Of a stretch of 64,000 nucleotides of DNA, positions 1 to 64,000 are shown piece after piece; position 1 is the stretch's first letter, and the number at the start of each line of letters is the position of its first letter. Made by a program: the position numbers and the translations under genes. The notes beneath the pieces were generated by a model. That model was not told the DNA's origin. It did no database searches and saw nothing but the letters and a program-made list of their open reading frames with translations. Source of the stretch: Deminuibacter soli (GTDB taxonomy: Bacteria; Bacteroidota; Bacteroidia; Chitinophagales; Chitinophagaceae); assembly GCF_003412455.1 (NCBI RefSeq), contig NZ_QTJU01000011.1:1-64000 (forward strand). The letters are read 5' to 3'.

Positions 1-93
1 ACGCCCTTCTACTAACACAATCCTGTGATCTTATAATTTTACCTCACTTAATCAAAGTCTCCGCTATATAGCGTGGTATACCGGCCAATATTG

Positions 94-131
94 AAAAAGC
101 CGCCCCAAATACTTTTGAGACGGCCTCATTT
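94..131 (-). terminator. Terminator of the HI0933-type flavoprotein gene
   Basis: An imperfect hairpin pairs GCCGCCCCAAA with TTTTGAGACGGC across a three-base loop. Read on the minus strand it is followed by a run of five T. It lies about 40 bases past the stop codon of the flavoprotein gene. A T-rich run also follows on the plus strand, so it could work in both directions. Confidence 0.6.
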
Positions 132-167
132 TTTATAAAACCATTGAACCATAACACCATAAAGCCA

Positions 168-1418
168 TCAACAAGCATCTGTATTGCTCAGTCCCGCTAC
201 TGTCTTCGCCACCATAAACCCGCTTGTCCAGGCATTCTGGAAATTGAACCCGCCGGTTATCCCGTCCACATCCATTACTTCACCGGCAAAGAATAATCCG
301 GCCTGTTTTTTACTTTGCATGGTGTTCACATCAATCTCCTGCAGTTTAATACCACCGCAGGTTACAAATTCTTCCTTAAATGTCGTTTTGCCATCTACCG
401 CGAAAGTCTGCCCCGTTAGCAGCTGTATCAGCTTGTTCTGTGCCTTCTGCTGCAATTCTGCCCACCTTATTTCGGCGTCAATATCACTCAGCTGAAGCAG
501 GTACAGCCAAAGCCTGTTAGGCAACCCAAAGGGGTTCTTATGGCCTGTTTTCTGCGTGGCCAGCTGCTGGCGGTAACCCGGCCAGGCATCCTTCAGGGTT
601 TGCTCATTATACCCTGGCAGCCAGTTTACCTGGACTGAGAATTTGTAGTGCACGTCTGCCAGTGCCCTGGCGCCCCAGGCTGATAATTTCAACACCGCCG
701 GACCACTTAATCCCCAATGTGTTATAAGTACCGGCCCCTGCTGCTGCAGTTTGGTACCGGTTATTTTTACCAGCGCATCGGGCACACTTACGCCCATTAA
801 ACCGGTAATGGGGTTACCCGGCATATTAAACGTAAACAGCGATGGCACCGGTGTTTCAATAGAATGGCCCAGGGCCTGCAGCCAGTCAAATTGCAGCGCT
901 TTCGGGAAACCACCTGCCGCAATACATAAGTAATCGGCCTGTATGGTAGTGCCTGCAGCTGTGTGCAAGCCAAATCCCGGTTGCAGGCAGGTAACAGATT
1001 TCACATCAGTATTCATCCGTATATCTACCTGGTGCGCATTGGCTTCCCGCAGCAGGCAGTCAATAATGGTTTGCGAGCTGTCGGTCACCGGGAACATGCG
1101 GCCATCCGGTTCGGTTTTCAGCTGCACGCCGCGTTCGGCAAACCAGCTGATGGTATCCGTTGCATTAAACCAATGAAAGGCTTTTTTCAGAAACTGCTGC
1201 CCGCGCGGGTAACGCTGCGCCAGCTCGGGTATTTCAAAACAATGATGGGTAACATTGCAACGCCCGCCACCGCTTACCCGCACTTTCGACAGCAGCTTGG
1301 CGGTCTTTTCCAGCAACACCACTTTCAAACCGGGTTGCATACGCGCCGCATTTACGGCGCAGAAAAAACCTGCTGCGCCGCCTCCTATTACTACCAGTGT
1401 TTTTGCGTTCTGTTGCAT
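168..1418 (-). CDS. HI0933/YhiN family FAD-dependent flavoprotein
   Basis: This is a predicted FAD-binding oxidoreductase of the HI0933/YhiN (BaiN-like) family, whose physiological substrate is mostly unknown. The N-terminus has a Rossmann dinucleotide motif (GGGAAG, residues 12-17), followed by the family signature SGGGRCNVTH. The C-terminus has the second flavin-contacting stretch (FAGEVMDVDGITGGFNFQ). At about 416 residues it is the usual family length. Another ATG lies three codons upstream, but the chosen start puts the Rossmann strand at the expected distance from the N-terminus. It lies about 70 bases downstream of map on the same strand and may be co-transcribed with it. In many Bacteroidota the genes infA-rpmJ-rpsM would follow map here. 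Confidence 0.88.
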   Translation of the reverse strand: MQQNAKTLVVIGGGAAGFFCAVNAARMQPGLKVVLLEKTAKLLSKVRVSGGGRCNVTHHCFEIPELAQRYPRGQQFLKKAFHWFNATDTISWFAERGVQLKTEPDGRMFPVTDSSQTIIDCLLREANAHQVDIRMNTDVKSVTCLQPGFGLHTAAGTTIQADYLCIAAGGFPKALQFDWLQALGHSIETPVPSLFTFNMPGNPITGLMGVSVPDALVKITGTKLQQQGPVLITHWGLSGPAVLKLSAWGARALADVHYKFSVQVNWLPGYNEQTLKDAWPGYRQQLATQKTGHKNPFGLPNRLWLYLLQLSDIDAEIRWAELQQKAQNKLIQLLTGQTFAVDGKTTFKEEFVTCGGIKLQEIDVNTMQSKKQAGLFFAGEVMDVDGITGGFNFQNAWTSGFMVAKTVAGLSNTDAC

Positions 1419-1488
1419 ACAAAGCATCCTTTAAAACAAAACAGGCGCGGCGTTCTGCACACCACGCCTGCACTATATATAACCGCTT

Positions 1489-2295
1489 TTAAGCGAAATA
1501 AGACGTATTGAGATTGGCATTGGTTTTCTCCGCAGCCTCGATAATGCTGTAGTCAGACAAAATCAAAGCTTTGCCTTTTTTCACGCACACATCGTGTTCA
1601 AAATGCGCAGAAGGTTTGCCGTCGGCCGTACGTATGGTCCAGCCATCATCTTCGGTGTATATTTCTTTTTTACCCAGGTTAATCATGGGTTCAATGGCCA
1701 GTACCACGTTTTCGTTGAGTTTGGGGCCGGTGCCGCGTTTGCCGTAATTGGGCACCTGCGGATCTTCGTGCATGCGGCGGCCCAAACCATGGCCTACCAG
1801 TTCACGTACTACCCCGTAACCGTATTTGCGTTCAGTATGTTCCTGTATGGCGTAAGCAATATCACCAATACGGTGACCGGCAGTTGCCTTTTCAATGCCC
1901 TTATAAAGTGATTCTTTGGTCACCTTTACCAGCTGCAGCACTTCCGGACTTACTTCTCCCATAATAAAGGTATACGCATGTTCACCCACAAAGCCATTAC
2001 GGGTAATACCGAGGTCAATGGATATCACATCCCCATCCTGCAAAGGCTTGTGGTTGGGAAAACCATGTACCACTACATCATTTACCGATGCGCAGATATT
2101 GTAGGGGTAACCGCTGTAACCATAAAAAGTAGGAATGCCTTTATGGTCGGCAATAAAGGTTTTACACAACTCGTCAATCTGTAAGGTCGTCATACCGGGT
2201 TTCAGCACCTTTGCCACTTCTGCAAGCATCTGGCTTACCAGTGTTGCATTTTCTTTCATAATGGCAATTTCCGGTTCTGTTTTGTAAATAATCAT
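1489..2295 (-). CDS. map: Type I methionine aminopeptidase
   Basis: The enzyme removes the initiator methionine from nascent proteins in the cytosol. The 268-residue product shows the type I metal-binding pattern: an aspartate in DGDVISIDLGI, a histidine in GHGLGRRMHEDP, a glutamate in AIEPMIN, and a final acidic ligand region near FEHDVCV. The frame stays open 36 codons further upstream, but that extension is not family-like. The chosen ATG begins MIIYKTEPEI and has an AGGGAG purine run about ten bases before it. It lies downstream of secY, as is common in bacteria, but a terminator-like hairpin separates the two, so map may have its own promoter. Confidence 0.95.
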   Translation of the reverse strand: MIIYKTEPEIAIMKENATLVSQMLAEVAKVLKPGMTTLQIDELCKTFIADHKGIPTFYGYSGYPYNICASVNDVVVHGFPNHKPLQDGDVISIDLGITRNGFVGEHAYTFIMGEVSPEVLQLVKVTKESLYKGIEKATAGHRIGDIAYAIQEHTERKYGYGVVRELVGHGLGRRMHEDPQVPNYGKRGTGPKLNENVVLAIEPMINLGKKEIYTEDDGWTIRTADGKPSAHFEHDVCVKKGKALILSDYSIIEAAEKTNANLNTSYFA

Positions 2296-2358
2296 ATTAC
2301 GCTCCCTGCTCATTAGTAAACTATCAAATGTGTTTATTCCCCTGCGGCTATGCCGCTT

Positions 2359-2395
2359 AAAAAAATAACCTGCCGGGGGTAGGCCCAACAGGTTA
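2359..2395 (-). terminator. Terminator-like hairpin between secY and map
   Basis: On the minus strand AACCTG pairs with CAGGTT, with a further GGG/CCC pairing inside. A run of seven T interrupted only at its start follows. It begins about 25 bases after the secY stop codon, which suggests that most transcription of the ribosomal cluster ends here. Confidence 0.65.
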
Positions 2396-2419
2396 CTCAT
2401 CAATATTGTTTAGTAGAAA

Positions 2420-3766
2420 CTAGTAACTGGCTGTTGTCATAGCCTGGCGTCCCTGTAAACGGCCGCCTTTCATCAGGCCATCGTATTCACGCATCAGCAG
2501 GTGTGTTTCAATCTGCTGCAGTGTGTCGAGAATAACGCCCACCATAATCAGCAGTGATGTACCGCCGAAAAAGGTGCTGAAGCCCTGTGTAACCATCAAA
2601 CGCTGTGCAAAGCCGGGTAAAATACCCACCAGCGCCAGGAAGATGGCACCAGGCAAAGTGATTTTATCCATGATGGCGCCAATGTAATCAGCAGTAGGCT
2701 GACCAGGTTTAACGCCGGGGATAAAGCCGTTGTTGCGTTTCAGGTCTTCACTCATTTGCTTGGGGTTAAATATCAGGGCAGTGTACAGGAAGGTAAAACC
2801 TATCACCATTACTGCATAGATAATCATGTACCAGGCATTGCTGTGATCGCTGAAAATATGTACGATACCTTTTGCTGAATCGAGGTTAGTGAAAGAGAAC
2901 AGGGTAGGCAGGAACATAATGGCCTGTGCAAAGATGATAGGCATTACACCTGAGCTGTTCACTTTCAAAGGCAGAAACTGGCGCGCCCCACCGAACTGGC
3001 GGTTGCCGATAATCTGTTTCGCGTAGTTAACCGGGATTTTACGAACACCCTGAACCAGGATGATGAGCCCCATGATAATCGCGATCAATACTGCCATTTC
3101 TATCAGGAACACGAGCAAACCACCACCGTCTTTTGCAAACTTGGCGGTAAATTCCTGCGCCAGTGATTGCGGGAAACGTGCGAGAATGCCCACCATGATG
3201 ATGATAGAAGTACCGTTACCTAAACCTTTGTCCTGGATTTTTTCGCCCAGCCACATTACGAATAATGTACCGGCCGTTAATACGATTACAGTAGATACCA
3301 GGAAGTAGGGTGCATAGGCGGGAATAATGGCTTCTGCATAACCGGGGCTTTTCAGGTAAGCCACATAAGCGCCTGCCTGGAAAAGGGTAACGATTACCGT
3401 GAGGTAACGCGTCCACTGGTTAATTTTTTTACGTCCGCTCTCACCTTCTTTCTGCACTTTGGCCATCTGTGGAATAAGGATGGTCATCAGCTGCATAAAA
3501 ATGGAAGCAGAGATATAGGGCATGATACCCAGTGCAAGAATAGAAGCCTGTGAAAAGGCGCCGCCTGCAAAGGAATCAAATAAGTTTAAGAGCCCGTTTT
3601 TAGAGGTATTGGATTTAGCAGCTGCAAGCAAGTTAGGATTGATACCTGGCAAAACGATATGAGTGCCGAAACGATAAACGGCTACCAGTGCCAGAGTTAC
3701 AACAATTTTATTACGCAACTCCTCAATACTCCAGATGTTCTTTAAAGTCTGAACTAATTTTTTCAC
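2420..3766 (-). CDS. secY: Protein translocase subunit SecY
   Basis: SecY is the central channel of the Sec translocon in the inner membrane. The 448-residue product has the expected ten or so hydrophobic segments and the conserved N-terminal region beginning KKLVQTLKNIWSIEELRNKI. The chosen start is a GTG codon, because family proteins begin exactly at this KKL segment. The frame stays open 16 codons further upstream but has no family-like residues there and runs into a hairpin. It follows rplO, the standard order at the end of the spc operon. The spacer before it contains a terminator-like hairpin that could lower or tune its expression relative to the ribosomal proteins. Confidence 0.95.
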   Translation of the reverse strand: MKKLVQTLKNIWSIEELRNKIVVTLALVAVYRFGTHIVLPGINPNLLAAAKSNTSKNGLLNLFDSFAGGAFSQASILALGIMPYISASIFMQLMTILIPQMAKVQKEGESGRKKINQWTRYLTVIVTLFQAGAYVAYLKSPGYAEAIIPAYAPYFLVSTVIVLTAGTLFVMWLGEKIQDKGLGNGTSIIIMVGILARFPQSLAQEFTAKFAKDGGGLLVFLIEMAVLIAIIMGLIILVQGVRKIPVNYAKQIIGNRQFGGARQFLPLKVNSSGVMPIIFAQAIMFLPTLFSFTNLDSAKGIVHIFSDHSNAWYMIIYAVMVIGFTFLYTALIFNPKQMSEDLKRNNGFIPGVKPGQPTADYIGAIMDKITLPGAIFLALVGILPGFAQRLMVTQGFSTFFGGTSLLIMVGVILDTLQQIETHLLMREYDGLMKGGRLQGRQAMTTASY

Positions 3767-3801
3767 TGAACTGTGGTTAAATTGTGTGTTTCTGTAAAAC
3801 C

Positions 3802-3829
3802 AAAAAAGACGCACCTAATCGATGCGTCT
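3802..3829 (-). terminator. Terminator or attenuator hairpin between rplO and secY
   Basis: On the minus strand AGACGCA and TGCGTCT form a seven-base-pair stem with a nine-base loop. About six T follow. It lies just after the rplO stop codon and about 40 bases before the secY GTG. The stem is modest, so partial read-through is likely. Confidence 0.55.
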
Positions 3830-3847
3830 GGCAAATATCGTCAAAAT

Positions 3848-4297
3848 TTAATTCAAAACTTCAACTGTTCCGCCGGCAGCTTCAATTGCTGTTTTGGCAG
3901 CAGCGCTTACGGCATTTACCTTAAAGGCGATTTTTGCAGTTAACTCGCCGTTACCCAGCACTTTAACTAAATCGGTACGGCTAACCAGACCGTTGATATA
4001 CAAATTTTCAAGAGAAAATTCAGTGATACCATATTTTTCAGTGATCTGCTGAACCTGCGCCAGGTTAAATACTTTGTATGCTACACGGTTGTTGTTTTTG
4101 AAACCGCGTTTAGGGATCCTTCTCTGGATAGGCATCTGACCACCTTCGTGGGCATTTTTACGCTGGTAACCGGCACGGCTCTGACCACCTTTGTTACCTT
4201 TTGTAGATGTACCACCTTTACCGCTCGCTTCACCACGGCCCAAACGTTTCTCTTTATGTGTAGAACCTGCTGCAGGTTGTAAATTATGCAGTTTCAT
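3848..4297 (-). CDS. rplO: 50S ribosomal protein L15
   Basis: L15 is a late-assembly protein of the large subunit. The 149-residue product begins with the typical glycine-rich and basic extended arm (GRGEASGKGGTSTKGNKGG) that threads into 23S rRNA. A globular C-terminal half ends AAGGTVEVLN. Length and start agree with the family. It sits between rpmD and secY, the usual spc order. Confidence 0.97.
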   Translation of the reverse strand: MKLHNLQPAAGSTHKEKRLGRGEASGKGGTSTKGNKGGQSRAGYQRKNAHEGGQMPIQRRIPKRGFKNNNRVAYKVFNLAQVQQITEKYGITEFSLENLYINGLVSRTDLVKVLGNGELTAKIAFKVNAVSAAAKTAIEAAGGTVEVLN

Positions 4298-4354
4298 ATT
4301 TTATCGATTTTTACTCAACGGGGAATCTCCCCTCGCTTTATGAATTTGAAAATA

Positions 4355-4432
4355 TTGTATACTGGCTTAATGGTTAGATGGCTGGATGGCTTACAAAGTA
4401 AACAATCAAACCATCAAACAATTCAACCATTT
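4355..4432. repeat. Inverted word repeat in the rpmD-rplO spacer
   Basis: The spacer contains iterated words of the type ATGGNT on the left (GGTTAGATGGCTGGATGGCT) and their complements on the right (AACCATCAAACAATTCAACC). The arms could pair. The same words occur near both ends of the window (about 140-175 and 63845-63878). Confidence 0.55.
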
Positions 4433-4613
4433 ATTTTACCTCTTCCACTTTAACCAGGTGGTTTACTTTGGCAACCATACCCAGGATCTGTGGAGTGGCT
4501 TCTACTTCTTTAGAAGCGTGCATCTTGTTTAAACCAAGCGCTTTTAAAGTGAGCTTCTGGCGCTCAGGACGGTCGATGCCGCTTTTTACTTGTGTAATCT
4601 TAATCTTTGCCAT
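4431..4613 (-). CDS. rpmD: 50S ribosomal protein L30
   Basis: This is a 60-residue large-subunit protein of the short bacterial L30 type. It begins MAKIKITQVKSGIDRPERQK and contains the conserved stretch LGLNKMHASKEVEATPQILG. It lies between rpsE and rplO, as expected in the spc operon. Confidence 0.95.
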   Translation of the reverse strand: MAKIKITQVKSGIDRPERQKLTLKALGLNKMHASKEVEATPQILGMVAKVNHLVKVEEVK

Positions 4614-4696
4614 ATCCCAAACCCCGAAAGGGGATATTTAAAATTTAAAAAATTATCAGAACGAACGCTTCCCCTACCCGGGGCAGGGGGAGCATA

Positions 4697-5218
4697 CTAT
4701 CCGTTAAATACTTTCTTCAGCTGCAGGCTGCGGTTTTTAGCTACCTGTATTGGCTCACGCACCAGCGTTAAAGCTTTAATGGTTGCTTTTACCACGTTAT
4801 GCGGATTGGCTGAACCCAGGCTTTTTGCCAGTACGTCGGTGATGCCAGCGCTTTCCAGTACAGAACGCATGCTGCCACCGGCAATTACACCAGCACCATG
4901 AGCGGCGGGTTTAATCAATACTTTCGCTGCACCTGCTTTACCCAGCTGTTCGTGGGGAATAGTTCCGTGCATTACAGGCACTTTTACCAGGTTTTTCTTA
5001 GCATCTTCAATGCCTTTGGTAATAGCTTCCTGTACTTCTTTCGCTTTGCCCAGGCCCTGACCTACAACACCGTTCTCATTGCCTACCACTACCAGAGCAG
5101 AAAAGCTGAAAGTACGGCCGCCTTTAGTAGTTTTAACTACACGGTTAATGGCAACAACTTTCTCTTTCAGTTCAATGTCGCCGCCGGCTTTAACCTTATT
5201 TACGTTTACTTTAGACAT
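4697..5218 (-). CDS. rpsE: 30S ribosomal protein S5
   Basis: S5 acts in decoding fidelity and mRNA entry on the small subunit. The 173-residue product shows the conserved double-stranded-RNA-binding-like N-terminal domain ([17 protein letters not shown], then [10 protein letters not shown]). The C-terminal domain has the phrase [20 protein letters not shown]. The length is normal. It follows rplR with a spacer of 31 bases. Confidence 0.97.
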
Positions 5219-5249
5219 TTATATCGATTTATACGATGTTAGATGTTGA

Positions 5250-5603
5250 TTAGAATTGAAGACCACCTTCTCTTGCACCATCAGCAACCGATTTAACACG
5301 GCCATGATACAGGTAACCACTACGGTCAAATACAATTTTGGTTACACCCAGCTCAACCGCTTTACGTGCAGCAGCTGCACCAACCAGTTTCGCCTTATCG
5401 CTTTTGGTACCGGCTTGCGCCTTGATGTCTTTATCTTTTGTGCTGGCAGAAACCAGTGTTTTACCGTTAACGTCATCAATCAGCTGAACATAAATGTCAG
5501 TGTTGCTGCGGAAAACAGATAAACGGGGCTTTTCAGGTGTACCTGAAACAGACTTACGGATTCTGTAGCGGATCTTCTGTCTTCTTAAAACTTTAGCGTC
5601 CAT
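5250..5603 (-). CDS. rplR: 50S ribosomal protein L18
   Basis: L18 binds 5S rRNA in the central protuberance. The 117-residue product has the basic N-terminus [20 protein letters not shown] and the conserved segment [17 protein letters not shown]. It ends with [20 protein letters not shown], typical of the family. A 145-base spacer rich in TTTGAAAAT words precedes it. Confidence 0.97.
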
Positions 5604-5635
5604 TGTTGTTTATTTAAACTCCCCGATACTGCCGG

Positions 5636-5750
5636 AGAATAATTTGAAAATTTGTGAATTTACCCAACGGGCTCCTTTCGGAGAAAATTTGAAAATGGTA
5701 AAGAAAGCATTGCCGCATTTACACACTTTCAAATTTTCAAATTGGCTATT
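5636..5750. repeat. TTTGAAAAT-word inverted repeat in the rplF-rplR spacer
   Basis: The left part holds AATTTGAAAATTTGTGAATT and a second AAAATTTGAAAATGG. The right part holds the complement, ACACTTTCAAATTTTCAAAT. A short open frame across it (minus strand) is made of the repeat and is not a gene. The same words occur at about 6310-6440, 9445-9540, 12885-12960 and 52745-52790. Confidence 0.6.
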
Positions 5751-6303
5751 ATTTACCAGCAGCTTTACCAGCCTTACGACGGATAAATTCATCGCTGTAT
5801 TTAACACCTTTACCTTTGTACGGCTCGGGTTTACGCAGACCGCGGATTTTCGCAGCTACCTGGCCCAGCAGTTGTTTGTCGATACCTTCCAGGAAGATTT
5901 TGGGGTTCTGACCTTTTTCGGTAGTAGTGCTTACTTTCAGTTCTTTGGGAACTTCGAAAAGGATGTTGTGAGAATAACCCAATGACAAATCGAGCATATT
6001 GCCCTGGTTTGCGGCTTTATAACCTACACCCACCAGCTCCAGGTTTTTGGTATAACCTTCAGTTACACCTTTTACCAGGTTAGCCAGCAATGCACGGTAT
6101 AAACCATGTAAAGCCCTGTGACGGATCTGATCTGTAGGACGGCCAATGTTTACATGACCATCTTTTACTTCTACAACAATATCCCTGTCAACAGCCTGTT
6201 TCAGTTCGCCCTTCGGGCCTTTAACGCTAACAACATTATCAGCACCAACTGTAATGGTAACGCCAGCAGGAACGGTGATGGGCTTCTTACCTACACGTGA
6301 CAT
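5749..6303 (-). CDS. rplF: 50S ribosomal protein L6
   Basis: L6 sits at the base of the L7/L12 stalk near the factor-binding site. The 184-residue product begins MSRVGKKPITVPAGV and has the two-lobe pattern of the family. The C-terminal signature is GLRKPEPYKGKGVKYSDEFI. It lies between rpsH and rplR. A strong hairpin with a T run precedes it. Confidence 0.97.
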   Translation of the reverse strand: MSRVGKKPITVPAGVTITVGADNVVSVKGPKGELKQAVDRDIVVEVKDGHVNIGRPTDQIRHRALHGLYRALLANLVKGVTEGYTKNLELVGVGYKAANQGNMLDLSLGYSHNILFEVPKELKVSTTTEKGQNPKIFLEGIDKQLLGQVAAKIRGLRKPEPYKGKGVKYSDEFIRRKAGKAAGK

Positions 6304-6399
6304 AATTAGTTAATTTGAAAAATTTGAAAATTTATTATTCCCGTCAATACTGCGTGTTCAGTTCCGCGTAGAAAACTTAAGTGTCGCAGTACCGTTATA

Positions 6400-6438
6400 T
6401 AAAAAGCGATTTGAAAACCTTGCGGTTTTCAAATCGCT
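6400..6438 (-). terminator. Strong terminator-like hairpin inside the spc cluster (after rpsH)
   Basis: AGCGATTTGAAAACC and GGTTTTCAAATCGCT pair perfectly over 15 bases around a four-base loop. On the minus strand the stem is followed by a run of five T. It begins ten bases after the rpsH stop and about 100 bases before the rplF start. Its stem contains the same TTTGAAAA word that fills other spacers here. It looks like a terminator, but the genes after it are essential, so read-through or a second promoter is expected. Confidence 0.7.
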
Positions 6439-6447
6439 GATTCAATA

Positions 6448-6846
6448 CTAGTAGATATAGCACAGAATCTCACCACCAACGTTCTCGGCTTTTGCCTGTT
6501 TGTCGGTCATTACACCTTTCGATGTACTAACAATGGCAATACCCAAACCGTTGATTACCCTTTTAAAGTCAGCAGGTTTTGCGTATTGACGCAAACCCGG
6601 GCGGCTTACACGTTCCAGGGAACGGATAGCAGGCTGTTTAGAAGTGAGATCATATTTCAGGGCTATCTTGATTAAGCCCTGTTTGTTATCATCCTCAAAC
6701 TTGTATTTCAGGATATAACCCTGATCATACAGGATTTCAGTCATGCGCTTTTTCAGATTAGAAGCAGGAATCTCAACTATTCTGTGACCTGCCAATTGCG
6801 CGTTACGAATCCTGGTCAGGAAGTCTGCTATAGGATCAGTTACCAT
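6448..6846 (-). CDS. rpsH: 30S ribosomal protein S8
   Basis: S8 binds helix 21 of 16S rRNA and represses the spc operon in several bacteria. The 132-residue product begins MVTDPIADFLTRIRNAQ and ends with the family signature STSKGVMTDKQAKAENVGGE followed by ILCYIY. Start and length are normal. Confidence 0.97.
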   Translation of the reverse strand: MVTDPIADFLTRIRNAQLAGHRIVEIPASNLKKRMTEILYDQGYILKYKFEDDNKQGLIKIALKYDLTSKQPAIRSLERVSRPGLRQYAKPADFKRVINGLGIAIVSTSKGVMTDKQAKAENVGGEILCYIY

Positions 6847-6967
6847 ATTATTTGCCCTCCTACGTCCCGCAAACCAGCGGGATAATTGGAAAAGTTATTT
6901 AAAATTTACAATCAGTTGATATCAATAGCCCTCACAAGCCATTCAACACATTTCCGGAGCCGGTGGC

Positions 6968-7237
6968 TTACCAGCTGGCTTTTTTAACACCCGGAATTTT
7001 ACCATTCAGTGCCATGTCGCGGAAAGTAACCCTCGAAATGCCGAAGTAACGGATATATCCTTTAGGACGACCAGTTAACTGGCAACGGTTCTTTAAACGA
7101 ACAGGAGAAGCATTGCGGGGTAATTGATCCAAAGCGGCGTAGTCGCCTGCTTCTTTCAAAGCTGCGCGCTTCTCTGCGAATTTAGCAACCATTGCTTCGC
7201 GCTTTCTCTGTCTGGCTTTTACTGATTCTTTTGCCAT
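6968..7237 (-). CDS. rpsN: 30S ribosomal protein S14, zinc-free form
   Basis: This is an 89-residue S14 of the long form. The CxxC pairs of the short zinc-binding paralogue are missing, so this is the zinc-independent type. The conserved C-terminal half reads [20 protein letters not shown] and then [22 protein letters not shown], as in the family. It lies between rplE and rpsH. Confidence 0.96.
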
Positions 7238-7261
7238 GATTTATGATTTCTGTTTTCTCCG

Positions 7262-7330
7262 AAGGAGCCCTTCGGGCAAATGCCAAATCCCAAACAATAC
7301 TGTGGAATCTGGGATTTGGTATTTGGAATT
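7262..7330. repeat. Inverted word repeat in the rplE-rpsN spacer
   Basis: The left arm AAATGCCAAATCCCAAACAA is matched by a right arm GGGATTTGGTATTTGGAATT. The two can fold on each other. This word set differs from those in neighbouring spacers. Confidence 0.55.
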
Positions 7331-7906
7331 TTATTGATTGTCTTTCTTGATGTTTTTGAAAGGCATTCCCATTTCTTTCAGCAGTTCGTAAGCTTCTTCA
7401 TTGCTTGTGGCAGAAGTTACGAAAGTGATATCCATACCAGTGATTTTGCTCACTTTATCGATATCGATTTCAGGGAAGATGATTTGCTCGGTAATACCCA
7501 GTGTGTAGTTACCACGGCCATCAAATGCCTTGTCGCTGATACCTTTGAAGTCACGCACACGTGGCAGAGACACGGAGATCAAACGATCCAGGAATTCGTA
7601 CATCTTTTCACCACGCAGTGTAACGCGGGCGCCGATGGGCATTCCTTTACGCAACTTAAAGTTAGAAATGTCTTTTTTACTCAGGGTAGCTACCGCTTTC
7701 TGACCGGTAATGTTAGACAGTTCTTCAACTGCCACGTCTACCATTTTCTTGTCCGCTACAGCGCCGTTTACACCGCGGTTAACGCAGATTTTCTCCAGCT
7801 TGGGAGCCTGCATTATGCTTTTGTAGGCGAACTTTTTCATTAAGGCAGGTACAACTTCATTTTTGTACTTGTCTGCCAATCTCGGAGTGTATTTTACGGT
7901 ACTCAT
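7331..7906 (-). CDS. rplE: 50S ribosomal protein L5
   Basis: L5 is a 5S-rRNA-binding protein that contacts P-site tRNA. The 191-residue product contains [19 protein letters not shown] and [20 protein letters not shown], both typical. The start codon overlaps the rplX stop by one base (TAATG), which indicates translational coupling. Confidence 0.97.
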
Positions 7907-8244
7907 TATTTAATGGCCTCCCCGGATTTTTTTGATATACGAACTAATTTACCATTCTCCCTGGTGCGCTTTACTTTAGCTGCTGCACCGGCTTTGGCAT
8001 CCCACAGCATTACGTTGCTGATATGGATAGGAGCTTCCTTTTTTACAATACCACCCTTGGTATTCTGGGCAGAAGGCTTGGTGTGTTTAGTGATGATGTT
8101 TACACCTTCTACAACCACACGGCCTTTTTCGATGATAACTTCCAAAACCGTACGTGGTTTCTTCAAATCTTTATCATCGCCGGTGATCACCACTACGGAG
8201 TCACCTTTTTTGATATTGTATTTAGGTTTAAATCTGTTGCTCAT
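7906..8244 (-). CDS. rplX: 50S ribosomal protein L24
   Basis: L24 is an assembly initiator with a KOW motif near its N-terminus ([19 protein letters not shown]). The 112-residue length is normal, and the C-terminus is basic. It is coupled to rplE by overlapping stop and start codons. A TACCTTTG box lies about 110 bases upstream, which may give rplX and the genes after it an internal promoter. Confidence 0.96.
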
Positions 8245-8352
8245 TTGTTGTTGTTTATGGTCAACCCTGTTGCTTAATTCTGTTTACTATCTCTCATTTT
8301 CCACCTGGTTCTCGTGTATTCAGGCGGAGTTGAGGGCTTAGATTTGGGGCGG

Positions 8353-8360
8353 CAAAGGTA
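8353..8360 (-). promoter_or_regulatory. Possible internal promoter -7 box upstream of rplX
   Basis: The minus strand reads TACCTTTG, a match to the Bacteroidota -7 consensus TAnnTTTG. It is followed by the same GCCG seen after the rpsL and fusA boxes. No clear TTTG lies 19-21 bases further upstream. A GAGTGGTGAAT word follows the rplN stop just before it. Confidence 0.4.
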
Positions 8361-8386
8361 AATAATTTTCCCATTCACCACTCATA

Positions 8387-8755
8387 CTATAATACCTCAG
8401 GTGCCAGAGAGATGATTTTCATGTAACCTTTATCACGCAGTTCCCTGGCTACTGGCCCGAAAATACGGGTACCTCTTGGCTCGTCAGAGTTGTTGAGCAG
8501 TACCACTGCATTGTCGTCGAAACGGATATATGAACCGTCTTTCCTGCGTAATTTGTTTTTGGTGCGTACGATAACTGCTTTAGATACAGTACCTTTTTTA
8601 ACACCGCCGGCAGGAATGGCATCCTTAACGGTTACCACGATTTTATCACCAATTTTGGCGTAGTCCTGGCCAGAGTTACCCAGTACCCTGATACAAAGCA
8701 CTTCTTTAGCGCCGCTGTTATCAGCTACATTGAGTCTGCTTTCTTGCTGAATCAT
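8387..8755 (-). CDS. rplN: 50S ribosomal protein L14
   Basis: L14 lies at the subunit interface and is the target of ribosome-silencing factor RsfS in other bacteria. The 122-residue product begins [20 protein letters not shown] and has the conserved [20 protein letters not shown] near its end. Length and start are standard. Confidence 0.98.
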
Positions 8756-8756
8756 C

Positions 8757-8805
8757 TTTATTAGCTTTGAGCCCTTAGCTTCGAGCTATGAGCAATTAAA
8801 AGAAT
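8757..8805. repeat. AGCTTTGAGC-word repeat in the rpsQ-rplN spacer
   Basis: The spacer reads as iterated words TTAGCTTTGAGCCC, TTAGCTTCGAGC and TATGAGC. Related words recur in the rpmC-rpsQ spacer at about 9135-9230. Confidence 0.5.
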
Positions 8806-8866
8806 ATGGTTTCAGAGGCTGCTGCCGGCTAAGGCCATTGCAAGCAGCTTGGCGCACTAAGTGCAA

Positions 8867-9124
8867 TTATTTCGCTTTTTCTACTACTTCTACCAGTCTC
8901 CAGCGCTTTGTTTTGCTCAGCGGGCGTGTTTCCATGATTTTCACGATGTCACCGATAGTGCACTCGTTCTTTTCATCATGTGCATGAAACTTGGTAGTTT
9001 TTTTAACGAATTTTCCGTAGATAGGGTGTTTTACTTTTCTTTCTACAGCTACAGTGACAGTTTTTGTCATTTTGTTGCTGCTAACCACCCCGATCCTTGT
9101 TTTTCGCAAATTTCTTTCAGCCAT
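8867..9124 (-). CDS. rpsQ: 30S ribosomal protein S17
   Basis: This is an 85-residue OB-fold protein that binds 16S rRNA early in assembly. It begins [19 protein letters not shown] and contains [20 protein letters not shown] with the typical [19 protein letters not shown]. It lies between rpmC and rplN. Confidence 0.97.
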
Positions 9125-9129
9125 TGTTA

Positions 9130-9232
9130 TAATTTTTAGCTTTGAGCTCCGAGCTTATGCCCTGAGCAATGTTGTTCGTCACCTCGTGTATAAGCCAGCG
9201 GCCTTGCACTCGAGGCTCACAGCTTTAGTTAT
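9130..9232. repeat. AGCTTTGAGC-word inverted repeat in the rpmC-rpsQ spacer
   Basis: The left arm contains TAGCTTTGAGCTCCGAGCTT and CCCTGAGC. The right arm contains CTCGAGGCTCACAGCTTTAG, so the arms are partly complementary. The words match those in the next spacer (about 8757-8805). Confidence 0.5.
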
Positions 9233-9441
9233 TTTGCCAGTTTCCTTTTAGATACTTCCGTTTTTAAACGGGCAACATCTCTTCTCAGGTTGCGGATGGT
9301 CATTGGGTTCTCGAGCGGAGAAATTGCGTGTGCAAACTCCAGCTTCTTCAAACGCAATTCATCGTCCTGGATGCGGGCTTTCAGATCCGCTTCGCTCAGA
9401 TCTTTCAGTCCGTTATTGAATTCAACAGTTTTCTTAGCCAT
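9229..9441 (-). CDS. rpmC: 50S ribosomal protein L29
   Basis: This is a 70-residue two-helix protein at the polypeptide exit. The C-terminal half contains the family pattern ENPMTIRNLRRDVARLKTEV. It lies between rplP and rpsQ. Confidence 0.95.
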   Translation of the reverse strand: MAKKTVEFNNGLKDLSEADLKARIQDDELRLKKLEFAHAISPLENPMTIRNLRRDVARLKTEVSKRKLAK

Positions 9442-9444
9442 TGT

Positions 9445-9542
9445 TCTAATTTGAAAATTTGAAAGTTGGAAAATTTGAAAATGTTCACTTCAGCTGTTGT
9501 GCCTGTTCGCACATGCACTCCGGCACATCTTCAAATTATCAC
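9445..9542. repeat. TTTGAAAAT-word repeat in the rplP-rpmC spacer
   Basis: Iterated words (ATTTGAAAATTTGAAAGTTG, then AAAATTTGAAAATG) form a left arm. A shorter CACATCTTCAAATTATC forms a right arm. The middle is unique sequence of about 45 bases. Confidence 0.55.
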
Positions 9543-9543
9543 G

Positions 9544-9963
9544 TTAGCCCTGTAAGTCTCTTCTTACAATGAATTTGGTTCTGATCGGCAGTTTCTGTGC
9601 AGCCAGCAACATTGCTTCCTGCGCAACTTCCGGTGTAACACCGTCGCATTCAAATAAAATGCGTCCTGGTTCTACTACGGCAGCCCAGAACTCAGGGTTA
9701 CCTTTACCTTTACCCATCCTCACCTCAAGTGGCTTACGGGTAATTACTTTGTCAGGGAATACCCTGATCCAGATATTTCCCTCACGTTTCATAGCGCGGG
9801 ACATAGACTGGCGGGCAGCCTCAATCTGGCGGTTATTCAACCAGATGGGTTCCATCGCTTTTAAAGCATACGAGCCAAATGCAATGTAAGTGCCTCTTTT
9901 GGCAACTTCACGAATGCGGCCTTTCTGCATTTTCCTGTGTTTCGATCTTTTTGGCTGTAACAT
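9544..9963 (-). CDS. rplP: 50S ribosomal protein L16
   Basis: L16 organises the A-site region of the peptidyl transferase centre. The 139-residue product begins [18 protein letters not shown] and contains [20 protein letters not shown], a strong family signature. It lies between rpsC and rpmC. Confidence 0.97.
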
Positions 9964-10041
9964 TTTACCCTCCTGTGCTCCCCTGAAGGAGCAAATATTT
10001 TCGTAGAGTGATTAGTTATTGTTTACTATTGGCGCTTCAGG

Positions 10042-10851
10042 TTAATTTCTTCTGTCGCCACCACGGTTACGATCGCCGCCACGGCCACGATCACCACCGC
10101 CTCTTCTGTCTCCGCCGCCGCGACGGTCACCGTCTCTGCGGTCATCGTCCCTTCTTTCCCTTCTCTCGCCACCGGCTTCGTTTTTACCACCGCTAACCAG
10201 GTTCGGGTTCAGTTCACGTTTACCGAGTACTTCACCTTTACAGATCCATACTTTGATACCGATTTTACCGTAAACGGTTTGTGCAAACACGTTCGCGTAA
10301 TCAATATCCATACGGAAGGTATGTAATGGCGTACGGCCTTGTTTGAATTCTTCGCTGCGGGCGATTTCCGCGCCACCCAAACGACCGCTTACTTTAATTT
10401 TGATACCTTCTGCACCCATGCGGAGTGTAGAGGCAATCGCCATTTTAATAGCACGTTTGAAGTTGATACGGTTTTCAATCTGCCTGGCAATGGTATCGCC
10501 TACAATAGTAGCGTCCAGCTCAGGACGGCGGATTTCAAGGATGTTGATCTGTACATCTTCCTTACCTGTCAATTTCTTCAGCTCTTCTTTGATGCGATCA
10601 ACCTCGTTACCACCTTTACCGATGATGATACCAGGTTTAGACGTATGGATAGTAACAATCAGTTTACCCAGTGTACGCTCGATCACAATTTTAGCGATAC
10701 CGCCTTTGTTGATACGGGCATTCAGGTATGTTCTGATTTTGTTGTCTTCGATTAATTTGGCTGCAAAATCTTTCTTGCTGCCATACCAGTTACTTTCCCA
10801 TCCGCGGATGATGCCTAACCTGTTACCAATTGGATTTGCTTTCTGACCCAT
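10042..10851 (-). CDS. rpsC: 30S ribosomal protein S3 with an arginine-glycine-rich tail
   Basis: S3 lines the mRNA entry tunnel and has helicase activity with S4 and S5. The core (about residues 1-220) is canonical: it begins [20 protein letters not shown], has a KH domain around [20 protein letters not shown], and ends with [10 protein letters not shown]. The last 45 residues are a low-complexity tail of repeated GDRR and RGG units. The protein is 269 residues long, against about 210-240 in many bacteria. The start agrees with the family. Such tails are seen in S3 of some other bacteria, and a role in RNA binding is inferred only. Confidence 0.96.
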
Positions 10852-10872
10852 ATAATGGTTTAATAGGTTTTA

Positions 10873-11217
10873 TTAATTATTTGAATCAACTATTATAGTT
10901 ACGTGATTGCTGCGTTTACGTACCCTGTAACCACGGCCCTGCGGTGCAGGACGCATGCGTTTCAAAATACGGCCACCATCAACAAAAACTGTTTTTACCA
11001 CCAGGTTGCTGTCTGCTGCACTGGCACCATTGTTCTTCTGTTCCCAGTTGCTGATAGCACTTTTCAGCAATTTGGCCAAAGGCACCGCATTGTGCTGAGG
11101 ATGAAATTCCAGAATAGCAAGGGCTTTCTCCACCTGCATTCCGCGGATAACATCGGCTAACAAACGCATTTTACGTGGGCCTGTTGGATAGTTGTTAAGT
11201 TTCGCTACTGCTTCCAT
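10873..11217 (-). CDS. rplV: 50S ribosomal protein L22
   Basis: L22 has a loop that reaches into the exit tunnel. The 114-residue product contains [20 protein letters not shown] and the loop region [19 protein letters not shown], both typical. It lies between rpsS and rpsC. Confidence 0.97.
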
Positions 11218-11299
11218 TTGTATTATGCTTTCAAAGTTTCGGTTTTAAGGCCTAATGTTAACTATAACCTTAAACCTCAAACTTTAAATGTTAAACGAT

Positions 11300-11569
11300 T
11301 TATTTTTTAGCGCCTGAATGGCCTTTGAAGTTCCTGGTAGGGGCAAATTCACCTAATTTGTGACCTACCATGAATTCTGTTACGTAAACAGGGATGAACT
11401 TGTTACCGTTGTGTACGGCGAAAGTGTGTCCCACAAAATCGGGCGTAATGGTTGAACGGCGGCTCCAGGTTTTGATAACACTTCTTTTGCCTTTGCCTTC
11501 GTTAATGGCCAATACTTTGCCTTCGAGTTTAATGTCTACGTACGGACCTTTTTTAATTGAACGAGCCAT
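11300..11569 (-). CDS. rpsS: 30S ribosomal protein S19
   Basis: This is an 89-residue head protein of the small subunit. It begins [19 protein letters not shown] and has the conserved [20 protein letters not shown] and [19 protein letters not shown]. Start and length are standard. Confidence 0.98.
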
Positions 11570-11630
11570 AGTTGATAGTAAGTTGTTTATTTGTCCCGGC
11601 TGTTACACCGGGGCCATTTTAACAAGTTGA

Positions 11631-12470
11631 TTATTTGCTTAATTTTTTACCGTTCCTGCGCTGGATGATCAGTTTGTCAGATCCTTTACCACGTGTACGG
11701 GTAATTTCACCTTTAGCGTATTTACCGGTTCTGCTTCTCGGATGGCCACCTGAAGATTTACCTTCACCACCACCCATTGGGTGATCCACGGGGTTCATCG
11801 CAACACCACGGTTACGTGGGCGGATACCTTTCCAGCGGTTTACACCGGCTTTACCTGCAGTCTCCAGGTTATGGTCGCTGTTGCTGGCCACACCTACAGT
11901 TGCATAACAGCTGATCAATACTTTACGGAGTTCACCGCTTGGCATTTTCAATACTGCATATTTTTCTTCCTTGTTCGCAAGTTGTGCAGAAGCACCGGCG
12001 CTGCGGGCCAATTTACCACCCTGACCAGGCTGCATTTCAATGTTGTGAACATTGGTACCCAAAGGCATGTTCTTCATCATTAATGCGTTGCCGATTTCAG
12101 GAGCTACCGCGTCGCCGGCTGTTACAGTGGCGCCAACCTGCAGACCCTGGGGGGCAATGATGTAGCGTTTTTCACCATCTGCATATTGCAACAGTGCGAT
12201 GAAAGCGGTACGGTTTGGATCGTATTCGATAGACACTACTTTCGCAGCGATATCACGTTTGTTACGTTTGAAATCAATGATACGATAGTGTTTTTTGTTA
12301 CCACCACCGATATAACGCATAGCACGACGGCCCTGAGCGTTACGACCACCTGTGCCGCTGATTGGCTCCAACAAGCTCTTCTCAGGTTCGTTGGTAGTGA
12401 TTTCAGCGTAGGCATTGCCGATTCTCCAGCGTGTGCCTGCGGTCATTGGTTTGTACTTCTTTAATGCCAT
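11631..12470 (-). CDS. rplB: 50S ribosomal protein L2
   Basis: L2 is a core protein near the peptidyl transferase centre and subunit bridges. The 279-residue product begins [19 protein letters not shown]. Near its C-terminus it contains the essential segment [20 protein letters not shown] with the conserved histidine. It lies between rplW and rpsS. Confidence 0.98.
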
Positions 12471-12576
12471 TTTTGGTTCTTTTTACCCCTATCCCCTTTC
12501 AGGGAAATTTGATTAAAATCTTCAACACTTTGCGGCGGTTGAATCAGCCTTCCTTCCCTGCCCTGCGGCAAGGGGG

Positions 12577-12876
12577 TTAAATGTTAGCGTACAGGTCAAT
12601 TGCTTCACCTTCTGCTACGGTTACGTAAGCCTTTTTATAAGCAGGCTTAACACCCTGGATAAAACCGGCTTTTGTAAAGCGGGTTTTGTTTTTACCAGGC
12701 ACAACCACGGTATTTACCTCCGTTACAGATACGCCATAAAAAGTTTCAACTGCTTTTTTAATTTCCAGTTTGTTGGCTTTGCGGCTTACTTTAAAAGCAT
12801 ACCTGTGCAGTTTTTCCTGCTGGGCGTTTGCTTTTTCTGTCAGGATTGGTTTTACTAAAACTTCGTTCAGTTTCAT
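12577..12876 (-). CDS. rplW: 50S ribosomal protein L23
   Basis: L23 sits at the exit tunnel and docks trigger factor and SRP. The 99-residue product has VLVKPILTEKANAQQEKLHR near the start and NKLEIKKAVETFYGVSVTEV in the middle. It lies between rplD and rplB. Confidence 0.96.
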   Translation of the reverse strand: MKLNEVLVKPILTEKANAQQEKLHRYAFKVSRKANKLEIKKAVETFYGVSVTEVNTVVVPGKNKTRFTKAGFIQGVKPAYKKAYVTVAEGEAIDLYANI

Positions 12877-12884
12877 CTTATCTC

Positions 12885-12966
12885 AATTTGAGAATTTTGA
12901 AAATTGGCGTTCCGGAAATTTCTGATGGCTTCAAGTTCATCTGCACATTTCCAAACCGGCACGTTT
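12885..12966. repeat. Degenerate TTTGAAAAT-word repeat in the rplD-rplW spacer
   Basis: A left arm TCAATTTGAGAATTTTGAAA and a right arm CTGCACATTTCCAAACCGGC flank about 45 bases of unique sequence. The layout copies that of the rplP-rpmC spacer, but this copy is more diverged. Confidence 0.4.
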
Positions 12967-12967
12967 A

Positions 12968-13603
12968 CTAGGCTTCTGCAGCAGCTTCATCAACAAATAC
13001 TTTCGCTGCGTTTTCAGTGATTACCAGAACATCGGCGTTTACAATATCGTACGTGCTGATGTCGGCCAGTAATGTGCTGTTTACAGCTGAAATGTTGCGG
13101 AGGCTCAGGTACAGGTTGTCGTTGTATTCAGGTAAAACAAACAAGGTTTTTTTACCGTTAACATTGAGGCTCTTCAATACTTCAGTAAATACTTTGGTTT
13201 TAGGAGCATCGTAGTTAATGTCTTCTACAACAACGATGGCGTTTTCTTTTGCTTTGTAAGCCAGTGCAGACATTTTAGCAAGGTCTTTCACTTTCTTGTT
13301 CAGCTTAAAGCCATAACCGTGTGGTTTAGGTCCGAAGATAGTACCACCACCTTTATACAAAGGGTTACGGATATTACCTTTACGAGAACCACCGGTACCT
13401 TTCTGGCGGTGCAGTTTGCGGCTCGCACCGTGTACTTCAGCACGGGTTTTCACTTTATGTGTACCCTGGCGCTGAGCAGCCTGGTATTGTTTTACAGCCA
13501 GGTAGATCACATGATCATTGGGCTCAATACCGAATATATCGTCCGGCAGCTCAATTGACCTACCGGTTTTTTGTCCTTTTGTATTTAAAACTTCTACTTG
13601 CAT
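12968..13603 (-). CDS. rplD: 50S ribosomal protein L4
   Basis: L4 has a long loop at the tunnel constriction and is an autoregulator of the S10 operon in Escherichia coli. The 211-residue product contains the loop signature RKLHRQKGTGGSRKGNIRNP and GGGTIFGPKPHGYGFKLNKK. It lies between rplC and rplW. Confidence 0.97.
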   Translation of the reverse strand: MQVEVLNTKGQKTGRSIELPDDIFGIEPNDHVIYLAVKQYQAAQRQGTHKVKTRAEVHGASRKLHRQKGTGGSRKGNIRNPLYKGGGTIFGPKPHGYGFKLNKKVKDLAKMSALAYKAKENAIVVVEDINYDAPKTKVFTEVLKSLNVNGKKTLFVLPEYNDNLYLSLRNISAVNSTLLADISTYDIVNADVLVITENAAKVFVDEAAAEA

Positions 13604-13620
13604 CGTGATCAGATTAAGAT

Positions 13621-14238
13621 TTATTTCTGGATTAAAACGATGGAACCGTTATGTCCCGGGATAGAACCGCTGATTAAGATGTAATTCTTTTCAGGGAAGA
13701 TTTTCACCACTTTCAGACCTTTGATTTTAACGCGGTCGTTACCCATGCGGCCGGCCATTCTCATACCTTTGAATACACGTGAAGGATAAGAAGAACCACC
13801 GATTGAACCCGGAGCGCGCTGACGGTCGTGCTGGCCGTGTGACTGTTCGCCTACACCGCTAAAGCCGTGACGTTTAACAACACCCTGAAAACCTTTACCT
13901 TTTGAGGTACCTACCACATCAACTTTTTCACCTTCAGTGAAAATGTCAACGGTAACGGTTTCGCCTAAATTTTTATCCAGAGAATAATCGCGGAATTCTT
14001 TTACGAATTGCTTAGGAGCAGTCTGGGCTTTGGAGAAGTGATTAATGTCGCCCTTGGTAGCATGCTTTTCTTTCTTGTCGCCGAAAGCTAACTGTAATGC
14101 AGTGTAACCGTCTGTATCCTGAGATTTTACCTGGGTTACAACGTTTGGGCCAGCTTCAATGATGGTGCAGGCTGTCTGCTTGCCATCGGGACTGAAGATG
14201 CTGGTCATCCCAATTTTTTTTCCAATAATTCCTTTCAT
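13621..14238 (-). CDS. rplC: 50S ribosomal protein L3
   Basis: L3 is an early-assembly protein that reaches the peptidyl transferase centre. The 205-residue product begins [20 protein letters not shown] and contains [20 protein letters not shown] followed by the [18 protein letters not shown] segment, all standard. The frame is open 20 codons upstream, but the family starts at the [12 protein letters not shown] motif. An unusually long spacer precedes it. Confidence 0.96.
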
Positions 14239-14619
14239 CTTGTTTTGCGGTTTTTGCCCCGCAAGGTTGGAAGGACATCCCTTTTCATTTGCTGCCACTC
14301 AATCCTTGGGCAGATTCAAAGGGTTCAATCCCCTGTTTGCCACCGACCTTTTCCTTTGTTCAGCCTGCATCTCACTTTTGAAACGCAATGTTTACCATTC
14401 ATGAGGTAAACGAAGCCGGGGGAAGTACCGGTGGTAAACAAACCTCGAAGGGCTTGTTTATATTTATATCCTGCCATGGTGTTGGCACCATAACAGCGTG
14501 ATACTATCTTACATCAGAGCTCTTTTCCCAACCCCACGGGCAGGTTGATTGAGAGATGACAATATAATTTACTTCAAAAGAACTTGCCTGTTGAAAGCCA
14601 TACACCGTATGGCAACTCA
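14239..14619 (-). promoter_or_regulatory. Long rpsJ-rplC spacer with two hairpins
   Basis: This gene-free spacer is far longer than the other gaps of the cluster. Two hairpins stand out. One pairs TAAACAAACC with GGCTTGTTTA (14435-14460, one wobble, six-base loop). The other pairs GTTTACC with GGTAAAC (14390-14411). A third perfect one, GCCATAC/GTATGGC, lies just after the rpsJ stop (14598-14614). None is followed by a clear T run. A role as an mRNA leader for rplC is inferred from length and structure only. Confidence 0.4.
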
Positions 14620-14925
14620 TCATGCTTTAATTTCTACCTCAACACCTGAAGGCAGGTCGAGCTTGCTCAGCGCATCTACTGTTCTTGAAGAAGATGTGTA
14701 GATATCCAGCAAACGCTTGTGCGTACAAAGCTGGAACTGCTCACGGCTCTTCTTGTTAACGTGCGGTGAACGCAACACGGTAAAAATTTTCTTGTGCGTA
14801 GGCAAAGGAATTGGACCTGTAACTACTGCACCAGTACTGCGTACTGTCTTAACAATTTTCTCGGCAGATTTGTCTACCAAGTTGTGGTCGTATGACTGTA
14901 ATTTGATTCGGATTCTTTGAGACAT
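14620..14925 (-). CDS. rpsJ: 30S ribosomal protein S10
   Basis: S10 is a small-subunit head protein and, as NusE, a transcription antitermination factor. The 101-residue product begins [20 protein letters not shown] and has the typical [20 protein letters not shown] and [17 protein letters not shown]. It is the first gene of the S10 cluster. A promoter match lies about 30 bases upstream. Confidence 0.98.
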
Positions 14926-14956
14926 AACCTTTACCCAGTATTTCCTTTTGGGAGCG

Positions 14957-14987
14957 CAAAGGTATGTTTATGAATTGGATTATTCAA
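14957..14987 (-). promoter_or_regulatory. Promoter of the S10 cluster
   Basis: On the minus strand a TTG is followed after 20 bases by TACCTTTG. This fits the Bacteroidota housekeeping pattern (TTTG or TTG, about 20 bases, TAnnTTTG). The box lies about 30 bases upstream of the rpsJ start. Together with the terminator after fusA it makes rpsJ the probable first gene of its own transcript. Confidence 0.65.
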
Positions 14988-15344
14988 GATTTTCTGTGAC
15001 TAATTTTTATAAAAAGCCTTAAAATATGCACATTTCTCCCGAAAATGCAGATCTGACAAGTATTTCAGCGGAAAAACCGGGGTACAATTTACAGCGAAAT
15101 ATTATTGTTTATCAATAACTTATGCAGCATTTACTTCGCCGCAGCAACATCGATGAAAAACCGGTGAACTATTTTTCCGCACTGCGTCAAATTCTTTAGG
15201 AAGAGGTGGATTTAAGACATCCCCTCCCTTGTTGCCGGTTAGCTATTAATGGTTCGTTAGCACCCATGAACAAGCCCGCCCGCAAACACATTTTAAGGCC
15301 CCTTCCCTGGCATGCCGGTCTTGAGGCAGGCACCCGGCCATCCT
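14988..15344. other. Spacer between fusA and the rpsJ promoter
   Basis: This AT-rich stretch upstream of the rpsJ promoter has no open frame that looks real and no recognised RNA. It may hold sites acting on the rpsJ promoter, but none can be identified from the sequence alone. Confidence 0.3.
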
Positions 15345-15378
15345 AAAAACAAACAGCCCCCCGTTTGATGCGGGGGGC
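15345..15378 (-). terminator. Terminator of fusA
   Basis: GCCCCCCG pairs with CGGGGGGC around a seven-base loop. On the minus strand a T-rich run (TGTTTGTTTTT) follows. It lies 22 bases past the fusA stop and separates fusA from the S10 cluster. Confidence 0.8.
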
Positions 15379-15399
15379 CGTTTAAAAGTATGGAGGGAA

Positions 15400-17550
15400 T
15401 TAGTCTTCTACTTTTACTTTGCCTTTGCTCTTAGAAATCACTTCTTCAGCGATGTTGTTAGGAGCAGGGTTGTAATGGCTGAACTCCATGGTTGAAGTTG
15501 CACGGCCAGATGACAGTGAACGCAGCTGTGTTACATAACCAAACATTTCGCTCAATGGAACTTTGGCTTTAATCACCTGCAGGTTGGCACGGCTGTCCAT
15601 ACCTTCCAGCATACCGCGGCGACGGTTAAGGTCACCTGTTACATCACCCATATACTGGTCAGGCGTCAGTACTTCCACTTTCATGATAGGCTCAAGCAGT
15701 GTGGGTTTTGCTTTGCGGCCAGCTTCACGGAAACCGGATTTGGCACACAACTCAAAGCTCATAGAATCAGAATCCACATCATGGTAGCTACCATCAAATA
15801 CACGCACTTTCATGTTGTTAACAGGGTAACCTGCCAGTACACCGGTGCTCATTGATGTTTCAAAACCTTTCTGGATAGCAGGAACAAACTCTTTAGGGAT
15901 AGAACCACCAAAGATATCGTTCACAAACTGGAAGCTTTTGCCTTCGTTTTCTTTCAGCCATTCTGCGTCAGCAGGACCAATTGAGAACTGGATGTCGGCG
16001 AATTTACCACGGCCACCAGACTGTTTTTTCAACACTTCACGGTGTTCGATAGTAGTACCGAAAGATTCTTTGTAAGCAACCTGGGGCGCACCCTGGTTAA
16101 CTTCTACCTTAAACTCACGACGCATACGGTCAATGATGATTTCAAGGTGCAGCTCACCCATGCCACGCAGGATGGTTTGGCCGGTATCTTCATCGGTATT
16201 TACACGCAGTGTAGGATCTTCTTCTACCAGTTTAGCAATAGCCATACCCATTTTATCAACGTCGGCCTGTGTTTTAGGCTCAACAGCGATAGCGATTACA
16301 GGCTCAGGGATGAACATGTTTTCGAGGGTGATAGGATGATCTTCGTCACACAGGGTGTCACCGGTTTTAATTTCTTTGAAACCTACAGCCGCAGCGATAT
16401 CACCGGCTTCGATGAAATCGATAGGGTTCTGTTTGTTCGCAAACATCTTCATGATACGGCTGATACGCTCTTTTTTACCGCTTCTTACGTTGAGTACATA
16501 AGAACCAGCGTCGAGGTGACCGCTATAACACCTGAAGAATGCCAGGCGACCCACGAATGGATCGGTCATAATTTTGAAAGCCAGTGCAGAGAATGGTTCT
16601 TTTGCATCAGCTTTACGTGTGATAGGCTCACCGGTGCTGGGATCGGTACCAACGGTATCTTCGATATCAACAGGTGAAGGCAGGTAACGGCAAACCGCAT
16701 CCAGTGCAGTTTGTACACCTTTGTTTTTGAAAGAAGAACCACACATCATCGGAACGATGCTCAGGTCGATGGTTGCTTTGCGAATCGCTTCATGCATTTC
16801 AGCTTCTGTAATGCTGTTAGGATCTTCAAAGAATTTCTCCATCAGGGTATCGTCGTATTCAGCTACGGCTTCTACCAGGTTCGCTCTCCATTCATTGGCT
16901 TCGTCTACCATGTCAGCAGGTACATCGATCTCATCGAATGTCATACCTTCTGTTTCCATGTGCCAGATGATACCTTTCATTTTAATCAGGTCAACCACAC
17001 CGGTGAAGTTATCTTCTGCACCGATAGGCAGCTGCAGGGGAACCGCTTTGGCACCCAGCATTTCTTTAACCTGGTTAACCACCATCAGAAAGTCAGCACC
17101 GGAACGGTCCATTTTGTTAACGAAACCAATACGGGGAACTTTGTAACGGTTAGCCTGGCGCCAAACTGTTTCTGACTGGGGCTCAACACCGTCAACCGCA
17201 GAAAACAGGGCAATCAGACCATCCAGAACACGCATTGAACGTTCTACTTCTACAGTGAAGTCCACGTGACCCGGAGTATCGATGATATTGAAATAGTATT
17301 TTTTAGTATTGGCGTCGGCTTTACCTTTTACTGTAGGGAAGTTCCACTGGCAGCTAACGGCAGCTGAAGTGATGGTGATACCCCTTTCTTTCTCCTGCTC
17401 CATCCAGTCTGTGGTAGCGGCACCATCATGCACCTCTCCAATTTTGTGAATCATACCGGTATAGCGCAGGATACGCTCGGTAGTTGTGGTTTTACCGGCA
17501 TCAATGTGAGCGGCAATACCAAAATTGCGTTGAAATCTCAAGTCCGCCAT
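15400..17550 (-). CDS. fusA: Elongation factor G
   Basis: EF-G is the GTPase that drives translocation of tRNA and mRNA on the ribosome. The 716-residue product has the P-loop AHIDAGKT (residues 14-21), the switch region [14 protein letters not shown], and NKMD for guanine recognition. The remaining domains end in the usual acidic/basic tail. Length is normal. It stands alone: rpsG is about 4.5 kb away instead of adjacent, and a terminator follows. Confidence 0.97.
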
Positions 17551-17581
17551 AAAAATTTTATGTTTTTAAATTTTCGAGCGG

Positions 17582-17589
17582 CAAAGGTA
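17582..17589 (-). promoter_or_regulatory. Probable -7 box of fusA
   Basis: The minus strand reads TACCTTTG followed by GCCG, about 30 bases before the fusA start. It is the same box and the same distance as for rpsL and rpsJ. A clear TTTG at the -33 position is not visible, so this match is weaker. Confidence 0.5.
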
Positions 17590-17766
17590 CTAATTATTAC
17601 AGATTGTACAGAATTACCCCCGGAATAAAAAATGCTTAAGAATAATTTCACACAGCATTTCACCGTAAAAACATTTAAAGGCCCTTAAAATATGATGCAA
17701 CCGGCACAATTTGAAGCCCTTAGCAAAAAAATGACGTAACTTATATACTGTAAAATATAATGCCAT

Positions 17767-18213
17767 ATGAAACTCCTGAACCATACCGACCGGTGGGATA
17801 ACAGCGATGGACCCACCATTTTTGACCTGCTCCGCATTTTTTTAGGGGTTGCACTCTTTGCCAAAGGCCTCGAATTTATCCGCTTTAACCAGGCCGTAAG
17901 CGATGTGATTGAACAGAGCGGTTTACTGCCTTTTTTGCCTTCCAACCACGTTATGCTGTATATCGTGATCGGCCACCTGCTGTGCGGGCTGCTCATCATT
18001 GTAGGCTTGTGCACACGGCTATCCTGCCTGCTGATGCTGCCTGTACTGATCGGCGCTTTTGTGATTACCGTACAACAAAACAACCGGGTGCTTATTCCCT
18101 ACTCTGACCTCTGGATTGTGGTAACCATGAACATATTGCTGCTATTCTTCCTGCTGGAAGGAGCCGGCGCATTCTCCCTCTGGGAAAGCCTGCACGCGAA
18201 GCGGCAGCACTGA
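17767..18213 (+). CDS. DoxX-like small integral membrane protein
   Basis: The 148-residue product has about four hydrophobic segments. It begins with a soluble stretch, then FDLLRIFLGVALFAKGLEFI, a pattern like the first helix of DoxX-family proteins. The exact role of such proteins is often unknown; some act in redox or stress responses at the membrane. It is the only plus-strand gene between rpsG and fusA and converges on the bestrophin gene. The family call rests on the hydrophobic pattern and is moderate. Confidence 0.7.
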   Translation: MKLLNHTDRWDNSDGPTIFDLLRIFLGVALFAKGLEFIRFNQAVSDVIEQSGLLPFLPSNHVMLYIVIGHLLCGLLIIVGLCTRLSCLLMLPVLIGAFVITVQQNNRVLIPYSDLWIVVTMNILLLFFLLEGAGAFSLWESLHAKRQH

Positions 18214-18216
18214 TCG

Positions 18217-18260
18217 TAAAAAAACTGCCCCTGCGTCCGTGGAAACGGTGCAGGAGCAGT
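18217..18260 (-). terminator. Terminator downstream of the bestrophin gene
   Basis: A long stem pairs ACTGCCCCTGC with GCAGGAGCAGT (one mismatch). An inner CCGT/ACGG hairpin caps it. On the minus strand seven T follow. It lies about 100 bases past the bestrophin stop and only a few bases past the convergent DoxX-like stop. Confidence 0.75.
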
Positions 18261-18361
18261 GCATACCTAATACAGTTGGTAAGCCCCGAAGGCCGCCGGT
18301 AAACCCTGACACCCGGCATTAGCCTTCGTGTTTTCAGCAATCATTCAACTTTACCCTCTTC

Positions 18362-19276
18362 TTACAAAACGTAATATTTTTCTGTAGCCGGCAGCTCGGG
18401 CAGTGTTACCTGCTGGTCGCGCAGCAATTGTTTCAGATCCTTTTCAATACCGCGTGCAATCGTGGTTACCGGTGTATCTGTAGGCTTGTTTTCAAACGGA
18501 TCCTGCAGGTGAATCGCCATTTTTTCAATGAGCAGGAACGAAGCTGCAATCATGGTTACCATGGGAATGGTTACATAGCCAAACACTTCCAGGAAGCCAA
18601 ACGGCAGCAGCACAATAAAGAACAACATCGCAAAATGAATGTACATGCTGTACGTGGCCGGGAACACGGTATTCTTAATGCGTTCGCTTTTACCCATCGA
18701 ATCACACAGCCTTGTTAACGTACTGTCCAGCGCCACCTGCTGGTATTCGTTCACCCAGCCGTTCTGCAGCAACGCTACCAGGTCGCGGCCATGCAGGTCG
18801 AGTATCGCCGAAGGCTTGTTATCGTAGTGTTTCAGGTGCTCCAGTTCTTTTTTCGATAGCAGCCTGTCTAACCCCTGTAACGCATCTTTCCTGCGCAGTG
18901 ATTGCCCCAGGCTGTAACACCAGGCTATCTGCCGGTGGATGAATTTCCTGCGCCACACTTCCACTGGCTCTTCCACATTACCATTGCCGGTAAAACTCAA
19001 CAACTGGCGGGTAAGCGTGCGCGAATCGTTCACGATAGCGCCCCAGATAATGCGCGCTTCCCACCAACGGTCGTACGACTGGTTACTGCGGAAGGCCAGC
19101 AGCAGTGAGAGCACTGTACCCAATATCATGGGCACAGCCAGGGGAATGGTAAAGTGTTTGATGTGATAATCCTCGTATAAAAAAGCGATAATGCCTGTAT
19201 ACACCAGGATGATCAGCAGCTCGTAACGTATTTTACCGAGCACATATTTCCATGGAATTCTTTCTTTCAGCAGCAT
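18362..19276 (-). CDS. Bestrophin family (UPF0187) chloride channel-like protein
   Basis: This is a predicted inner-membrane anion channel of the bestrophin/RFP-TM family. The 304-residue product shows the pattern of bacterial members: PWKYVLGKIRYELLIILVYT at the start, then FRSNQSYDRWWEARIIWG with the typical SYDRWWEAR, and a C-terminal amphipathic part with DPFENKPTDTP. It lies 34 bases downstream of the UspA-like gene on the same strand, so the two are probably co-transcribed. Confidence 0.9.
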   Translation of the reverse strand: MLLKERIPWKYVLGKIRYELLIILVYTGIIAFLYEDYHIKHFTIPLAVPMILGTVLSLLLAFRSNQSYDRWWEARIIWGAIVNDSRTLTRQLLSFTGNGNVEEPVEVWRRKFIHRQIAWCYSLGQSLRRKDALQGLDRLLSKKELEHLKHYDNKPSAILDLHGRDLVALLQNGWVNEYQQVALDSTLTRLCDSMGKSERIKNTVFPATYSMYIHFAMLFFIVLLPFGFLEVFGYVTIPMVTMIAASFLLIEKMAIHLQDPFENKPTDTPVTTIARGIEKDLKQLLRDQQVTLPELPATEKYYVL

Positions 19277-19310
19277 AACTACTCCTTTTCTTTATTTCGT
19301 GTTCAATGAA

Positions 19311-19790
19311 TTAGCCGGCCAGCAGCAAATCGGCCAGCAATACTTTTTCTTTTGCGGCTGCGGTTTTTACAGGCAGTTCCAACACCGGTACGCGGCATTT
19401 TTTCAGCAATGCAGCCAGGTCAACGCTTTGCGGATCGGCCATAGGTTTCAGACCATCCGAAGGCAACACCACCAGCCCGATATCGTTTGCGTCCAAAAAA
19501 TGCTGCACTACCCTGCGGTTGTTGCCATACACAAACTGCACTGTTAATTGCTCCAGTACTGATGCATATTTGTTTTCTATGATTTGACAGGCATTGGCAA
19601 ATGCCGGGGTTACCATTTCGTTGTGTTCGTTGCGTTTACCCAGGAACAGCAGGTCGAGAATACCTGTAGGCATTTCCATGCCATGCAGTAACGTAATGTG
19701 TAACCGGCTGCCGGGAAAATGCGCTGCCACCTCGCCCACCAGCTGCAGCGAGCCAATGGTAAAATCTGTTGGTATTACAATGCGTTTCAT
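19311..19790 (-). CDS. UspA-like universal stress protein
   Basis: The 159-residue product starts with MKRIVIPTDFTIGSLQLVGE. This is the first strand and helix of the UspA fold with its early aspartate. Near the end it has a strand-turn reading CRVPVLELPV, also usual in UspA proteins. The G-x2-G-x9-G nucleotide motif is not clear, so ATP binding is uncertain. It lies between the histidine kinase and bestrophin genes on the same strand. Confidence 0.65.
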   Translation of the reverse strand: MKRIVIPTDFTIGSLQLVGEVAAHFPGSRLHITLLHGMEMPTGILDLLFLGKRNEHNEMVTPAFANACQIIENKYASVLEQLTVQFVYGNNRRVVQHFLDANDIGLVVLPSDGLKPMADPQSVDLAALLKKCRVPVLELPVKTAAAKEKVLLADLLLAG

Positions 19791-19885
19791 CCTGTTTCTA
19801 TTTTAGAATACAAGTTTCCGGCGCACTTATTAGAATGGCTTTAGAGAGAGATTAGAAAGAGATTAGAATGTAGTTTTTCTGTTCC

Positions 19886-21238
19886 TCATGCAATAGGCAG
19901 GGTAACCTGCACAATGGTGCCCTGGTTTTCTACCGAGCTTACAGCTATATCGCCGTGATGCATGCGTAAAATGTTGCGGGTAAGCGGCAAACCAATACCA
20001 TAACCCTTGAATGACAATGAATTAGATGCCCTGAAAAACGGATCAAAAATAAACCGCAATTCTTTTTCAGGAATACCGATGCCCTGGTCTTTTACAATGA
20101 TGAGGATATTTTCACGCGTGGCCGTGAGCGCCAGCATTACAGGCTTGCCGCTGCCGGAGTATTTGCAGCCGTTGAGCACGATATTGCTGATGGCCAGGTT
20201 CAGCAACTGGTGGTTGCCCACTGTGGTTAATTTGGTATCATCTTCCGGCATCAGGCTGTAATCAATATGCAGGCGGTTGGGATAAATTTTGTGTACGGCC
20301 TCCTGCACCGAAAGTAGCAGTTCATCTACCCTTACCGGTTCAAGCTGCAGTTTCTGGCCATTAAAGCCGGTTTGCGCCAGGCTTAACAGCGAGGTGGTAA
20401 TGTGGTTCAGGCGCTCGGCTTCTTTCAGAATAATGCCCAAAGCTGCCCTGTACTGCGCTTCATCGCGCGATTTGGCAAGGGCCAGCTCTGTTTCGCCGAT
20501 AATGGCTGTCAGGGGCGTTCGCAGCTCGTGCGAGGCATTGCTCACAAAATTGCGCTGCGTATCAAAAGAAGTCTCCAGGCGGTTAAGCATGTCGTTAAAA
20601 GTCTCGGCCAGCGCACATATTTCGTCGCGGTTGCGATTGTCTGTTTCCAGGCGCAGGTGCAGGTTGTGCGTGTTAATATCATTTACCTGGCGGCTGATAT
20701 TCCGTATCGGCTTCAGTACCTCGTTCGAAAACAGCCAGCCTACCGAGGCAGCGGCGATAATGGCTACGCCCAATCCCGTGAGCAGGATATTGCGCAGGTT
20801 GCTCAGCTGCTGGCTGCTGTATTCATTTTTGGCTGCAATCACCACCATGTGCGTGGGATTTTTCTCGGGATACAGCAGGGAAGCATAAAACAGGTCGCCC
20901 TTGCGGTAAAATGCCTTTTCCTCAGCAAGGGTTTGTTTGTATAACTGCTGCGGAAACTGCAGGGAGTGTTTGGTTAAGCTGTCAAGTGCCACAATGTATT
21001 CCTGCTCTGCCGGCAGGCGTTCGAGGTGCTCTTTCCTTATTTCGTTGTACAGCGACACATTGTTTACATCGCTGTCGAGATTGGCTTTGGCGGCTATAAT
21101 GGCGCGTATTTCGAGACGTTTATAAAAGTCGCGGAAAGAGTAACGATTGGCGAAATAGTATACAGCCCCGCTCAGCAGCAGGATAATGGCAACTGCCAGC
21201 AGGGTAAACAGCAGGGTTATTTTAATTTGAATCTTCAT
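19886..21238 (-). CDS. Sensor histidine kinase
   Basis: This is a membrane sensor kinase. The 450-residue product has a transmembrane helix at about residues 7-29, a periplasmic domain of about 120 residues, and a second helix at about 150-171. A HAMP linker, a HisKA dimerisation domain with SHELRTPLTAI (phospho-histidine 237) and an ATPase domain with DQGIGIPE and GYGIGLPLTRNI follow. The layout is that of heavy-metal or envelope sensors of the CusS type, but the signal is unknown. Its start overlaps the end of the regulator gene by 17 bases, so the two are translationally coupled. Confidence 0.92.
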   Translation of the reverse strand: MKIQIKITLLFTLLAVAIILLLSGAVYYFANRYSFRDFYKRLEIRAIIAAKANLDSDVNNVSLYNEIRKEHLERLPAEQEYIVALDSLTKHSLQFPQQLYKQTLAEEKAFYRKGDLFYASLLYPEKNPTHMVVIAAKNEYSSQQLSNLRNILLTGLGVAIIAAASVGWLFSNEVLKPIRNISRQVNDINTHNLHLRLETDNRNRDEICALAETFNDMLNRLETSFDTQRNFVSNASHELRTPLTAIIGETELALAKSRDEAQYRAALGIILKEAERLNHITTSLLSLAQTGFNGQKLQLEPVRVDELLLSVQEAVHKIYPNRLHIDYSLMPEDDTKLTTVGNHQLLNLAISNIVLNGCKYSGSGKPVMLALTATRENILIIVKDQGIGIPEKELRFIFDPFFRASNSLSFKGYGIGLPLTRNILRMHHGDIAVSSVENQGTIVQVTLPIA

Positions 21239-21923
21239 GATCGTATACCTCTTTCAGTACATAGCCCATGCCTACCACGGTGTGTATTAGTTTGGGACTG
21301 AAATGCTTGTCAATTTTACGGCGCAGATAATTCACGTATACATCCACCACATTGGTGCCCATGTCAAAATTTACATCCCACACATTTTCGAGGATTTCCA
21401 TGCGGTTGAGCACACGCTTTTTGTTTTGCAGCAGGTATACCAGCAGGCGGAATTCAGTGGCGGTGAGGGTGATGGAACGGCCATTGCGCTGTACGGTTTT
21501 GCCATCGAGATCAACCTGCAGGTCTGCCAGTTGCAGCATATTGGCAGCTGGTGTGCCCGGCTGTCCGCTTCTGCGTGCAAGTGAGCGGATGCGGGCCAGC
21601 AGTTCAGCCAGCTTAAAGGGCTTTACCAGGTAATCATCGGCCCCGCTATCGAGCCCGTTCACCACATTTTCTGTAGCGCTAAGGGCGGTGAGCATGAGCA
21701 CCGGTGTTTGTGTGTTTTGTGTGCGGAAACTGCGGCACAGTTCTATGCCATTGATGCCGGGAAGCATTACATCGAGCAGCAGCAGGTCAAAAGTATGTGC
21801 CAGCGCCATTTGAAGGCCGGTGTTGCCATCCATGGCCAGCGCTACCTGGTGACCGGCTTCGAGCAGGCCACGCTGAATAAAGGAGGCAACAGCAGATTCG
21901 TCTTCAACCAGCAGGATGTTCAT
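21222..21923 (-). CDS. OmpR/PhoB-type response regulator
   Basis: The 233-residue product has a receiver domain with acidic pocket EDE (residues 7-9), phospho-acceptor aspartate 51 (LLLLDVMLPGING) and lysine 101 (YLVKPFKLAEL). A winged-helix DNA-binding domain ending with YVNYLRRKIDKHFSPKLIHT follows. The chosen ATG begins MNILLVEDES; eight more codons are open upstream but are not family-like. It overlaps the partner kinase gene. The UspA-like and bestrophin genes follow and are plausible targets. Confidence 0.93.
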   Translation of the reverse strand: MNILLVEDESAVASFIQRGLLEAGHQVALAMDGNTGLQMALAHTFDLLLLDVMLPGINGIELCRSFRTQNTQTPVLMLTALSATENVVNGLDSGADDYLVKPFKLAELLARIRSLARRSGQPGTPAANMLQLADLQVDLDGKTVQRNGRSITLTATEFRLLVYLLQNKKRVLNRMEILENVWDVNFDMGTNVVDVYVNYLRRKIDKHFSPKLIHTVVGMGYVLKEVYDHEDSN

Positions 21924-22048
21924 AGGCAACCAAATTAAGCAGCGCATTGCAAAGTTGGCGCGGTTGGGTAGCGAAAGGCGCTTTTATGTTAAAAGTTTAA
22001 CGTTTACTGTTAATGCGGCTCCACCTTCCTGCGCGCTTCTCCGGACAT

Positions 22049-22077
22049 AACAAAACAGCCCCGGAAACGGGGCTGTT
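22049..22077 (-). terminator. Terminator of rpsL-rpsG
   Basis: AACAGCCCCG pairs perfectly with CGGGGCTGTT over ten bases around a four-base loop. On the minus strand a short T-rich stretch (TTTTGTTAT) follows. It lies about 35 bases past the rpsG stop, so rpsL-rpsG is a separate two-gene transcript. Confidence 0.8.
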
Positions 22078-22111
22078 GGCAATATAGTAAAGTTGTAAGA
22101 CCTTATAGGAC

Positions 22112-22579
22112 TTAGATTCTGAAGTGAGAGAACGCTTTGTTGGCTTCAGCCATACGGTGCGTATCTTCTTTCTTTTTGAAGGCAGCGCCTTCACCTTTGC
22201 TGGCTGCGATGATTTCGTTTGCCAGTTTGTCGGCCATTGTACGACCATTTCTTTCACGGCTGTAACGGATCAACCATTTCATGCTCAGTGAAATTTTACG
22301 GTCAGGACGAACTTCTGTAGGGATCTGGAAGGTAGCACCACCGATACGACGGCTGCGTACTTCTACGGCAGGTGTAACGTTGTTTAATGCTTTTTTCCAG
22401 ATTTCATAACCATCTTCGTTAGTGATTTTGCTCACTTTGTCAATTGCGTCGTAGAAGATGATGATAGCAGCACTTTTTTTACCGTCCCACATTAAGTTGT
22501 TCACAAAACGGGTAACTGCTTTATCGTTGAAACGACCATCGGGAGCCAATGGAAGCTTTTTTGCTTGTGCTTTACGCAT
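22112..22579 (-). CDS. rpsG: 30S ribosomal protein S7
   Basis: S7 nucleates the small-subunit head. The 155-residue product has [20 protein letters not shown] and the typical [20 protein letters not shown]. The C-terminus reads [11 protein letters not shown]. It follows rpsL on the minus strand with a spacer of about 110 bases. Confidence 0.97.
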
Positions 22580-22692
22580 TGTATTCTTGCATTAAAGATT
22601 TTATAGTAAAGATCCTTTATGCTGCCGCTTTGCGGGCGAACCCGCTTTCATCCGTAACACTACAAATGAAATAAACAGGCAGTATTAACGGA

Positions 22693-23073
22693 CTATTTTT
22701 TCGGTTTTTCTTTTTTAGTACCGTATTTAGAACGGCTCTTTTTACGATCTTTCACACCAGCGGTATCCAGGCTACCACGAACGATATGATAACGTACACC
22801 GGGTAAGTCTTTAACACGACCACCACGGATTAACACGATTGAGTGTTCCTGCAGGTTGTGACCTTCACCAGGGATATAAGCGATAACTTCCACTTTGTTT
22901 GTCAAACGCACTTTGGCAACTTTACGCAAAGCTGAGTTAGGCTTTTTAGGAGTAGTTGTATACACCCTTGTACAAACGCCGCGACGTTGCGGACAAGCAT
23001 CCAAAGCCCTTGATTTGCTTTTTGCCTTGATGATCTCACGACCTTTTCTTACTAATTGCTGTATTGTAGGCAT
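22693..23073 (-). CDS. rpsL: 30S ribosomal protein S12
   Basis: S12 takes part in decoding in the A site. The 126-residue product begins [20 protein letters not shown]. It has the two loops that contact decoding [22 protein letters not shown] and [17 protein letters not shown]. The lysines at which streptomycin-resistance changes occur in other bacteria are both present in wild-type form. Upstream codons in the same frame are not part of the family. A good promoter lies about 30 bases before the start. Confidence 0.97.
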
Positions 23074-23100
23074 TATGAACCGATTAAAATTTTGGGACGG

Positions 23101-23132
23101 CAAAGGTAGCACTGGCTGCAACAAATTCCAAA
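23101..23132 (-). promoter_or_regulatory. Promoter of rpsL-rpsG
   Basis: On the minus strand TTTG is followed after 20 bases by TACCTTTG. This is a full match to the Bacteroidota housekeeping promoter. The box ends about 30 bases before the rpsL start and is followed by GCCG, as at fusA and rplX. Confidence 0.7.
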
Positions 23133-23271
23133 AAAATATAAAAAAACCTGTCTTTTCCTGAAAAATTTAATGTCTGCCGGTTTATCAACCAACACTTTGC
23201 GCGAATGTTCAAAAATAAGTTTTCTTCCGGGATTTATCCCCGATTTTATATAATGATCTGTTTTTCAATCT

Positions 23272-23306
23272 AAAAAGTATCCCGCGGGCGAACGCCCGCG
23301 GGATAC
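23272..23306 (-). terminator. Terminator after the OmpA/PD40 gene
   Basis: GTATCCCGCGGGCG and CGCCCGCGGGATAC form a near-perfect palindrome of 30 bases. On the minus strand a run of five T follows. A second hairpin, ATTGCCGG/CCGGCAAT, lies between it and the gene (23315-23333). It should end the adhesin-PorP-OmpA transcript. Confidence 0.85.
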
Positions 23307-23338
23307 TTGCAGGTATTGCCGGCGCCCGGCAATTATTT

Positions 23339-25390
23339 TTAATAATGCAGCACTTTTAGCTCGGTTCGCCTGTTCAGGGCCCTTCCGTCGGGGTTGTCGG
23401 CACCATTCGGTTTGGTATTGGGCGCTATGGGGCAGCACTCGCCAAATCCCTTGCTGTGAATACGGGCTTCCTCTATTTTGGCTGTTTTAACCAGGTAATC
23501 CACGCACGACTGTGCCCTGGCGGCAGACAGTTTCAGGTTGTACTGGTCGGTTCCCTTGCTGTCGGTATGGGCACTCATTTCAATTTCCATATTGGGATAC
23601 ATGCGCATTACAGCAGCCAGGGTATCAAGCACCGGGTACGATTCGGGCCGCAGGGTGGATTTATTAAAATCATAGAAGATATTTTTCATTACCACCGGCC
23701 GGTTAACCGGGTAAGGCTTGGCGGTATCTTCATGATTCAGGCATAAAGTGGGGCTGATCAGCGTATCCATTCCCAACTCTTCCCCCGGATTGGTCAGCAT
23801 TACATAACCGGTAAGATAGTGGTTTTTGGTAGCCACTACCTTCAGTGGCCGCACATCTTCCAGCTCGAAAGTGTAGCTGCCGGTTGCATCGATGCTCTGG
23901 GTATAAATGATCTTGTTCTGCACGGTATCTACCACGTTAACGCTCGCGCCTACCAGCGGTGCCTGGGTAGCACAGTCCAACACTTTGCCGCTCACTTCGC
24001 GGTTAGGCCTGCGCAGGTTAAACAATTCGAGACAGCACACCGAACTCCTGTCTGAGCTGAAATAGGCGTCTTTCAGCAGGTATTTGGTATCGTGGCTGGT
24101 GAAATAAATATCGTCTTTGGTGGAATTTACGGGGAAACCGAGATTTCTGGGTTCTTCCCAGGAAGAGAAATCGCCTTTACTGGCAAACAGATCGTACCCG
24201 CCCATACCTACCCTTCCATTGCTGGAGAAGACCAGGGTTTGGGTACCCTCGTGATAGTAGGGTGCATTTTCATCATCCCGGGTATTGATGGTTGTGCCCA
24301 TATTAACCGGCGCGCCGGGATTGCCCGATGCGTCGAGGGTACAGTACCATAAATCATATTTGCCGGCGCCCCCGGGCCTGTCAGAGGCAAATATGAGGTA
24401 CTTGCCATCTGAGGTAACAAAGGGCTGTTCTGTGCTGTAGCCCTGTACATTGATCAGGGCGCTGAGTTTTTCAGGCTCAGCCCATTCGGTACCGTTCCAG
24501 GTGCTGCTGTACAGGGCGCCGATGTTACGGCCATCCTGCGTTACCCAGCGGGTGAGGAACATTTTTTTACCGTCGTACGAAAGGGTCGCTACACCCTGCT
24601 GCGTTTCGCGGGTGTCTTTCACTTTTACCTTTTCTACAGTACCCATAATGGTATCGCGAACAATCAGTGTTTTATACAGGGAATTAACATAGGGATTTTT
24701 ATTGGCGCCCTTCACTTTTGCGCTGTCGGGCCGCGACGAAGTAAACATGAGCGTAGTGTTATTGGCCCAGATGGGTGCATAGTTGGCGCCACCCTGGTTA
24801 ATAAAACTGTTCAGCCTGCGCATCTTGTATTTATTCTTGCTTTTGCTGGCAAACTGTTCCTGGATAAACCGGCAGTTGGCCAGTTCTTTCCGGGCTTTGT
24901 CGGCGTAGTCATCGTTTTGCTTGTATTCTGTTAAAAAACGGTTCAGTTCTTTTTCGGCTTCTGCATATTTGGTATCGGCACGCAGGCATACCCCGTACCA
25001 GTACCTGGCCAGCGGCACACCGGTTGAATCGCGTTTCAGTGCTTCTTCATACCAGTGACCTGCGCTGCTGAAATCGTTGTACAGGCGGTAGGATTCTGCA
25101 AGACGGTAAATAACAGCTGTATTGTCGCCTATTTCTTTTTTGGAAGTAGGCTTCGCTTTTTTCTGGTGAAAGGTATAGGGCAGAAATTGCGAGCTCCCAA
25201 GGTTAATCTGCCTTGCAGTAAGGTATTTTTCATAATACTGTGCAGCAGTATAGTAATCGCCTTTTTCAAAATAGATGTCGGCTGTGCGCTTAAAATCCAC
25301 CACGTACTGCGCGCTTGCGGGCAGTACGCAACCAATAAGCAATGCGAGCATCAGATACTGGACTGTTGGTTTCAATTTTATAGGTTTCAT
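23339..25390 (-). CDS. OmpA-family protein with TPR, PD40 and carboxypeptidase-regulatory-like domains (PorE-like)
   Basis: This is a predicted outer-membrane-associated, peptidoglycan-binding protein of 683 residues. The chosen start begins MKPIKLKPTVQYL; upstream codons are not signal-like. The signal segment contains LIGC, a possible lipobox, followed by ASAQ, so it may be a lipoprotein or be cut by signal peptidase I. Then come TPR-like helices (about 30-190), PD40/WD40-like beta-propeller repeats (about 210-480, such as KYLIFASDRPGGAGKYDLWY), a short CarboxypepD_reg-like domain (GKVLDCATQAPLVGASVNV), and a C-terminal OmpA domain (HTDSKG, NLKLSAARAQSCVDYLV). This order matches PorE of the type IX secretion system. 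It lies downstream of a PorP/SprF gene and the adhesin, so it may anchor that system to the cell wall. Confidence 0.87.
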   Translation of the reverse strand: MKPIKLKPTVQYLMLALLIGCVLPASAQYVVDFKRTADIYFEKGDYYTAAQYYEKYLTARQINLGSSQFLPYTFHQKKAKPTSKKEIGDNTAVIYRLAESYRLYNDFSSAGHWYEEALKRDSTGVPLARYWYGVCLRADTKYAEAEKELNRFLTEYKQNDDYADKARKELANCRFIQEQFASKSKNKYKMRRLNSFINQGGANYAPIWANNTTLMFTSSRPDSAKVKGANKNPYVNSLYKTLIVRDTIMGTVEKVKVKDTRETQQGVATLSYDGKKMFLTRWVTQDGRNIGALYSSTWNGTEWAEPEKLSALINVQGYSTEQPFVTSDGKYLIFASDRPGGAGKYDLWYCTLDASGNPGAPVNMGTTINTRDDENAPYYHEGTQTLVFSSNGRVGMGGYDLFASKGDFSSWEEPRNLGFPVNSTKDDIYFTSHDTKYLLKDAYFSSDRSSVCCLELFNLRRPNREVSGKVLDCATQAPLVGASVNVVDTVQNKIIYTQSIDATGSYTFELEDVRPLKVVATKNHYLTGYVMLTNPGEELGMDTLISPTLCLNHEDTAKPYPVNRPVVMKNIFYDFNKSTLRPESYPVLDTLAAVMRMYPNMEIEMSAHTDSKGTDQYNLKLSAARAQSCVDYLVKTAKIEEARIHSKGFGECCPIAPNTKPNGADNPDGRALNRRTELKVLHY

Positions 25391-25464
25391 ATGTGTACAT
25401 TCAGTAAAGCGGCCTGTGGTTGAATACATAACGCGGCGCAGCTGCCTGCCGTAACAGCAATGGG

Positions 25465-26478
25465 CTACAGGCGCGGGCATACAAAGTTTTCCTGCGGAAA
25501 CTGCCTGGGTTTGCGGCCGATGAAAGAAATCGATATTTCAAACGAGTGGGTAGAACCTGCCAGCGAACCAAGTTTGGTAGTGCTGATATCATAGTTCATG
25601 CCCAGCTGCAGGTTCTGGTAACGAAAGCCCACATACGGCGCCACTGCATCGTGAAAACGCACATCGCAGCCGAGGAACAGATCGGTAAATGTATTGGCCT
25701 TGATAGCACTGTACAAACCTACAGATGAGGCATCTGCACCACCCTGGCGCATGTACAGGAAGTTGGGCGACAGGCTGATATTGTCAGACACTGCGATACG
25801 CAAGCCGCCATGTATATCCCAGCGGATGGGTAGTTTTTGTTTCTCTTTACTTTCAGACAGGAACGGATCATCAGGGCGTGTTAAATGAAAAGCAGAGCCA
25901 CCGATATAGGCATTGACCTTTTTGTTGGGGTCGCCATCATAAAACACTGCACCCGCACCTGCATCAAAATGCGAATAATTGGAATTGGTGATCACCTCGC
26001 TGGTGGGGTTATTGGGATTGTACCCTGTTACCGGGTTCCATTGGTCACCAAACTGCAGCTTGGAAGGATCGATACGCCTGTTCAGCAAACCGGCCTGTAT
26101 ACCCAGCGACAAACGCTGGTAACCCTGCGAGCCGAAGCGGATACCGGTGTAAGCAAAACTTGCATAGGCGTTCAGGTAATTGTAACCGCCGTTACCTGCA
26201 GTCTGGTTCATGATATTCAAACCGAGGTTCATGTTTTTATCAGTGGCAAACTCACCTGAAGCACCTACTGATGAATAGCCGCTGCCGATATTACTCCATT
26301 GGTTACGGTAGTTGGCCGATACCCTGTAGTCACCATCCATAACGCCTGCCAGCGCCGGGTTTAACCACAACGGGTAGGCAAAGTATTGCGTAAAATGCGG
26401 GTCAACCTGGGCACTCACGTGGGAAGCTGACAGGATACAGCACAATGACAGTATCCAGGATGTTGCAATTTTTTTCAT
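25465..26478 (-). CDS. PorP/SprF family type IX secretion membrane protein
   Basis: The 337-residue product has a signal peptide (cut likely after HVSA) and then the family hallmark DPHFTQYFAYPLWLNPALAG, followed by alternating beta-strand patterns and a conserved end. PorP/SprF proteins are outer-membrane partners of T9SS; SprF of Flavobacterium johnsoniae is needed to deliver SprB to the surface. The gene lies four bases downstream of the giant adhesin stop, so it is almost certainly co-transcribed and probably serves it. This pairing is characteristic of substrates with a type B sorting signal. Confidence 0.92.
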   Translation of the reverse strand: MKKIATSWILSLCCILSASHVSAQVDPHFTQYFAYPLWLNPALAGVMDGDYRVSANYRNQWSNIGSGYSSVGASGEFATDKNMNLGLNIMNQTAGNGGYNYLNAYASFAYTGIRFGSQGYQRLSLGIQAGLLNRRIDPSKLQFGDQWNPVTGYNPNNPTSEVITNSNYSHFDAGAGAVFYDGDPNKKVNAYIGGSAFHLTRPDDPFLSESKEKQKLPIRWDIHGGLRIAVSDNISLSPNFLYMRQGGADASSVGLYSAIKANTFTDLFLGCDVRFHDAVAPYVGFRYQNLQLGMNYDISTTKLGSLAGSTHSFEISISFIGRKPRQFPQENFVCPRL

Positions 26479-26482
26479 AGTA

Positions 26483-29400
26483 TTATCTTATTAAGTTGAC
26501 GTCACCTTTTTTGCTGATAGTGGTACCGTTGTTGAGTTTGATTTTCACAACATAGATGTACACACCAACAGGTTCTATCTGGCCATTGCCTCTGCCATCC
26601 CATCCCCGTGTATCAGATGAATGGTATACTTCGGAGCCAAACTGGGTGAAAATGTAGAGTTCAAAGCTGGCAATATTGTTACCGTATGGTTTGAAATAGT
26701 CGTTTTTACCATCGCTGTTCGGTGTAAATGAGTTTGGCATAAACACATCATCACCCAGCGGGTTGGCAGCTGTGCCTTTCAGCGGCGTTGCCCACACACC
26801 TGTTTCACAATCGGTATTGCCCAATGCACGCACGGTGAGGTAAACAGACTGGTTAGGCTGCAAACCGCTGATGGTATGGGTTAACCCGTTGGGCCCTGAG
26901 CTGGGCTGTGTGAAAGTGGCACCGCTGTCTGTTGATACCTGGTAGCCTGTTGCACCCGGTACTGCTGTCCACGCGAATATTACTGAAGTAGCCGTAGTAC
27001 CCGCAACGCTGATCACAGGCACTGGCAATGGTTTTCTTACCGTAACGGCAGCTTGTGCCACTGCACTGTTGCAACCGTTGCTGTTGTTGGCCACCACATA
27101 GAAAGAAGTATCTGAAGTAATAGCACCCGTAGTAAAGCTGCTGCCCGACGCAATAACAGTACCGCCGGCCGCAGATGCGTACCAGCTATACCCTGTGGCA
27201 CCCGGACTGCTGGCTGTTAACGTAACCGTTGAACCCGGACAAACAATGGGCGAACTGTTGCTCACTACCGGTGTTGCAAGCGCAGGAACAATATTTACAT
27301 TCACCGAAGCACGCGCCACGCTGGCACAACCATTCGGATTCACAGCTTCTACATAGTACACCGTATTGCCGGTTACAGCAGTAACAGCGTAGTTAGGCCC
27401 GGTGTACAAAGGTGTGCCACCCATGGCCACATTGTACCAGTTATACGTATAACCAGACTGCGGATTTTCCACCTGAACCAGTGCACCTGCATTTGCACAG
27501 GTATTCACATCAGCAGCTGCAACAGCAGGTACGGCAGGCGGCGGCGTAACAGTGATCTGTGCTTCTGTTCTTGCAGAACGGCAACCGCTGTTTACGCTGG
27601 CCTCAACATAGTAACTGGCAGCCGCTGTAATAGCACCTGTGGTAAAACTGCTGCCACTGGACAGCAGGTTGCCGCCTGCAGCCGCATCGTACCAGTTGTA
27701 GGTGATACCTGTTTGCGGGTTGCTGACATTTAACACAGTAGGAGCACCTGTGCACACACTGGTTCCACCTGCAGCAACCACCGGTTGTGCCGGCTGGCTC
27801 ACTACGGTTATGGTACCGCTGGTGCGCGATGCACTGGGGCAGGTACCATTGTATGCTTCAACAAAATAAGTAGCAGTTGCCGTTAAGCCCGGTATAGTTA
27901 ACGAAGAGCCTGTACCCACCAGGTTACCGCCGCTGGCAGCATCGTACCAGTTATAGGTTAACCCTGACTGGGCATTACTTACGCTAAGGGTACCGGCCTG
28001 TTGTACACAGGTAACAGATCCGCCATCTGCTACAACAGGTATATCCGGTCTTGGAGAAACAGTGATGGTAACCTGTGAGCGGGTATCGCTCTGGCAGGCG
28101 CCATTCACGGCTTCAGCATAATAAGTTGTGTTGGCAGTAAGTGCAGGTGTAGTTACCTGCGTACCTGAGAATACCAGGTTGCCGCCGGTTGCAGCATCGT
28201 ACCAGTTATAGGTATAACCTGCCTGCGGTGCGCTGATAGCAAGGGCCGCAGTTGCGTCACTGCACACACTGGTATTGTTGCCCGAAGCAATAACAGGCGC
28301 ACCTGGTTTAGTGGTCACCGTGATGGCCACCGCAGTGCGTGCACTGCCTGTGCATCCGGCAGCACTTACTGCTTCTGCATAGTAAGTCACATCGGCATTT
28401 AATACACCCGTGGTGATACTGGCACCGGTATACACCTGGTTGCCGCCAACCGGCGCATCATACCAGTTGTAAACAACGCCCGGCTGCGCATTGCTGATCT
28501 GCAGGCTGGCAGTAGTGCCGCTACATACAGTAAGCGTGCTGCCTGAAGCGATTACCGGTACAGCAGGGAGCGGGTTCACAGTAACGTCAACCGAAGTACG
28601 TGCAGATGCTGTACAGGTACCGTTTCCTGCTTCTGCATAATAGGTCACATTTGCAGTGAGCGGCAGGGTGGTGAATGAAGACCCTTCACCTACCACATTG
28701 CCGCCGCTGGCTGCATCGTACCAGGTATAAATAACGCCGGCCTGTACATTGGAGACTGTCAGCGCAGCTGTTTTACCCGAGCACACGCTTACAGGCGTAT
28801 TGACAATAACAGGCGCATCCGGCCTTGTATTCACTGTTACAGTAACCTGTGTGCGGGTAGCCGCAGCGCAGGCACCATTAACCGGTTCTACATAATAGGT
28901 TACACTGGTTGTTAACGGACCGGTTGTAATGCTGGTTCCGGAGAACAGCGGCGTACCGCCGGTTGCTACATCGTACCAGTTATAAGTAATGCCGGGCTGC
29001 GGCAGCAAAATACCCAGCGTAGCTGTGCTGTTTGCACACACCGTGGTATTACCGGTTACTATTGGCGGCAGCGGCACAGCATTTACTGTTACCGTAACAC
29101 TTGCGCGTGCACCGCTGATACAGCCGCTTTCGCCAACTGCTTCAACATAATAGGTGGTAGTTTGCATTAACGGACCAGTTGCAAAAGTGCTGCCTGTTGC
29201 AACCATATTACCGCCTGTAGCTGCATCGTACCAATTGTATACAACGCCATTGCCTGGGTTAGCCACGCTAAGTGTAGCGCTGCTGTTGGCGCAGATGGAC
29301 GTGGTGCTGCCCGTTGCAATTACCGGTATATTGGGTACCTGGTTTACTGTAACCGTTGCCACAGTGCGTGTACTGCTGATACATCCGCTGCCATTGGCAG

Positions 29401-32400
29401 CTTCTACATAATAAGTGGCACTGGCTGTTAATGCCGGTGTTGTAAAGTTTTCACCGGTGTACAACAATGTACCGCTGGTGGCGGCATCATACCATTTATA
29501 CACCGTGCCTGCTGCCGGGGTCTGTATGCTCAGTGTTACGGCTGAGCCTGCGCAGGTGCTTACATTGGCATTGGCCAATACAGGAGAAACAGGTAATGCA
29601 TTTACCGTAACGTTCACGGCAGTGCGGCTGCTGCTCACACAACCTGTAGCTGAAGACACGGCTTCAACATAATAGGTAGCATTAGCAGTTAACGGACCTG
29701 TTGTAACCTGTTCACCAACCAGCACAGCTGTTCCGCCGGTTGCAGTAGTATACCAGTTATAGATGGTGCCTGCGGCAGGGTTCTGCACAGCCAGCGAGGC
29801 CGCAGTACCTGAACATACTGCAACTGCATTGCTGATAACAGCAGGCGGCGGCAACAGCGGGTTTACATTTACAGTTACCATGGTGCGTGCACCGGCACTG
29901 CACTGACTTGCATTTATGGCTTCAACATAATAAGTAGTGGTATCCGTTAATACAGGAGTAACAAATGAAGACCCGGTGGCGATAATACTTCCGCCGTTTG
30001 CTACATTGTACCAGTTGTATGTAACCGCAGGATCGGGATTGCTGATGGCAAGTGTAACACTGCCCGAACAGATAACAGTATTGTTGTTAGCCACCACAGG
30101 TGTTACCGGCAGGGCGTTCACGGTTACATTTACCGCTGTGCGTGTGAGACTGAAACAACCCGTACCGTTTACGGCTTCTACATAATAAGTGGCGTTTGCA
30201 GTAAGCGCACCGGTAACAAACACACTCGTATCTGCAGCAACAGGTGTACCACCGGTTGCTGTGGTGTACCAATTATAGGTAACAGATGCGTCGGCATTAG
30301 CCACTTGCAGGGTAGCTGCCTGACCACTACATACAGCCACATTGGCTGTAACTACCGGTGGCGCAGTTGGTGCAGGATTAATGAGCACGGTTACAGGCAC
30401 CCTGTTCGGGTTGTAACAACCATTTACATTACGTACTGCCTGTGCGTAGTAAACAGTATTGGCAGTAAGTACGGGTGTTGTAAACACAGTACCATCTGTA
30501 TTGGCACCCGGCAATGCAGTACCACCCACAGGAGCAGCATACCATTCTACATGCGCACCTGCCGAAACAGTAGCATTTAAGGTAGCAGTTGTTCCGCTAC
30601 AGATGGTAACGCTTGGCACTGTCACTACAGGTTGCGCAACCTGGCGGCTTGCATAGTAAATATTCACAGAACCGGCTACAGTAGCAAGGCCTGTTAATTC
30701 TACCTGTACCCTGTCGAATATGCTGGCAGGTTTGTATTTCACCAGGAATTTATTTCCGGCCGGCACTACAGATACACGGATGATTGCATTGTCTGTAACA
30801 TTCAGCTGGTCATTATTATCTGTTGCACCGTTAAAAGTGTGCAGGTAAATATTAGAGAGCACGCCCAGTGACAGCAGGTTCTGCGGCACTTCAAGCAGAA
30901 TGGCAAGGGAATCACCTGTATTGCTTGGCGTTGGGAAGATGAGCGTTTGTTCATATCCACCGCCCAGTCCCGCAGTAACATTAATGGTAGAGAATGTGGT
31001 ACTGTCCGTATCCACAGCCCCGCCCGGATTGCTTACACCACACAGCAGGCACACGCCGATATTGGTAGAAGATTCAGAAGTGGCAACATCACAACTAAGG
31101 TTAACACCAGGGTTTACGGTTATGGTTACCGGGGTTCTGGCGCTCACACATCCGCCGGTATTGGATACCGCTTCCACATAGTAGGTAGTAGTAGCGCTGA
31201 TGCCACCTGCCGGACTATAAGTGCCGCCCGTAAACACAGGCACGCCGCCTGATGGCTGCAGGTACCAGTTGTACGACACATTGGGCGTAACAGAGGTAGC
31301 AGTCATAGACAGTGGATCGCCGGGATTGACGGCGGCACTTGACGGTGTTACTGCTACGGTTGGCGCAGCAGGGGCTGGTATTACGGTTATCGCAACGGCT
31401 GTTCTCGGACTTACACAATTGGTACCATTCACTGCTTCTACATAATAAGCAGTATCTGCAGTTACCACAGGTGATGTGAAATTGGCGCCTGTAGCCACAA
31501 GTACACCACCGGTAGCAGCACTGTACCAGTTATAGGTTACTCCGCTTTGCGGATTTTGTATGCTTAAAGTTGCTGCACTGTTGGCGCAGGCATTTGCGCT
31601 GTTACCATTCACCACTACCGGCGGTGGTAACTGGCTGTTTACAGTAACATGAACAGGTGTACGGCTGCTGCTTACGCAACCACCCGCATTGGAAGCCTGT
31701 ACATAGAAAGTAGTATCGTTATTTAAAGCACCGGTAGTAAACGATGCACCGGTAGCAACGGCTGTACCGCCTGTTGCTGTAGTGTACCAGGTATAGGTAA
31801 AGCTGTTGTCAGGATTCTGCACACCGGCAGTAGCTGTATTGCCCGCGCAGGTACTTAAAGTGCTGTTGGTTACTGCAGGCGCAGCCGGAGCAGCCCCCAC
31901 ACTTACCTGTACCGGTGTACGGTTTGCAGCTGCACAACCTGTAGCACTTACCGATTCAACATAATAGGTTGTTGTGCTGTCCAGTGCCGGTGTCTGGAAA
32001 TTGCTTCCCACAAACAATGGAGATCCGCCGCTTGCCTGTGTATACCATTTGAAAGTTGTGTTGGGGCTGCCGGTAACACTGAGCGCAACCGCCTGTCCCT
32101 GGCATACGGCAGGACTATTGACAGAAGGCACGGCTGCGGGTTTAATACGCTGCGCATAGTTTACCTGTACGGTGTTGATTAGCCCTGCAAGACCAGAATT
32201 AAGCCGCACCTGTACTTTATCAAAAGCCTGCTGCGGCACAAATTTGATGATGGCTGTATTTCCACCGAAGAGCAGGTTTACAGTAATCGCTGCACCACTG
32301 CCCACCGTAGTTAGATCGTTGTTGAATGTGGCGCCATTAAAGCTGCCCACTTGTAAACCACCCAATGCGCTTACATTGGCAATAGATGCAGGAGATGTAA

Positions 32401-35400
32401 TGCTGATGAGTACCGTATCACCCGCATCACCGGCAAACGGGAAGCCCAGCGTTTGCTGCACATAACTGCCGGCCAAACCGGCAACAATTGCCAGTGTAGA
32501 ACCGGTGGTAGTATCATTGTCTATCGCCAGTAACGGATTGAACACGCCGCAACCAACGCAAATCAACCCGGCACTAACCCCATTGGTTTGCGTAGTAGCC
32601 GCATCACATGGTACAGGATTACCATTGCTTCCTGCAACAGTTACCGGAACCACCAGCCGCGTTGCCAGTACACAATTACCCGGAGTTACCGCTTCGAGGT
32701 AGTAAGTGGTTGATACCGTTAATGCAGGCGTATTAAATGTAGGCCCTGTAAACACCGGCGTTCCGCCTGTAGCCTGTGCATACCAGTTAAACACGGTTCC
32801 GGTGGTAGAAGAAGTAGCCGTAAAGCTCGCACTCTGCCCTACGCCAATGGTGGCAGCAGTAGGGTTTACTGCAACATCGGCAGCAGGTGCATTTACATTA
32901 ACAGTAACCGCAGTGCGCGTTTGACTTGAACAACCACTGTTTACTGCCTCAACATAGTAAGTAGTAGTTGTGGCTGGTTTTGCGATAAGGGTGTCGCCGG
33001 TATATATTGGCTGACCACCGGTTGCAGCGCTGTACCATTTGAAGATAACACCGGCCGGTGCAGTGGGATACAACTTAACAGAATCACCCGGACAAATAGT
33101 TGCGCTGGTAACATTGGGTGTTGGTGCTGCCGGTATGGCGTTGGGCACAATATTTACCGGTGTACGGTTGGGATTTATACAACCATAACGTGATGCTTCA
33201 ATATATAAAGTAGTATTGGCAGTAACAGGCGGCGTTGTGTAACTATTGCCTGTAAATACCGGCGTACCGCCGCTTGCAACGGTGTACCAGTTAATGGTTG
33301 CATTGGTTGGAATAATGACATTCAGCGTTGCAGATGAGCCGTTACATACGTTTATTACATTCTGGCTGCTATAGGAAACTGCGGCATCATATACCCGCAG
33401 GTTACCGGCCACTGCCGCTACACCGTCAATACGTACCACTGCGCCATTGAATGCATGATTGGCTGCAACCGTTATTTTAAATTTGTTACCACCGCCCAGC
33501 AATTGCAGGCGAACGGTATTGGCATTTAAACGGATAGGATTACCATTGGGTGTATTATTGGTATAGGTCTCCAGTTCAAGTCCACCCAATACATTGGCAC
33601 CAATCAGCTGGCCGGGAATTTCCAGGTCGAGCTGTATGCTGTCGCCTGCATTAAAGCTGCCAGGAAATTTGAGAAGCTGCCCAACTGTTGAGGCAACACC
33701 CAGCGTTGAAGTAATAGTTGAATAAGTAGTTGTATCACCATCAACCGCGAGCACCGGGTTGCCTACCGCACACAAGGCACAGAGCACTCCGGTATAAACA
33801 GGACTTTGCTGATCATTTGCATAGATCAAACCATTACCAGAAGCGAGTTTCGGTGTACCAACATAAGCCTGTACACCATATATCCTCAGCTGACTTAATA
33901 CATTCAGTCCCTGCAGCGTAACAGCTACGCCGTCGAAAGATTTGGTAACCGGCAACGTAGCCCTGAACAGGTTGCTGCTGCCTGCATTCAGTAACTGCAG
34001 GTGCACCACACCGCTGTCGAGTATAATGAAATCGCCGTTGGCATTGTTACCGCTGTAGGTTTGCACACCAATACCTCCCAGCAGGTTGGCATTGATAAGC
34101 TGTCCCGGCACCTCGAGCACAAAGCTCATACTATCACCGGGATAAAAAGTATTGCCGAATTTAAACAGCTGGCCATAACCGCCCACACCTACCGAAGTGG
34201 TGATGGTAGAATAATTGGTAAGGTCGCTGCCGATGGCATTGTCTCCATCTGCCACATTACACAACAAACAAACACCAAGGCCGGTAACTGATTGCGAAGC
34301 AGCATATCCGCACACCACCTCATTTATTACATTGGCTGTAACCAGCGCACGTGCACTGCTGGTGCATCCGCTGTTATTGTTCACAGCTTCTACATAATAG
34401 CTGGTAGTAGCACTTAAGGCAGGGGTGGTAAAACTGTTGCCAGTTTGCAATACAGAACCACCGGTAGCTGTGCTGTACCATTTATAGGAAATACTGTCTG
34501 CCGGGTTGCTTACCGTAAAAGTGGCCGTTTGCCCCGGGTTGATGTTTACACTGGCATTGGTTAATACCGGTGTTACGGGCAGCGCATTCACCACCACATT
34601 CACCTGTGTGCGTGTGGTACTGGTGCAACCGGCCGCATTAATACCCTGGGCATAATAAGTGGTACCGGCAGCAAGCTGTGGCGTGGTAAAGCTGGTACCT
34701 GTACCAACAAGATTGCCGCCTGTAGCCGCATCGTACCAGTTATAGGTAACGGCAGTACCGGGCGTTTGAACGGTGAAGGTTGCAGTGCTGCCTGCACAGA
34801 TCTGAACGGTAGATTGCGCTACCGCAACAGTGCCTGGCAATGTACTTACATCCACGGTTACCGCTGCACGGGTTGGACTGGTGCAGGTACCATTGGAAGC
34901 TTCTACATAATAGGTAGTACCTGCTGTGAGTACCGGGGTTGTAAACGACACGCCTGTTTGAACAGGCGCGCCGCCTGCAGGCACAGTATACCAGTTGTAG
35001 GTTAAACTGTCAACAGGATTGCTAACCGTTAAAGTAGTGGTTTTGCCTGCACAAACCGTGCTCACAGCCGCCACTACCGGCACGGCAGGTATGGTTTTAA
35101 CGGCAATATAAACAGGCAGTGTATCAGAAGTATTGGTACAGCCTGTACGCGATGCGGAAGTATAATAAGTAGCAGATGCGCTGAGCGCAGGCGTGGTATA
35201 AGCGTTGCCTGTAGTGGCCAGGGTTTTATCCGGGTTGTACCAGTTCACCGTTTCACCGGCAGGAACCGTGGCATTCAACGCAACCGTACCGCCTGTGCAG
35301 ATAACCGGCGCTACACTGGCCGCAGCCAGTACCGGAACAGGAATAACGCGCTGCACTTCATGAATATTCAGGCTGTTCAAAGCCTGTACTACGCCGCCAA

Positions 35401-36370
35401 AACGCACCTGAACACGATCGAACACAGCCGTGGGTGCAAAGCTTAACGTGGCCTGGTTGGTAGCGCCGGCCAGTAACCGGAGCGACAGCAAGCCATTGCT
35501 GCTGTTAAACACGCCAACACTATCTGCTCCGTTATAGGCCACGATGCTCAGATCGCTGAGAAGATTGGCATCGAGCAGTGCTGCAGGTTGGGAAATACGT
35601 ACGCGTATTGAATCACCGGCCTGAGATATACCGGGGAAAATAAAGGTTTGCTGCGTATACTCCAAAGCGCCGACCAGCGGGGCCAGCGTGGAGTAAGTGT
35701 TTATATTACCATCAATGGCATTGGCCGGATTGGTTACGCCGCTTAAGGCCCCTGCAATACCCAGGGGGTCAACCACGCCATGCAGTTCATCTGCCACACC
35801 TGCACAATTTACCGGGCCGGCGGCAGCAGTATTGTAATAAGCATCAAATATTTTTACTGAACCGGACAGTGTAATCACCGAATTAATGGTAAACCGGATA
35901 CCATTTGAACCCGCCGGTGGTGTAAGAATAATTTCATACTGGTTGGTACCTTTCAGCAGCTGCAGGCCCAGCAGACCGCTGTTGAGCGGAATATCAGCGC
36001 CCTGTGCAGTATTGTTGCTGTAAAAACGCAGTACGGAATTACCCAGTAAAGCAAGCAGCGAACCATCCAGCTCTACCTTGAAGTGAACAGGTGTGCCTGC
36101 CGGTACATTGGAGGCGAACCGCAGCTGCTGGTAGGCACTGGACAAAAGAAGCGGCGGGGTAATGGTAGAGGCTGTTTGCGGGTTACCGTCTGCGGCCAGC
36201 GCGGCATTGGCGATATAGGCCGAATTACCGGTGGTTTGCGTGGTGGCATACACCCGCTGATATTGGGTTTGTGCCGCCAGGTTGTTCACTGCAAATGAAC
36301 AGCATGCAATGAAAACGCAGGCAATCAGTTTGCGAAAGTTTTTTGAGCGACCAGGGTAAATGTTCATCAT
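26483..36370 (-). CDS. Giant SprB-like surface adhesin with Ig-like repeats and T9SS type B sorting domain
   Basis: This is a 3295-residue secreted protein. A signal peptide ends near residue 35. Six related beta-rich modules of about 150 residues lie at about 35-185, 190-345, 687-837, 840-1002, 1252-1405 and 1758-1907. They share a D-x-D-x-T-T-x-S-T-like segment (DGDTTTYSTI, DNDTTTGSTL), and the last four have a CxxC just before it. Between and after them are 25 Ig-like repeats of about 80 residues with the core YNWYDAATGG, a TTPAL-like turn, TTYYVEAVN, and a terminal TVTVN; 14 of them run in tandem at about 1910-3040. A fibronectin-III-like domain (about 3110-3195) and a CHU_C/gliding-motility-type C-terminal domain (DDVFMPNSFTPNSDGKNDYF to the end) follow. 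The C-terminal signal directs it through T9SS to the surface. The start could also be the second ATG. Adhesion or gliding is inferred. Confidence 0.93.
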   Translation of the reverse strand: MMNIYPGRSKNFRKLIACVFIACCSFAVNNLAAQTQYQRVYATTQTTGNSAYIANAALAADGNPQTASTITPPLLLSSAYQQLRFASNVPAGTPVHFKVELDGSLLALLGNSVLRFYSNNTAQGADIPLNSGLLGLQLLKGTNQYEIILTPPAGSNGIRFTINSVITLSGSVKIFDAYYNTAAAGPVNCAGVADELHGVVDPLGIAGALSGVTNPANAIDGNINTYSTLAPLVGALEYTQQTFIFPGISQAGDSIRVRISQPAALLDANLLSDLSIVAYNGADSVGVFNSSNGLLSLRLLAGATNQATLSFAPTAVFDRVQVRFGGVVQALNSLNIHEVQRVIPVPVLAAASVAPVICTGGTVALNATVPAGETVNWYNPDKTLATTGNAYTTPALSASATYYTSASRTGCTNTSDTLPVYIAVKTIPAVPVVAAVSTVCAGKTTTLTVSNPVDSLTYNWYTVPAGGAPVQTGVSFTTPVLTAGTTYYVEASNGTCTSPTRAAVTVDVSTLPGTVAVAQSTVQICAGSTATFTVQTPGTAVTYNWYDAATGGNLVGTGTSFTTPQLAAGTTYYAQGINAAGCTSTTRTQVNVVVNALPVTPVLTNASVNINPGQTATFTVSNPADSISYKWYSTATGGSVLQTGNSFTTPALSATTSYYVEAVNNNSGCTSSARALVTANVINEVVCGYAASQSVTGLGVCLLCNVADGDNAIGSDLTNYSTITTSVGVGGYGQLFKFGNTFYPGDSMSFVLEVPGQLINANLLGGIGVQTYSGNNANGDFIILDSGVVHLQLLNAGSSNLFRATLPVTKSFDGVAVTLQGLNVLSQLRIYGVQAYVGTPKLASGNGLIYANDQQSPVYTGVLCALCAVGNPVLAVDGDTTTYSTITSTLGVASTVGQLLKFPGSFNAGDSIQLDLEIPGQLIGANVLGGLELETYTNNTPNGNPIRLNANTVRLQLLGGGNKFKITVAANHAFNGAVVRIDGVAAVAGNLRVYDAAVSYSSQNVINVCNGSSATLNVIIPTNATINWYTVASGGTPVFTGNSYTTPPVTANTTLYIEASRYGCINPNRTPVNIVPNAIPAAPTPNVTSATICPGDSVKLYPTAPAGVIFKWYSAATGGQPIYTGDTLIAKPATTTTYYVEAVNSGCSSQTRTAVTVNVNAPAADVAVNPTAATIGVGQSASFTATSSTTGTVFNWYAQATGGTPVFTGPTFNTPALTVSTTYYLEAVTPGNCVLATRLVVPVTVAGSNGNPVPCDAATTQTNGVSAGLICVGCGVFNPLLAIDNDTTTGSTLAIVAGLAGSYVQQTLGFPFAGDAGDTVLISITSPASIANVSALGGLQVGSFNGATFNNDLTTVGSGAAITVNLLFGGNTAIIKFVPQQAFDKVQVRLNSGLAGLINTVQVNYAQRIKPAAVPSVNSPAVCQGQAVALSVTGSPNTTFKWYTQASGGSPLFVGSNFQTPALDSTTTYYVESVSATGCAAANRTPVQVSVGAAPAAPAVTNSTLSTCAGNTATAGVQNPDNSFTYTWYTTATGGTAVATGASFTTGALNNDTTFYVQASNAGGCVSSSRTPVHVTVNSQLPPPVVVNGNSANACANSAATLSIQNPQSGVTYNWYSAATGGVLVATGANFTSPVVTADTAYYVEAVNGTNCVSPRTAVAITVIPAPAAPTVAVTPSSAAVNPGDPLSMTATSVTPNVSYNWYLQPSGGVPVFTGGTYSPAGGISATTTYYVEAVSNTGGCVSARTPVTITVNPGVNLSCDVATSESSTNIGVCLLCGVSNPGGAVDTDSTTFSTINVTAGLGGGYEQTLIFPTPSNTGDSLAILLEVPQNLLSLGVLSNIYLHTFNGATDNNDQLNVTDNAIIRVSVVPAGNKFLVKYKPASIFDRVQVELTGLATVAGSVNIYYASRQVAQPVVTVPSVTICSGTTATLNATVSAGAHVEWYAAPVGGTALPGANTDGTVFTTPVLTANTVYYAQAVRNVNGCYNPNRVPVTVLINPAPTAPPVVTANVAVCSGQAATLQVANADASVTYNWYTTATGGTPVAADTSVFVTGALTANATYYVEAVNGTGCFSLTRTAVNVTVNALPVTPVVANNNTVICSGSVTLAISNPDPAVTYNWYNVANGGSIIATGSSFVTPVLTDTTTYYVEAINASQCSAGARTMVTVNVNPLLPPPAVISNAVAVCSGTAASLAVQNPAAGTIYNWYTTATGGTAVLVGEQVTTGPLTANATYYVEAVSSATGCVSSSRTAVNVTVNALPVSPVLANANVSTCAGSAVTLSIQTPAAGTVYKWYDAATSGTLLYTGENFTTPALTASATYYVEAANGSGCISSTRTVATVTVNQVPNIPVIATGSTTSICANSSATLSVANPGNGVVYNWYDAATGGNMVATGSTFATGPLMQTTTYYVEAVGESGCISGARASVTVTVNAVPLPPIVTGNTTVCANSTATLGILLPQPGITYNWYDVATGGTPLFSGTSITTGPLTTSVTYYVEPVNGACAAATRTQVTVTVNTRPDAPVIVNTPVSVCSGKTAALTVSNVQAGVIYTWYDAASGGNVVGEGSSFTTLPLTANVTYYAEAGNGTCTASARTSVDVTVNPLPAVPVIASGSTLTVCSGTTASLQISNAQPGVVYNWYDAPVGGNQVYTGASITTGVLNADVTYYAEAVSAAGCTGSARTAVAITVTTKPGAPVIASGNNTSVCSDATAALAISAPQAGYTYNWYDAATGGNLVFSGTQVTTPALTANTTYYAEAVNGACQSDTRSQVTITVSPRPDIPVVADGGSVTCVQQAGTLSVSNAQSGLTYNWYDAASGGNLVGTGSSLTIPGLTATATYFVEAYNGTCPSASRTSGTITVVSQPAQPVVAAGGTSVCTGAPTVLNVSNPQTGITYNWYDAAAGGNLLSSGSSFTTGAITAAASYYVEASVNSGCRSARTEAQITVTPPPAVPAVAAADVNTCANAGALVQVENPQSGYTYNWYNVAMGGTPLYTGPNYAVTAVTGNTVYYVEAVNPNGCASVARASVNVNIVPALATPVVSNSSPIVCPGSTVTLTASSPGATGYSWYASAAGGTVIASGSSFTTGAITSDTSFYVVANNSNGCNSAVAQAAVTVRKPLPVPVISVAGTTATSVIFAWTAVPGATGYQVSTDSGATFTQPSSGPNGLTHTISGLQPNQSVYLTVRALGNTDCETGVWATPLKGTAANPLGDDVFMPNSFTPNSDGKNDYFKPYGNNIASFELYIFTQFGSEVYHSSDTRGWDGRGNGQIEPVGVYIYVVKIKLNNGTTISKKGDVNLIR

Positions 36371-36755
36371 AAGCAGTTTTTAACTGAACAAGCGTTATCC
36401 AGGCTATTTGAATAAGCAATTTTTTTAATACAAAAAGGCAAATAGATGGGAGTATTGGATGGTATGAGATAGGATGTTTGGATTAAGGGTTCATTAAGAA
36501 AAGCCAGAGGGTCATTGTTTTTTAAGCCTGCTTCCATCCTGCACGCTTGGCTTTTTATGAATTTTTAACAAATTTAACCTGATAAACAAATTATAAGTAT
36601 TCATTATATTCCTTCGATTTGGGCTATTCACTATGTAATCTGTTCGTGTTTTTGTTCATTTCATTCAGAACTGGGTTATTCGGTCGTTATTCAGTTCTTT
36701 CACTCTGAACAAGTGCTGTATTACCAATCATTTTTTCCTTAAAAACCCTAGGATT
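36371..36755. other. Divergent spacer between the adhesin and the STAND ATPase gene
   Basis: This AT-rich spacer of 385 bases contains the promoters of two divergent genes. No clear TTTG-N20-TAnnTTTG match and no strong hairpin are visible. No small gene was found in it. Confidence 0.4.
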
Positions 36756-39344
36756 ATGAGAATGTTTTTAGACGAGAACCTACTTAAAACACTGGTAGAC
36801 AAAATTTTAGAACGATTCGGCAAAAAAAACCTCTTACCCGCCGATTGTAAGGTGCTATCGAGCGACATCTATTCAAAGACCGAAAAATCCATCAGTGAAA
36901 CGACATTGAAACGGCTTTTTGGGTTTGCGAAACGCAGTTTTGACTTTTCCATTTACACACTCGACACACTTGCCACTTATCTTGGGTATGAGAACTGGAA
37001 CAGCTTTTATGAACTGAACCAGGCACCCAATGAACGCCAGATGCATGGAGGGAACAAGTGGCAGGAACTGCGAATGCTGTGCACAAAACATTCACAGTAC
37101 ACACTTCAGGGACTGAAAAATTCATCCGGTATTCATTTCACCAAAACCATCGAGCGCGAAAAACTGAGCTCCTTTATCCAGAAATTCCTGCTTACCGGCA
37201 AATCCATTGCCCCCATCGTTGGCCCTTCGGGCGCAGGCAAGTCTATTGGTCTTGCGCATTCAGCGCTTAAACTGTGGCTGGATGACAAAGCCGTGTACCC
37301 GAACGACATTTGCTGTTTTATCAACATTCACCAGATTCACACCATTGCCACCTACAAACATTCTTTGTTTGAATGGTTTAATAAATACCTCGGGCTGTTG
37401 TATAATGATATTGCCGTGCTGGAAGCAGAAAAAAACAAGGAAGACAGGCTGGTGCTGATTATCGATGGCTTTGATGACCGCGCCTTTTCATCAGACAAAC
37501 TGAAGCTGATTTATTCAAACATCATTGAATTTATTAACTACAATAATGAATACAGCTGGATTAAAATCATCCTGTCGCTGCGGCCCACCGCATGGTCAAA
37601 GCTGGTGCAGGCCTATTTTAATCCCTCGTTTTTCATGAACCGTATCTTTATTGATGATTCTTACCCGCAGGAAAATTACCAGAACCATACGCTGCCATTC
37701 AATTTCTCGGAAATAGAGAAGGTGCTGCAGCTGCACCAGGTAGATAAAAATGATATTGCCTGCTACTCCACCGATTTTATTAACCTCATCAGCTTCCCGC
37801 GCTACCTCGATATTTTCTGCACGCTCATCAATACCAATTTCACCCGCAAGCGTTCGCAGGAACAGATTATTTACAAGCTGATTGAAACAGATATCAAACA
37901 TTATTTCCTGTTTGATGCACATACTTCCACCAAATCGAAGATTATCGAGAAAATGGTGGAACTGAAAGCTTCGCCTTACGGACAGAATAATATTGAACTG
38001 AAAGAATGGAGCCTGGTAAAAGATGCACTTACCGCCTCTTCTTTTTGCCAGCTGATTGATGATTACCTCGTAACTGAAGAAAAGGAGTACGGTAACACGG
38101 CCTTTCCTATTCCGAAGATTAATTTTACCAACCCGTTCCTCGAGAATTATTTTGTAAGCTGGGTATTGCTGAAAGAACAGCAGTACAATGTAACCAGGCA
38201 TTTGATAGACAGTATTTACCTGAGCGAGGAATTTTCACACATGAAGCAATCCATTGTGAAATGGTTTTTACTGCACCTGTTGCAATCGTTTAACTTTTCT
38301 TCCATTGAAGAAATTTTCTGCGCGCAGCGCATGCCTGAAGAAGACAAGTTTGTGTATTTCGAATTCCTGGTTGAACTCACCGACACAGACAAGCAGCGCA
38401 ATGAAATACTGGTGCCGCTTGAACGCCAGCATCATTTTATACAGTCATTCTTTGAACAGGGCATTTACTATCACTACTGCGGTGTTGACAAGGAAAAGGT
38501 GCTGTACACGCTGGCCCGCATTTGCGACAACAAGATATACAAACACAATTTCCTGTGCCTGCTGTTTGTAAACTCGATGCTGCAGCTGAAAGTGCAGAAT
38601 GCAGAAATGTACCTGCGTGAATACAGGCAGTTATCGCGTCATGAAAACAATGCGGCCATTACTGTTCAGGAAAAATTGATGGAGTACACGCTTGATTTTG
38701 CGCGTTATTCATTTAAAAACGATTCTGTTCAGGCATTGATTGATGAGCTGGCCGCACTGCAACTGACACAGGCGCCATACACAGAACTGAACTACCTGAG
38801 CATGTTACTGCTTACCCATGCATTATTGTATACTGAAGATTATGAACGGCTGTACAGCGCATCGGCTATGCTGCAGCAACAGCTGTCTAACGCCGGCGGC
38901 AATGCCTATCAGTTCCTGAACAGGAGCCTGCAGCTGCTGCACGAGTATGCATCACTGATGTGCAAAGGATTGCAGCCAGCTACCGAAAAATCGATACTGC
39001 AGCTGGTGCACCATAAAAACAACAGCTTCCAGGAGGCAGACAGTATGCTGAACACCTTCTCTGCACTTTTACTGGCGAAACTGCACGAGAAAAAACAAAA
39101 CAGCAATCTTGCCATCCAGTATGCCAACGAAGTATACAGCGAATCGCAGTTTAACTGTTTGCGCATTTACAAACTGCTGGCCTTTAAAATCCTGAAAGAT
39201 GCTTATGCGAGCAACAACCTGAGAGAAAAAGTGCTTGAAACAGACGAGAAGATCAAAGAGTTGTTTACGCACAAGTACGATGATAAAATTAACTACGACC
39301 TGAAGGAAACGTTTTCCTTTTACCCGAAGAGTAAGTTTTTATAG
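36756..39344 (+). CDS. STAND/NACHT-like P-loop ATPase with N-terminal helical domain
   Basis: The 862-residue product has no signal peptide. Residues 1-88 form a helical domain with the phrase ISETTLKRLFGFAKRSF and YTLDTLATYLGYENWNSF. This resembles an N-terminal domain seen in several Bacteroidota regulatory proteins, possibly helix-turn-helix-like. A Walker A motif GPSGAGKS lies at residues 156-163 and a Walker B LVLIIDGFDD at about 232-241, followed by a helical region with SLRPTAW as a sensor-like element. This is the layout of NACHT/STAND ATPases. The C-terminal 300 residues are helical and repeat-like (possibly TPR). No nuclease, protease or TIR-like effector is visible. It could be a signal-dependent regulator, for example of the divergent adhesin operon, or a single-gene defence protein. 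Confidence 0.75.
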   Translation: MRMFLDENLLKTLVDKILERFGKKNLLPADCKVLSSDIYSKTEKSISETTLKRLFGFAKRSFDFSIYTLDTLATYLGYENWNSFYELNQAPNERQMHGGNKWQELRMLCTKHSQYTLQGLKNSSGIHFTKTIEREKLSSFIQKFLLTGKSIAPIVGPSGAGKSIGLAHSALKLWLDDKAVYPNDICCFINIHQIHTIATYKHSLFEWFNKYLGLLYNDIAVLEAEKNKEDRLVLIIDGFDDRAFSSDKLKLIYSNIIEFINYNNEYSWIKIILSLRPTAWSKLVQAYFNPSFFMNRIFIDDSYPQENYQNHTLPFNFSEIEKVLQLHQVDKNDIACYSTDFINLISFPRYLDIFCTLINTNFTRKRSQEQIIYKLIETDIKHYFLFDAHTSTKSKIIEKMVELKASPYGQNNIELKEWSLVKDALTASSFCQLIDDYLVTEEKEYGNTAFPIPKINFTNPFLENYFVSWVLLKEQQYNVTRHLIDSIYLSEEFSHMKQSIVKWFLLHLLQSFNFSSIEEIFCAQRMPEEDKFVYFEFLVELTDTDKQRNEILVPLERQHHFIQSFFEQGIYYHYCGVDKEKVLYTLARICDNKIYKHNFLCLLFVNSMLQLKVQNAEMYLREYRQLSRHENNAAITVQEKLMEYTLDFARYSFKNDSVQALIDELAALQLTQAPYTELNYLSMLLLTHALLYTEDYERLYSASAMLQQQLSNAGGNAYQFLNRSLQLLHEYASLMCKGLQPATEKSILQLVHHKNNSFQEADSMLNTFSALLLAKLHEKKQNSNLAIQYANEVYSESQFNCLRIYKLLAFKILKDAYASNNLREKVLETDEKIKELFTHKYDDKINYDLKETFSFYPKSKFL

Positions 39345-39445
39345 ATCCTGGTGATTAAGTACGATTGTCCCATATCCTCTGTTTTCCGGTTCCCGTTTGC
39401 TAGCCAAAAACCAATGCAGTCTTACGATTGCACCACCTGCAACAT

Positions 39446-39479
39446 AAAAAAAGTCCCGATGCGCTGGCACACCGGAACT
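39446..39479 (-). terminator. Terminator of the branched-chain aminotransferase gene
   Basis: On the minus strand AGTTCCG pairs with CGGGACT, and an inner TGTG/CGCA extends the stem. Seven T follow. It lies about 25 bases past the stop codon. Confidence 0.8.
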
Positions 39480-39504
39480 TTCTATACAAAAAATAATCAG
39501 TTAT

Positions 39505-40569
39505 TTATACTTTAAACATCCAGCCATGCCGGTCAGGCACTTCGTTGTTGCGAATGGCTGTGAGCCTGGCTTTGAGTTCGTGTGCGGTAGTACATTTTTC
39601 AGGATCGATTTCAATCACAAAATCCTGGTAGCGCAATTCTTTGATCAAAGAAATGGTAGCGGCCGTACCGGTACCGAATGCTTCTTTCAGTTTGCCTGCC
39701 TTGTATGCTTCGATCAATTCATCGATGCTGATGCGGCGTTCTTCTACTTTAATGCCCATTTCGCCGAGCACGGTGATAGCGCTGTCGCGGGTTACGCCTT
39801 CGAGAATGGTGCCTTCTTCGAGTGATGGGGTTACCACTTTATCGTTGAATACAAAGAACACGTTCATGGTACCTACTTCCTGCAGCCATTTGTGTTCGTG
39901 CGCATCTGTCCACAACACCTGGTCGTAGCCTTTATTTTTAGCTTCTACCGCAGCACGCAGGCTGCCGCCATAGTTGCCGGCATTTTTAGCATTGCCCACA
40001 CCACCGGGTGCGGCACGTGTGTATACTTCTTCTACGTAAATACGCATGGGCGCAGCATAGTAAGGGCCTGTAGGACTTAACAGGATCATGAACTTATAGG
40101 TATCAGAAGGTTTTACACCTAGTACCGCGTCGGTAGCGAACATAAATGGCCTGATGTAGAGTGAATGTTCTGCTTTGGCAGGAATCCAGTCTTTTTCCAC
40201 TTCAACAAGCTGGCGCATGCCTTCGATGAAGATTTCTTCAGGTACTTCGGGCATTTCCATGCGGCTGGCCGACTGGTTAAAGCGCCTGAAATTATCGTAA
40301 GGGCGGAAGATAAACGCTTCGCCTGCAGCATCTTTATAGGCCTTGATGCCTTCAAAAATAGACTGACCATAGTGCAGCGCCGCAAGTGCCGGATCCAGCA
40401 TCAGGGGCTGGTAGGGTTTAATTTCAATGTTCTTCCACTCGCCGTTAATACAATCGGCCACGAGCATGTGATCGGTAAAATATTTACCGAAAGGAAGACT
40501 GTCAAAACTAAAATCTTTCAATTTACTTGTCTGCACCCTGGTTACAGGTATTTCTAAAGCATCGATCAT
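39505..40569 (-). CDS. ilvE: Branched-chain-amino-acid aminotransferase
   Basis: This PLP enzyme of fold type IV interconverts leucine, isoleucine and valine with their 2-keto acids. The 354-residue product belongs to the larger bacterial/eukaryotic BCAT type. It has SIFEGIKAYKDAAGEAFIFR, the cofactor-lysine region NAKNAGNYGGSLRAA, DQVLWTDAHEHKWLQEVGTM and AFGTGTAATI near the end. The start MIDALEIPVTRV fits. It is transcribed away from the next gene. Confidence 0.95.
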   Translation of the reverse strand: MIDALEIPVTRVQTSKLKDFSFDSLPFGKYFTDHMLVADCINGEWKNIEIKPYQPLMLDPALAALHYGQSIFEGIKAYKDAAGEAFIFRPYDNFRRFNQSASRMEMPEVPEEIFIEGMRQLVEVEKDWIPAKAEHSLYIRPFMFATDAVLGVKPSDTYKFMILLSPTGPYYAAPMRIYVEEVYTRAAPGGVGNAKNAGNYGGSLRAAVEAKNKGYDQVLWTDAHEHKWLQEVGTMNVFFVFNDKVVTPSLEEGTILEGVTRDSAITVLGEMGIKVEERRISIDELIEAYKAGKLKEAFGTGTAATISLIKELRYQDFVIEIDPEKCTTAHELKARLTAIRNNEVPDRHGWMFKV

Positions 40570-40576
40570 AACACTA

Positions 40577-40584
40577 TAAATTTG
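40577..40584 (+). promoter_or_regulatory. Possible -7 box upstream of the unknown gene next to rdgB
   Basis: TAAATTTG matches TAnnTTTG and lies 48 bases before the chosen start. A clear -33 TTTG at the right distance is not visible. Confidence 0.35.
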
Positions 40585-40632
40585 TACAAAGAAACAAAAA
40601 AAAGAAAACTAACAACCGTTAATATCAGCAAT

Positions 40633-41193
40633 ATGCCCGGTTTAGACAATATTCAAATACCTGATACTTTGTTGGCCGCTTTATACAAAGATACGCTAAT
40701 AGCGCATGACAATTTTAAACAAATTGCCCCTGACAAGGCGAAAACCGATACCGCTCCGGCACCTGAAAAGCCGCCTGTTGCCATGCCTACGCCATCGAAA
40801 TGGTTCCTGGGCGATAATGCGCGCGGCATTGTTTTACTGGTGAACGATGCTGAAAATGTATACCTGGCCGATGACAGCCTGCAGTTGTTAAGCGGGATAC
40901 TTGCCGCGTGCAAGCTGAACCTGGCCGATGTAGCAATTGTGAATACCGCGCATATCGGTTTTACCTATCAACAGATTAAGGAGCAAACCAAAACGAATTA
41001 TTTTTTCCTGTTTAATGTGCCTGCGCCATCGGTTAAGCTGGCGTTTGATATACCGCACTACCAGGTGCAGCAGTTTGACAACTGCACTTTTTTAACTGCG
41101 CCCGACCTGCGCGCGCTGCTGGGCACTACTCCTGAAGCCAAGCTGGAAAAGAGCAAATTATGGCTGAGCCTGAAAAAGATCTTCAATTTATGA
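40633..41193 (+). CDS. Unknown cytosolic protein coupled to RdgB
   Basis: The function is not recognised. The 186-residue product (start MPGLDNIQIPDTLLAALYKD; 17 more codons are open upstream) has a proline-rich linker near residues 45-60. An alpha/beta-like domain follows, with a strand GIVLLVNDAENVYLADDSLQ, then CKLNLADVAIVNTAHIGF and a basic C-terminus KSKLWLSLKKIFNL. No signal peptide or membrane segment is visible. Its stop overlaps the start of rdgB in ATGA, so the two are translationally coupled, which may hint at a role in nucleotide or DNA metabolism. That link is inference. Confidence 0.7.
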   Translation: MPGLDNIQIPDTLLAALYKDTLIAHDNFKQIAPDKAKTDTAPAPEKPPVAMPTPSKWFLGDNARGIVLLVNDAENVYLADDSLQLLSGILAACKLNLADVAIVNTAHIGFTYQQIKEQTKTNYFFLFNVPAPSVKLAFDIPHYQVQQFDNCTFLTAPDLRALLGTTPEAKLEKSKLWLSLKKIFNL

Positions 41194-41777
41194 TGCAGAA
41201 AACGCTGGTGTTTGCCACCAACAATGAAAACAAGGTTACCGAGATACGCAATGTGATAGGCAGTGATTTTTCGATCATTACCCTGAAGGAAGCAGGGATT
41301 GACATTGATATTCCCGAGCCGCACGATACGCTGGAGGCCAATGCCACCGAAAAATCGACCACCATTTACCGCATGGTTCACCAGGATTGCTTTAGTGAAG
41401 ATACCGGGCTGGAAGTAACGGCGCTGAATGGCGAGCCGGGCGTAAAAAGTGCCCGCTATGCCGGGGAAGGCCGTGATTTTTCGGCCAATGTAGACAAGCT
41501 GCTGCACAAGCTGGAAGGTGAAAGCAACCGCCGGGCACGCTTCAGAACAGTGATATCGCTGCTGTGGGAAGGCAGGGAATATTTTTTTGAAGGCATCTGC
41601 CCGGGCGTCATTACCCGTGCACCGAAGGGTGACGGCGGGTTTGGTTACGATCCTGTTTTTATACCTGATGGCGATACCCGCACTTTTGGGGAAATGACCG
41701 TGGAAGAGAAAAAGCAATTCAGTCACCGTGCAAAGGCCATGCAGCAGCTGATTGCCTTTTTGAAGAAAGCGGTATAG
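41190..41777 (+). CDS. rdgB: Non-canonical purine NTP pyrophosphatase (RdgB/HAM1 family)
   Basis: This enzyme hydrolyses dITP, ITP and XTP to keep deaminated bases out of DNA and RNA. The 195-residue product has LVFATNNENKVTEIRNVIG at the start, the acidic DTLEANATEKSTTIY, DTGLEVTALNGEPGVKSARY and GFGYDPVFIPDG, then TFGEMTVEEKKQFSHRAKAM. All these are family signatures. The chosen start is the ATG in ATGATG that overlaps the upstream stop by four bases; an earlier ATG ten codons upstream is less likely. Confidence 0.96.
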   Translation: MMQKTLVFATNNENKVTEIRNVIGSDFSIITLKEAGIDIDIPEPHDTLEANATEKSTTIYRMVHQDCFSEDTGLEVTALNGEPGVKSARYAGEGRDFSANVDKLLHKLEGESNRRARFRTVISLLWEGREYFFEGICPGVITRAPKGDGGFGYDPVFIPDGDTRTFGEMTVEEKKQFSHRAKAMQQLIAFLKKAV

Positions 41778-41787
41778 CCCAAAAAAG

Positions 41788-41817
41788 AGATCCATTACAG
41801 ACGTAACGGATCTTTTA
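41788..41817 (+). terminator. Terminator of rdgB
   Basis: AGATCCATTAC pairs with GTAACGGATCT with one mismatch around a four-base loop. Four T follow. It starts about ten bases past the rdgB stop. Confidence 0.75.
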
Positions 41818-41930
41818 CTAACAATTGCCCTTTGAAGCTCAATAAACCAACGTCAAGTAAGGATTTGGCTGTGTCTCTTCCTGTATTGGACGTTGCCAGT
41901 TAAAAACTGGACATATAAATATCGTCGTTG

Positions 41931-42086
41931 CTATACTTTAAAAATATCGAGCCCTCCAAAACACACATGCCCGTCAGATGCGAAATGCAGGTTGTGTGCA
42001 TCGTCAATAAACGGGAACTGCAGCAGGGCTTCGAGCGTATCGGGCGCTATATCGGGATTGTAGTAGCCCGGTGTTTTTGCTGTCAT
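41931..42086 (-). pseudogene. 51-codon remnant of a PD40 (WD40-like propeller) protein
   Basis: This short frame was read directly from the spacer between rdgB and the thioesterase gene. It encodes 51 residues beginning MTAKTPGYYNPDIAPDTLEA and ending with LHFASDGHVCFGGLDIFKV. The end closely resembles a PD40 repeat unit (a strand, SDGH, a glycine pair, LDIFK) as in PorE-like or TolB-like proteins. A complete protein would have several such repeats and an OmpA domain. No signal peptide is visible and both flanks are non-coding, so it is most likely a decayed fragment. It could also be a real small gene. Confidence 0.45.
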
Positions 42087-42096
42087 TGACACTCTC

Positions 42097-42110
42097 CTGC
42101 CGTACGGCAG
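42097..42110. repeat. Perfect palindrome CTGCCGTACGGCAG
   Basis: This 14-base perfect palindrome lies just upstream of the PD40 remnant. It has no T run. It could be an operator-like site or part of the decayed sequence; there is no evidence to choose. Confidence 0.3.
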
Positions 42111-42314
42111 TGGGGCAAAACCGGGGGCACATTAACAGGTGCTTAACGCTATTCCTGATTAAAAGTAGAAAGTAAATGCTGAGTTAAAAGAGGCAGTTTT
42201 ATTCAACAGCAATCCGGCAAATCAGAATTGTGAACAGGGTGAACATTCATCGCATTCAGCGCGCAATACAATGTTTACCGTATTTTGCGGTGTATCCTCA
42301 ATCAATAACCAGGT

Positions 42315-42758
42315 ATGGAAAGAGTAAAAGTGCAGTTGCCCGATCAGTTTAATTTCACCGCCCGCATTCCCATCCGCATCACCGATTTAAACTATGGCGG
42401 CCATGTAGGCAATGATGTTTTCTTATCATTATTGCACGAAGCAAGGCAACAGTTTCTGCTGCACCACGGTTATTCCGAACTTAGTTTTGAAGGCTGCGGT
42501 CTTATTATGGCAGATGCAGCTATTGAATACAAACACGAACTCGCCCACGGCGATGTAGTTGAAATTGCCGTTGCAGCAACGGGCTTTGATAAAATTGGTT
42601 TCGATTTATATTATCGCATGGAGCTGGTACATGCCGGTGGCAACCAGCTTGCCGCCAAAGCCAAAACAGGCATGCTGTGTTACGATTATGCGCAGAAGAA
42701 AAAAGTACCCGTGCCTGCAGCAGCGATAGCGGAGCTCAGCATGAAACGTGAGTGGTGA
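42315..42758 (+). CDS. Acyl-CoA thioesterase (hotdog fold, 4HBT-like)
   Basis: The 147-residue product has the single hotdog layout. A short strand is followed by the helix motif LNYGGHVGNDVFLSLLHEARQQF with an early asparagine, then GLIMADAAIEYKHELAHGDVVEIAVAA and a final strand GMLCYDYAQKKKVP. Such proteins hydrolyse acyl-CoA esters, but the exact substrate is unknown. Its last codons (MKREW and stop) are embedded in a GTGAGTGGTGA word repeat that also ends the convergent aroE gene. Confidence 0.85.
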   Translation: MERVKVQLPDQFNFTARIPIRITDLNYGGHVGNDVFLSLLHEARQQFLLHHGYSELSFEGCGLIMADAAIEYKHELAHGDVVEIAVAATGFDKIGFDLYYRMELVHAGGNQLAAKAKTGMLCYDYAQKKKVPVPAAAIAELSMKREW

Positions 42759-42790
42759 ATCGACAGTCGTGACACTACTCACCACTCACC
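42748..42790. repeat. Inverted GTGAGTGGTGA repeat spanning two convergent stop codons
   Basis: GTGAGTGGTGA on the left and its complement TCACCACTCAC on the right pair perfectly. A CGACAGTCGTGAC word lies in the loop. The thioesterase stop is in the left arm and the aroE stop in the right. It may serve as a two-way terminator, but no T run is present. Confidence 0.7.
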
Positions 42791-43521
42791 ACATCATTCC
42801 ATATCTTCCAGTTTTCCTCTGCCTGTATGGTGAGCATATCATAGCCGTTTTTTACTACTGCGCCCTTTTCAGTGCCGTGTTGTAAAAAGCGGGTGAGCGG
42901 CGGGTTGTACACCACATCGTACAAATAATGTTGCGGGGTAACCAGTTCGTATGGTATGGGGGGTGCGGTTTCTACATCGGGATAGGTGCCGAGCGGTGTA
43001 CAGTTGATGATAACCAGGTAAGCAGCCATTATATCCGCTGTAAGCATGTCGTACGTGAGATAGTTTTCATGCGGTGTACGCGATACATACTTGTAAGGCA
43101 TGCCCAGTTGCTTCAGCGTGTACTCAATAGCTGCCGCAGCGCCGCCTGTGCCCAGTATAAGGGCCTGTGTGTGGTGCGACTGCAGCTGTGGTGTAAACGA
43201 GCGCTGAAATCCGGTGCAATCGGTATTGTAGCCAAACAGCCGGCCACCTTTTACACGTACGCAGTTGCATGCGTTCATCTGCTCTGCAGCAGGTGATACA
43301 TGGCTAAGCCAGGGCAACACATTGCGTTTATGCGGAATGGTAATGCAAAAGCCTTCCAGCGTTTGTTCCGATTCAAGCAGCTGCGTTAACTGCGCAATAT
43401 GCTCCATCGGGTAAGCATTGAAAACGGCGTCGGTTATCCCTTCTGCCGCAAACTTTTCCGTAAAGTATTTTTGCGAAAAAGAATGCGACAGCGGGAATCC
43501 AATGATACCGAATGTACGCAT
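42775..43521 (-). CDS. aroE: Shikimate dehydrogenase
   Basis: AroE reduces 3-dehydroshikimate with NADPH in aromatic amino-acid synthesis. The 248-residue product has the substrate-binding SHSFSQKYF, catalytic lysine 65 in TIPHKRNVLPW, aspartate 101 in NTDCTGF, and the nucleotide-binding loop ILGTGGAAAAI at about 121-131. It ends NDVVSGE, the last five residues encoded by a repeat word. It lies four bases from the ComA-like gene on the same strand, so they share a transcript. Confidence 0.93.
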   Translation of the reverse strand: MRTFGIIGFPLSHSFSQKYFTEKFAAEGITDAVFNAYPMEHIAQLTQLLESEQTLEGFCITIPHKRNVLPWLSHVSPAAEQMNACNCVRVKGGRLFGYNTDCTGFQRSFTPQLQSHHTQALILGTGGAAAAIEYTLKQLGMPYKYVSRTPHENYLTYDMLTADIMAAYLVIINCTPLGTYPDVETAPPIPYELVTPQHYLYDVVYNPPLTRFLQHGTEKGAVVKNGYDMLTIQAEENWKIWNDVVSGE

Positions 43522-43524
43522 TGG

Positions 43525-44301
43525 TTATATTTTGTTTTTTTCTTTGTCGAGATACAGATCGAATGTGTCGCCGCGTAAACCGATACGCATGGTTTCAAGC
43601 GCGATAACTTCAGTAGGCGCAATATTGCCGAGGTTTACATTGCAACCCAGCAGTTCGAGGAAGTACAGCTGCTGTGCTTTCTGCGGTGCTTCCCACATAA
43701 TTTTTTCACCGGGAATCTGGGTGAGAATTTCATTTACCAAACCTTCACGCACTTCGCCCGAACCGCGGTAAATACCTACGTTACCGGCTTCACGTGCTTC
43801 GGCAATAACATACGAGCTGCCTGCTTCCAGTTCAGCACGCATCAGTTCAATCCATTTGTAGGGAGGAATAATGTGTGCCGCATCTTTGCTGCCCACTTCG
43901 CTCAGTACAGTGCCGTATTTGGTCAATTTTTCAATATAACCGCATTTCTCTGCATGCGGAATGGTAATAGAACCATCACTCACTTCCATGTAGGAAATAC
44001 CGTAATCTTTACAAACGGCAATATAATCTTCAAACTGGTTACGGATCAAAAATGCTTCAAACAAGGTGCCGCCAAAATAGATGGGAATATTGTATGACTG
44101 ATACAATTCAATTTTTTCACGCAGGTTAGGGGTAACGAATGACGTGCCGAATCCAAGCTTCACTATATCAACATGCGGGTGGGATACGCTCATAAAGTTC
44201 TGCACTTCATTTAAACTTAACCCTTTGTCCATTACCATTGTTAAACCGTACGTGCGGGGCTGGGCTGTTCTTTCAGGGATCTGCGATAAGAAAAAATTCA
44301 T
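43525..44301 (-). CDS. Phosphosulfolactate synthase (ComA family)
   Basis: ComA-type enzymes add sulfite to phosphoenolpyruvate to give phosphosulfolactate, the first step of coenzyme M synthesis in some archaea and of sulfolactate formation in some bacteria. The 259-residue product has the TIM-barrel pattern of the family: YGLTMVMDKGLSLNEVQNFM, HVDIVKLGFGTSFVTPN, and EVIALETMRIGLRGDTF near the end. Two more in-frame ATGs lie within three codons upstream. The later enzymes of coenzyme M synthesis are not in this window. The gene is followed at once by aroE. What it makes here is unknown. Confidence 0.85.
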   Translation of the reverse strand: MNFFLSQIPERTAQPRTYGLTMVMDKGLSLNEVQNFMSVSHPHVDIVKLGFGTSFVTPNLREKIELYQSYNIPIYFGGTLFEAFLIRNQFEDYIAVCKDYGISYMEVSDGSITIPHAEKCGYIEKLTKYGTVLSEVGSKDAAHIIPPYKWIELMRAELEAGSSYVIAEAREAGNVGIYRGSGEVREGLVNEILTQIPGEKIMWEAPQKAQQLYFLELLGCNVNLGNIAPTEVIALETMRIGLRGDTFDLYLDKEKNKI

Positions 44302-44324
44302 CATTATCATTCATTTTGCGGAAG

Positions 44325-44332
44325 CAAAAATA
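44325..44332 (-). promoter_or_regulatory. Possible -7 box of the ComA-aroE transcript
   Basis: The minus strand reads TATTTTTG, a match to TAnnTTTG, about 23 bases before the start. No clear -33 box lies at the right distance. Confidence 0.4.
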
Positions 44333-44384
44333 GGGAACGCCGGGGAATTGCGTTTTTTTGATTCTTAATTGCCCTAAAAACGCA

Positions 44385-44408
44385 ATTGCCGGCGTCTCCA
44401 CCGGCAAT
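44385..44408 (-). terminator. Hairpin after the TPR gene; also a member of the tetraloop hairpin family
   Basis: ATTGCCGGCG and CACCGGCAAT pair over ten positions with one mismatch, around the loop TCTC. On the minus strand a short T run (GCGTTTTTAGG) follows, so it can end transcription of the TPR gene. The loop and stem make it a member of the hairpin family found at about 52.5, 54.5, 56.9 and 63.9 kb. Confidence 0.6.
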
Positions 44409-44448
44409 GTTATTGGTATAAGTTCATCAGCCTGCTATGAGCAGACCT

Positions 44449-45870
44449 TTACATTTTCTTACCCTTTTTATACCGGGCAATCAAATCTACCACCTGGTTG
44501 TTCTGTAAAGCCACCGGTTGCAGTTCCAGGAACTTTTTGAGCAGTTTGGGGGATGTTTCCAGTCCTTTTTCCAGCTGTAACAGGGCTTCTTTCGATTTGC
44601 CCATGCCAAACAGCGCGGCGCTGTAATAATAACTGAACACGGGTTTGCCTTCGGTAGCTTCCAGCGCGGCCAGACTTTGTTCTGCTGCTTCCTCATAAAA
44701 TTCGCCCTTGTACAGGCAACGGATTAATGATTCCCAGCCATTTACAAATTTTGGTTTGCTGCGCACCACCAGCCCGAAACACTGGATGGCTTCTTTTATT
44801 TTGCCCTGTTCCATTTTGCATTCGCCCATGGCCAGGTTGTATTCAGGCACATTGCGCTGCAGGCGCATGGCATTTTCCAGCTGTTTTACGGCATTTTCCC
44901 AGTGTTTCTCGTTAATGTAAGTCTGGGCAATTTTATAGTGCAGTTTACTGTCGTCCGGGTTCATGTGCGAAGCCTTGCGGTAGTGAAACCTGGCCTGTGC
45001 GTTGTTGCCCATGCGGTGGTAACAATGGCCGATGGCCTCGTAAATCACCTCTTCGGGGCGGGTAAGCTCCAGTACCTTTTCCAGCGCTTCAATGGCCTCC
45101 TTGTATTTGCGCAGGCGAATATAGGCATCGCCCATGTTGCGGTAGGCGTAGTCGAATTTCTCGTCAATCGCAATGGCGTACTGGTAAGCATCAATGGCTT
45201 TTTCGTACAGTTTGAGGCCCTGGAAGGCGGCAGCCAGGTTAAACCAGGCCAGCTCGTTGTACGGCAGGTCTTCGATTATTTTATGGTGCAGGCGGATGCT
45301 TTCTTCGTTGCGACCGGTAAAATCGGTCCAGAAACAGATTTTATACAGGGCCTCCTCATTGGAAGGTTCTTCTTCCAGTATCAGTTTCAGGCAGTCGAAC
45401 ACCTTGTCAAACTCTTCGTAATCGTCGTACACATCGGCCAGCTCAAACAGCAGGTCAATGCGTTCTTCCCCGTCAAACTGCAGCAGGGCTTCCTGTAACA
45501 GCTGAACGGCCTTCTCCTGCTGGTCGAGCGCCAGGTAGGCATCGGTTTTTAAAATAAAGAGGTTGATATCGGTGCTGTCGAACAGTTCGGCGTGCTCCAG
45601 CACATCCAGGGCATCCTGGTATTTGCGTGTGGCAATTAATAAATCGGCTTTTTTAATGAGTAACTGGGAGGAGTAAGGGAAGTAATGCAAGCCGGTTTCG
45701 GCTGCTTCCAGTGCGCTGGTTAAATCGTCACGGTCGTCAAAATAGTCGATGATACGCTCAAAGGCATCTTCTTCAAGAAAAGCGTGTCCCCGGCCCGATC
45801 GCAAATTCTCGTATTGTTTCAGCAACTCCTTCAATTCTTCTCTGTCTTCACGGAAGGGATTCTCTCTCAT
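44449..45870 (-). CDS. TPR-repeat protein
   Basis: The 473-residue product consists almost entirely of tetratricopeptide repeats. Many have the canonical pattern, such as AWFNLAAAFQGLKLYEKAID and DYAYRNMGDAYIRLRKYKEA followed by IEALEKVLEL. No signal peptide, membrane segment or enzyme domain is visible, so it is probably a cytosolic scaffold. The partner is unknown. Confidence 0.88.
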   Translation of the reverse strand: MRENPFREDREELKELLKQYENLRSGRGHAFLEEDAFERIIDYFDDRDDLTSALEAAETGLHYFPYSSQLLIKKADLLIATRKYQDALDVLEHAELFDSTDINLFILKTDAYLALDQQEKAVQLLQEALLQFDGEERIDLLFELADVYDDYEEFDKVFDCLKLILEEEPSNEEALYKICFWTDFTGRNEESIRLHHKIIEDLPYNELAWFNLAAAFQGLKLYEKAIDAYQYAIAIDEKFDYAYRNMGDAYIRLRKYKEAIEALEKVLELTRPEEVIYEAIGHCYHRMGNNAQARFHYRKASHMNPDDSKLHYKIAQTYINEKHWENAVKQLENAMRLQRNVPEYNLAMGECKMEQGKIKEAIQCFGLVVRSKPKFVNGWESLIRCLYKGEFYEEAAEQSLAALEATEGKPVFSYYYSAALFGMGKSKEALLQLEKGLETSPKLLKKFLELQPVALQNNQVVDLIARYKKGKKM

Positions 45871-45995
45871 AGTTCCTTAGGTTTATGTAAAGTAAATCAA
45901 ATCGCGCATATTTCCAATTCTGCCGTAACTTTTTCGTATTTTATCCGTTTTAACAAAATCAATAAAAAGTTGTTAAATATTTTAGAGAAAATCAC

Positions 45996-46003
45996 TAAAT
46001 TTG
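45996..46003 (+). promoter_or_regulatory. -7 box very close to the start of the small exported protein gene
   Basis: TAAATTTG matches TAnnTTTG. A TTG lies 23 bases upstream, a little further than usual. The box ends only about ten bases before the ATG, so the mRNA would have almost no leader. Confidence 0.5.
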
Positions 46004-46013
46004 CAGGTAGAAT

Positions 46014-46394
46014 ATGAAGCAAAAGCAACCATACCGGATTTTAATAACTGCTGTAATCGCGCTCCTGTGCGTTACAAAAGTTGCTGTTGCCTCATTTTCA
46101 GGCTCTTCTGATGATAGCAAAAATAAGGTGAGCCTAAAAAACCTGAACAAATATTCTAAAGTTTACAACATTCCTTCTCTCCGGACTGTAAGCGGCTTTC
46201 CTTTTAAAAGCATCCAGGATTTCGACAACCAGGGTGACAAACCAGAAACCATTACCCTCGCGCCTTCCTCACAGGAAGTTACCTCCTTCATGCGCGTTGA
46301 ACGCGGCAACACAACTTACGTATTTCCTTACAAATACAAAGTGAAAGTGCCACTGGCCAAATTTAAAACGCCTTCTACTCCGGCTTTTCGTTAG
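46014..46394 (+). CDS. Small exported protein of unknown function
   Basis: The 126-residue product has a signal peptide or N-terminal anchor (KQPYRILITAVIALLCVTKV, then AVASFSG). A basic and serine-rich mature part follows with no recognised domain. It ends with KFKTPSTPAFR. It is probably periplasmic or at the cell surface. A promoter box lies close upstream. No homologue can be named. Confidence 0.65.
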   Translation: MKQKQPYRILITAVIALLCVTKVAVASFSGSSDDSKNKVSLKNLNKYSKVYNIPSLRTVSGFPFKSIQDFDNQGDKPETITLAPSSQEVTSFMRVERGNTTYVFPYKYKVKVPLAKFKTPSTPAFR

Positions 46395-46441
46395 TACAAA
46401 CTTTCGTGGAAAATCTTTTCTGTTTGAAGTTTAAGGTTTAA

Positions 46442-46783
46442 CGTTTAACGTTGGGCTGTTTACCCTGCTTGTCCCCTCGCTCATAAGCTGTATTGTTTCA
46501 TTGTTCAAGAGTTCAAAAGTTCAATTTGGCGACGTTTGAACGTTTAACGTTGGGCTGTTTACCCTGCTTGTCCCTCCCTCACAAAGCTGTATTGTTTCAT
46601 TGTTCAAGAGTTCAAAAGTTCAATTTGGCGGCGTTTGAACGTTTAACGTTGGGCTGTATACCCTGCTTGTCCCCCTCGCTCACAAGCTGTATTGTTTCAT
46701 TGTTCAAGAGTTCAAAAGTTCAATTTGGCGACGTTTGAACGTTTAAAGATTAACGTTGGGCTGTTTTACCTCCCTTGTTCGTT
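46442..46783. repeat. Tandem array of a 99-base unit, about 3.4 copies
   Basis: Units start at 46442, 46541, 46640 and 46740 with CGTTTAACGTTGGGCTGTTT-type sequence (the last is partial). They carry CCCTGCTTGTCCC, a GCTGTATTGTTTCATTG segment, and GTTCAAGAGTTCAAAAGTTC. Copies differ by few bases. It is not a CRISPR array: the units are contiguous and no unique spacers separate short repeats. An open frame across it comes only from the repetition. Confidence 0.85.
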
Positions 46784-46802
46784 ATGCCATTCCGGGAACA
46801 CA

Positions 46803-46828
46803 AAAAAGCCTCCCCGAAAAGGAAGGCC
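46803..46828 (-). terminator. Terminator downstream of the GLPGLI-like gene
   Basis: On the minus strand GCCTTCC pairs with GGGAGGC (one wobble). Six T follow. It lies about 110 bases past the stop codon. Confidence 0.6.
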
Positions 46829-46938
46829 ACATAAATATCCTGCAGTACTTGAACCTTTTAAACTATGAAACAATTGAACTACAGTTCACCTGAAACATTA
46901 AACCTTCAAACGTGAAACGTTAAACGTTGAACGTTAAA

Positions 46939-47565
46939 CTACAAAATCCTATACCCCGACTTCGGCACTTCGAACTTCACTGCCGGTACCGGGTCAAGGT
47001 TCATGGATACGGCCACAAAACGGATCTTTTGTTTGTCTTTATCGCCCTGGGTTTCGTACTCCAGCACAAAGCCGGGGATGCCTTTAAACTGGTAATCGTT
47101 CTCGGCGATGGACGGCACAATGGCCGGCGCATAAAAAATATTCAGCACCGTACCGCTTTTTAAAGTGGCCACGGCTTTTTTACATTCATACCCCAGTATG
47201 GTTTTGGTTTCGCTGGTGAGCGAAACAGACATGCCATCGTATTTCTGGTTGAACTTTTTCCATTTATCCGCATCCAGGGTTGACATGTATTTCTGCCCGC
47301 CTATTTCGCGCAGTATTACCGCCGATCCCCTGAGTGCATTGTACAGGGTGGTTTGCGTAAACTCGGGGCTTTGCATATCAATGCGTACATCGCGGCCACG
47401 CAGGTAAACGGTTTTGGTGGTGCGGGTGTCTGTAGCACCATCGTCACCTACCGACACCTGAAAATGCACGGTACAATCGGCAACGGTTTTAGGGGCTTGC
47501 GCATACCCTGTCACCAGGCTTGCGCAAAACATTATTATGATGAATAGTCGATTGATTATAACCAT
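46939..47565 (-). CDS. GLPGLI-like / DUF4412-like exported protein
   Basis: The 208-residue product has a signal peptide (cut near VTGYAQA) and then a beta-rich body. Near residues 160-175 it has FKGIPGFVLEYE, which resembles the GLPGLI motif of a Bacteroidota protein family. The fit is partial, so DUF4412-type is the alternative. The function of such proteins is unknown. It probably acts in the periplasm. Confidence 0.65.
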   Translation of the reverse strand: MVIINRLFIIIMFCASLVTGYAQAPKTVADCTVHFQVSVGDDGATDTRTTKTVYLRGRDVRIDMQSPEFTQTTLYNALRGSAVILREIGGQKYMSTLDADKWKKFNQKYDGMSVSLTSETKTILGYECKKAVATLKSGTVLNIFYAPAIVPSIAENDYQFKGIPGFVLEYETQGDKDKQKIRFVAVSMNLDPVPAVKFEVPKSGYRIL

Positions 47566-47699
47566 TTAAAGCAGCATTTCGGGCTAAAAGTAAGGAAAAG
47601 ATGATTGCAAAATCCGGCACACCTGTTTTTCCGTTATTCATCCATTTTTCCAGTGAACGGGGAATGCCTGCAGGTTGCCGGTACAATCCATTGTTTTAT

Positions 47700-48554
47700 T
47701 CAGTGCGCCCAAGCCGGCAAAACCAGCTCGTTGTACAGCATAAAAGATACCTTATGCCGGTAATGCTGGTCGTTCACAGCATGCACCCACCTGATACCAT
47801 TGATGGAATTGGTTAAAAAAACCTCCGAAGCTTCACGCAGCACCTCCGGCTCCAGCCGGGTTTCCTGTGCCGGTATACCGGCCGCATGCATGGCCGCCAG
47901 CAGGTGCCTGCGCATTACCCCGCCCACACACCCCTCTGTAATGGCCGGGGTTTTTACGATCCCCTCGTGTACTACAAAAATATTGGCAATGGTGGCATCT
48001 GCCAGTCTGCCGCCGGTATTCAGCAGCAAGGCATCATTCAGCTGCTGCTGTTTGGCCCACAGGGCAGCCATTACATAACACAGGTAGTTATTGCTTTTTA
48101 CATGCGAAAAATCATCTGCAGCCTTGCGTGCGCGGGTGTACACCCCGGTTACCAGGCCGTTTTCGTTAAAACGCCCCGCTGCAGGCGGCAGCTCCCAGCT
48201 TTGGATTAATATATTCGGGTGCAGGTTCTCCGCATCGTACAAACCGCCGTCTCCCCTGAAAACCGTGATACGTATTCTCGCCGCACGCTGGTGCCTGTTT
48301 TTTTGTACCAGCCGCAGCACCTCTTCCTGTAGGCTTTCGGCCGTTAACAATGGCGGCTTTTGAAACAGCAGGGTATCCAGCGAGGCAAACAGCCGCTCCA
48401 TATGCAGCCGCCCCAACACCAACACCCCATTGAGCATTTTCATGGTTTCAAAAAAACCATCACCATAGCGAAAACTCCGGTTGTCTGCTGAAATACAAGC
48501 CGTTTCAGCCGGCAGTATTTTCCCGTTAAGCATCATGTAATGGCCTGTATCCAT
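47700..48554 (-). CDS. Class IV (PabC-like) PLP aminotransferase
   Basis: The 284-residue product is a fold-type-IV PLP enzyme. It has DNRSFRYGDGFFETMKMLNG at the start, the cofactor-lysine region FSHVKSNNYLCYVM, and a C-terminal EVFLTNSINGIRWVHAVN. The substrate could be aminodeoxychorismate (as in PabC), D-amino acids or branched-chain amino acids; the motifs do not decide. It is the second fold-type-IV enzyme in the window. Its start could also be seven codons in. Confidence 0.8.
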   Translation of the reverse strand: MDTGHYMMLNGKILPAETACISADNRSFRYGDGFFETMKMLNGVLVLGRLHMERLFASLDTLLFQKPPLLTAESLQEEVLRLVQKNRHQRAARIRITVFRGDGGLYDAENLHPNILIQSWELPPAAGRFNENGLVTGVYTRARKAADDFSHVKSNNYLCYVMAALWAKQQQLNDALLLNTGGRLADATIANIFVVHEGIVKTPAITEGCVGGVMRRHLLAAMHAAGIPAQETRLEPEVLREASEVFLTNSINGIRWVHAVNDQHYRHKVSFMLYNELVLPAWAH

Positions 48555-48864
48555 GATCCAAAGCTAAAGAAAAACAGCTGCAAGCGCATAGCTGCAAGCT
48601 TGTGGGGGCATACCGCCTGCGGCGGGCGTGGCGGCACACTTTAACCACGGCGCGAGACAGCTTCAGGTTGCGAGCTTGTTTGCAAAAAATCGCCTCCGGC
48701 AATAGTAAACATACCCGCTTAGATAGTCTCGACGTGTCGACTGTCGATGCTCGAAAATTGGACCCGCTTCAATCACTCACGACTGACGCCTCACGAGTAA
48801 TACCCGCTCCGGTCATCTTGACTGTCGCCTCTCGATTCTCGCTATCGCTGCTTATCTTGCTTCC
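48555..48864. repeat. Mosaic repeat spacer upstream of the Nif3 gene
   Basis: This gene-free spacer contains modules shared with other spacers. An AGCTGCAAGC-word block with GCCTGCGGC (48576-48630) resembles 63912-63957. A CGACAGTCGACACGTCGAGA-type module in reverse orientation (48711-48753) resembles 52453-52487 and 56811-56855. A CACTCACGACTGACGCCTC block (48774-48797) resembles 52375-52391. No gene or clear promoter is visible. Confidence 0.6.
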
Positions 48865-49962
48865 ATGAAAATTGCTGACATCATCAGGGAACTGGAAACG
48901 CTGGCCCCGCCGGCTTACCAGGAATCGTACGACAATGCCGGGCTGCTAACCGGGTCTGCCGGCTGGGAATGCACCGGCGCACTTTGCACACTCGATGTTA
49001 CCGAAGCCGTTGTAAACGAAGCTGTTCGCCGCGGCTGCAACCTTGTGGTGGCGCACCATCCCATTATTTTTAAGGGACTGAAAAAGATCACCGGCAGAAA
49101 TTACGTGGAGCAAACCATTATTGCCGCTATCAAAGCCGATGTGGCCATCTACGCCATTCATACCAATCTCGATAATGTACTGCATGGCGTAAATGCCCGT
49201 ATTGCTGATAAAATAGGGCTTATCAACCGCCGCATCCTGGTGCCGAAGGAAGGCACCCTGTTAAAATTGTACACTTTTGTACCGGTAGCCCATGCCGAAC
49301 AGGTGAAAAATGCACTGTTCAAAGCCGGGGGCGGACAAATTGGCCAGTACAGCGAATGCAGCTTTTCTGCCGAAGGCGATGGTACTTTTAAGGCAGGCGA
49401 AGGCACCCACCCCTTTGTGGGTGAACAGGGCCAGCGCCATACCGAGCGAGAGCTGAAACTGGAACTGGTGTTCCCGGCGGTGTTGCAGCAACCCATTATA
49501 CAGGCCCTGCTCACCGCACACCCCTACGAAGAAGTGGCCTATGATATTGTGGCGCTTAACAATGATTACCAGCAGATTGGCAGCGGCCTTATTGGCGAAC
49601 TGCCTGTCGTAAGCACCGAAACCGGGCTGTTGCAGCAGCTGAAACAGGCATTTGGTCTGCAGGTGATACGCCATACCCCCTTACTGGGCACCCCGGTATT
49701 AAAAGTAGCCCTGTGCGGCGGGGCCGGCAGCTTTTTAACAGGCGCGGCACTGGCAGCAGGTGCGCAGGTATACGTTACAGCTGATGTTAAGTACCATGAA
49801 TTTTTTGATGCCAACAGCCGGTTGGTAATTGCAGATATCGGGCATTGGGAAAGCGAACAATTTACCATAGATTTACTGTTTGACATTTTGCTGGCAAAAT
49901 TCCCTACCTTTGCCGTCCTTAAATCCGAAATTGCCACTAACCCTGTCCACTATTTCGTATAG
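48865..49962 (+). CDS. Nif3-like dinuclear metal centre protein
   Basis: The 365-residue product has the Nif3 (NGG1-interacting factor 3) layout. The N-terminal half carries the metal ligands in VVAHHPIIFKGL (histidines 64 and 65), and the C-terminal half carries GHWESEQFTIDLL. An inserted domain of about 110 residues (residues 130-245, with YTFVPVAHAEQVKNALFKAG and AHPYEEVAYDIVAL) is the PII-like insert of longer bacterial members. The enzymatic role is not settled. It precedes the zinc-ribbon protein gene, a frequent neighbour. Confidence 0.92.
   Translation: MKIADIIRELETLAPPAYQESYDNAGLLTGSAGWECTGALCTLDVTEAVVNEAVRRGCNLVVAHHPIIFKGLKKITGRNYVEQTIIAAIKADVAIYAIHTNLDNVLHGVNARIADKIGLINRRILVPKEGTLLKLYTFVPVAHAEQVKNALFKAGGGQIGQYSECSFSAEGDGTFKAGEGTHPFVGEQGQRHTERELKLELVFPAVLQQPIIQALLTAHPYEEVAYDIVALNNDYQQIGSGLIGELPVVSTETGLLQQLKQAFGLQVIRHTPLLGTPVLKVALCGGAGSFLTGAALAAGAQVYVTADVKYHEFFDANSRLVIADIGHWESEQFTIDLLFDILLAKFPTFAVLKSEIATNPVHYFV
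49905..49912 (+). promoter_or_regulatory. Possible -7 box for the zinc-ribbon gene, inside the Nif3 frame
   Basis: TACCTTTG followed by GCCG lies near the end of the Nif3 gene, about 140 bases upstream of the next start. This is the same box and context as at rpsL and fusA. It may be coincidental because it is coding sequence. Confidence 0.3.
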
Positions 49963-50050
49963 GTGCTCCTGGCAATCAAACAGATAATTCAGGTGGCTGC
50001 ATATGCAAGCGCCATCCTGTAACTTGAAACCTGAAACTTGAAACATATAT

Positions 50051-50806
50051 ATGGCTACCGTTAAAGACTTTTCTGTAGAAGAAAAACTCTCAGCCCTTGT
50101 TAGGTTGCAGAAAATAGACAGCAAACTGGACGAAATCCAGATTTTGAAGGGAGAGCTTCCAATGGAAGTGAGTGACCTGGAAGATGAGATTGCTGGTTTA
50201 AACAGCCGTAGAACGCGTATTGAGGAAGAGATCAATGGTATTACTGAGTTCATTGAACAAAAGAAAAATGCCATTAAAGATGCGGATGCACTGGTTAAGA
50301 AATACGAGAAACAAAGCCAGGCCGTAAAAAACAACCGCGAGTTTGAAGCCATCAACAAAGAAATTGAGATGCAGCAGCTCGAAGGTAAACTGGCCGAAAA
50401 ACATATCCGCGACGCAAACGAAGAACTGGCCGATAAAGCCAAGGCCCTGGAGTATGCTAAAAAACAGATCGCTTCCAAAGAAAGCGTACTGACGCACAAG
50501 AAAGGTGAACTGCAGAAAATTATTGCAGACACGGAGAAAGAAGAAAACCATTTCAACGATCTCGCTGCCGAAGCACGCAAGGCTATGGATGAGCGCCTGC
50601 AATATTCGTACGACCGTATCCGCAAAAGCTACCGTAACGGCCTCGCTGTAGTGCCTGTTGAAAGGGATGCCTGCGGTGGTTGCTTCAATGCAATTCCTCC
50701 TCAGAAACAGAGCGAAATCCGCCAGCGCAAAAAAGTAATGGTTTGCGAAAACTGCGGACGTATCCTCGTTGACGACGAGCTGAACAACGCAATTGAAATC
50801 AAATAA
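50051..50806 (+). CDS. Coiled-coil protein with C-terminal C4 zinc ribbon
   Basis: The 251-residue product is a long coiled coil (about residues 10-175, rich in E, K, L and A heptads). A zinc-ribbon end follows with CGGCFN and CENCGR. This layout is that of the CT398/YbgI-neighbour type of zinc-ribbon proteins, whose role is poorly known. It follows the Nif3 gene with a spacer of about 90 bases that contains the words ACTTGAAACCTGAAACTTGA. A terminator follows. Confidence 0.9.
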   Translation: MATVKDFSVEEKLSALVRLQKIDSKLDEIQILKGELPMEVSDLEDEIAGLNSRRTRIEEEINGITEFIEQKKNAIKDADALVKKYEKQSQAVKNNREFEAINKEIEMQQLEGKLAEKHIRDANEELADKAKALEYAKKQIASKESVLTHKKGELQKIIADTEKEENHFNDLAAEARKAMDERLQYSYDRIRKSYRNGLAVVPVERDACGGCFNAIPPQKQSEIRQRKKVMVCENCGRILVDDELNNAIEIK

Positions 50807-50825
50807 TCATTGATAAAATTCCTTC

Positions 50826-50856
50826 AAAGGGTGCTGTAATACAGTGCCCTTTTTTA
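50826..50856 (+). terminator. Terminator of the Nif3/zinc-ribbon unit
   Basis: AAAGGGTGCTGTA and TACAGTGCCCTTT form a long stem with two wobbles and a tiny loop. A T run follows. It starts about 20 bases past the zinc-ribbon stop. Confidence 0.85.
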
Positions 50857-50866
50857 TTTTCGGCCT

Positions 50867-52366
50867 ATGAATCAACAGCTGACCAGGATTTTGTGCGTGC
50901 TGCTGCTTTTCTGCTCCCCGCTGTATAGCCTGGCAGAGAAAGTATTCGACTTTAACAGCACCTGCCAGAAAGCGTATAATGAAGTCACCAGTCTTAAACT
51001 GTCCGCAGCGCAATCCACCATCACCGAAGCGCGCCGCCAGAACCCCGATAACCTCATCCCCGATTTCCTCGAAAACTATATCGACTTTTTCGAGTTGTTT
51101 TTTAATGAAGATCCCACCCAGTACGAACAACGCAAACCCCATTTCGATACCAGGCTCGATAAACTGGCCGAAGGGCCCGACAGCTCCCCCTACTACCGCT
51201 ATTGCCGCGCCATTGTTACCTTACAAAAGGCAGCAGTAGCCATCAAGTTCGGCGAACGCTGGAGCGCAGGCTGGGACTTCAGGCGTGGTTTCTCGCTCAT
51301 TAAAGACAACCGCAAGGCATTTCCCTCCTTTGCCCCCAACGATCTTATTTATGGCCCCCTGCAGGTAGCCGTAGGCACTATTCCCAACGGGTACAAATGG
51401 CTCGCCAGCCTGTTTGGTATGAAGGGCTCCATTAAAGACGGCATGCAGATTTTCCGCAGCTTCCTCAACAGCAACGATCCGCAGGCCAAACAGTTTCTAA
51501 ACGAAGCCCAGTTTTACTACTGCTACCTGGTGTTTTACATCGAGAACAAACCCGACGAGGTGTTACAATATATCGCCGGCAACAAACTTGATGTGGTAAA
51601 CAACCACCTGTTTGCCTACATGGCCGCCAACCTGGGCATCAACAACAAAAGAAATGAATACGGCAAACAGGTAATCCTGTTCCGCAACCCCTCAGCCGAA
51701 TACATGGCCACCTCCGTATGGGATTTTGAACTGGGCTACGCACGCATGCGCCACCTGGAACTGCCCGATGCCATTCGCTCGTTTGAAAGATTCCTCACCC
51801 ATTTCAAGGGCCGCTTTTATGTGAAAGATGTATACCAGAAATTAAGCTGGTGTTACTACCTGCAGGGCAATACCGCAGCTGCAGAAAACGCCCGTGCACT
51901 GATCCTGAAAAAAGGCGCTACCGATACCGATGCCGACAAACAGGCGCAGCGCGAAGCCAAAAACAATACCTGGCCCAATGCCCTGTTGCTGAAAGCCCGC
52001 CTGCTGAGCGATGGCGGTTACAACAAAGAAGCGCTGGCCATACTGGAAGGTAAAAACACCGAATACTTCGCCAAACCCGAAGAGCAACTCGAATTCGCTT
52101 ACCGCCTCGCCCGCATTTACGACGATATGGGTCATGATGCAGCCGCCATACAAGCCTACCTGGCAGCCATTAAACTCGGCGAACACCGCCCCGAATACTT
52201 CGCCGCCCGCGCCGCCCTGCAACTGGGCTATATGTACGAGCGCCAGGGCAAAAAAGCCATGGCCATGGCTTTTTACCAGCAATGCCTGGACATGGATGAC
52301 CACGAATACAAAGATTCCCTCGACCAGAAAGCCAAGGCAGGCATTGCGCGGTGCAAGGGGCAATGA
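50867..52366 (+). CDS. Exported TPR-repeat protein
   Basis: The 499-residue product begins with a signal-like segment (MNQQLTRILCVLLLFCSPLY followed by SLAE). Helical repeats follow, with clear TPR units in the C-terminal half (such as YRLARIYDDMGHDAAAIQAY and AALQLGYMYERQGKKAMAMA). No enzyme domain is visible. It is likely a periplasmic or envelope scaffold of unknown partners. Confidence 0.83.
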   Translation: MNQQLTRILCVLLLFCSPLYSLAEKVFDFNSTCQKAYNEVTSLKLSAAQSTITEARRQNPDNLIPDFLENYIDFFELFFNEDPTQYEQRKPHFDTRLDKLAEGPDSSPYYRYCRAIVTLQKAAVAIKFGERWSAGWDFRRGFSLIKDNRKAFPSFAPNDLIYGPLQVAVGTIPNGYKWLASLFGMKGSIKDGMQIFRSFLNSNDPQAKQFLNEAQFYYCYLVFYIENKPDEVLQYIAGNKLDVVNNHLFAYMAANLGINNKRNEYGKQVILFRNPSAEYMATSVWDFELGYARMRHLELPDAIRSFERFLTHFKGRFYVKDVYQKLSWCYYLQGNTAAAENARALILKKGATDTDADKQAQREAKNNTWPNALLLKARLLSDGGYNKEALAILEGKNTEYFAKPEEQLEFAYRLARIYDDMGHDAAAIQAYLAAIKLGEHRPEYFAARAALQLGYMYERQGKKAMAMAFYQQCLDMDDHEYKDSLDQKAKAGIARCKGQ

Positions 52367-52524
52367 CGCCGTGAATAGTCAGTCGTGAGTAACAAAAGCC
52401 GGTGAATAGTGAATAGGCAATAGTGAATAAACTTAGCGGGTACTATTTCGATCATCGGGACATCGACACATCGAGACTATTTAAGCGAGCCGTTGATGGA
52501 AGCGGATCTTATTGCTGCTGGCCG

Positions 52525-52544
52525 TGCCGGTGTTCTCATCGGCA
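52525..52544. repeat. Tetraloop hairpin repeat
   Basis: TGCCGGTG pairs with CATCGGCA (one G-T wobble) around the loop TTCT. It is a member of the family with a pyrimidine-rich loop and variable stem. Confidence 0.7.
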
Positions 52545-52561
52545 TGATGTGGCTTCACCAG

Positions 52562-52585
52562 GTTGGCTGTGGGGACACAGCCAAC
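52562..52585. repeat. Tetraloop hairpin repeat
   Basis: GTTGGCTGTG pairs with CACAGCCAAC over ten bases. The loop is GGGA, or TCCC on the other strand. It is a reverse-oriented member of the family. Confidence 0.75.
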
Positions 52586-52634
52586 GGCAGCAAACTCGTC
52601 CGCGCTGCGCAAGCAGCCGCGGACATAATACGCC

Positions 52635-52658
52635 GTTGCCGGTGTCCTCACCGGCAAC
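52635..52658. repeat. Tetraloop hairpin repeat
   Basis: GTTGCCGGTG pairs perfectly with CACCGGCAAC around the loop TCCT. It is the best example of the family consensus. Confidence 0.8.
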
Positions 52659-52828
52659 TAACTCCGCTCCGGTAAAAAATCTTCGCCCTGGTCATTCACA
52701 ATTGCCTATTACTATTCACCCATGATCCCTTCACACCGGCTTTCCATTTTCACATTACCACACTTTCAAATTTTCAAATTAGCATCGCGCGAATGCGCGA
52801 TGCTTTATATTTGGCCACTGAAATTGTT

Positions 52829-54484
52829 ATGCTCAAAAGTTTGCACATTAAAAATTACGCCATTATCGATGAACTCAACATCGACTTCTCCGGGCGTTTG
52901 AATATCATAACCGGTGAAACCGGTGCAGGTAAAAGTATTTTGATGGGCGCACTGAGCCTGATACTGGGCGACCGTGCAGACACCTCGGTACTGATGCAGG
53001 CAGACAGCAAATGTTTTGTTGAAGGTACTTTTATGGTAGCCGGTAAACCTGCTATCGCCGCTTTCCTGCAAAGCAATGACCTGGAAGAAGAAGCAGAACT
53101 TACCATACGCAGGGAAATTGCTGCCAACGGCAAATCACGTTCTTTTATCAACGATACGCCTGCTACCCTTCAGCAGCTGCGCGCACTGGCTTCCCTGCTG
53201 GTTGATCTGCACCAGCAGTTCGACACCCTGGAACTGGGCGACGCCGATTTTCAACGTACGGTGCTGGATGCACTGGCCGGACAGGCAACAGCAGTACAAA
53301 CCTATAAACGCGCCTACCAGCAATGGCACCAGCAACAGCAACAGCTCGCTGGCTTGCAGGAACAGAAGCAGAACTTCAACAAAGAGCTGGACTATTTCCA
53401 GTTCCAGTACAGCGAGCTGGAAGAAGCCGCCTTTGCAGAAAACGAGCTGGAGAACATTGAACAGGAACTGCAGCTGCTTACCCACGCAGAAGGCATCAAA
53501 ACCACGCTCAACCGCGTGTACTACGACCTGAAAGAAAGCGAGCAGCCCATACTCACCCTGGTTAAACAAATGAGCAGCCAGCTGCTGCAGTTTAAAGATT
53601 ACCACAGCGATGTAGCCGCCATTGCCGTTCGCCTGCAAAGCGCGCACATTGAACTGCAGGACATAGCCGGTGAAGTAGACCGCCTGAACGATGCCGTGCA
53701 GTTTGACGAGAAACGCATTGAGACCATCAACGACAGGCTGGCCCTGGGTTATAAGCTGCTCAAGAAACACGGACTGAAAACCACTGCCGAACTGCTGCAA
53801 TTACAAAACGAACTGCAGCAGAAATTACAGGCTGTACTGAATATAGACGACGCCATTGCCGCGAAAGAAAAAGAAGTAGCCACCCTGCTCGCCGAAGCAC
53901 AGCGCCAGGCCACCGCCCTCTCTGCCGCCCGCAAACAGCAAACACCTTCCCTGGAACAGCAGGTGAATGCCCTGCTCGCACAGGTAGGTATGCCCAATGC
54001 ACGCCTGAAAGTGGCTGTTACCGACACCGCACTGCACGCTTATGGCATGGACCAGGTAGACTTCCTGTTCGACGCCAACAAAAGCAACCGCTTTGAGCCT
54101 ATCCGCAAAGTGGCCAGCGGTGGGGAATTAAGTCGTTTAATGTTGTGCATTAAATCGCTCGTGGCGCAATCCATTGACCTGCCCACCATGATATTCGATG
54201 AAATTGATACCGGCATTTCAGGTGAAGCCGCCAAACAGGTGGGTATTATCATGAAAAAGCTGGCTGATGCCCGCCAGGTTATCTGTATTACGCATCAGCC
54301 GCAGATTGCCGGCAAGGCAGATGCGCATTTCTTTGTGTACAAAGGCACCAGGGGCGACGCCATTACCACCAATATCCGCCAGCTTACGCAAGAAGAGCGC
54401 ATACTCACCATAGCCCAGATGCTCAGCGGCGAAAAACCCACCACCGCTGCACTGGAAAATGCACGCGAAATGGTGATGAGTTAG
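52829..54484 (+). CDS. recN: DNA repair protein RecN
   Basis: RecN is an SMC-like ATPase in recombinational repair of double-strand breaks. The 551-residue product starts MLKSLHIKNYAIIDELNIDF, has Walker A GETGAGKS (residues 29-36), long coiled coils in the middle, and a C-terminal SGGELSRLMLCIKSL signature with Walker B MIFDEIDTGISG. Twelve more codons upstream are open but not family-like. The spacer before it is a mosaic of repeats. Confidence 0.95.
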   Translation: MLKSLHIKNYAIIDELNIDFSGRLNIITGETGAGKSILMGALSLILGDRADTSVLMQADSKCFVEGTFMVAGKPAIAAFLQSNDLEEEAELTIRREIAANGKSRSFINDTPATLQQLRALASLLVDLHQQFDTLELGDADFQRTVLDALAGQATAVQTYKRAYQQWHQQQQQLAGLQEQKQNFNKELDYFQFQYSELEEAAFAENELENIEQELQLLTHAEGIKTTLNRVYYDLKESEQPILTLVKQMSSQLLQFKDYHSDVAAIAVRLQSAHIELQDIAGEVDRLNDAVQFDEKRIETINDRLALGYKLLKKHGLKTTAELLQLQNELQQKLQAVLNIDDAIAAKEKEVATLLAEAQRQATALSAARKQQTPSLEQQVNALLAQVGMPNARLKVAVTDTALHAYGMDQVDFLFDANKSNRFEPIRKVASGGELSRLMLCIKSLVAQSIDLPTMIFDEIDTGISGEAAKQVGIIMKKLADARQVICITHQPQIAGKADAHFFVYKGTRGDAITTNIRQLTQEERILTIAQMLSGEKPTTAALENAREMVMS

Positions 54485-54492
54485 CAACTGCC

Positions 54493-54516
54493 GTTGGCTG
54501 TGTCCTCACAGCCAAC
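54493..54516. repeat. Tetraloop hairpin repeat
   Basis: GTTGGCTGTG pairs perfectly with CACAGCCAAC around the loop TCCT. Its stem equals that at 52562-52585, but its loop is in the other orientation. Confidence 0.78.
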
Positions 54517-54527
54517 ATTGAACACAT

Positions 54528-54551
54528 CATGCCGGTGGGAACACCGGCATG
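54528..54551. repeat. Tetraloop hairpin repeat
   Basis: CATGCCGGTG pairs perfectly with CACCGGCATG over ten bases. The loop is GGAA, or TTCC on the other strand. Confidence 0.75.
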
Positions 54552-54601
54552 GGCGGGAAAAACTAACAGTTTTGTAACTTTGCTTCTTAAACAGACAGGA
54601 A

Positions 54602-56173
54602 ATGGGGGAGGACAGATCAAAGAAGCAATGGTTATTACTGACAGGAATTTTGACTTTTCTATTATTGGTTAACCTTGGCGCAACACCCATCTATATATTA
54701 GATGAGGCTAAAAACGCCCAATGTGCACGCGAAATGCTGCAACGGGGCGATTGGGTGGTACCCACTTTTAACGGCGCACTGCGCACAGACAAACCACCGC
54801 TGCACTATTTTTTTATGATGGCCGCTTACAGCATCTTCGGCTACACCGCGTTTGCAGCACGTTTTTTTTCCGCACTGGCAGGCATTGCCACCATGTTAGT
54901 TACTTACGGTTACACCAAACGCCACAGCAATGCATTCACCGCATTGTGTGCAGCATTGGTGCTGGTGGCCAGTCCGCATTACTTATTCGAGTTCAGGTTA
55001 TCCGTTCCGGATCCCTACCTCATTTTATTCATCACACTCGGATTGTTCAGCGCCTACACCTGGATAGAGGAAAACAATAGCAAACAGCTATACATTGCAG
55101 CTATTGCCTTTGCACTGGCCACACTGGCGAAAGGGCCGGTAGCACTGGCTTTGCCGGGCTTATGTATCGGCAGCTGGGTAATCATCAAAAAGCGATGGGC
55201 ACCACTGCGCACCTGGCACCTGGTGCCGGCATTTATACTGCTGTGTTGTATTGCACTGCCCTGGTACATTGCCGTATTCCGGGCTACAGATGGTGCATGG
55301 ACCAAAGGCTTTTTTATTGACCATAACCTTAACCGCTTCGCTGATCCGCAGGAAGGGCATGGCGGCTTTTTCCTGCTGCCTTTATTGTTCGTTACCGTGG
55401 GATTGCTGCCCTTTATGAGCTTTGCAGGTGAACTGGTAAAGAAGGGGCACACAGTTTTTAACAGCAGCCTGCCGCAGTTTGGCGGAATTGTGTTTGCCGT
55501 GTTCGTGATATTCTTCAGCATATCCAGCACCAAACTGCCTAATTATCCTATGCCCTGTTATCCCTTTGCAGCGGTGATGATCGGGCATTTTATAGCAGCA
55601 TTGCTCACGGGTGAAATCAGTTCACGCAAATACCCCGTATACATCATCGCCGTGTTTTTAGCCATTGTGCCTGTGGCAGGATACCTTGCTATCCGCAGCG
55701 AACCGGCTGCTGCATCGGTTAGCAGTGTGGCATTGCTGCTGCTGGTGGTGCCGGTTGGCTTTATAGTATGGCTCATTATAAAACAACGCAATGCCACCTG
55801 GACACAGCTGGTAAAAGCACTTGCTGTTGCCTTTTTTGCATTCAACATGCTGGGACTGCATATTGTGTATCCTGTGTTGTACAGGCAAAACCCGGTAAGC
55901 AAAACGCTGGCGCTGGTACAACACCAGCCGGTGCTGAGTTACCAGCTGTACAATCCCGGTTATAACTTTTATATGCCTGGCGTTATTCCGCGTTATCATA
56001 CCATCGATTCGTTGCGCAAAGCGCTGGAAGCAAACCCCTCGGCGCTCGTGATCAGCAGGAAGGAATTCTTCGATTCACTGCAGCTGCACCTGCACCTGGA
56101 AATAAAGGCAGAGGCGCACGATATTTTTGAATCACCCACAACCGTTATCTTGCAGCAACATGCAACACCTTAA
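54602..56173 (+). CDS. ArnT/PMT-like GT39-type membrane glycosyltransferase
   Basis: The 523-residue product has about eleven or twelve hydrophobic helices. Near its N-terminus, in the first periplasmic loop, are YILDEAKNAQCAREMLQRGD and NGALRTDKPPLHYFF. This matches the acidic catalytic loop and the KPPL motif of ArnT-type transferases, which move a sugar from a polyprenyl-phosphate carrier to lipid A or protein. The acceptor here is unknown. It overlaps the PAP2 gene by 14 bases. This pairing fits lipid-linked sugar chemistry. Confidence 0.9.
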   Translation: MGEDRSKKQWLLLTGILTFLLLVNLGATPIYILDEAKNAQCAREMLQRGDWVVPTFNGALRTDKPPLHYFFMMAAYSIFGYTAFAARFFSALAGIATMLVTYGYTKRHSNAFTALCAALVLVASPHYLFEFRLSVPDPYLILFITLGLFSAYTWIEENNSKQLYIAAIAFALATLAKGPVALALPGLCIGSWVIIKKRWAPLRTWHLVPAFILLCCIALPWYIAVFRATDGAWTKGFFIDHNLNRFADPQEGHGGFFLLPLLFVTVGLLPFMSFAGELVKKGHTVFNSSLPQFGGIVFAVFVIFFSISSTKLPNYPMPCYPFAAVMIGHFIAALLTGEISSRKYPVYIIAVFLAIVPVAGYLAIRSEPAAASVSSVALLLLVVPVGFIVWLIIKQRNATWTQLVKALAVAFFAFNMLGLHIVYPVLYRQNPVSKTLALVQHQPVLSYQLYNPGYNFYMPGVIPRYHTIDSLRKALEANPSALVISRKEFFDSLQLHLHLEIKAEAHDIFESPTTVILQQHATP

Positions 56174-56801
56174 TATAGCCGCTTTCAAAAAAGGCATTCA
56201 GTTAACAGCCATGCTGGCCATGTTTACCCTGAGTGCCTCGGCCATACTTGGCAAGAATGAATGTTTTCTATGGCTGAATACCAACCTCGGTATAGTGGCA
56301 GATTATTTCTTTGCTGCATGGACTTACATGGGTGACGGACTGGTATGGATTGCCGTATTACTGGTGCTGCTGTTTGTGCTTAAGAAAAAGCAGTTCTTAC
56401 CCATGGCCATTGCCGCATTTTTATTAAGCACTGCATTTACGCAGATAGGCAAACACTGGATACGCCCCGGCGAAGCGCGCCCCATCAGGGCTATTCATGA
56501 AACCAACCTGATACATACGGTTCCGTTTGTAGAGGTACATACCATTTCCAGTTTCCCCAGCGGACATACCGGAACTGCATTCACCATTTACCTGTTCCTG
56601 TGTTTGCTGATACCCGGCACCTGGTGGGTAGCAGTGGGCTTCTTATACGCCATACTGGTAGCCTACTCGCGCATCTACCTGGCACAACATTTCCCGCTCG
56701 ATGCAGGTGCAGGTATGGTGATAGGTATCCTGTCGGCCTCCCTGGCCATGATCATACAGCAACGTTTTACAAAGAAATCGACAGTAGTGAGTGGTGAGTG
56801 A
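56160..56801 (+). CDS. PAP2 superfamily membrane phosphatase
   Basis: The 213-residue product has several hydrophobic helices and the PAP2 motifs in order: KHWIRPGEARP, SFPSGHTGTAF with the catalytic histidine, and SRIYLAQHFPLDAGAG. It may dephosphorylate undecaprenyl pyrophosphate or a lipid A phosphate group. The start is inside the end of the ArnT-like gene, so translation is coupled. The last residues VVSGE and the stop are encoded by a GTGAGTGGTGA word identical in protein sequence to the AroE end. Confidence 0.9.
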   Translation: MQHLNIAAFKKGIQLTAMLAMFTLSASAILGKNECFLWLNTNLGIVADYFFAAWTYMGDGLVWIAVLLVLLFVLKKKQFLPMAIAAFLLSTAFTQIGKHWIRPGEARPIRAIHETNLIHTVPFVEVHTISSFPSGHTGTAFTIYLFLCLLIPGTWWVAVGFLYAILVAYSRIYLAQHFPLDAGAGMVIGILSASLAMIIQQRFTKKSTVVSGE

Positions 56802-57095
56802 GAAAGCCGCCATCGAGAATCGACAGTCGACAGTCGAGACCATCTTAGCGGATACCAACCTATAAAGCAGTTGCGGGTGTCCTCACCGCAACGATATTCG
56901 CTACAGTAAAATCTCCGCTCCGTTCATTCACTATTGCCGATTCACTATTCACCAGTGATCCCACTCACCAATTCACCGCTCTTCTGCCCGCATTCACCGC
57001 TAAAAGCCCCTGCCTTTCACGCTTTCACATTACAGCAACATTTTGTAATGCTGCTGGCATCTGTTTTGAATCTATACAGGCATAAATCTGTTTGT
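56782..57095. repeat. Mosaic repeat spacer after the PAP2 gene
   Basis: The GTGAGTGGTGAG word that ends the PAP2 gene opens this element. A CGACAGTCGACAGTCGAGAC module (56811-56855), one tetraloop hairpin, a CTCCGCTCCG block, and a right arm ATTCACTATTGCCGATTCAC (56926-56953) follow. The right arm is almost identical to that of the 52.4-52.7 kb element. No gene was found before the next start. Confidence 0.7.
56870..56892. repeat. Tetraloop hairpin repeat
   Basis: GTTGCGGGTG pairs with CACCGCAAC with a single bulged G, around the loop TCCT. Confidence 0.7.
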
Positions 57096-57623
57096 ATGAA
57101 AAAGATGATACTGATAGCCGGATTAATGATGAGCGGAATGGTGTATTATAATACTGCTGCTGCACAGGTTAGCGTAAACGTAAATGTAAATATAGGCAAC
57201 CAGCCTGTTTGGGGACCTACGGGTTATGATCATGTAGACTATTACTACATGCCCGATATCGATGCATATTATTATGTACCTGAAAGACGTTTTATTTATT
57301 ACGAAAACAACCGCTGGGTAAGGGCTTCAGCCCTGCCTCCTGCTTATCGCAACTACGATTTGTACAGGGGTTATAAAGTGGTGATCAATGAACGTGAACC
57401 TTACCTGCACGATAACAGGTACAAAGCACAATACGCACGATACAGGAACTGGAACGGAAGACAGCCCGTTATCCGCGATAGCCGCGATCAAAGGTATTAT
57501 GTGGTAAAAGGTCACCCGATGTATAACCGTACGGTTGTACGCAACGACCGCAACGATCACAACAACCATTGGGATCGTGATGATCATGATCATGATCATG
57601 ACCACGGCCATGGCCGCCACTAA
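57096..57623 (+). CDS. Exported protein with a histidine- and aspartate-rich tail
   Basis: The 175-residue product has a signal peptide (MKKMILIAGLMMSGMVYYN, cut near TAAAQ). A tyrosine-rich body follows with YYYMPDIDAYYYVPERRFIY and ENNRWVRASALPPAYRNYDL. It ends in HWDRDDHDHDHDHGHGRH, which may bind metal ions such as zinc, nickel or copper. Proteins of this body type are common in Bacteroidota and unknown in function. Upstream in-frame codons are not signal-like. A shared terminator follows. Confidence 0.78.
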   Translation: MKKMILIAGLMMSGMVYYNTAAAQVSVNVNVNIGNQPVWGPTGYDHVDYYYMPDIDAYYYVPERRFIYYENNRWVRASALPPAYRNYDLYRGYKVVINEREPYLHDNRYKAQYARYRNWNGRQPVIRDSRDQRYYVVKGHPMYNRTVVRNDRNDHNNHWDRDDHDHDHDHGHGRH

Positions 57624-57625
57624 AT

Positions 57626-57661
57626 AAAAAAGCCCCCCGCTTAAAAACGGAGGGCTTTTTT
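57626..57661. terminator. Two-way terminator between convergent genes
   Basis: AAAAAAGCCCCCCG pairs with CGGAGGGCTTTTTT with one mismatch around an eight-base loop. T runs are present on both strands. It lies between the stops of the two convergent genes and should serve both. Confidence 0.88.
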
Positions 57662-57673
57662 ATGAGTTGTTGG

Positions 57674-58315
57674 TTACTTCAGAAATCCATAATCCACTAC
57701 CCTGCGCAGGTAGGTTTTATTGGAAATAACCCAGGTAATTTCATAACTGCCGCCTTCTTCTTTCTTCAGCAGGTAAATGTATATCTTCTTGCCATCGCCT
57801 GAAAAATACACACCACCGTACGGCTTCAGCTTACCATTGCCGGCATCGTTGTAGGTAAACACCGGGTTGCAGAAATCGGTATAGGCTGCAGCGGGTATGG
57901 CGATAGTATCACCGGCAATAGTCAGCGTAACTGCACTCACCGTTGTTTTGGGCACACTGCCGTAGTTGCCGAAATAGCCCTTGTTGTCTATTTTAATGAG
58001 GTGTTCTTCAGAATAGGCAAGTTTGTGTTTGTCTGCCAGGAATGGACCCGAACGCAGCGTAACTGTAACATCGTTGCCGGAGAAAGTGATAAAATCCTTA
58101 CCGTAGTCAGTAACCGGGATAGATTGCAGGGGCTCTTTACCTGCGCCCTCATCAATACCGGTCATGGTAAAAGTGGCCAGGTCGGCACGGATATCTTTCT
58201 CCTGCATTTTAGAGAACATATCCTTCTTGCTTCTGAAATCAGGGAAATCGAGTTCCTGCGCATGCACGCATAACTGCAAACCGATACACAATACTAAAAA
58301 CAGTGTACGCATCAT
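57674..58315 (-). CDS. Exported protein of unknown function
   Basis: The 213-residue product has a signal peptide (MRTLFLVLCIGLQLCVHAQE). The body is beta-rich with no recognised domain; YGGVYFSGDGKKIYIYLLKK and SYEITWVISNKTYLRRVVDY are near the end. The start may be the second ATG. It is convergent with the histidine-rich protein gene and divergent from the sugar dehydrogenase gene. Confidence 0.65.
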   Translation of the reverse strand: MMRTLFLVLCIGLQLCVHAQELDFPDFRSKKDMFSKMQEKDIRADLATFTMTGIDEGAGKEPLQSIPVTDYGKDFITFSGNDVTVTLRSGPFLADKHKLAYSEEHLIKIDNKGYFGNYGSVPKTTVSAVTLTIAGDTIAIPAAAYTDFCNPVFTYNDAGNGKLKPYGGVYFSGDGKKIYIYLLKKEEGGSYEITWVISNKTYLRRVVDYGFLK

Positions 58316-58376
58316 ATAATAACGGGTTTAAAATTCAGGCATTGTTTTGGCAAAGCAATACCATATTTCCAAAGAT

Positions 58377-59948
58377 ATGGAATATCTGCACCGGCTTTTA
58401 CTGCCCTTTTTACTGAGTTTTGTGTTCAGCACTGCCCTGCGTGCCCAGGCAATTACAGGTCCGCAGGGTGAGCTGTTCAACATACGCCTCATTGCCGACA
58501 AGCTCAGCGATCCCTGGGAGGTTACGTACGGCCCCGACCAGTACCTGTGGGTTACCGAGGCCAAGGGATACCGTGTATTGCGTATTAACCCCATTACCGG
58601 CGTTAAAACTGTGCTGCTCGATCTCAATAACCAGCGCGATTTTCCCCGCTACGATGTAATACCCGATTCAGCAGACGGCGGTAAACCCTGGCCGCAGGGC
58701 GGACTAATGGGTATGGCCCTTCACCCGCGGTTACTGAAAGGCCAGCCTTATGTGTTTCTCGCCTACCTGTACCACTTTGCAGGTGTTAACGAACAGGGAC
58801 ATGGCTGCGCAGAAAACTTCGGCGGCTGTTATTTTACCACCCGTATTGTTCGGTACACCTACAATAGCACCCGGCAAAAACTGGAATCACCAGTGGTGCT
58901 GTGCGACAGCATACCCGGCAGCAGCGATCACAACGCAGGTCGCCTGCTGATAGCTCCCGTAAGCAACGAATACTATCTTTTTTACAGTGTAGGCGATATG
59001 GGTGCAGGGCAGTTTGACAACGCAGGCCGCCCCAACCATGCGCAGAACATCGATTCGTATGAAGGGAAGATATTGCGGTTTAATGTATATCCTGATGCTG
59101 ACAGTAACCGCTACAACAGCTGGATACCGAACGACAATCCTTTCTGCACAGCCGACCACCAGAGTGCGGTATGGAGTTACGGACACCGCAATGCACAAGG
59201 ACTGGCGTACGCTTTCATTGGCGGCAACTACCGCCTGTATGCAGCAGAACACGGCCCTTTTTCAGATGATGAGATTAATATGGTTGATGCAGGAAAGAAT
59301 TATGGCCACCCGCTGGTAATTGGTTACAACGATGGCAACTACGACCACCTTGCGGCAGGTGTTACCGCAGAAGCAAGTTTGCCCGGCCCCTGGCATACCA
59401 GCTACCCGCTTATCAACAGCGAAGCAGCCAATGCCAAAGCCATGGGCGACAGCTACCGCGATCCCATTAAAACACTATACCCGAATACCAATGCGTTTTT
59501 AAACAACGTGATGACACGCATCCGCAACAACGACCCCGAAAAACCCACCTGGCCGTCTGAAGCGCCCAGCAGTGTATCGGTATACACCTCCACTGCCATT
59601 CCCGGCTGGAAAAACTCGCTGCTGGTTACCACACTGAAAGGGGGAAAACTCATTCGCCTGCAGCTGGATGCTACAGGCGAACACGTGATCAGTGATACGA
59701 TCAACTATTTTAAAGGACGTTTGCGTTACCGCGACCTCGCCATTTCAGACGATGGCTATAAAATATACCTCGCGCTCGACAGCACCATTGTATCCAGCGG
59801 CCCCACTACCGTACAACCTATGGAGACTGCCAAACGCGGCTCTGTGATTGAGCTTACTTACATCGGCAACACACGCAGCAGCAACAAGACACCGGCAGAC
59901 AGTATCCCCATTCAACGCCTGGATGTGCTGCCCAGGCGCAAACCCTGA
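58377..59948 (+). CDS. PQQ-dependent sugar (glucose/sorbosone) dehydrogenase-like protein
   Basis: The 523-residue product begins with a signal peptide (MEYLHRLLLPFLLSFVFSTA, then LRAQ). A six-bladed propeller of the glucose/sorbosone dehydrogenase family follows: LSDPWEVTYGPDQYLWVTEA, GLMGMALHPRLLKGQPYVFL, then YGHRNAQGLAYAF and AAEHGPFSDDEINMVDAGKN, which is the family signature for the active-site region. Periplasmic sugar oxidation with PQQ is likely, but the sugar is unknown. No PQQ synthesis genes are in the window. Confidence 0.9.
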   Translation: MEYLHRLLLPFLLSFVFSTALRAQAITGPQGELFNIRLIADKLSDPWEVTYGPDQYLWVTEAKGYRVLRINPITGVKTVLLDLNNQRDFPRYDVIPDSADGGKPWPQGGLMGMALHPRLLKGQPYVFLAYLYHFAGVNEQGHGCAENFGGCYFTTRIVRYTYNSTRQKLESPVVLCDSIPGSSDHNAGRLLIAPVSNEYYLFYSVGDMGAGQFDNAGRPNHAQNIDSYEGKILRFNVYPDADSNRYNSWIPNDNPFCTADHQSAVWSYGHRNAQGLAYAFIGGNYRLYAAEHGPFSDDEINMVDAGKNYGHPLVIGYNDGNYDHLAAGVTAEASLPGPWHTSYPLINSEAANAKAMGDSYRDPIKTLYPNTNAFLNNVMTRIRNNDPEKPTWPSEAPSSVSVYTSTAIPGWKNSLLVTTLKGGKLIRLQLDATGEHVISDTINYFKGRLRYRDLAISDDGYKIYLALDSTIVSSGPTTVQPMETAKRGSVIELTYIGNTRSSNKTPADSIPIQRLDVLPRRKP

Positions 59949-59949
59949 T

Positions 59950-62514
59950 TTACGGGTTTACAATTACCGCAGCCCTGCCACTTCTGCCACGCGTATCAAA
60001 TGCTTTAAATGTAATGGTTCCCTTGGTAGTTACAGGCCCTGTATACAGTGCGCTTTTGGTATCAGGTGTTTTGCCATTGGTGGTATAGCGGATCACCAAA
60101 CCGGGCAACTGTATATTAGCTGTTACTGCACCATTTATTACAGCGGCACCTGGCACAGGTATACGGTATTGATAGCCGCCACCATAATAATCCAGCCTGG
60201 GCAGTTCAAACTTGCCTATGCGGTTTACAAACTGGTTCCAGGCTTGCCGGTATAGCTGTGGCATAGCAGCTTTATCAGCGGTTGCCCATTCAGGGTCTTT
60301 GGCCCATGCGCGCTCTGCAATACCCAGCAGTTTGGGCAGCAGCATGTATTCCAGGCGCTTTTCGTCTACCAGGGTTTCTGCCCACAGCAATCCCTTTACG
60401 CCAACAATATTGCTCTTGCCATAATCGGTTAAACGCTGTTTGCCGACAAACAGCGACTGGTCTACCGCATTCCCGTTTTTGTCAACAACAGCGTTTTTGA
60501 AGTAATCGAACGGGATAAAACCATACGGTTTGTCTATATCGATAAAGGCGCCCCAGTAATAACCCGGCTCATCAAAGTCTTTGTAATACGCCATATCCAG
60601 GTAGTTATTGGTAACGCAGCTCAGCACTACCTTATAACCTGCATTGGCCAGTTTGTAGGCCAGGTCTTCATCGCCATCGCCCAGCACATTGTTCCATACA
60701 TCTACCTGGAAAGGTGTGGCGATAAAATCAGGATTGGGTACACGGAATGGCTTGCCGTCGAGTTTGGTCTTGCGCAGTGCCGTTTCTTCCCAGCCGGACA
60801 AGAACAACCTGCGCTGTTGTAAAATGTTATTGAGTTTGCCATAGAAATAGTACCATACATCCTCTGTGGTTTTCACATTGCTGTTACTGTTCTTCAATGC
60901 AGCAAAAGCAGGAGATTTTTCCCAAACACCTGCGGGCACTTCATCGCCACCCATGTGTATGGTGGTTAACGGCGCACCTGCTGCCGCATACATATTGCGC
61001 AGCTCATCAACCACCTTCTCCATAAAATGATACACAGAAGGCATGGCAGGATCAATTACATTATCATTCCAGTTTTGAACAGAACTGTATTTTGATGCAT
61101 CCTGCACATCATGCAGCAGGTATTCCTTAGCAGCTGCCGTATCGCCTGCAGCCATAAAATGCTGGTACCGTGCAAACATGGCGCGTGAGGCGGCACGGGC
61201 ATGGCCCGGCGCTTCTATTTCAGGTATCACCTGTATATGACGCTGGTTGGCATATTGCAGCAGTTCAATAAAATCTGCTTTGGTATAATAACCGGAGCCT
61301 TGTGTATTATTCACATCCGGACCAGAGCCGTATGCCGGCTGCAGGTGATCGGTATTGGTAGCAGTGTAACCGCGCTGGCTGCCGATGGCCGTTAACTCAG
61401 GCAACCCGGCAATTTCAATACGCCAGCCTTCATCATCGGTAATGTGAAAATGAAAGGTATTGAGTTTATACAGCGCCATCAGGTCGAGCACTTTCTTCAC
61501 TGTTGACTTTGGTTTAAAGTTGCGGCCCACATCCAGCATAAAGGCACGGTAGCCGAAACGCGGCGCATCGTATACTTTAACACCAGGCAGCTGTATCGCT
61601 TTGCTGGTACCTGCCCATACATTTACCGGTACCAGTTGCAGCAGGGATTGTATGCCGTAAAATATACCCGTAGCACTGCCGGCTTTAATGGTTACACCAT
61701 TACCCGTTACCTCCAGGGAATAAGCACCTTCCGGTTCGGTTCCCTGTTCCAAATGAATCACAGCCTTATCAGCAGCGTCTTTCAGTAATTCGGCATGTAC
61801 CGGTTTTGCATTGGGTGCAATGGCATTCAGCTGTGTGCGCAGGTAAGCCGCTTCGTTTTCAAAGCCTGCCGTGTACGCAATGTTTACAGATGCAGGCAGT
61901 GCGAATGCTTCGCCTGTTTCTGCATACGCCACCGGTGTGGGCAGTATTTTGGTGAGTTGCTGTGCAGGTACATCAGTAATGTTTTTGTTCTGCTCAAATA
62001 AATCCTGCGCAGTTACCAGTCCAATTTTATCTCCTTTAAAACGTAAGTATTGTTTGGGCTGTGTAGATGGGATAATGTTCACCGCAGGCAGGCTGGTACC
62101 TGTTGAAGCGCCGTCCCACACCAGGAACAGGCCATTGGGTGCATCGGTAAAATTCACCACCCATGCTTCAGAAGTAAAGCCGATGCGCACACTATCGCCC
62201 GGTGCGAGCGGTGCAAAACCGGCAGCCGGTGCAATGGAATACAGGTCGCCGTTTTCGTGCTGCACAGTGACATTGCCATCTATCGCTTTCAGCACAGAGC
62301 GGCCAAAGTTGAAATAGATCTTCCAGCCAGTGGCAGGCAGGGGTGTTTTGTTCTTGTTTACAAAAGTGAAAGCAGTAGCGCTTTGCGCCTCACCCTGGTA
62401 GCCGTTTTCCAGCACCTGCCAGCTAACAGCCAGCTGCCGGGGATTAAAATTGTTCTTCTGGGCAATACCAGTTAAGGAAACCGCAATAAAAGCAAGCAGC
62501 AAAAGGTTCTTCAT
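59950..62514 (-). CDS. Beta-N-acetylhexosaminidase (glycoside hydrolase family 20)
   Basis: The 854-residue product has a signal peptide (cut near GIAQK). It then has a CHB_HEX-like carbohydrate-binding domain (about 25-165), a GH20b-type domain (about 180-310), the catalytic TIM barrel (about 320-690) with the acidic pair D524-E525 in HMGGDEVPAGVW, and a C-terminal Ig-like CHB_HEX_C domain (about 780-854). It removes terminal GlcNAc or GalNAc from chitin oligomers or glycans in the periplasm or outside. The next gene on the same strand is an HGSNAT-like membrane protein, so the two may act in one amino-sugar pathway. Confidence 0.94.
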   Translation of the reverse strand: MKNLLLLAFIAVSLTGIAQKNNFNPRQLAVSWQVLENGYQGEAQSATAFTFVNKNKTPLPATGWKIYFNFGRSVLKAIDGNVTVQHENGDLYSIAPAAGFAPLAPGDSVRIGFTSEAWVVNFTDAPNGLFLVWDGASTGTSLPAVNIIPSTQPKQYLRFKGDKIGLVTAQDLFEQNKNITDVPAQQLTKILPTPVAYAETGEAFALPASVNIAYTAGFENEAAYLRTQLNAIAPNAKPVHAELLKDAADKAVIHLEQGTEPEGAYSLEVTGNGVTIKAGSATGIFYGIQSLLQLVPVNVWAGTSKAIQLPGVKVYDAPRFGYRAFMLDVGRNFKPKSTVKKVLDLMALYKLNTFHFHITDDEGWRIEIAGLPELTAIGSQRGYTATNTDHLQPAYGSGPDVNNTQGSGYYTKADFIELLQYANQRHIQVIPEIEAPGHARAASRAMFARYQHFMAAGDTAAAKEYLLHDVQDASKYSSVQNWNDNVIDPAMPSVYHFMEKVVDELRNMYAAAGAPLTTIHMGGDEVPAGVWEKSPAFAALKNSNSNVKTTEDVWYYFYGKLNNILQQRRLFLSGWEETALRKTKLDGKPFRVPNPDFIATPFQVDVWNNVLGDGDEDLAYKLANAGYKVVLSCVTNNYLDMAYYKDFDEPGYYWGAFIDIDKPYGFIPFDYFKNAVVDKNGNAVDQSLFVGKQRLTDYGKSNIVGVKGLLWAETLVDEKRLEYMLLPKLLGIAERAWAKDPEWATADKAAMPQLYRQAWNQFVNRIGKFELPRLDYYGGGYQYRIPVPGAAVINGAVTANIQLPGLVIRYTTNGKTPDTKSALYTGPVTTKGTITFKAFDTRGRSGRAAVIVNP

Positions 62515-62605
62515 TCAATCGTTTTTTATCAGAGTAGTAAGTAAAAAGGGTACGCGGGCAGCCACTGCAATCATTGCTGCAACAGCTGCCTCACTGCAAC
62601 CGCAG

Positions 62606-63739
62606 TTATACGCGTACATAAATTTTTTTCATATCCAGTATTTTTCCCACGCACCAGCACAATAGCATATACAATACGGCAAACAGCAATGAGCCAACCG
62701 GGCCAGGTATTGCAGCCTGGAAAATATACTTGTTGAGCCAGCCGTATAAATGCAGTTTGGGCTCCATGTGAATGGTAAACAGTACAATGGCCAGCAGTTC
62801 GCTGAGCAGGTAAATAAACAGCGGGTTTTTACCGAACACGGTAAAGAAACCCGTGCCACGTCGCACGTTTAAAAACTCTATGAGGTATATCAGCGCAGCA
62901 ATCAGCACCAGGTCAATACCCACGGTGTTCAGCACAAATGAACTGGTCCATAATTTTTTATTGATGGGAAACACCATGTTCCATACCAGGGCCGTAAAAA
63001 TAAGCAGGCAGCCGCAGAGCAGCAGTTTGGTAAGTCCCTCGTAGGTTTTGCCCTTCTGTTGAATAAACAAACCGGTAAAATAACCCAGCACCACGTTTAC
63101 AATAGCAGGGAGTGTACTCAGCAACCCCTCGGGATCAAACGGGATACCCTCCCCATGATACAAATGTGCATCACCCAGTATCCATTCATCCAGCCGCATG
63201 CCTGCATTGCCCGTCATGCTCAGCGGGTCGGCGCCTGTCACCGGGAACAGCAGCAATACCACCCAATAACCCAGCAACAGCACGGCCGATACAATCATCA
63301 CCGTTTTGCGTTTGCAATACAATATCAGCAGTGAAGCAAACAGGTAAGCCAGGGCTATGCGTTGCAGCACACCCATAATACGCGTGTTGCCAATGGGGTT
63401 GCCTGCCCAGCTGCCATCAGGCAACTGGTGTACAAACGGGAACCAGTACATCAGGTAACCCAGCAGGAAGATCAGTACACTGCGTTTGAGTATTTTCTTC
63501 AGCGCAGTTGCACGTCCTGCCCCAGTGTATTTTTTCATGGCAAAGCTCATGGCATTGCCCACGGCAAAGAGAAAGGAAGGGAAAACGAGATCGGTAGGAG
63601 TAAAACCATGCCAGGCCGCATGTTTTAAGGGGGCAAAAGTATACAGTTCGCTGCCCGGTGTGTTTACGATAATCATAAAGCAAACAGTCATGCCGCGAAA
63701 TACATCCAGTGCCAGAAACCGGTTGTTTGGTTGTGCCAT
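62606..63739 (-). CDS. HGSNAT-like / DUF5009 membrane acyltransferase-family protein
   Basis: The 377-residue product has about ten or eleven hydrophobic helices. It begins with RFLALDVFRGMTVCFMIIVN and HAAWHGFTPTDLVFPSFLFA, the two signatures of the DUF5009/heparan-alpha-glucosaminide N-acetyltransferase group (NagX-like in bacteria). The bacterial role is usually transport or modification of amino sugars and is not proven. It lies about 90 bases upstream of the GH20 gene on the same strand. Confidence 0.87.
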   Translation of the reverse strand: MAQPNNRFLALDVFRGMTVCFMIIVNTPGSELYTFAPLKHAAWHGFTPTDLVFPSFLFAVGNAMSFAMKKYTGAGRATALKKILKRSVLIFLLGYLMYWFPFVHQLPDGSWAGNPIGNTRIMGVLQRIALAYLFASLLILYCKRKTVMIVSAVLLLGYWVVLLLFPVTGADPLSMTGNAGMRLDEWILGDAHLYHGEGIPFDPEGLLSTLPAIVNVVLGYFTGLFIQQKGKTYEGLTKLLLCGCLLIFTALVWNMVFPINKKLWTSSFVLNTVGIDLVLIAALIYLIEFLNVRRGTGFFTVFGKNPLFIYLLSELLAIVLFTIHMEPKLHLYGWLNKYIFQAAIPGPVGSLLFAVLYMLLCWCVGKILDMKKIYVRV

Positions 63740-64000
63740 TGCAGTAGTTTGTTTAGTCAGTTCTATCCGGCCGCGCCGAACTGCCTCTATTCAGTGCAAG
63801 CAATGCCCGCGGCGTAACGATGATTTAAGGTAAATCTTTTTCAGGATGGATAGATGGTTTTATGGCTTTATGGTTGAAAGCCTGCCGCAGGCTGTGTCCG
63901 CACAGCCAATAAGCTGCAAGCTACTAGCTGTTAGCTTGTTGGGCCTAAGCCTGCGGCAATATCTTCTTCCCTGATCTGCTCGCTACGATCGGGGCTCGCT
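63740..64000. repeat. Repeat-rich spacer at the right end
   Basis: It contains ATGGATAGATGGTTTTATGG words (like those at 4355-4432), a short tetraloop hairpin, and an AGCTGCAAGCTACTAGCTGT block with GCCTGCGGC (63912-63957) like that at 48576-48630. No gene starts here. Confidence 0.6.
63890..63907. repeat. Short tetraloop hairpin repeat
   Basis: GGCTGTG pairs with CACAGCC over seven bases around the loop TCCG. It is the shortest member of the family and overlaps a GCCTGCCGCAGGC palindrome. Confidence 0.6.

Follow-up and report, generated by a model that had tools for sequence, protein, structure and literature searches.

The window analysed here, a 64,000-nt stretch at the start of a contig of Deminuibacter soli, carries eight small hairpins in its right-hand part. 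All eight had been reported in a preliminary description (its positions, where they differ from ours, are given in brackets). The leftmost, at 44381–44408 on the plus strand (44385), is a worn copy with the tag GCA and a C-A mismatch at the apex. A copy of the GCCG type with a G-T pair lies at 52519–52546 on the plus strand (52525); its partner in an inverted pair, of which it is the left half, is a GGCT-type copy at 52562–52589, whose GCC tag is on the minus strand; another GCCG-type copy, with tag GCC, a 10-bp stem and the loop TCCT, follows at 52631–52658 on the plus strand (52635). The second inverted pair consists of a GGCT-type copy at 54489–54516 on the plus strand (54493) and, as its right half, a GCCG-type copy with the foot CAT/ATG at 54528–54555 on the minus strand. 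The last two, both on the plus strand, are a worn copy at 56866–56892 (56870), whose 3′ arm is one base short, and a GGCT-type copy with a 7-bp stem and the loop TCCG at 63883–63910 (63890).

A covariance model, R1, was built from 39 distinct genome copies, among them the sites reported at 52562, 52635, 54493, 54528 and 63890. Its top eight matches in the window are exactly the eight sites: these five score 44.2, 46.8, 44.8, 40.5 and 33.7 bits, respectively, and the three that were outside the model (44385, 52525 and 56870) score 22.6, 23.0 and 26.1 bits. The ninth match (17.5 bits) is one of the eight read on the opposite strand. The stems had been given as seven to ten pairs; five sites are perfectly paired (four with 10 bp and 63890 with 7 bp) and three are not, having a C-A mismatch, a G-T pair or a missing 3′-arm base; the closure by GTG/CAC in six of eight agrees with the earlier count. 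Hairpins with a four-base loop and at least 7 bp number 21 in the window compared with 4.55 expected. Of these, 5 are closed by GTG, whereas 60 dinucleotide shuffles gave 0.07 such hairpins on average and never more than 1. As had been stated, the eight sites all fall in spacers, between the window's long ORFs; three are overlapped by a 100-aa ORF (52423–52725), which is probably spurious.

When up to 3 mismatches are allowed, the genome contains 130 matches to GCCGGTGTCCTCACCGGC, compared with 4 to the reversed pattern, and exact matches to a looser format number 175 compared with 5, so that the excess sought in the preliminary description is present. At least 149 R1 copies exist in the genome (149 of 150 scored candidates). 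The repeat unit is sharply bounded at 28 nt (95 clusters). It has GCC as an unpaired tag on its 5′ side, a ∼10-bp stem with GTT/AAC or CAT/ATG at the foot and GTG/CAC as the three pairs at the apex, and the loop TCCY; single units are not framed by longer terminal repeats. The tag is strand-specific and stands 5′ of the hairpin foot in 144 of 163 copies. Copies lie outside called genes in 149 of 161 cases and are solitary in 69 of the 95 clusters; inverted pairs and arrays also occur. Among neighbours no more than 70 bp apart, 29 of 41 are in plus–minus order with their tags facing outward, which is the REPIN/BIME layout. Most of the sampled stretches were chosen for holding copies, and six picked on other grounds (120 kb) contained none. 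The exact 28-mer had no match in a collection of genome contigs that may omit the genome's own or very near records. We conclude that the eight hairpins are members of a family of well over 100 small intergenic REP elements.

The genome also encodes the RAYT that the preliminary description had suggested looking for. The genome's only match to profile A1, which was built from RAYTs of relatives, is at 59295–59768 of contig C11, outside the window and inside a dense cluster of copies, with hairpins on both sides of the gene. When PF01797 was applied to the same genome, its sole match was an IS200-type TnpA between aromatic-biosynthesis genes. The RAYT matches the NCBIfam family REP_Tyr_transpos (NF047646) with an E-value of 9.8e-21 and a score of 74.2, under the cut-off of 80, and Pfam with a score of 20.6, under the cut-off of 23. 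Its NHLH, WQ and C-terminal SS agree with TnpA_REP subclass 2.6, and in its YIHENP an E takes the place of the Q or N of the published motif; by its motifs, the protein would largely fit this subclass (Bertels group 5). An AF2 model of a related RAYT (L115; pLDDT 95.6) has as its best PDB match 4er8, a RAYT with a bound REP hairpin (E 5.5e-9, TM 0.61, rmsd 6.4). This predicts a TnpA_REP fold, including HuH and the catalytic Tyr, for the relative; for the protein of this genome, whose match is under the cut-off, the fold appears likely from sequence.

The association of hairpin and RAYT extends to related Bacteroidota, all of the relatives compared being from outside the genus of the window. 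A hairpin of this kind lies within 600 nt of the RAYT at 71 of 80 related loci, compared with 12 of 80 in distal flanks; at the other 9 loci, none was found by the rule used. Between loci, the mid-stem bases vary yet stay paired, at 3.60 of 4 positions compared with 1.75 when the arms are permuted. The covariation proposed earlier is present and is strongest between species; within the genome, three of five measures exceeded all 500 shuffles and two did not. Since the mid-stem changes within the genome stem mainly from the two main subtypes, GCCG and GGCT, covariation there represents few events. Loop class and stem type track the RAYT tree, a correlation of which part may be plain co-inheritance. 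Mucilaginibacter sp. LF-bin-485 and Algoriphagus oliviformis each have two RAYTs, of different clades and with different hairpins.

The hairpin format is found genome-wide where the type of RAYT predicts it and is absent elsewhere, with exceptions. A clear genome-wide excess is lacking in six of the 33 genomes whose RAYT is of the TC type, and among 13 genomes with a TT-type RAYT, four hold 139 of the 166 sites. In the screen of relatives, one further genome, G045, showed a clear excess (16 sites); it has arrays of GCCGGTGTTCTCACCGGC. In this genome, three stretches with RAYT matches (L090–L092) contained no GTG-closed hairpin of at least 6 bp, and five stretches with hairpins (L093–L097) contained no ORF with RAYT motifs; as the two never occurred together in the eight stretches, G045 was dropped as a further RAYT–hairpin pair.

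One could suppose that the hairpins are host RNA elements, such as mRNA terminators or 3′-end stabilisers, which are kept for that role without a transposase. Their stems are strong, and divergent spacers are under-used, as would be expected of 3′ ends: 43 clusters lie in tandem, 34 in convergent and 6 in divergent spacers, compared with 181, 57 and 51 for all spacers (p 1.4e-4). However, tolerated insertions would likewise avoid promoters. Moreover, of 128 copies from the sampled stretches, 12 have four consecutive Ts within 14 nt of one end or the other, so that the T run of an intrinsic terminator is mostly missing, as already noted for the window, and an Rfam search of the whole window gave no match. 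The strand-specific unpaired tag, the outward-facing pairs and the tight link to RAYT genes also argue against this explanation. We consider it unlikely as an account of the family; the hairpins may have a secondary RNA role.

In a pair of related genomes of ∼90% identity, two of three REP sites tested are polymorphic, being missing from one genome, through either gain or loss, and at the third (L237) the other genome carries an unrelated stretch of ∼655 nt that says nothing on presence or absence. At the borders of one polymorphic site (L235) there is a direct repeat of ∼25 nt, which is not known to be typical of Y1 enzymes. This repeat, together with the copies and arrays that are common far from the RAYT, would suit miniature elements, such as a DDE-type MITE, that owe their movement to an unrelated transposase, the link to the RAYT being secondary. 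Such an origin is nevertheless still less likely than a host RNA role, given that hairpins accompany RAYT at most related loci, that hairpin type tracks the RAYT and that a single unit is a tagged hairpin and nothing longer. Chance palindromes, to which the imperfect stems of three window sites might point, are hardly credible, because they are refuted by the shuffle test, the genome-wide count and the number of R1 copies.

The hairpins are therefore very probably the REP elements of a Bacteroidota REPtron, with the single RAYT-type Y1 HuH transposase as their likely partner. The earlier view that the structure is under selection or that the hairpin is a mobile unit is supported by the genome-wide excess, the covariation and the RAYT flanked by hairpins. 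We infer that the REPs are mobilised by the RAYT, through cleavage beside the hairpin with GCC as the guide. Folding of the unit would take place in single-stranded DNA, such as that of the lagging strand; the RAYT would read the apex, loop, stem and GCC guide, cut beside the hairpin and carry out strand transfer. In this way, REPs and REPINs would spread while the RAYT remains single-copy, each RAYT lineage bearing its own mid-stem version, and the enzyme's need for a folded hairpin would explain why the two arms change in concert. More tentatively, and with slightly less than even confidence, we propose that a single hairpin code, unlike the GTAG rule, is common to the RAYTs of this type in Bacteroidota; in this code, a constant part (the CC guide and the apex GTG–pyrimidine loop–CAC, or a TTRT variant) is read by all and the mid-stem pairs and loop class serve as a lineage-specific address. 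If so, several RAYT/REP systems could share one genome without cross-talk, as in LF-bin-485 and A. oliviformis, and single-strand-DNA REP mobilisation would have a second recognition logic.

REPs and domesticated transposases are widespread in bacterial genomes and, to our knowledge, how REPs spread is unsolved. RAYT–REP recognition now becomes testable through swaps of a few base pairs, and a close genome pair that differs at single REP sites has been named. The bench work described in PMC8266576 concerns GTAG-tagged systems. The Bacteroidota branch, which the survey in the text of PMC6006769 treats as merely atypical, gains a simple searchable format, made up of a tag, an apex and a loop together with a stem that goes with the transposase.

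This format departs from the textbook rule for REPs. Like the GTAG REPs, BIMEs and REPINs of E. coli, Pseudomonas and Stenotrophomonas with RAYT groups 2 and 3, as presented in PMC8266576 and PMC3733652, the hairpins are short intergenic high-copy palindromes with an unpaired 5′ tag that occur in inverted pairs and arrays, with one flanked RAYT and several REP subtypes per genome. Unlike them, they have a fixed GTG/CAC apex and a pyrimidine loop, and their tag is GCC, not GTAG or GTGG, which places them outside the GTAG superfamily. CGTC REPs, which have been reported from Bacteroidetes as well as other phyla, are also short palindromes with a tag, but in the account of PMC3733652 they have a CGTC, TGTC or CCTC tag, an 8–9-bp stem nearly always starting with A-T pairs, a CCA tail and no linked transposase gene; the GCC tag, the GTT/AAC or CAT/ATG foot and the RAYT set the present family apart. 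With the ends of IS200/IS605 elements it shares a single-stranded hairpin and a guide 5′ of the foot that are read by a Y1 HuH enzyme (PMC6006769, PMC8266576); here, however, the RAYT has a single match in the genome and many hairpins lie elsewhere, so that it is no multicopy IS gene.

In the literature searched, the work pertinent to Bacteroidota REPs is PMC6006769 and PMC3733652, and Table S1 of the former may already hold some of these hairpin sequences. The closest likeness is to the repeats of TnpA_REP subclass 2.6 (Bertels RAYT group 5). In the text of Quentin et al. 2018 (PMC6006769), these repeats, which were found by hand, lack GT[AG]G and are called atypical and weaker in structure. 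As in that subclass, the host is a member of the Bacteroidota, the RAYT carries NH[LIV]H, WQ, YIHxNP and a C-terminal SS, and structures without a GT[AG]G tag occur at the gene and elsewhere in the genome. In contrast to the subclass as published there, the structure here is strong and uniform, with a (G)CC tag, a stem of ∼10 bp, a GTG/CAC apex, a pyrimidine-rich loop and a type that goes with the RAYT clade. In the broad sense, a high-copy intergenic palindrome with an unpaired strand-specific tag and a RAYT gene flanked by copies is a REP system (a REPtron), and two inverted REPs acting as a unit, as found here beside many single copies, correspond to the REPIN or BIME.

A covariance model, R1, was built from 39 distinct 28-nt REP copies of the Deminuibacter soli genome, with five of the eight window hairpins included. 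Its eight best matches in the window (22.6 to 46.8 bits) were exactly the eight hairpin sites of the preliminary description; those at 44385, 52525 and 56870 are worn copies and were not among the R1 sequences. Two inverted pairs are seen, 52519(+)/52562(-) and 54489(+)/54528(-). The earlier placement in spacers holds for all eight, which lie between long ORFs, and the window carries five GTG-closed tetraloop hairpins, whereas 60 shuffles averaged 0.07 and never held more than 1. Separately, repeats of the GTGAATAGTGAATA kind occur at 52400-52760 and 56780-56980, as inverted copies around hairpins, and in other stretches of this genome; of 65 such sites in the sampled stretches, 42 are no more than 200 nt from a REP, a zone that makes up 4.7% of this REP-enriched sample. 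The window also holds perfect 15-bp stems with four-base loops at 6405-6438 and 23275-23308, not related to the REP family, and an ORF of 3295 codons at 26483-36370 (-).

That such hairpins would be in excess genome-wide was borne out: an 18-mer core with up to three mismatches gave 130 sites in the 5.83-Mb genome versus 4 for the reversed control, and the looser format CC-N7-GTGTCYYCAC gave 175 versus 5. At least 149 copies are recognized by R1 (149 of the 150 candidates scored, from 4600 in all). At E <= 0.01, R1 returned 165 matches in 73 sources from this genome (738,637 bases), which after removal of four opposite-strand duplicates left 161 copies in 95 clusters; 69 clusters hold a single copy and the largest has 12 units. 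Since most stretches were fetched for holding copies, and six fetched on other grounds (120 kb) contained no REP copies, the sample does not give a REP density. With one copy taken per cluster, information content reaches 2.0 bits per position within the 28-nt block and is at most 0.20 outside it, indicating that the flanks are unrelated and the unit sharp-ended. Among 163 copies (the 161 plus two weak window matches), the GCC tag is found in 144, the GTG/CAC apex in 148, and the mid-stem reads GCCG in 85 and GGCT in 65. What may be a third subtype, GCCCGCGAGGTGTCCTCACCGACGCG, whose stem contains an internal loop, occurs at positions 11504 and 11589 of one stretch (L085), where it alternates with GCCG-type copies, and at 1465 of another (L029).

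Genes were called with a simple codon-bias ORF caller, coding sequence making up 81% of the bases, and 149 of the 161 copies fell outside them. Ten of the remaining 12 form one array within an ORF that extends upstream of a likely signal-peptide start, so these copies, too, are probably extragenic. REP clusters with called neighbours (n = 83) lie in 43 tandem, 34 convergent and 6 divergent spacers, compared with 181, 57 and 51 for all spacers of at least 30 nt (chi-square p 1.4e-4). TTTT adjoins 12 of 128 copies, in agreement with the earlier remark that most lack a T run. Neighbours no more than 70 bp apart (n = 41) are arranged '+-' in 29 cases, '-+' in 11 and '--' in one; the '+-' pairs have start offsets of 37-55 bp and outward-facing tags. 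These outward-tag inverted pairs and arrays are the BIME/REPIN layout.

Compensatory change in the stems was measured within this genome against 500 shuffles. Three of five measures lay beyond every shuffle: paired stem cells (92.1% versus 78.9%), stem cells altered on both sides (45 versus 17.9) and the covariation score (0.287 versus 0.096). The other two showed no excess, namely pairs with a both-side change (4 versus 4.0) and further pair types (10 versus 10.3). Few events underlie the within-genome covariation: the two subtypes of the mid-stem, along with several versions of the foot, e.g. GTT/AAC and CAT/ATG. At 77 distinct sites of the bare apex motif, picked irrespective of the outer stem, the next four pairs were complete in 60, three were formed in 4, and two or fewer in 13, a clean division.

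A gene of the REP-associated transposase (RAYT) type, for which a search was advised earlier, is present. A profile from nine RAYTs of relatives, A1, matched the genome once, at C11:59295-59768 (E 9.4e-32), outside the window. Hairpins flank it on one side at 58898, 58991, 59032(-), 59105, 59146(-) and 59217, and on the other as a worn copy near 59823 and at 59869(-), 59939, 59980(-) and 60050. Longer palindromes of the CGAAGGGGC...GCCCCTTCG kind were also observed between REP units beside the gene (L072 18898-20000, L073 1-80). The 171-aa protein contains NHLH, WQ, YIHENP and a C-terminal SS; the subclass 2.6 motifs are given in PMC6006769 as NH[LIV]H, WQ, YIH[QN]NP and SS. It scores under the cut-offs of NCBIfam REP_Tyr_transpos (74.2, cut-off 80; E 9.8e-21) and Pfam Y1_Tnp (20.6, cut-off 23). 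An AlphaFold2 model of its tree neighbour, the L115 RAYT (pLDDT 95.6), has as its best PDB match (E 5.5e-9, TM 0.61, rmsd 6.4) the complex of a RAYT with a REP hairpin, 4er8. The only PF01797 match in the genome is a single-copy IS200-type TnpA gene (L031, G000:C17:415449-415784), and a scan of its 3.3-kb locus turned up no GTG-N4-CAC site and no REP hairpin. Its flanking ORFs, named by reading the sequence, resemble DAHP synthase/chorismate mutase and aroB, and it is perhaps a domesticated Y1 enzyme.

Related loci were the best 80 of 195 obtained with this RAYT as query against genome contigs; they are 40-50% identical, and their record titles all read as Bacteroidota. Within 500 nt of the RAYT genes, GTG-pyrimidines(3-4)-CAC occurs at 225 sites in 79.2 kb, compared with 12 in 218.6 kb at 1.5-3 kb distance and 4 in the 86.9 kb spanned by 28 entire loci with the best PF01797 (IS200-like) matches. 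The motif is present at 58 of the 80 loci, on both flanks at 48, and the pyrimidine strand is plus upstream or minus downstream in 148 of the 225 sites. Taking one motif per locus, 3.60 of the next four pairs are complementary, versus 1.75 after the 3' arms were exchanged at random among loci (maximum 2.19 in 2000 permutations); C stands at position -12 in 50 of 58 loci and at -11 in 41, and G at -13 in 21. Under a wider rule, admitting TT-type loops but requiring seven paired bases, at least one hairpin was found within 600 nt at 71 loci, at least two at 62 and none at nine; in distal flanks, which were roughly twice as long, 12 of 80 loci had one. Of the hairpins found by this rule, 164 of the 225 near ones and 8 of the 15 far ones are preceded by a CC tag. 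Same-format hairpins also stand beside the RAYT of G046, a genome of another family in the same order.

Hairpin type follows transposase clade. On a quick tree of the 80 RAYTs, in which 17 of the 77 inner branches are starred and 71 rows carry a hairpin-type label, loop class (TCYY, TTRT or triloop) requires 9 changes versus 25.2 when shuffled (minimum 21), and the mid-stem 29 versus 48.7 (minimum 44; 300 shuffles each). A Mantel test gave r 0.36, reached in none of 5000 permutations. Mucilaginibacter LF-bin-485 (L177, L180) and Algoriphagus oliviformis (L147, L163) each have two RAYTs with a different hairpin at each, matching the clade. Genome-wide formats were counted in 38 genomes, from 39 of the 80 loci. 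The TC format gave 843 sites versus 39 control in 33 genomes with a TC-type RAYT hairpin, of which 27 reached a threshold of three times control plus one. In five TT or triloop genomes it gave 4 versus 11. The TT format gave 166 versus 32 in 13 TT-type genomes, with 139 sites concentrated in G093, G094, G099 and G101 and several others at background; nine TC-type genomes, D. soli included, gave 30 versus 28, two of them being above control (G071, 9 versus 2; G081, 12 versus 6). Arrays of GCCGGTGTTCTCACCGGC and of TTTTGGTG-TTAT-CACCAAAA hairpins were seen in stretches L093-L097 of G045, from another family, in which no RAYT-motif ORF was found.

Three REP-bearing sites of one genome (that of L160) were looked up in a second that is about 90% identical (that of L161). 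At one, the REPs are absent from the second genome, where the flanks lie 8 nt apart versus 165 nt in the first. At another, L235 (G079:C7:12713), the REP-bearing segment is absent from G106, where the flanks overlap by 20 nt; the filled site is 91 nt longer and bounded by a 25-nt direct repeat ending in GGGCGTGTCCCTCG, of which G106 has one copy. An unrelated stretch replaces the REPs at the third. The differences at two of the three sites may represent gain or loss.

According to PMC8266576 and PMC6006769, the RAYTs of GTAG systems act on tagged REP hairpins as ssDNA, which they bind and cleave with varying reliance on the tag, the stem and the loop. By analogy, the D. soli RAYT would bind and cleave its REP hairpin in single-stranded form, with (G)CC as a putative guide and the GTG-loop-CAC apex possibly serving as a constant handle. 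Our literature search found no further paper on a strong common format, a (G)CC tag or RAYT-clade co-variation of such REPs, and these features do not figure in the consulted parts of PMC6006769. Class 2.6 motifs are described there as being without GT[AG]G, weaker in structure and found by hand, whereas the REPs reported here have a strong common format with a (G)CC tag.
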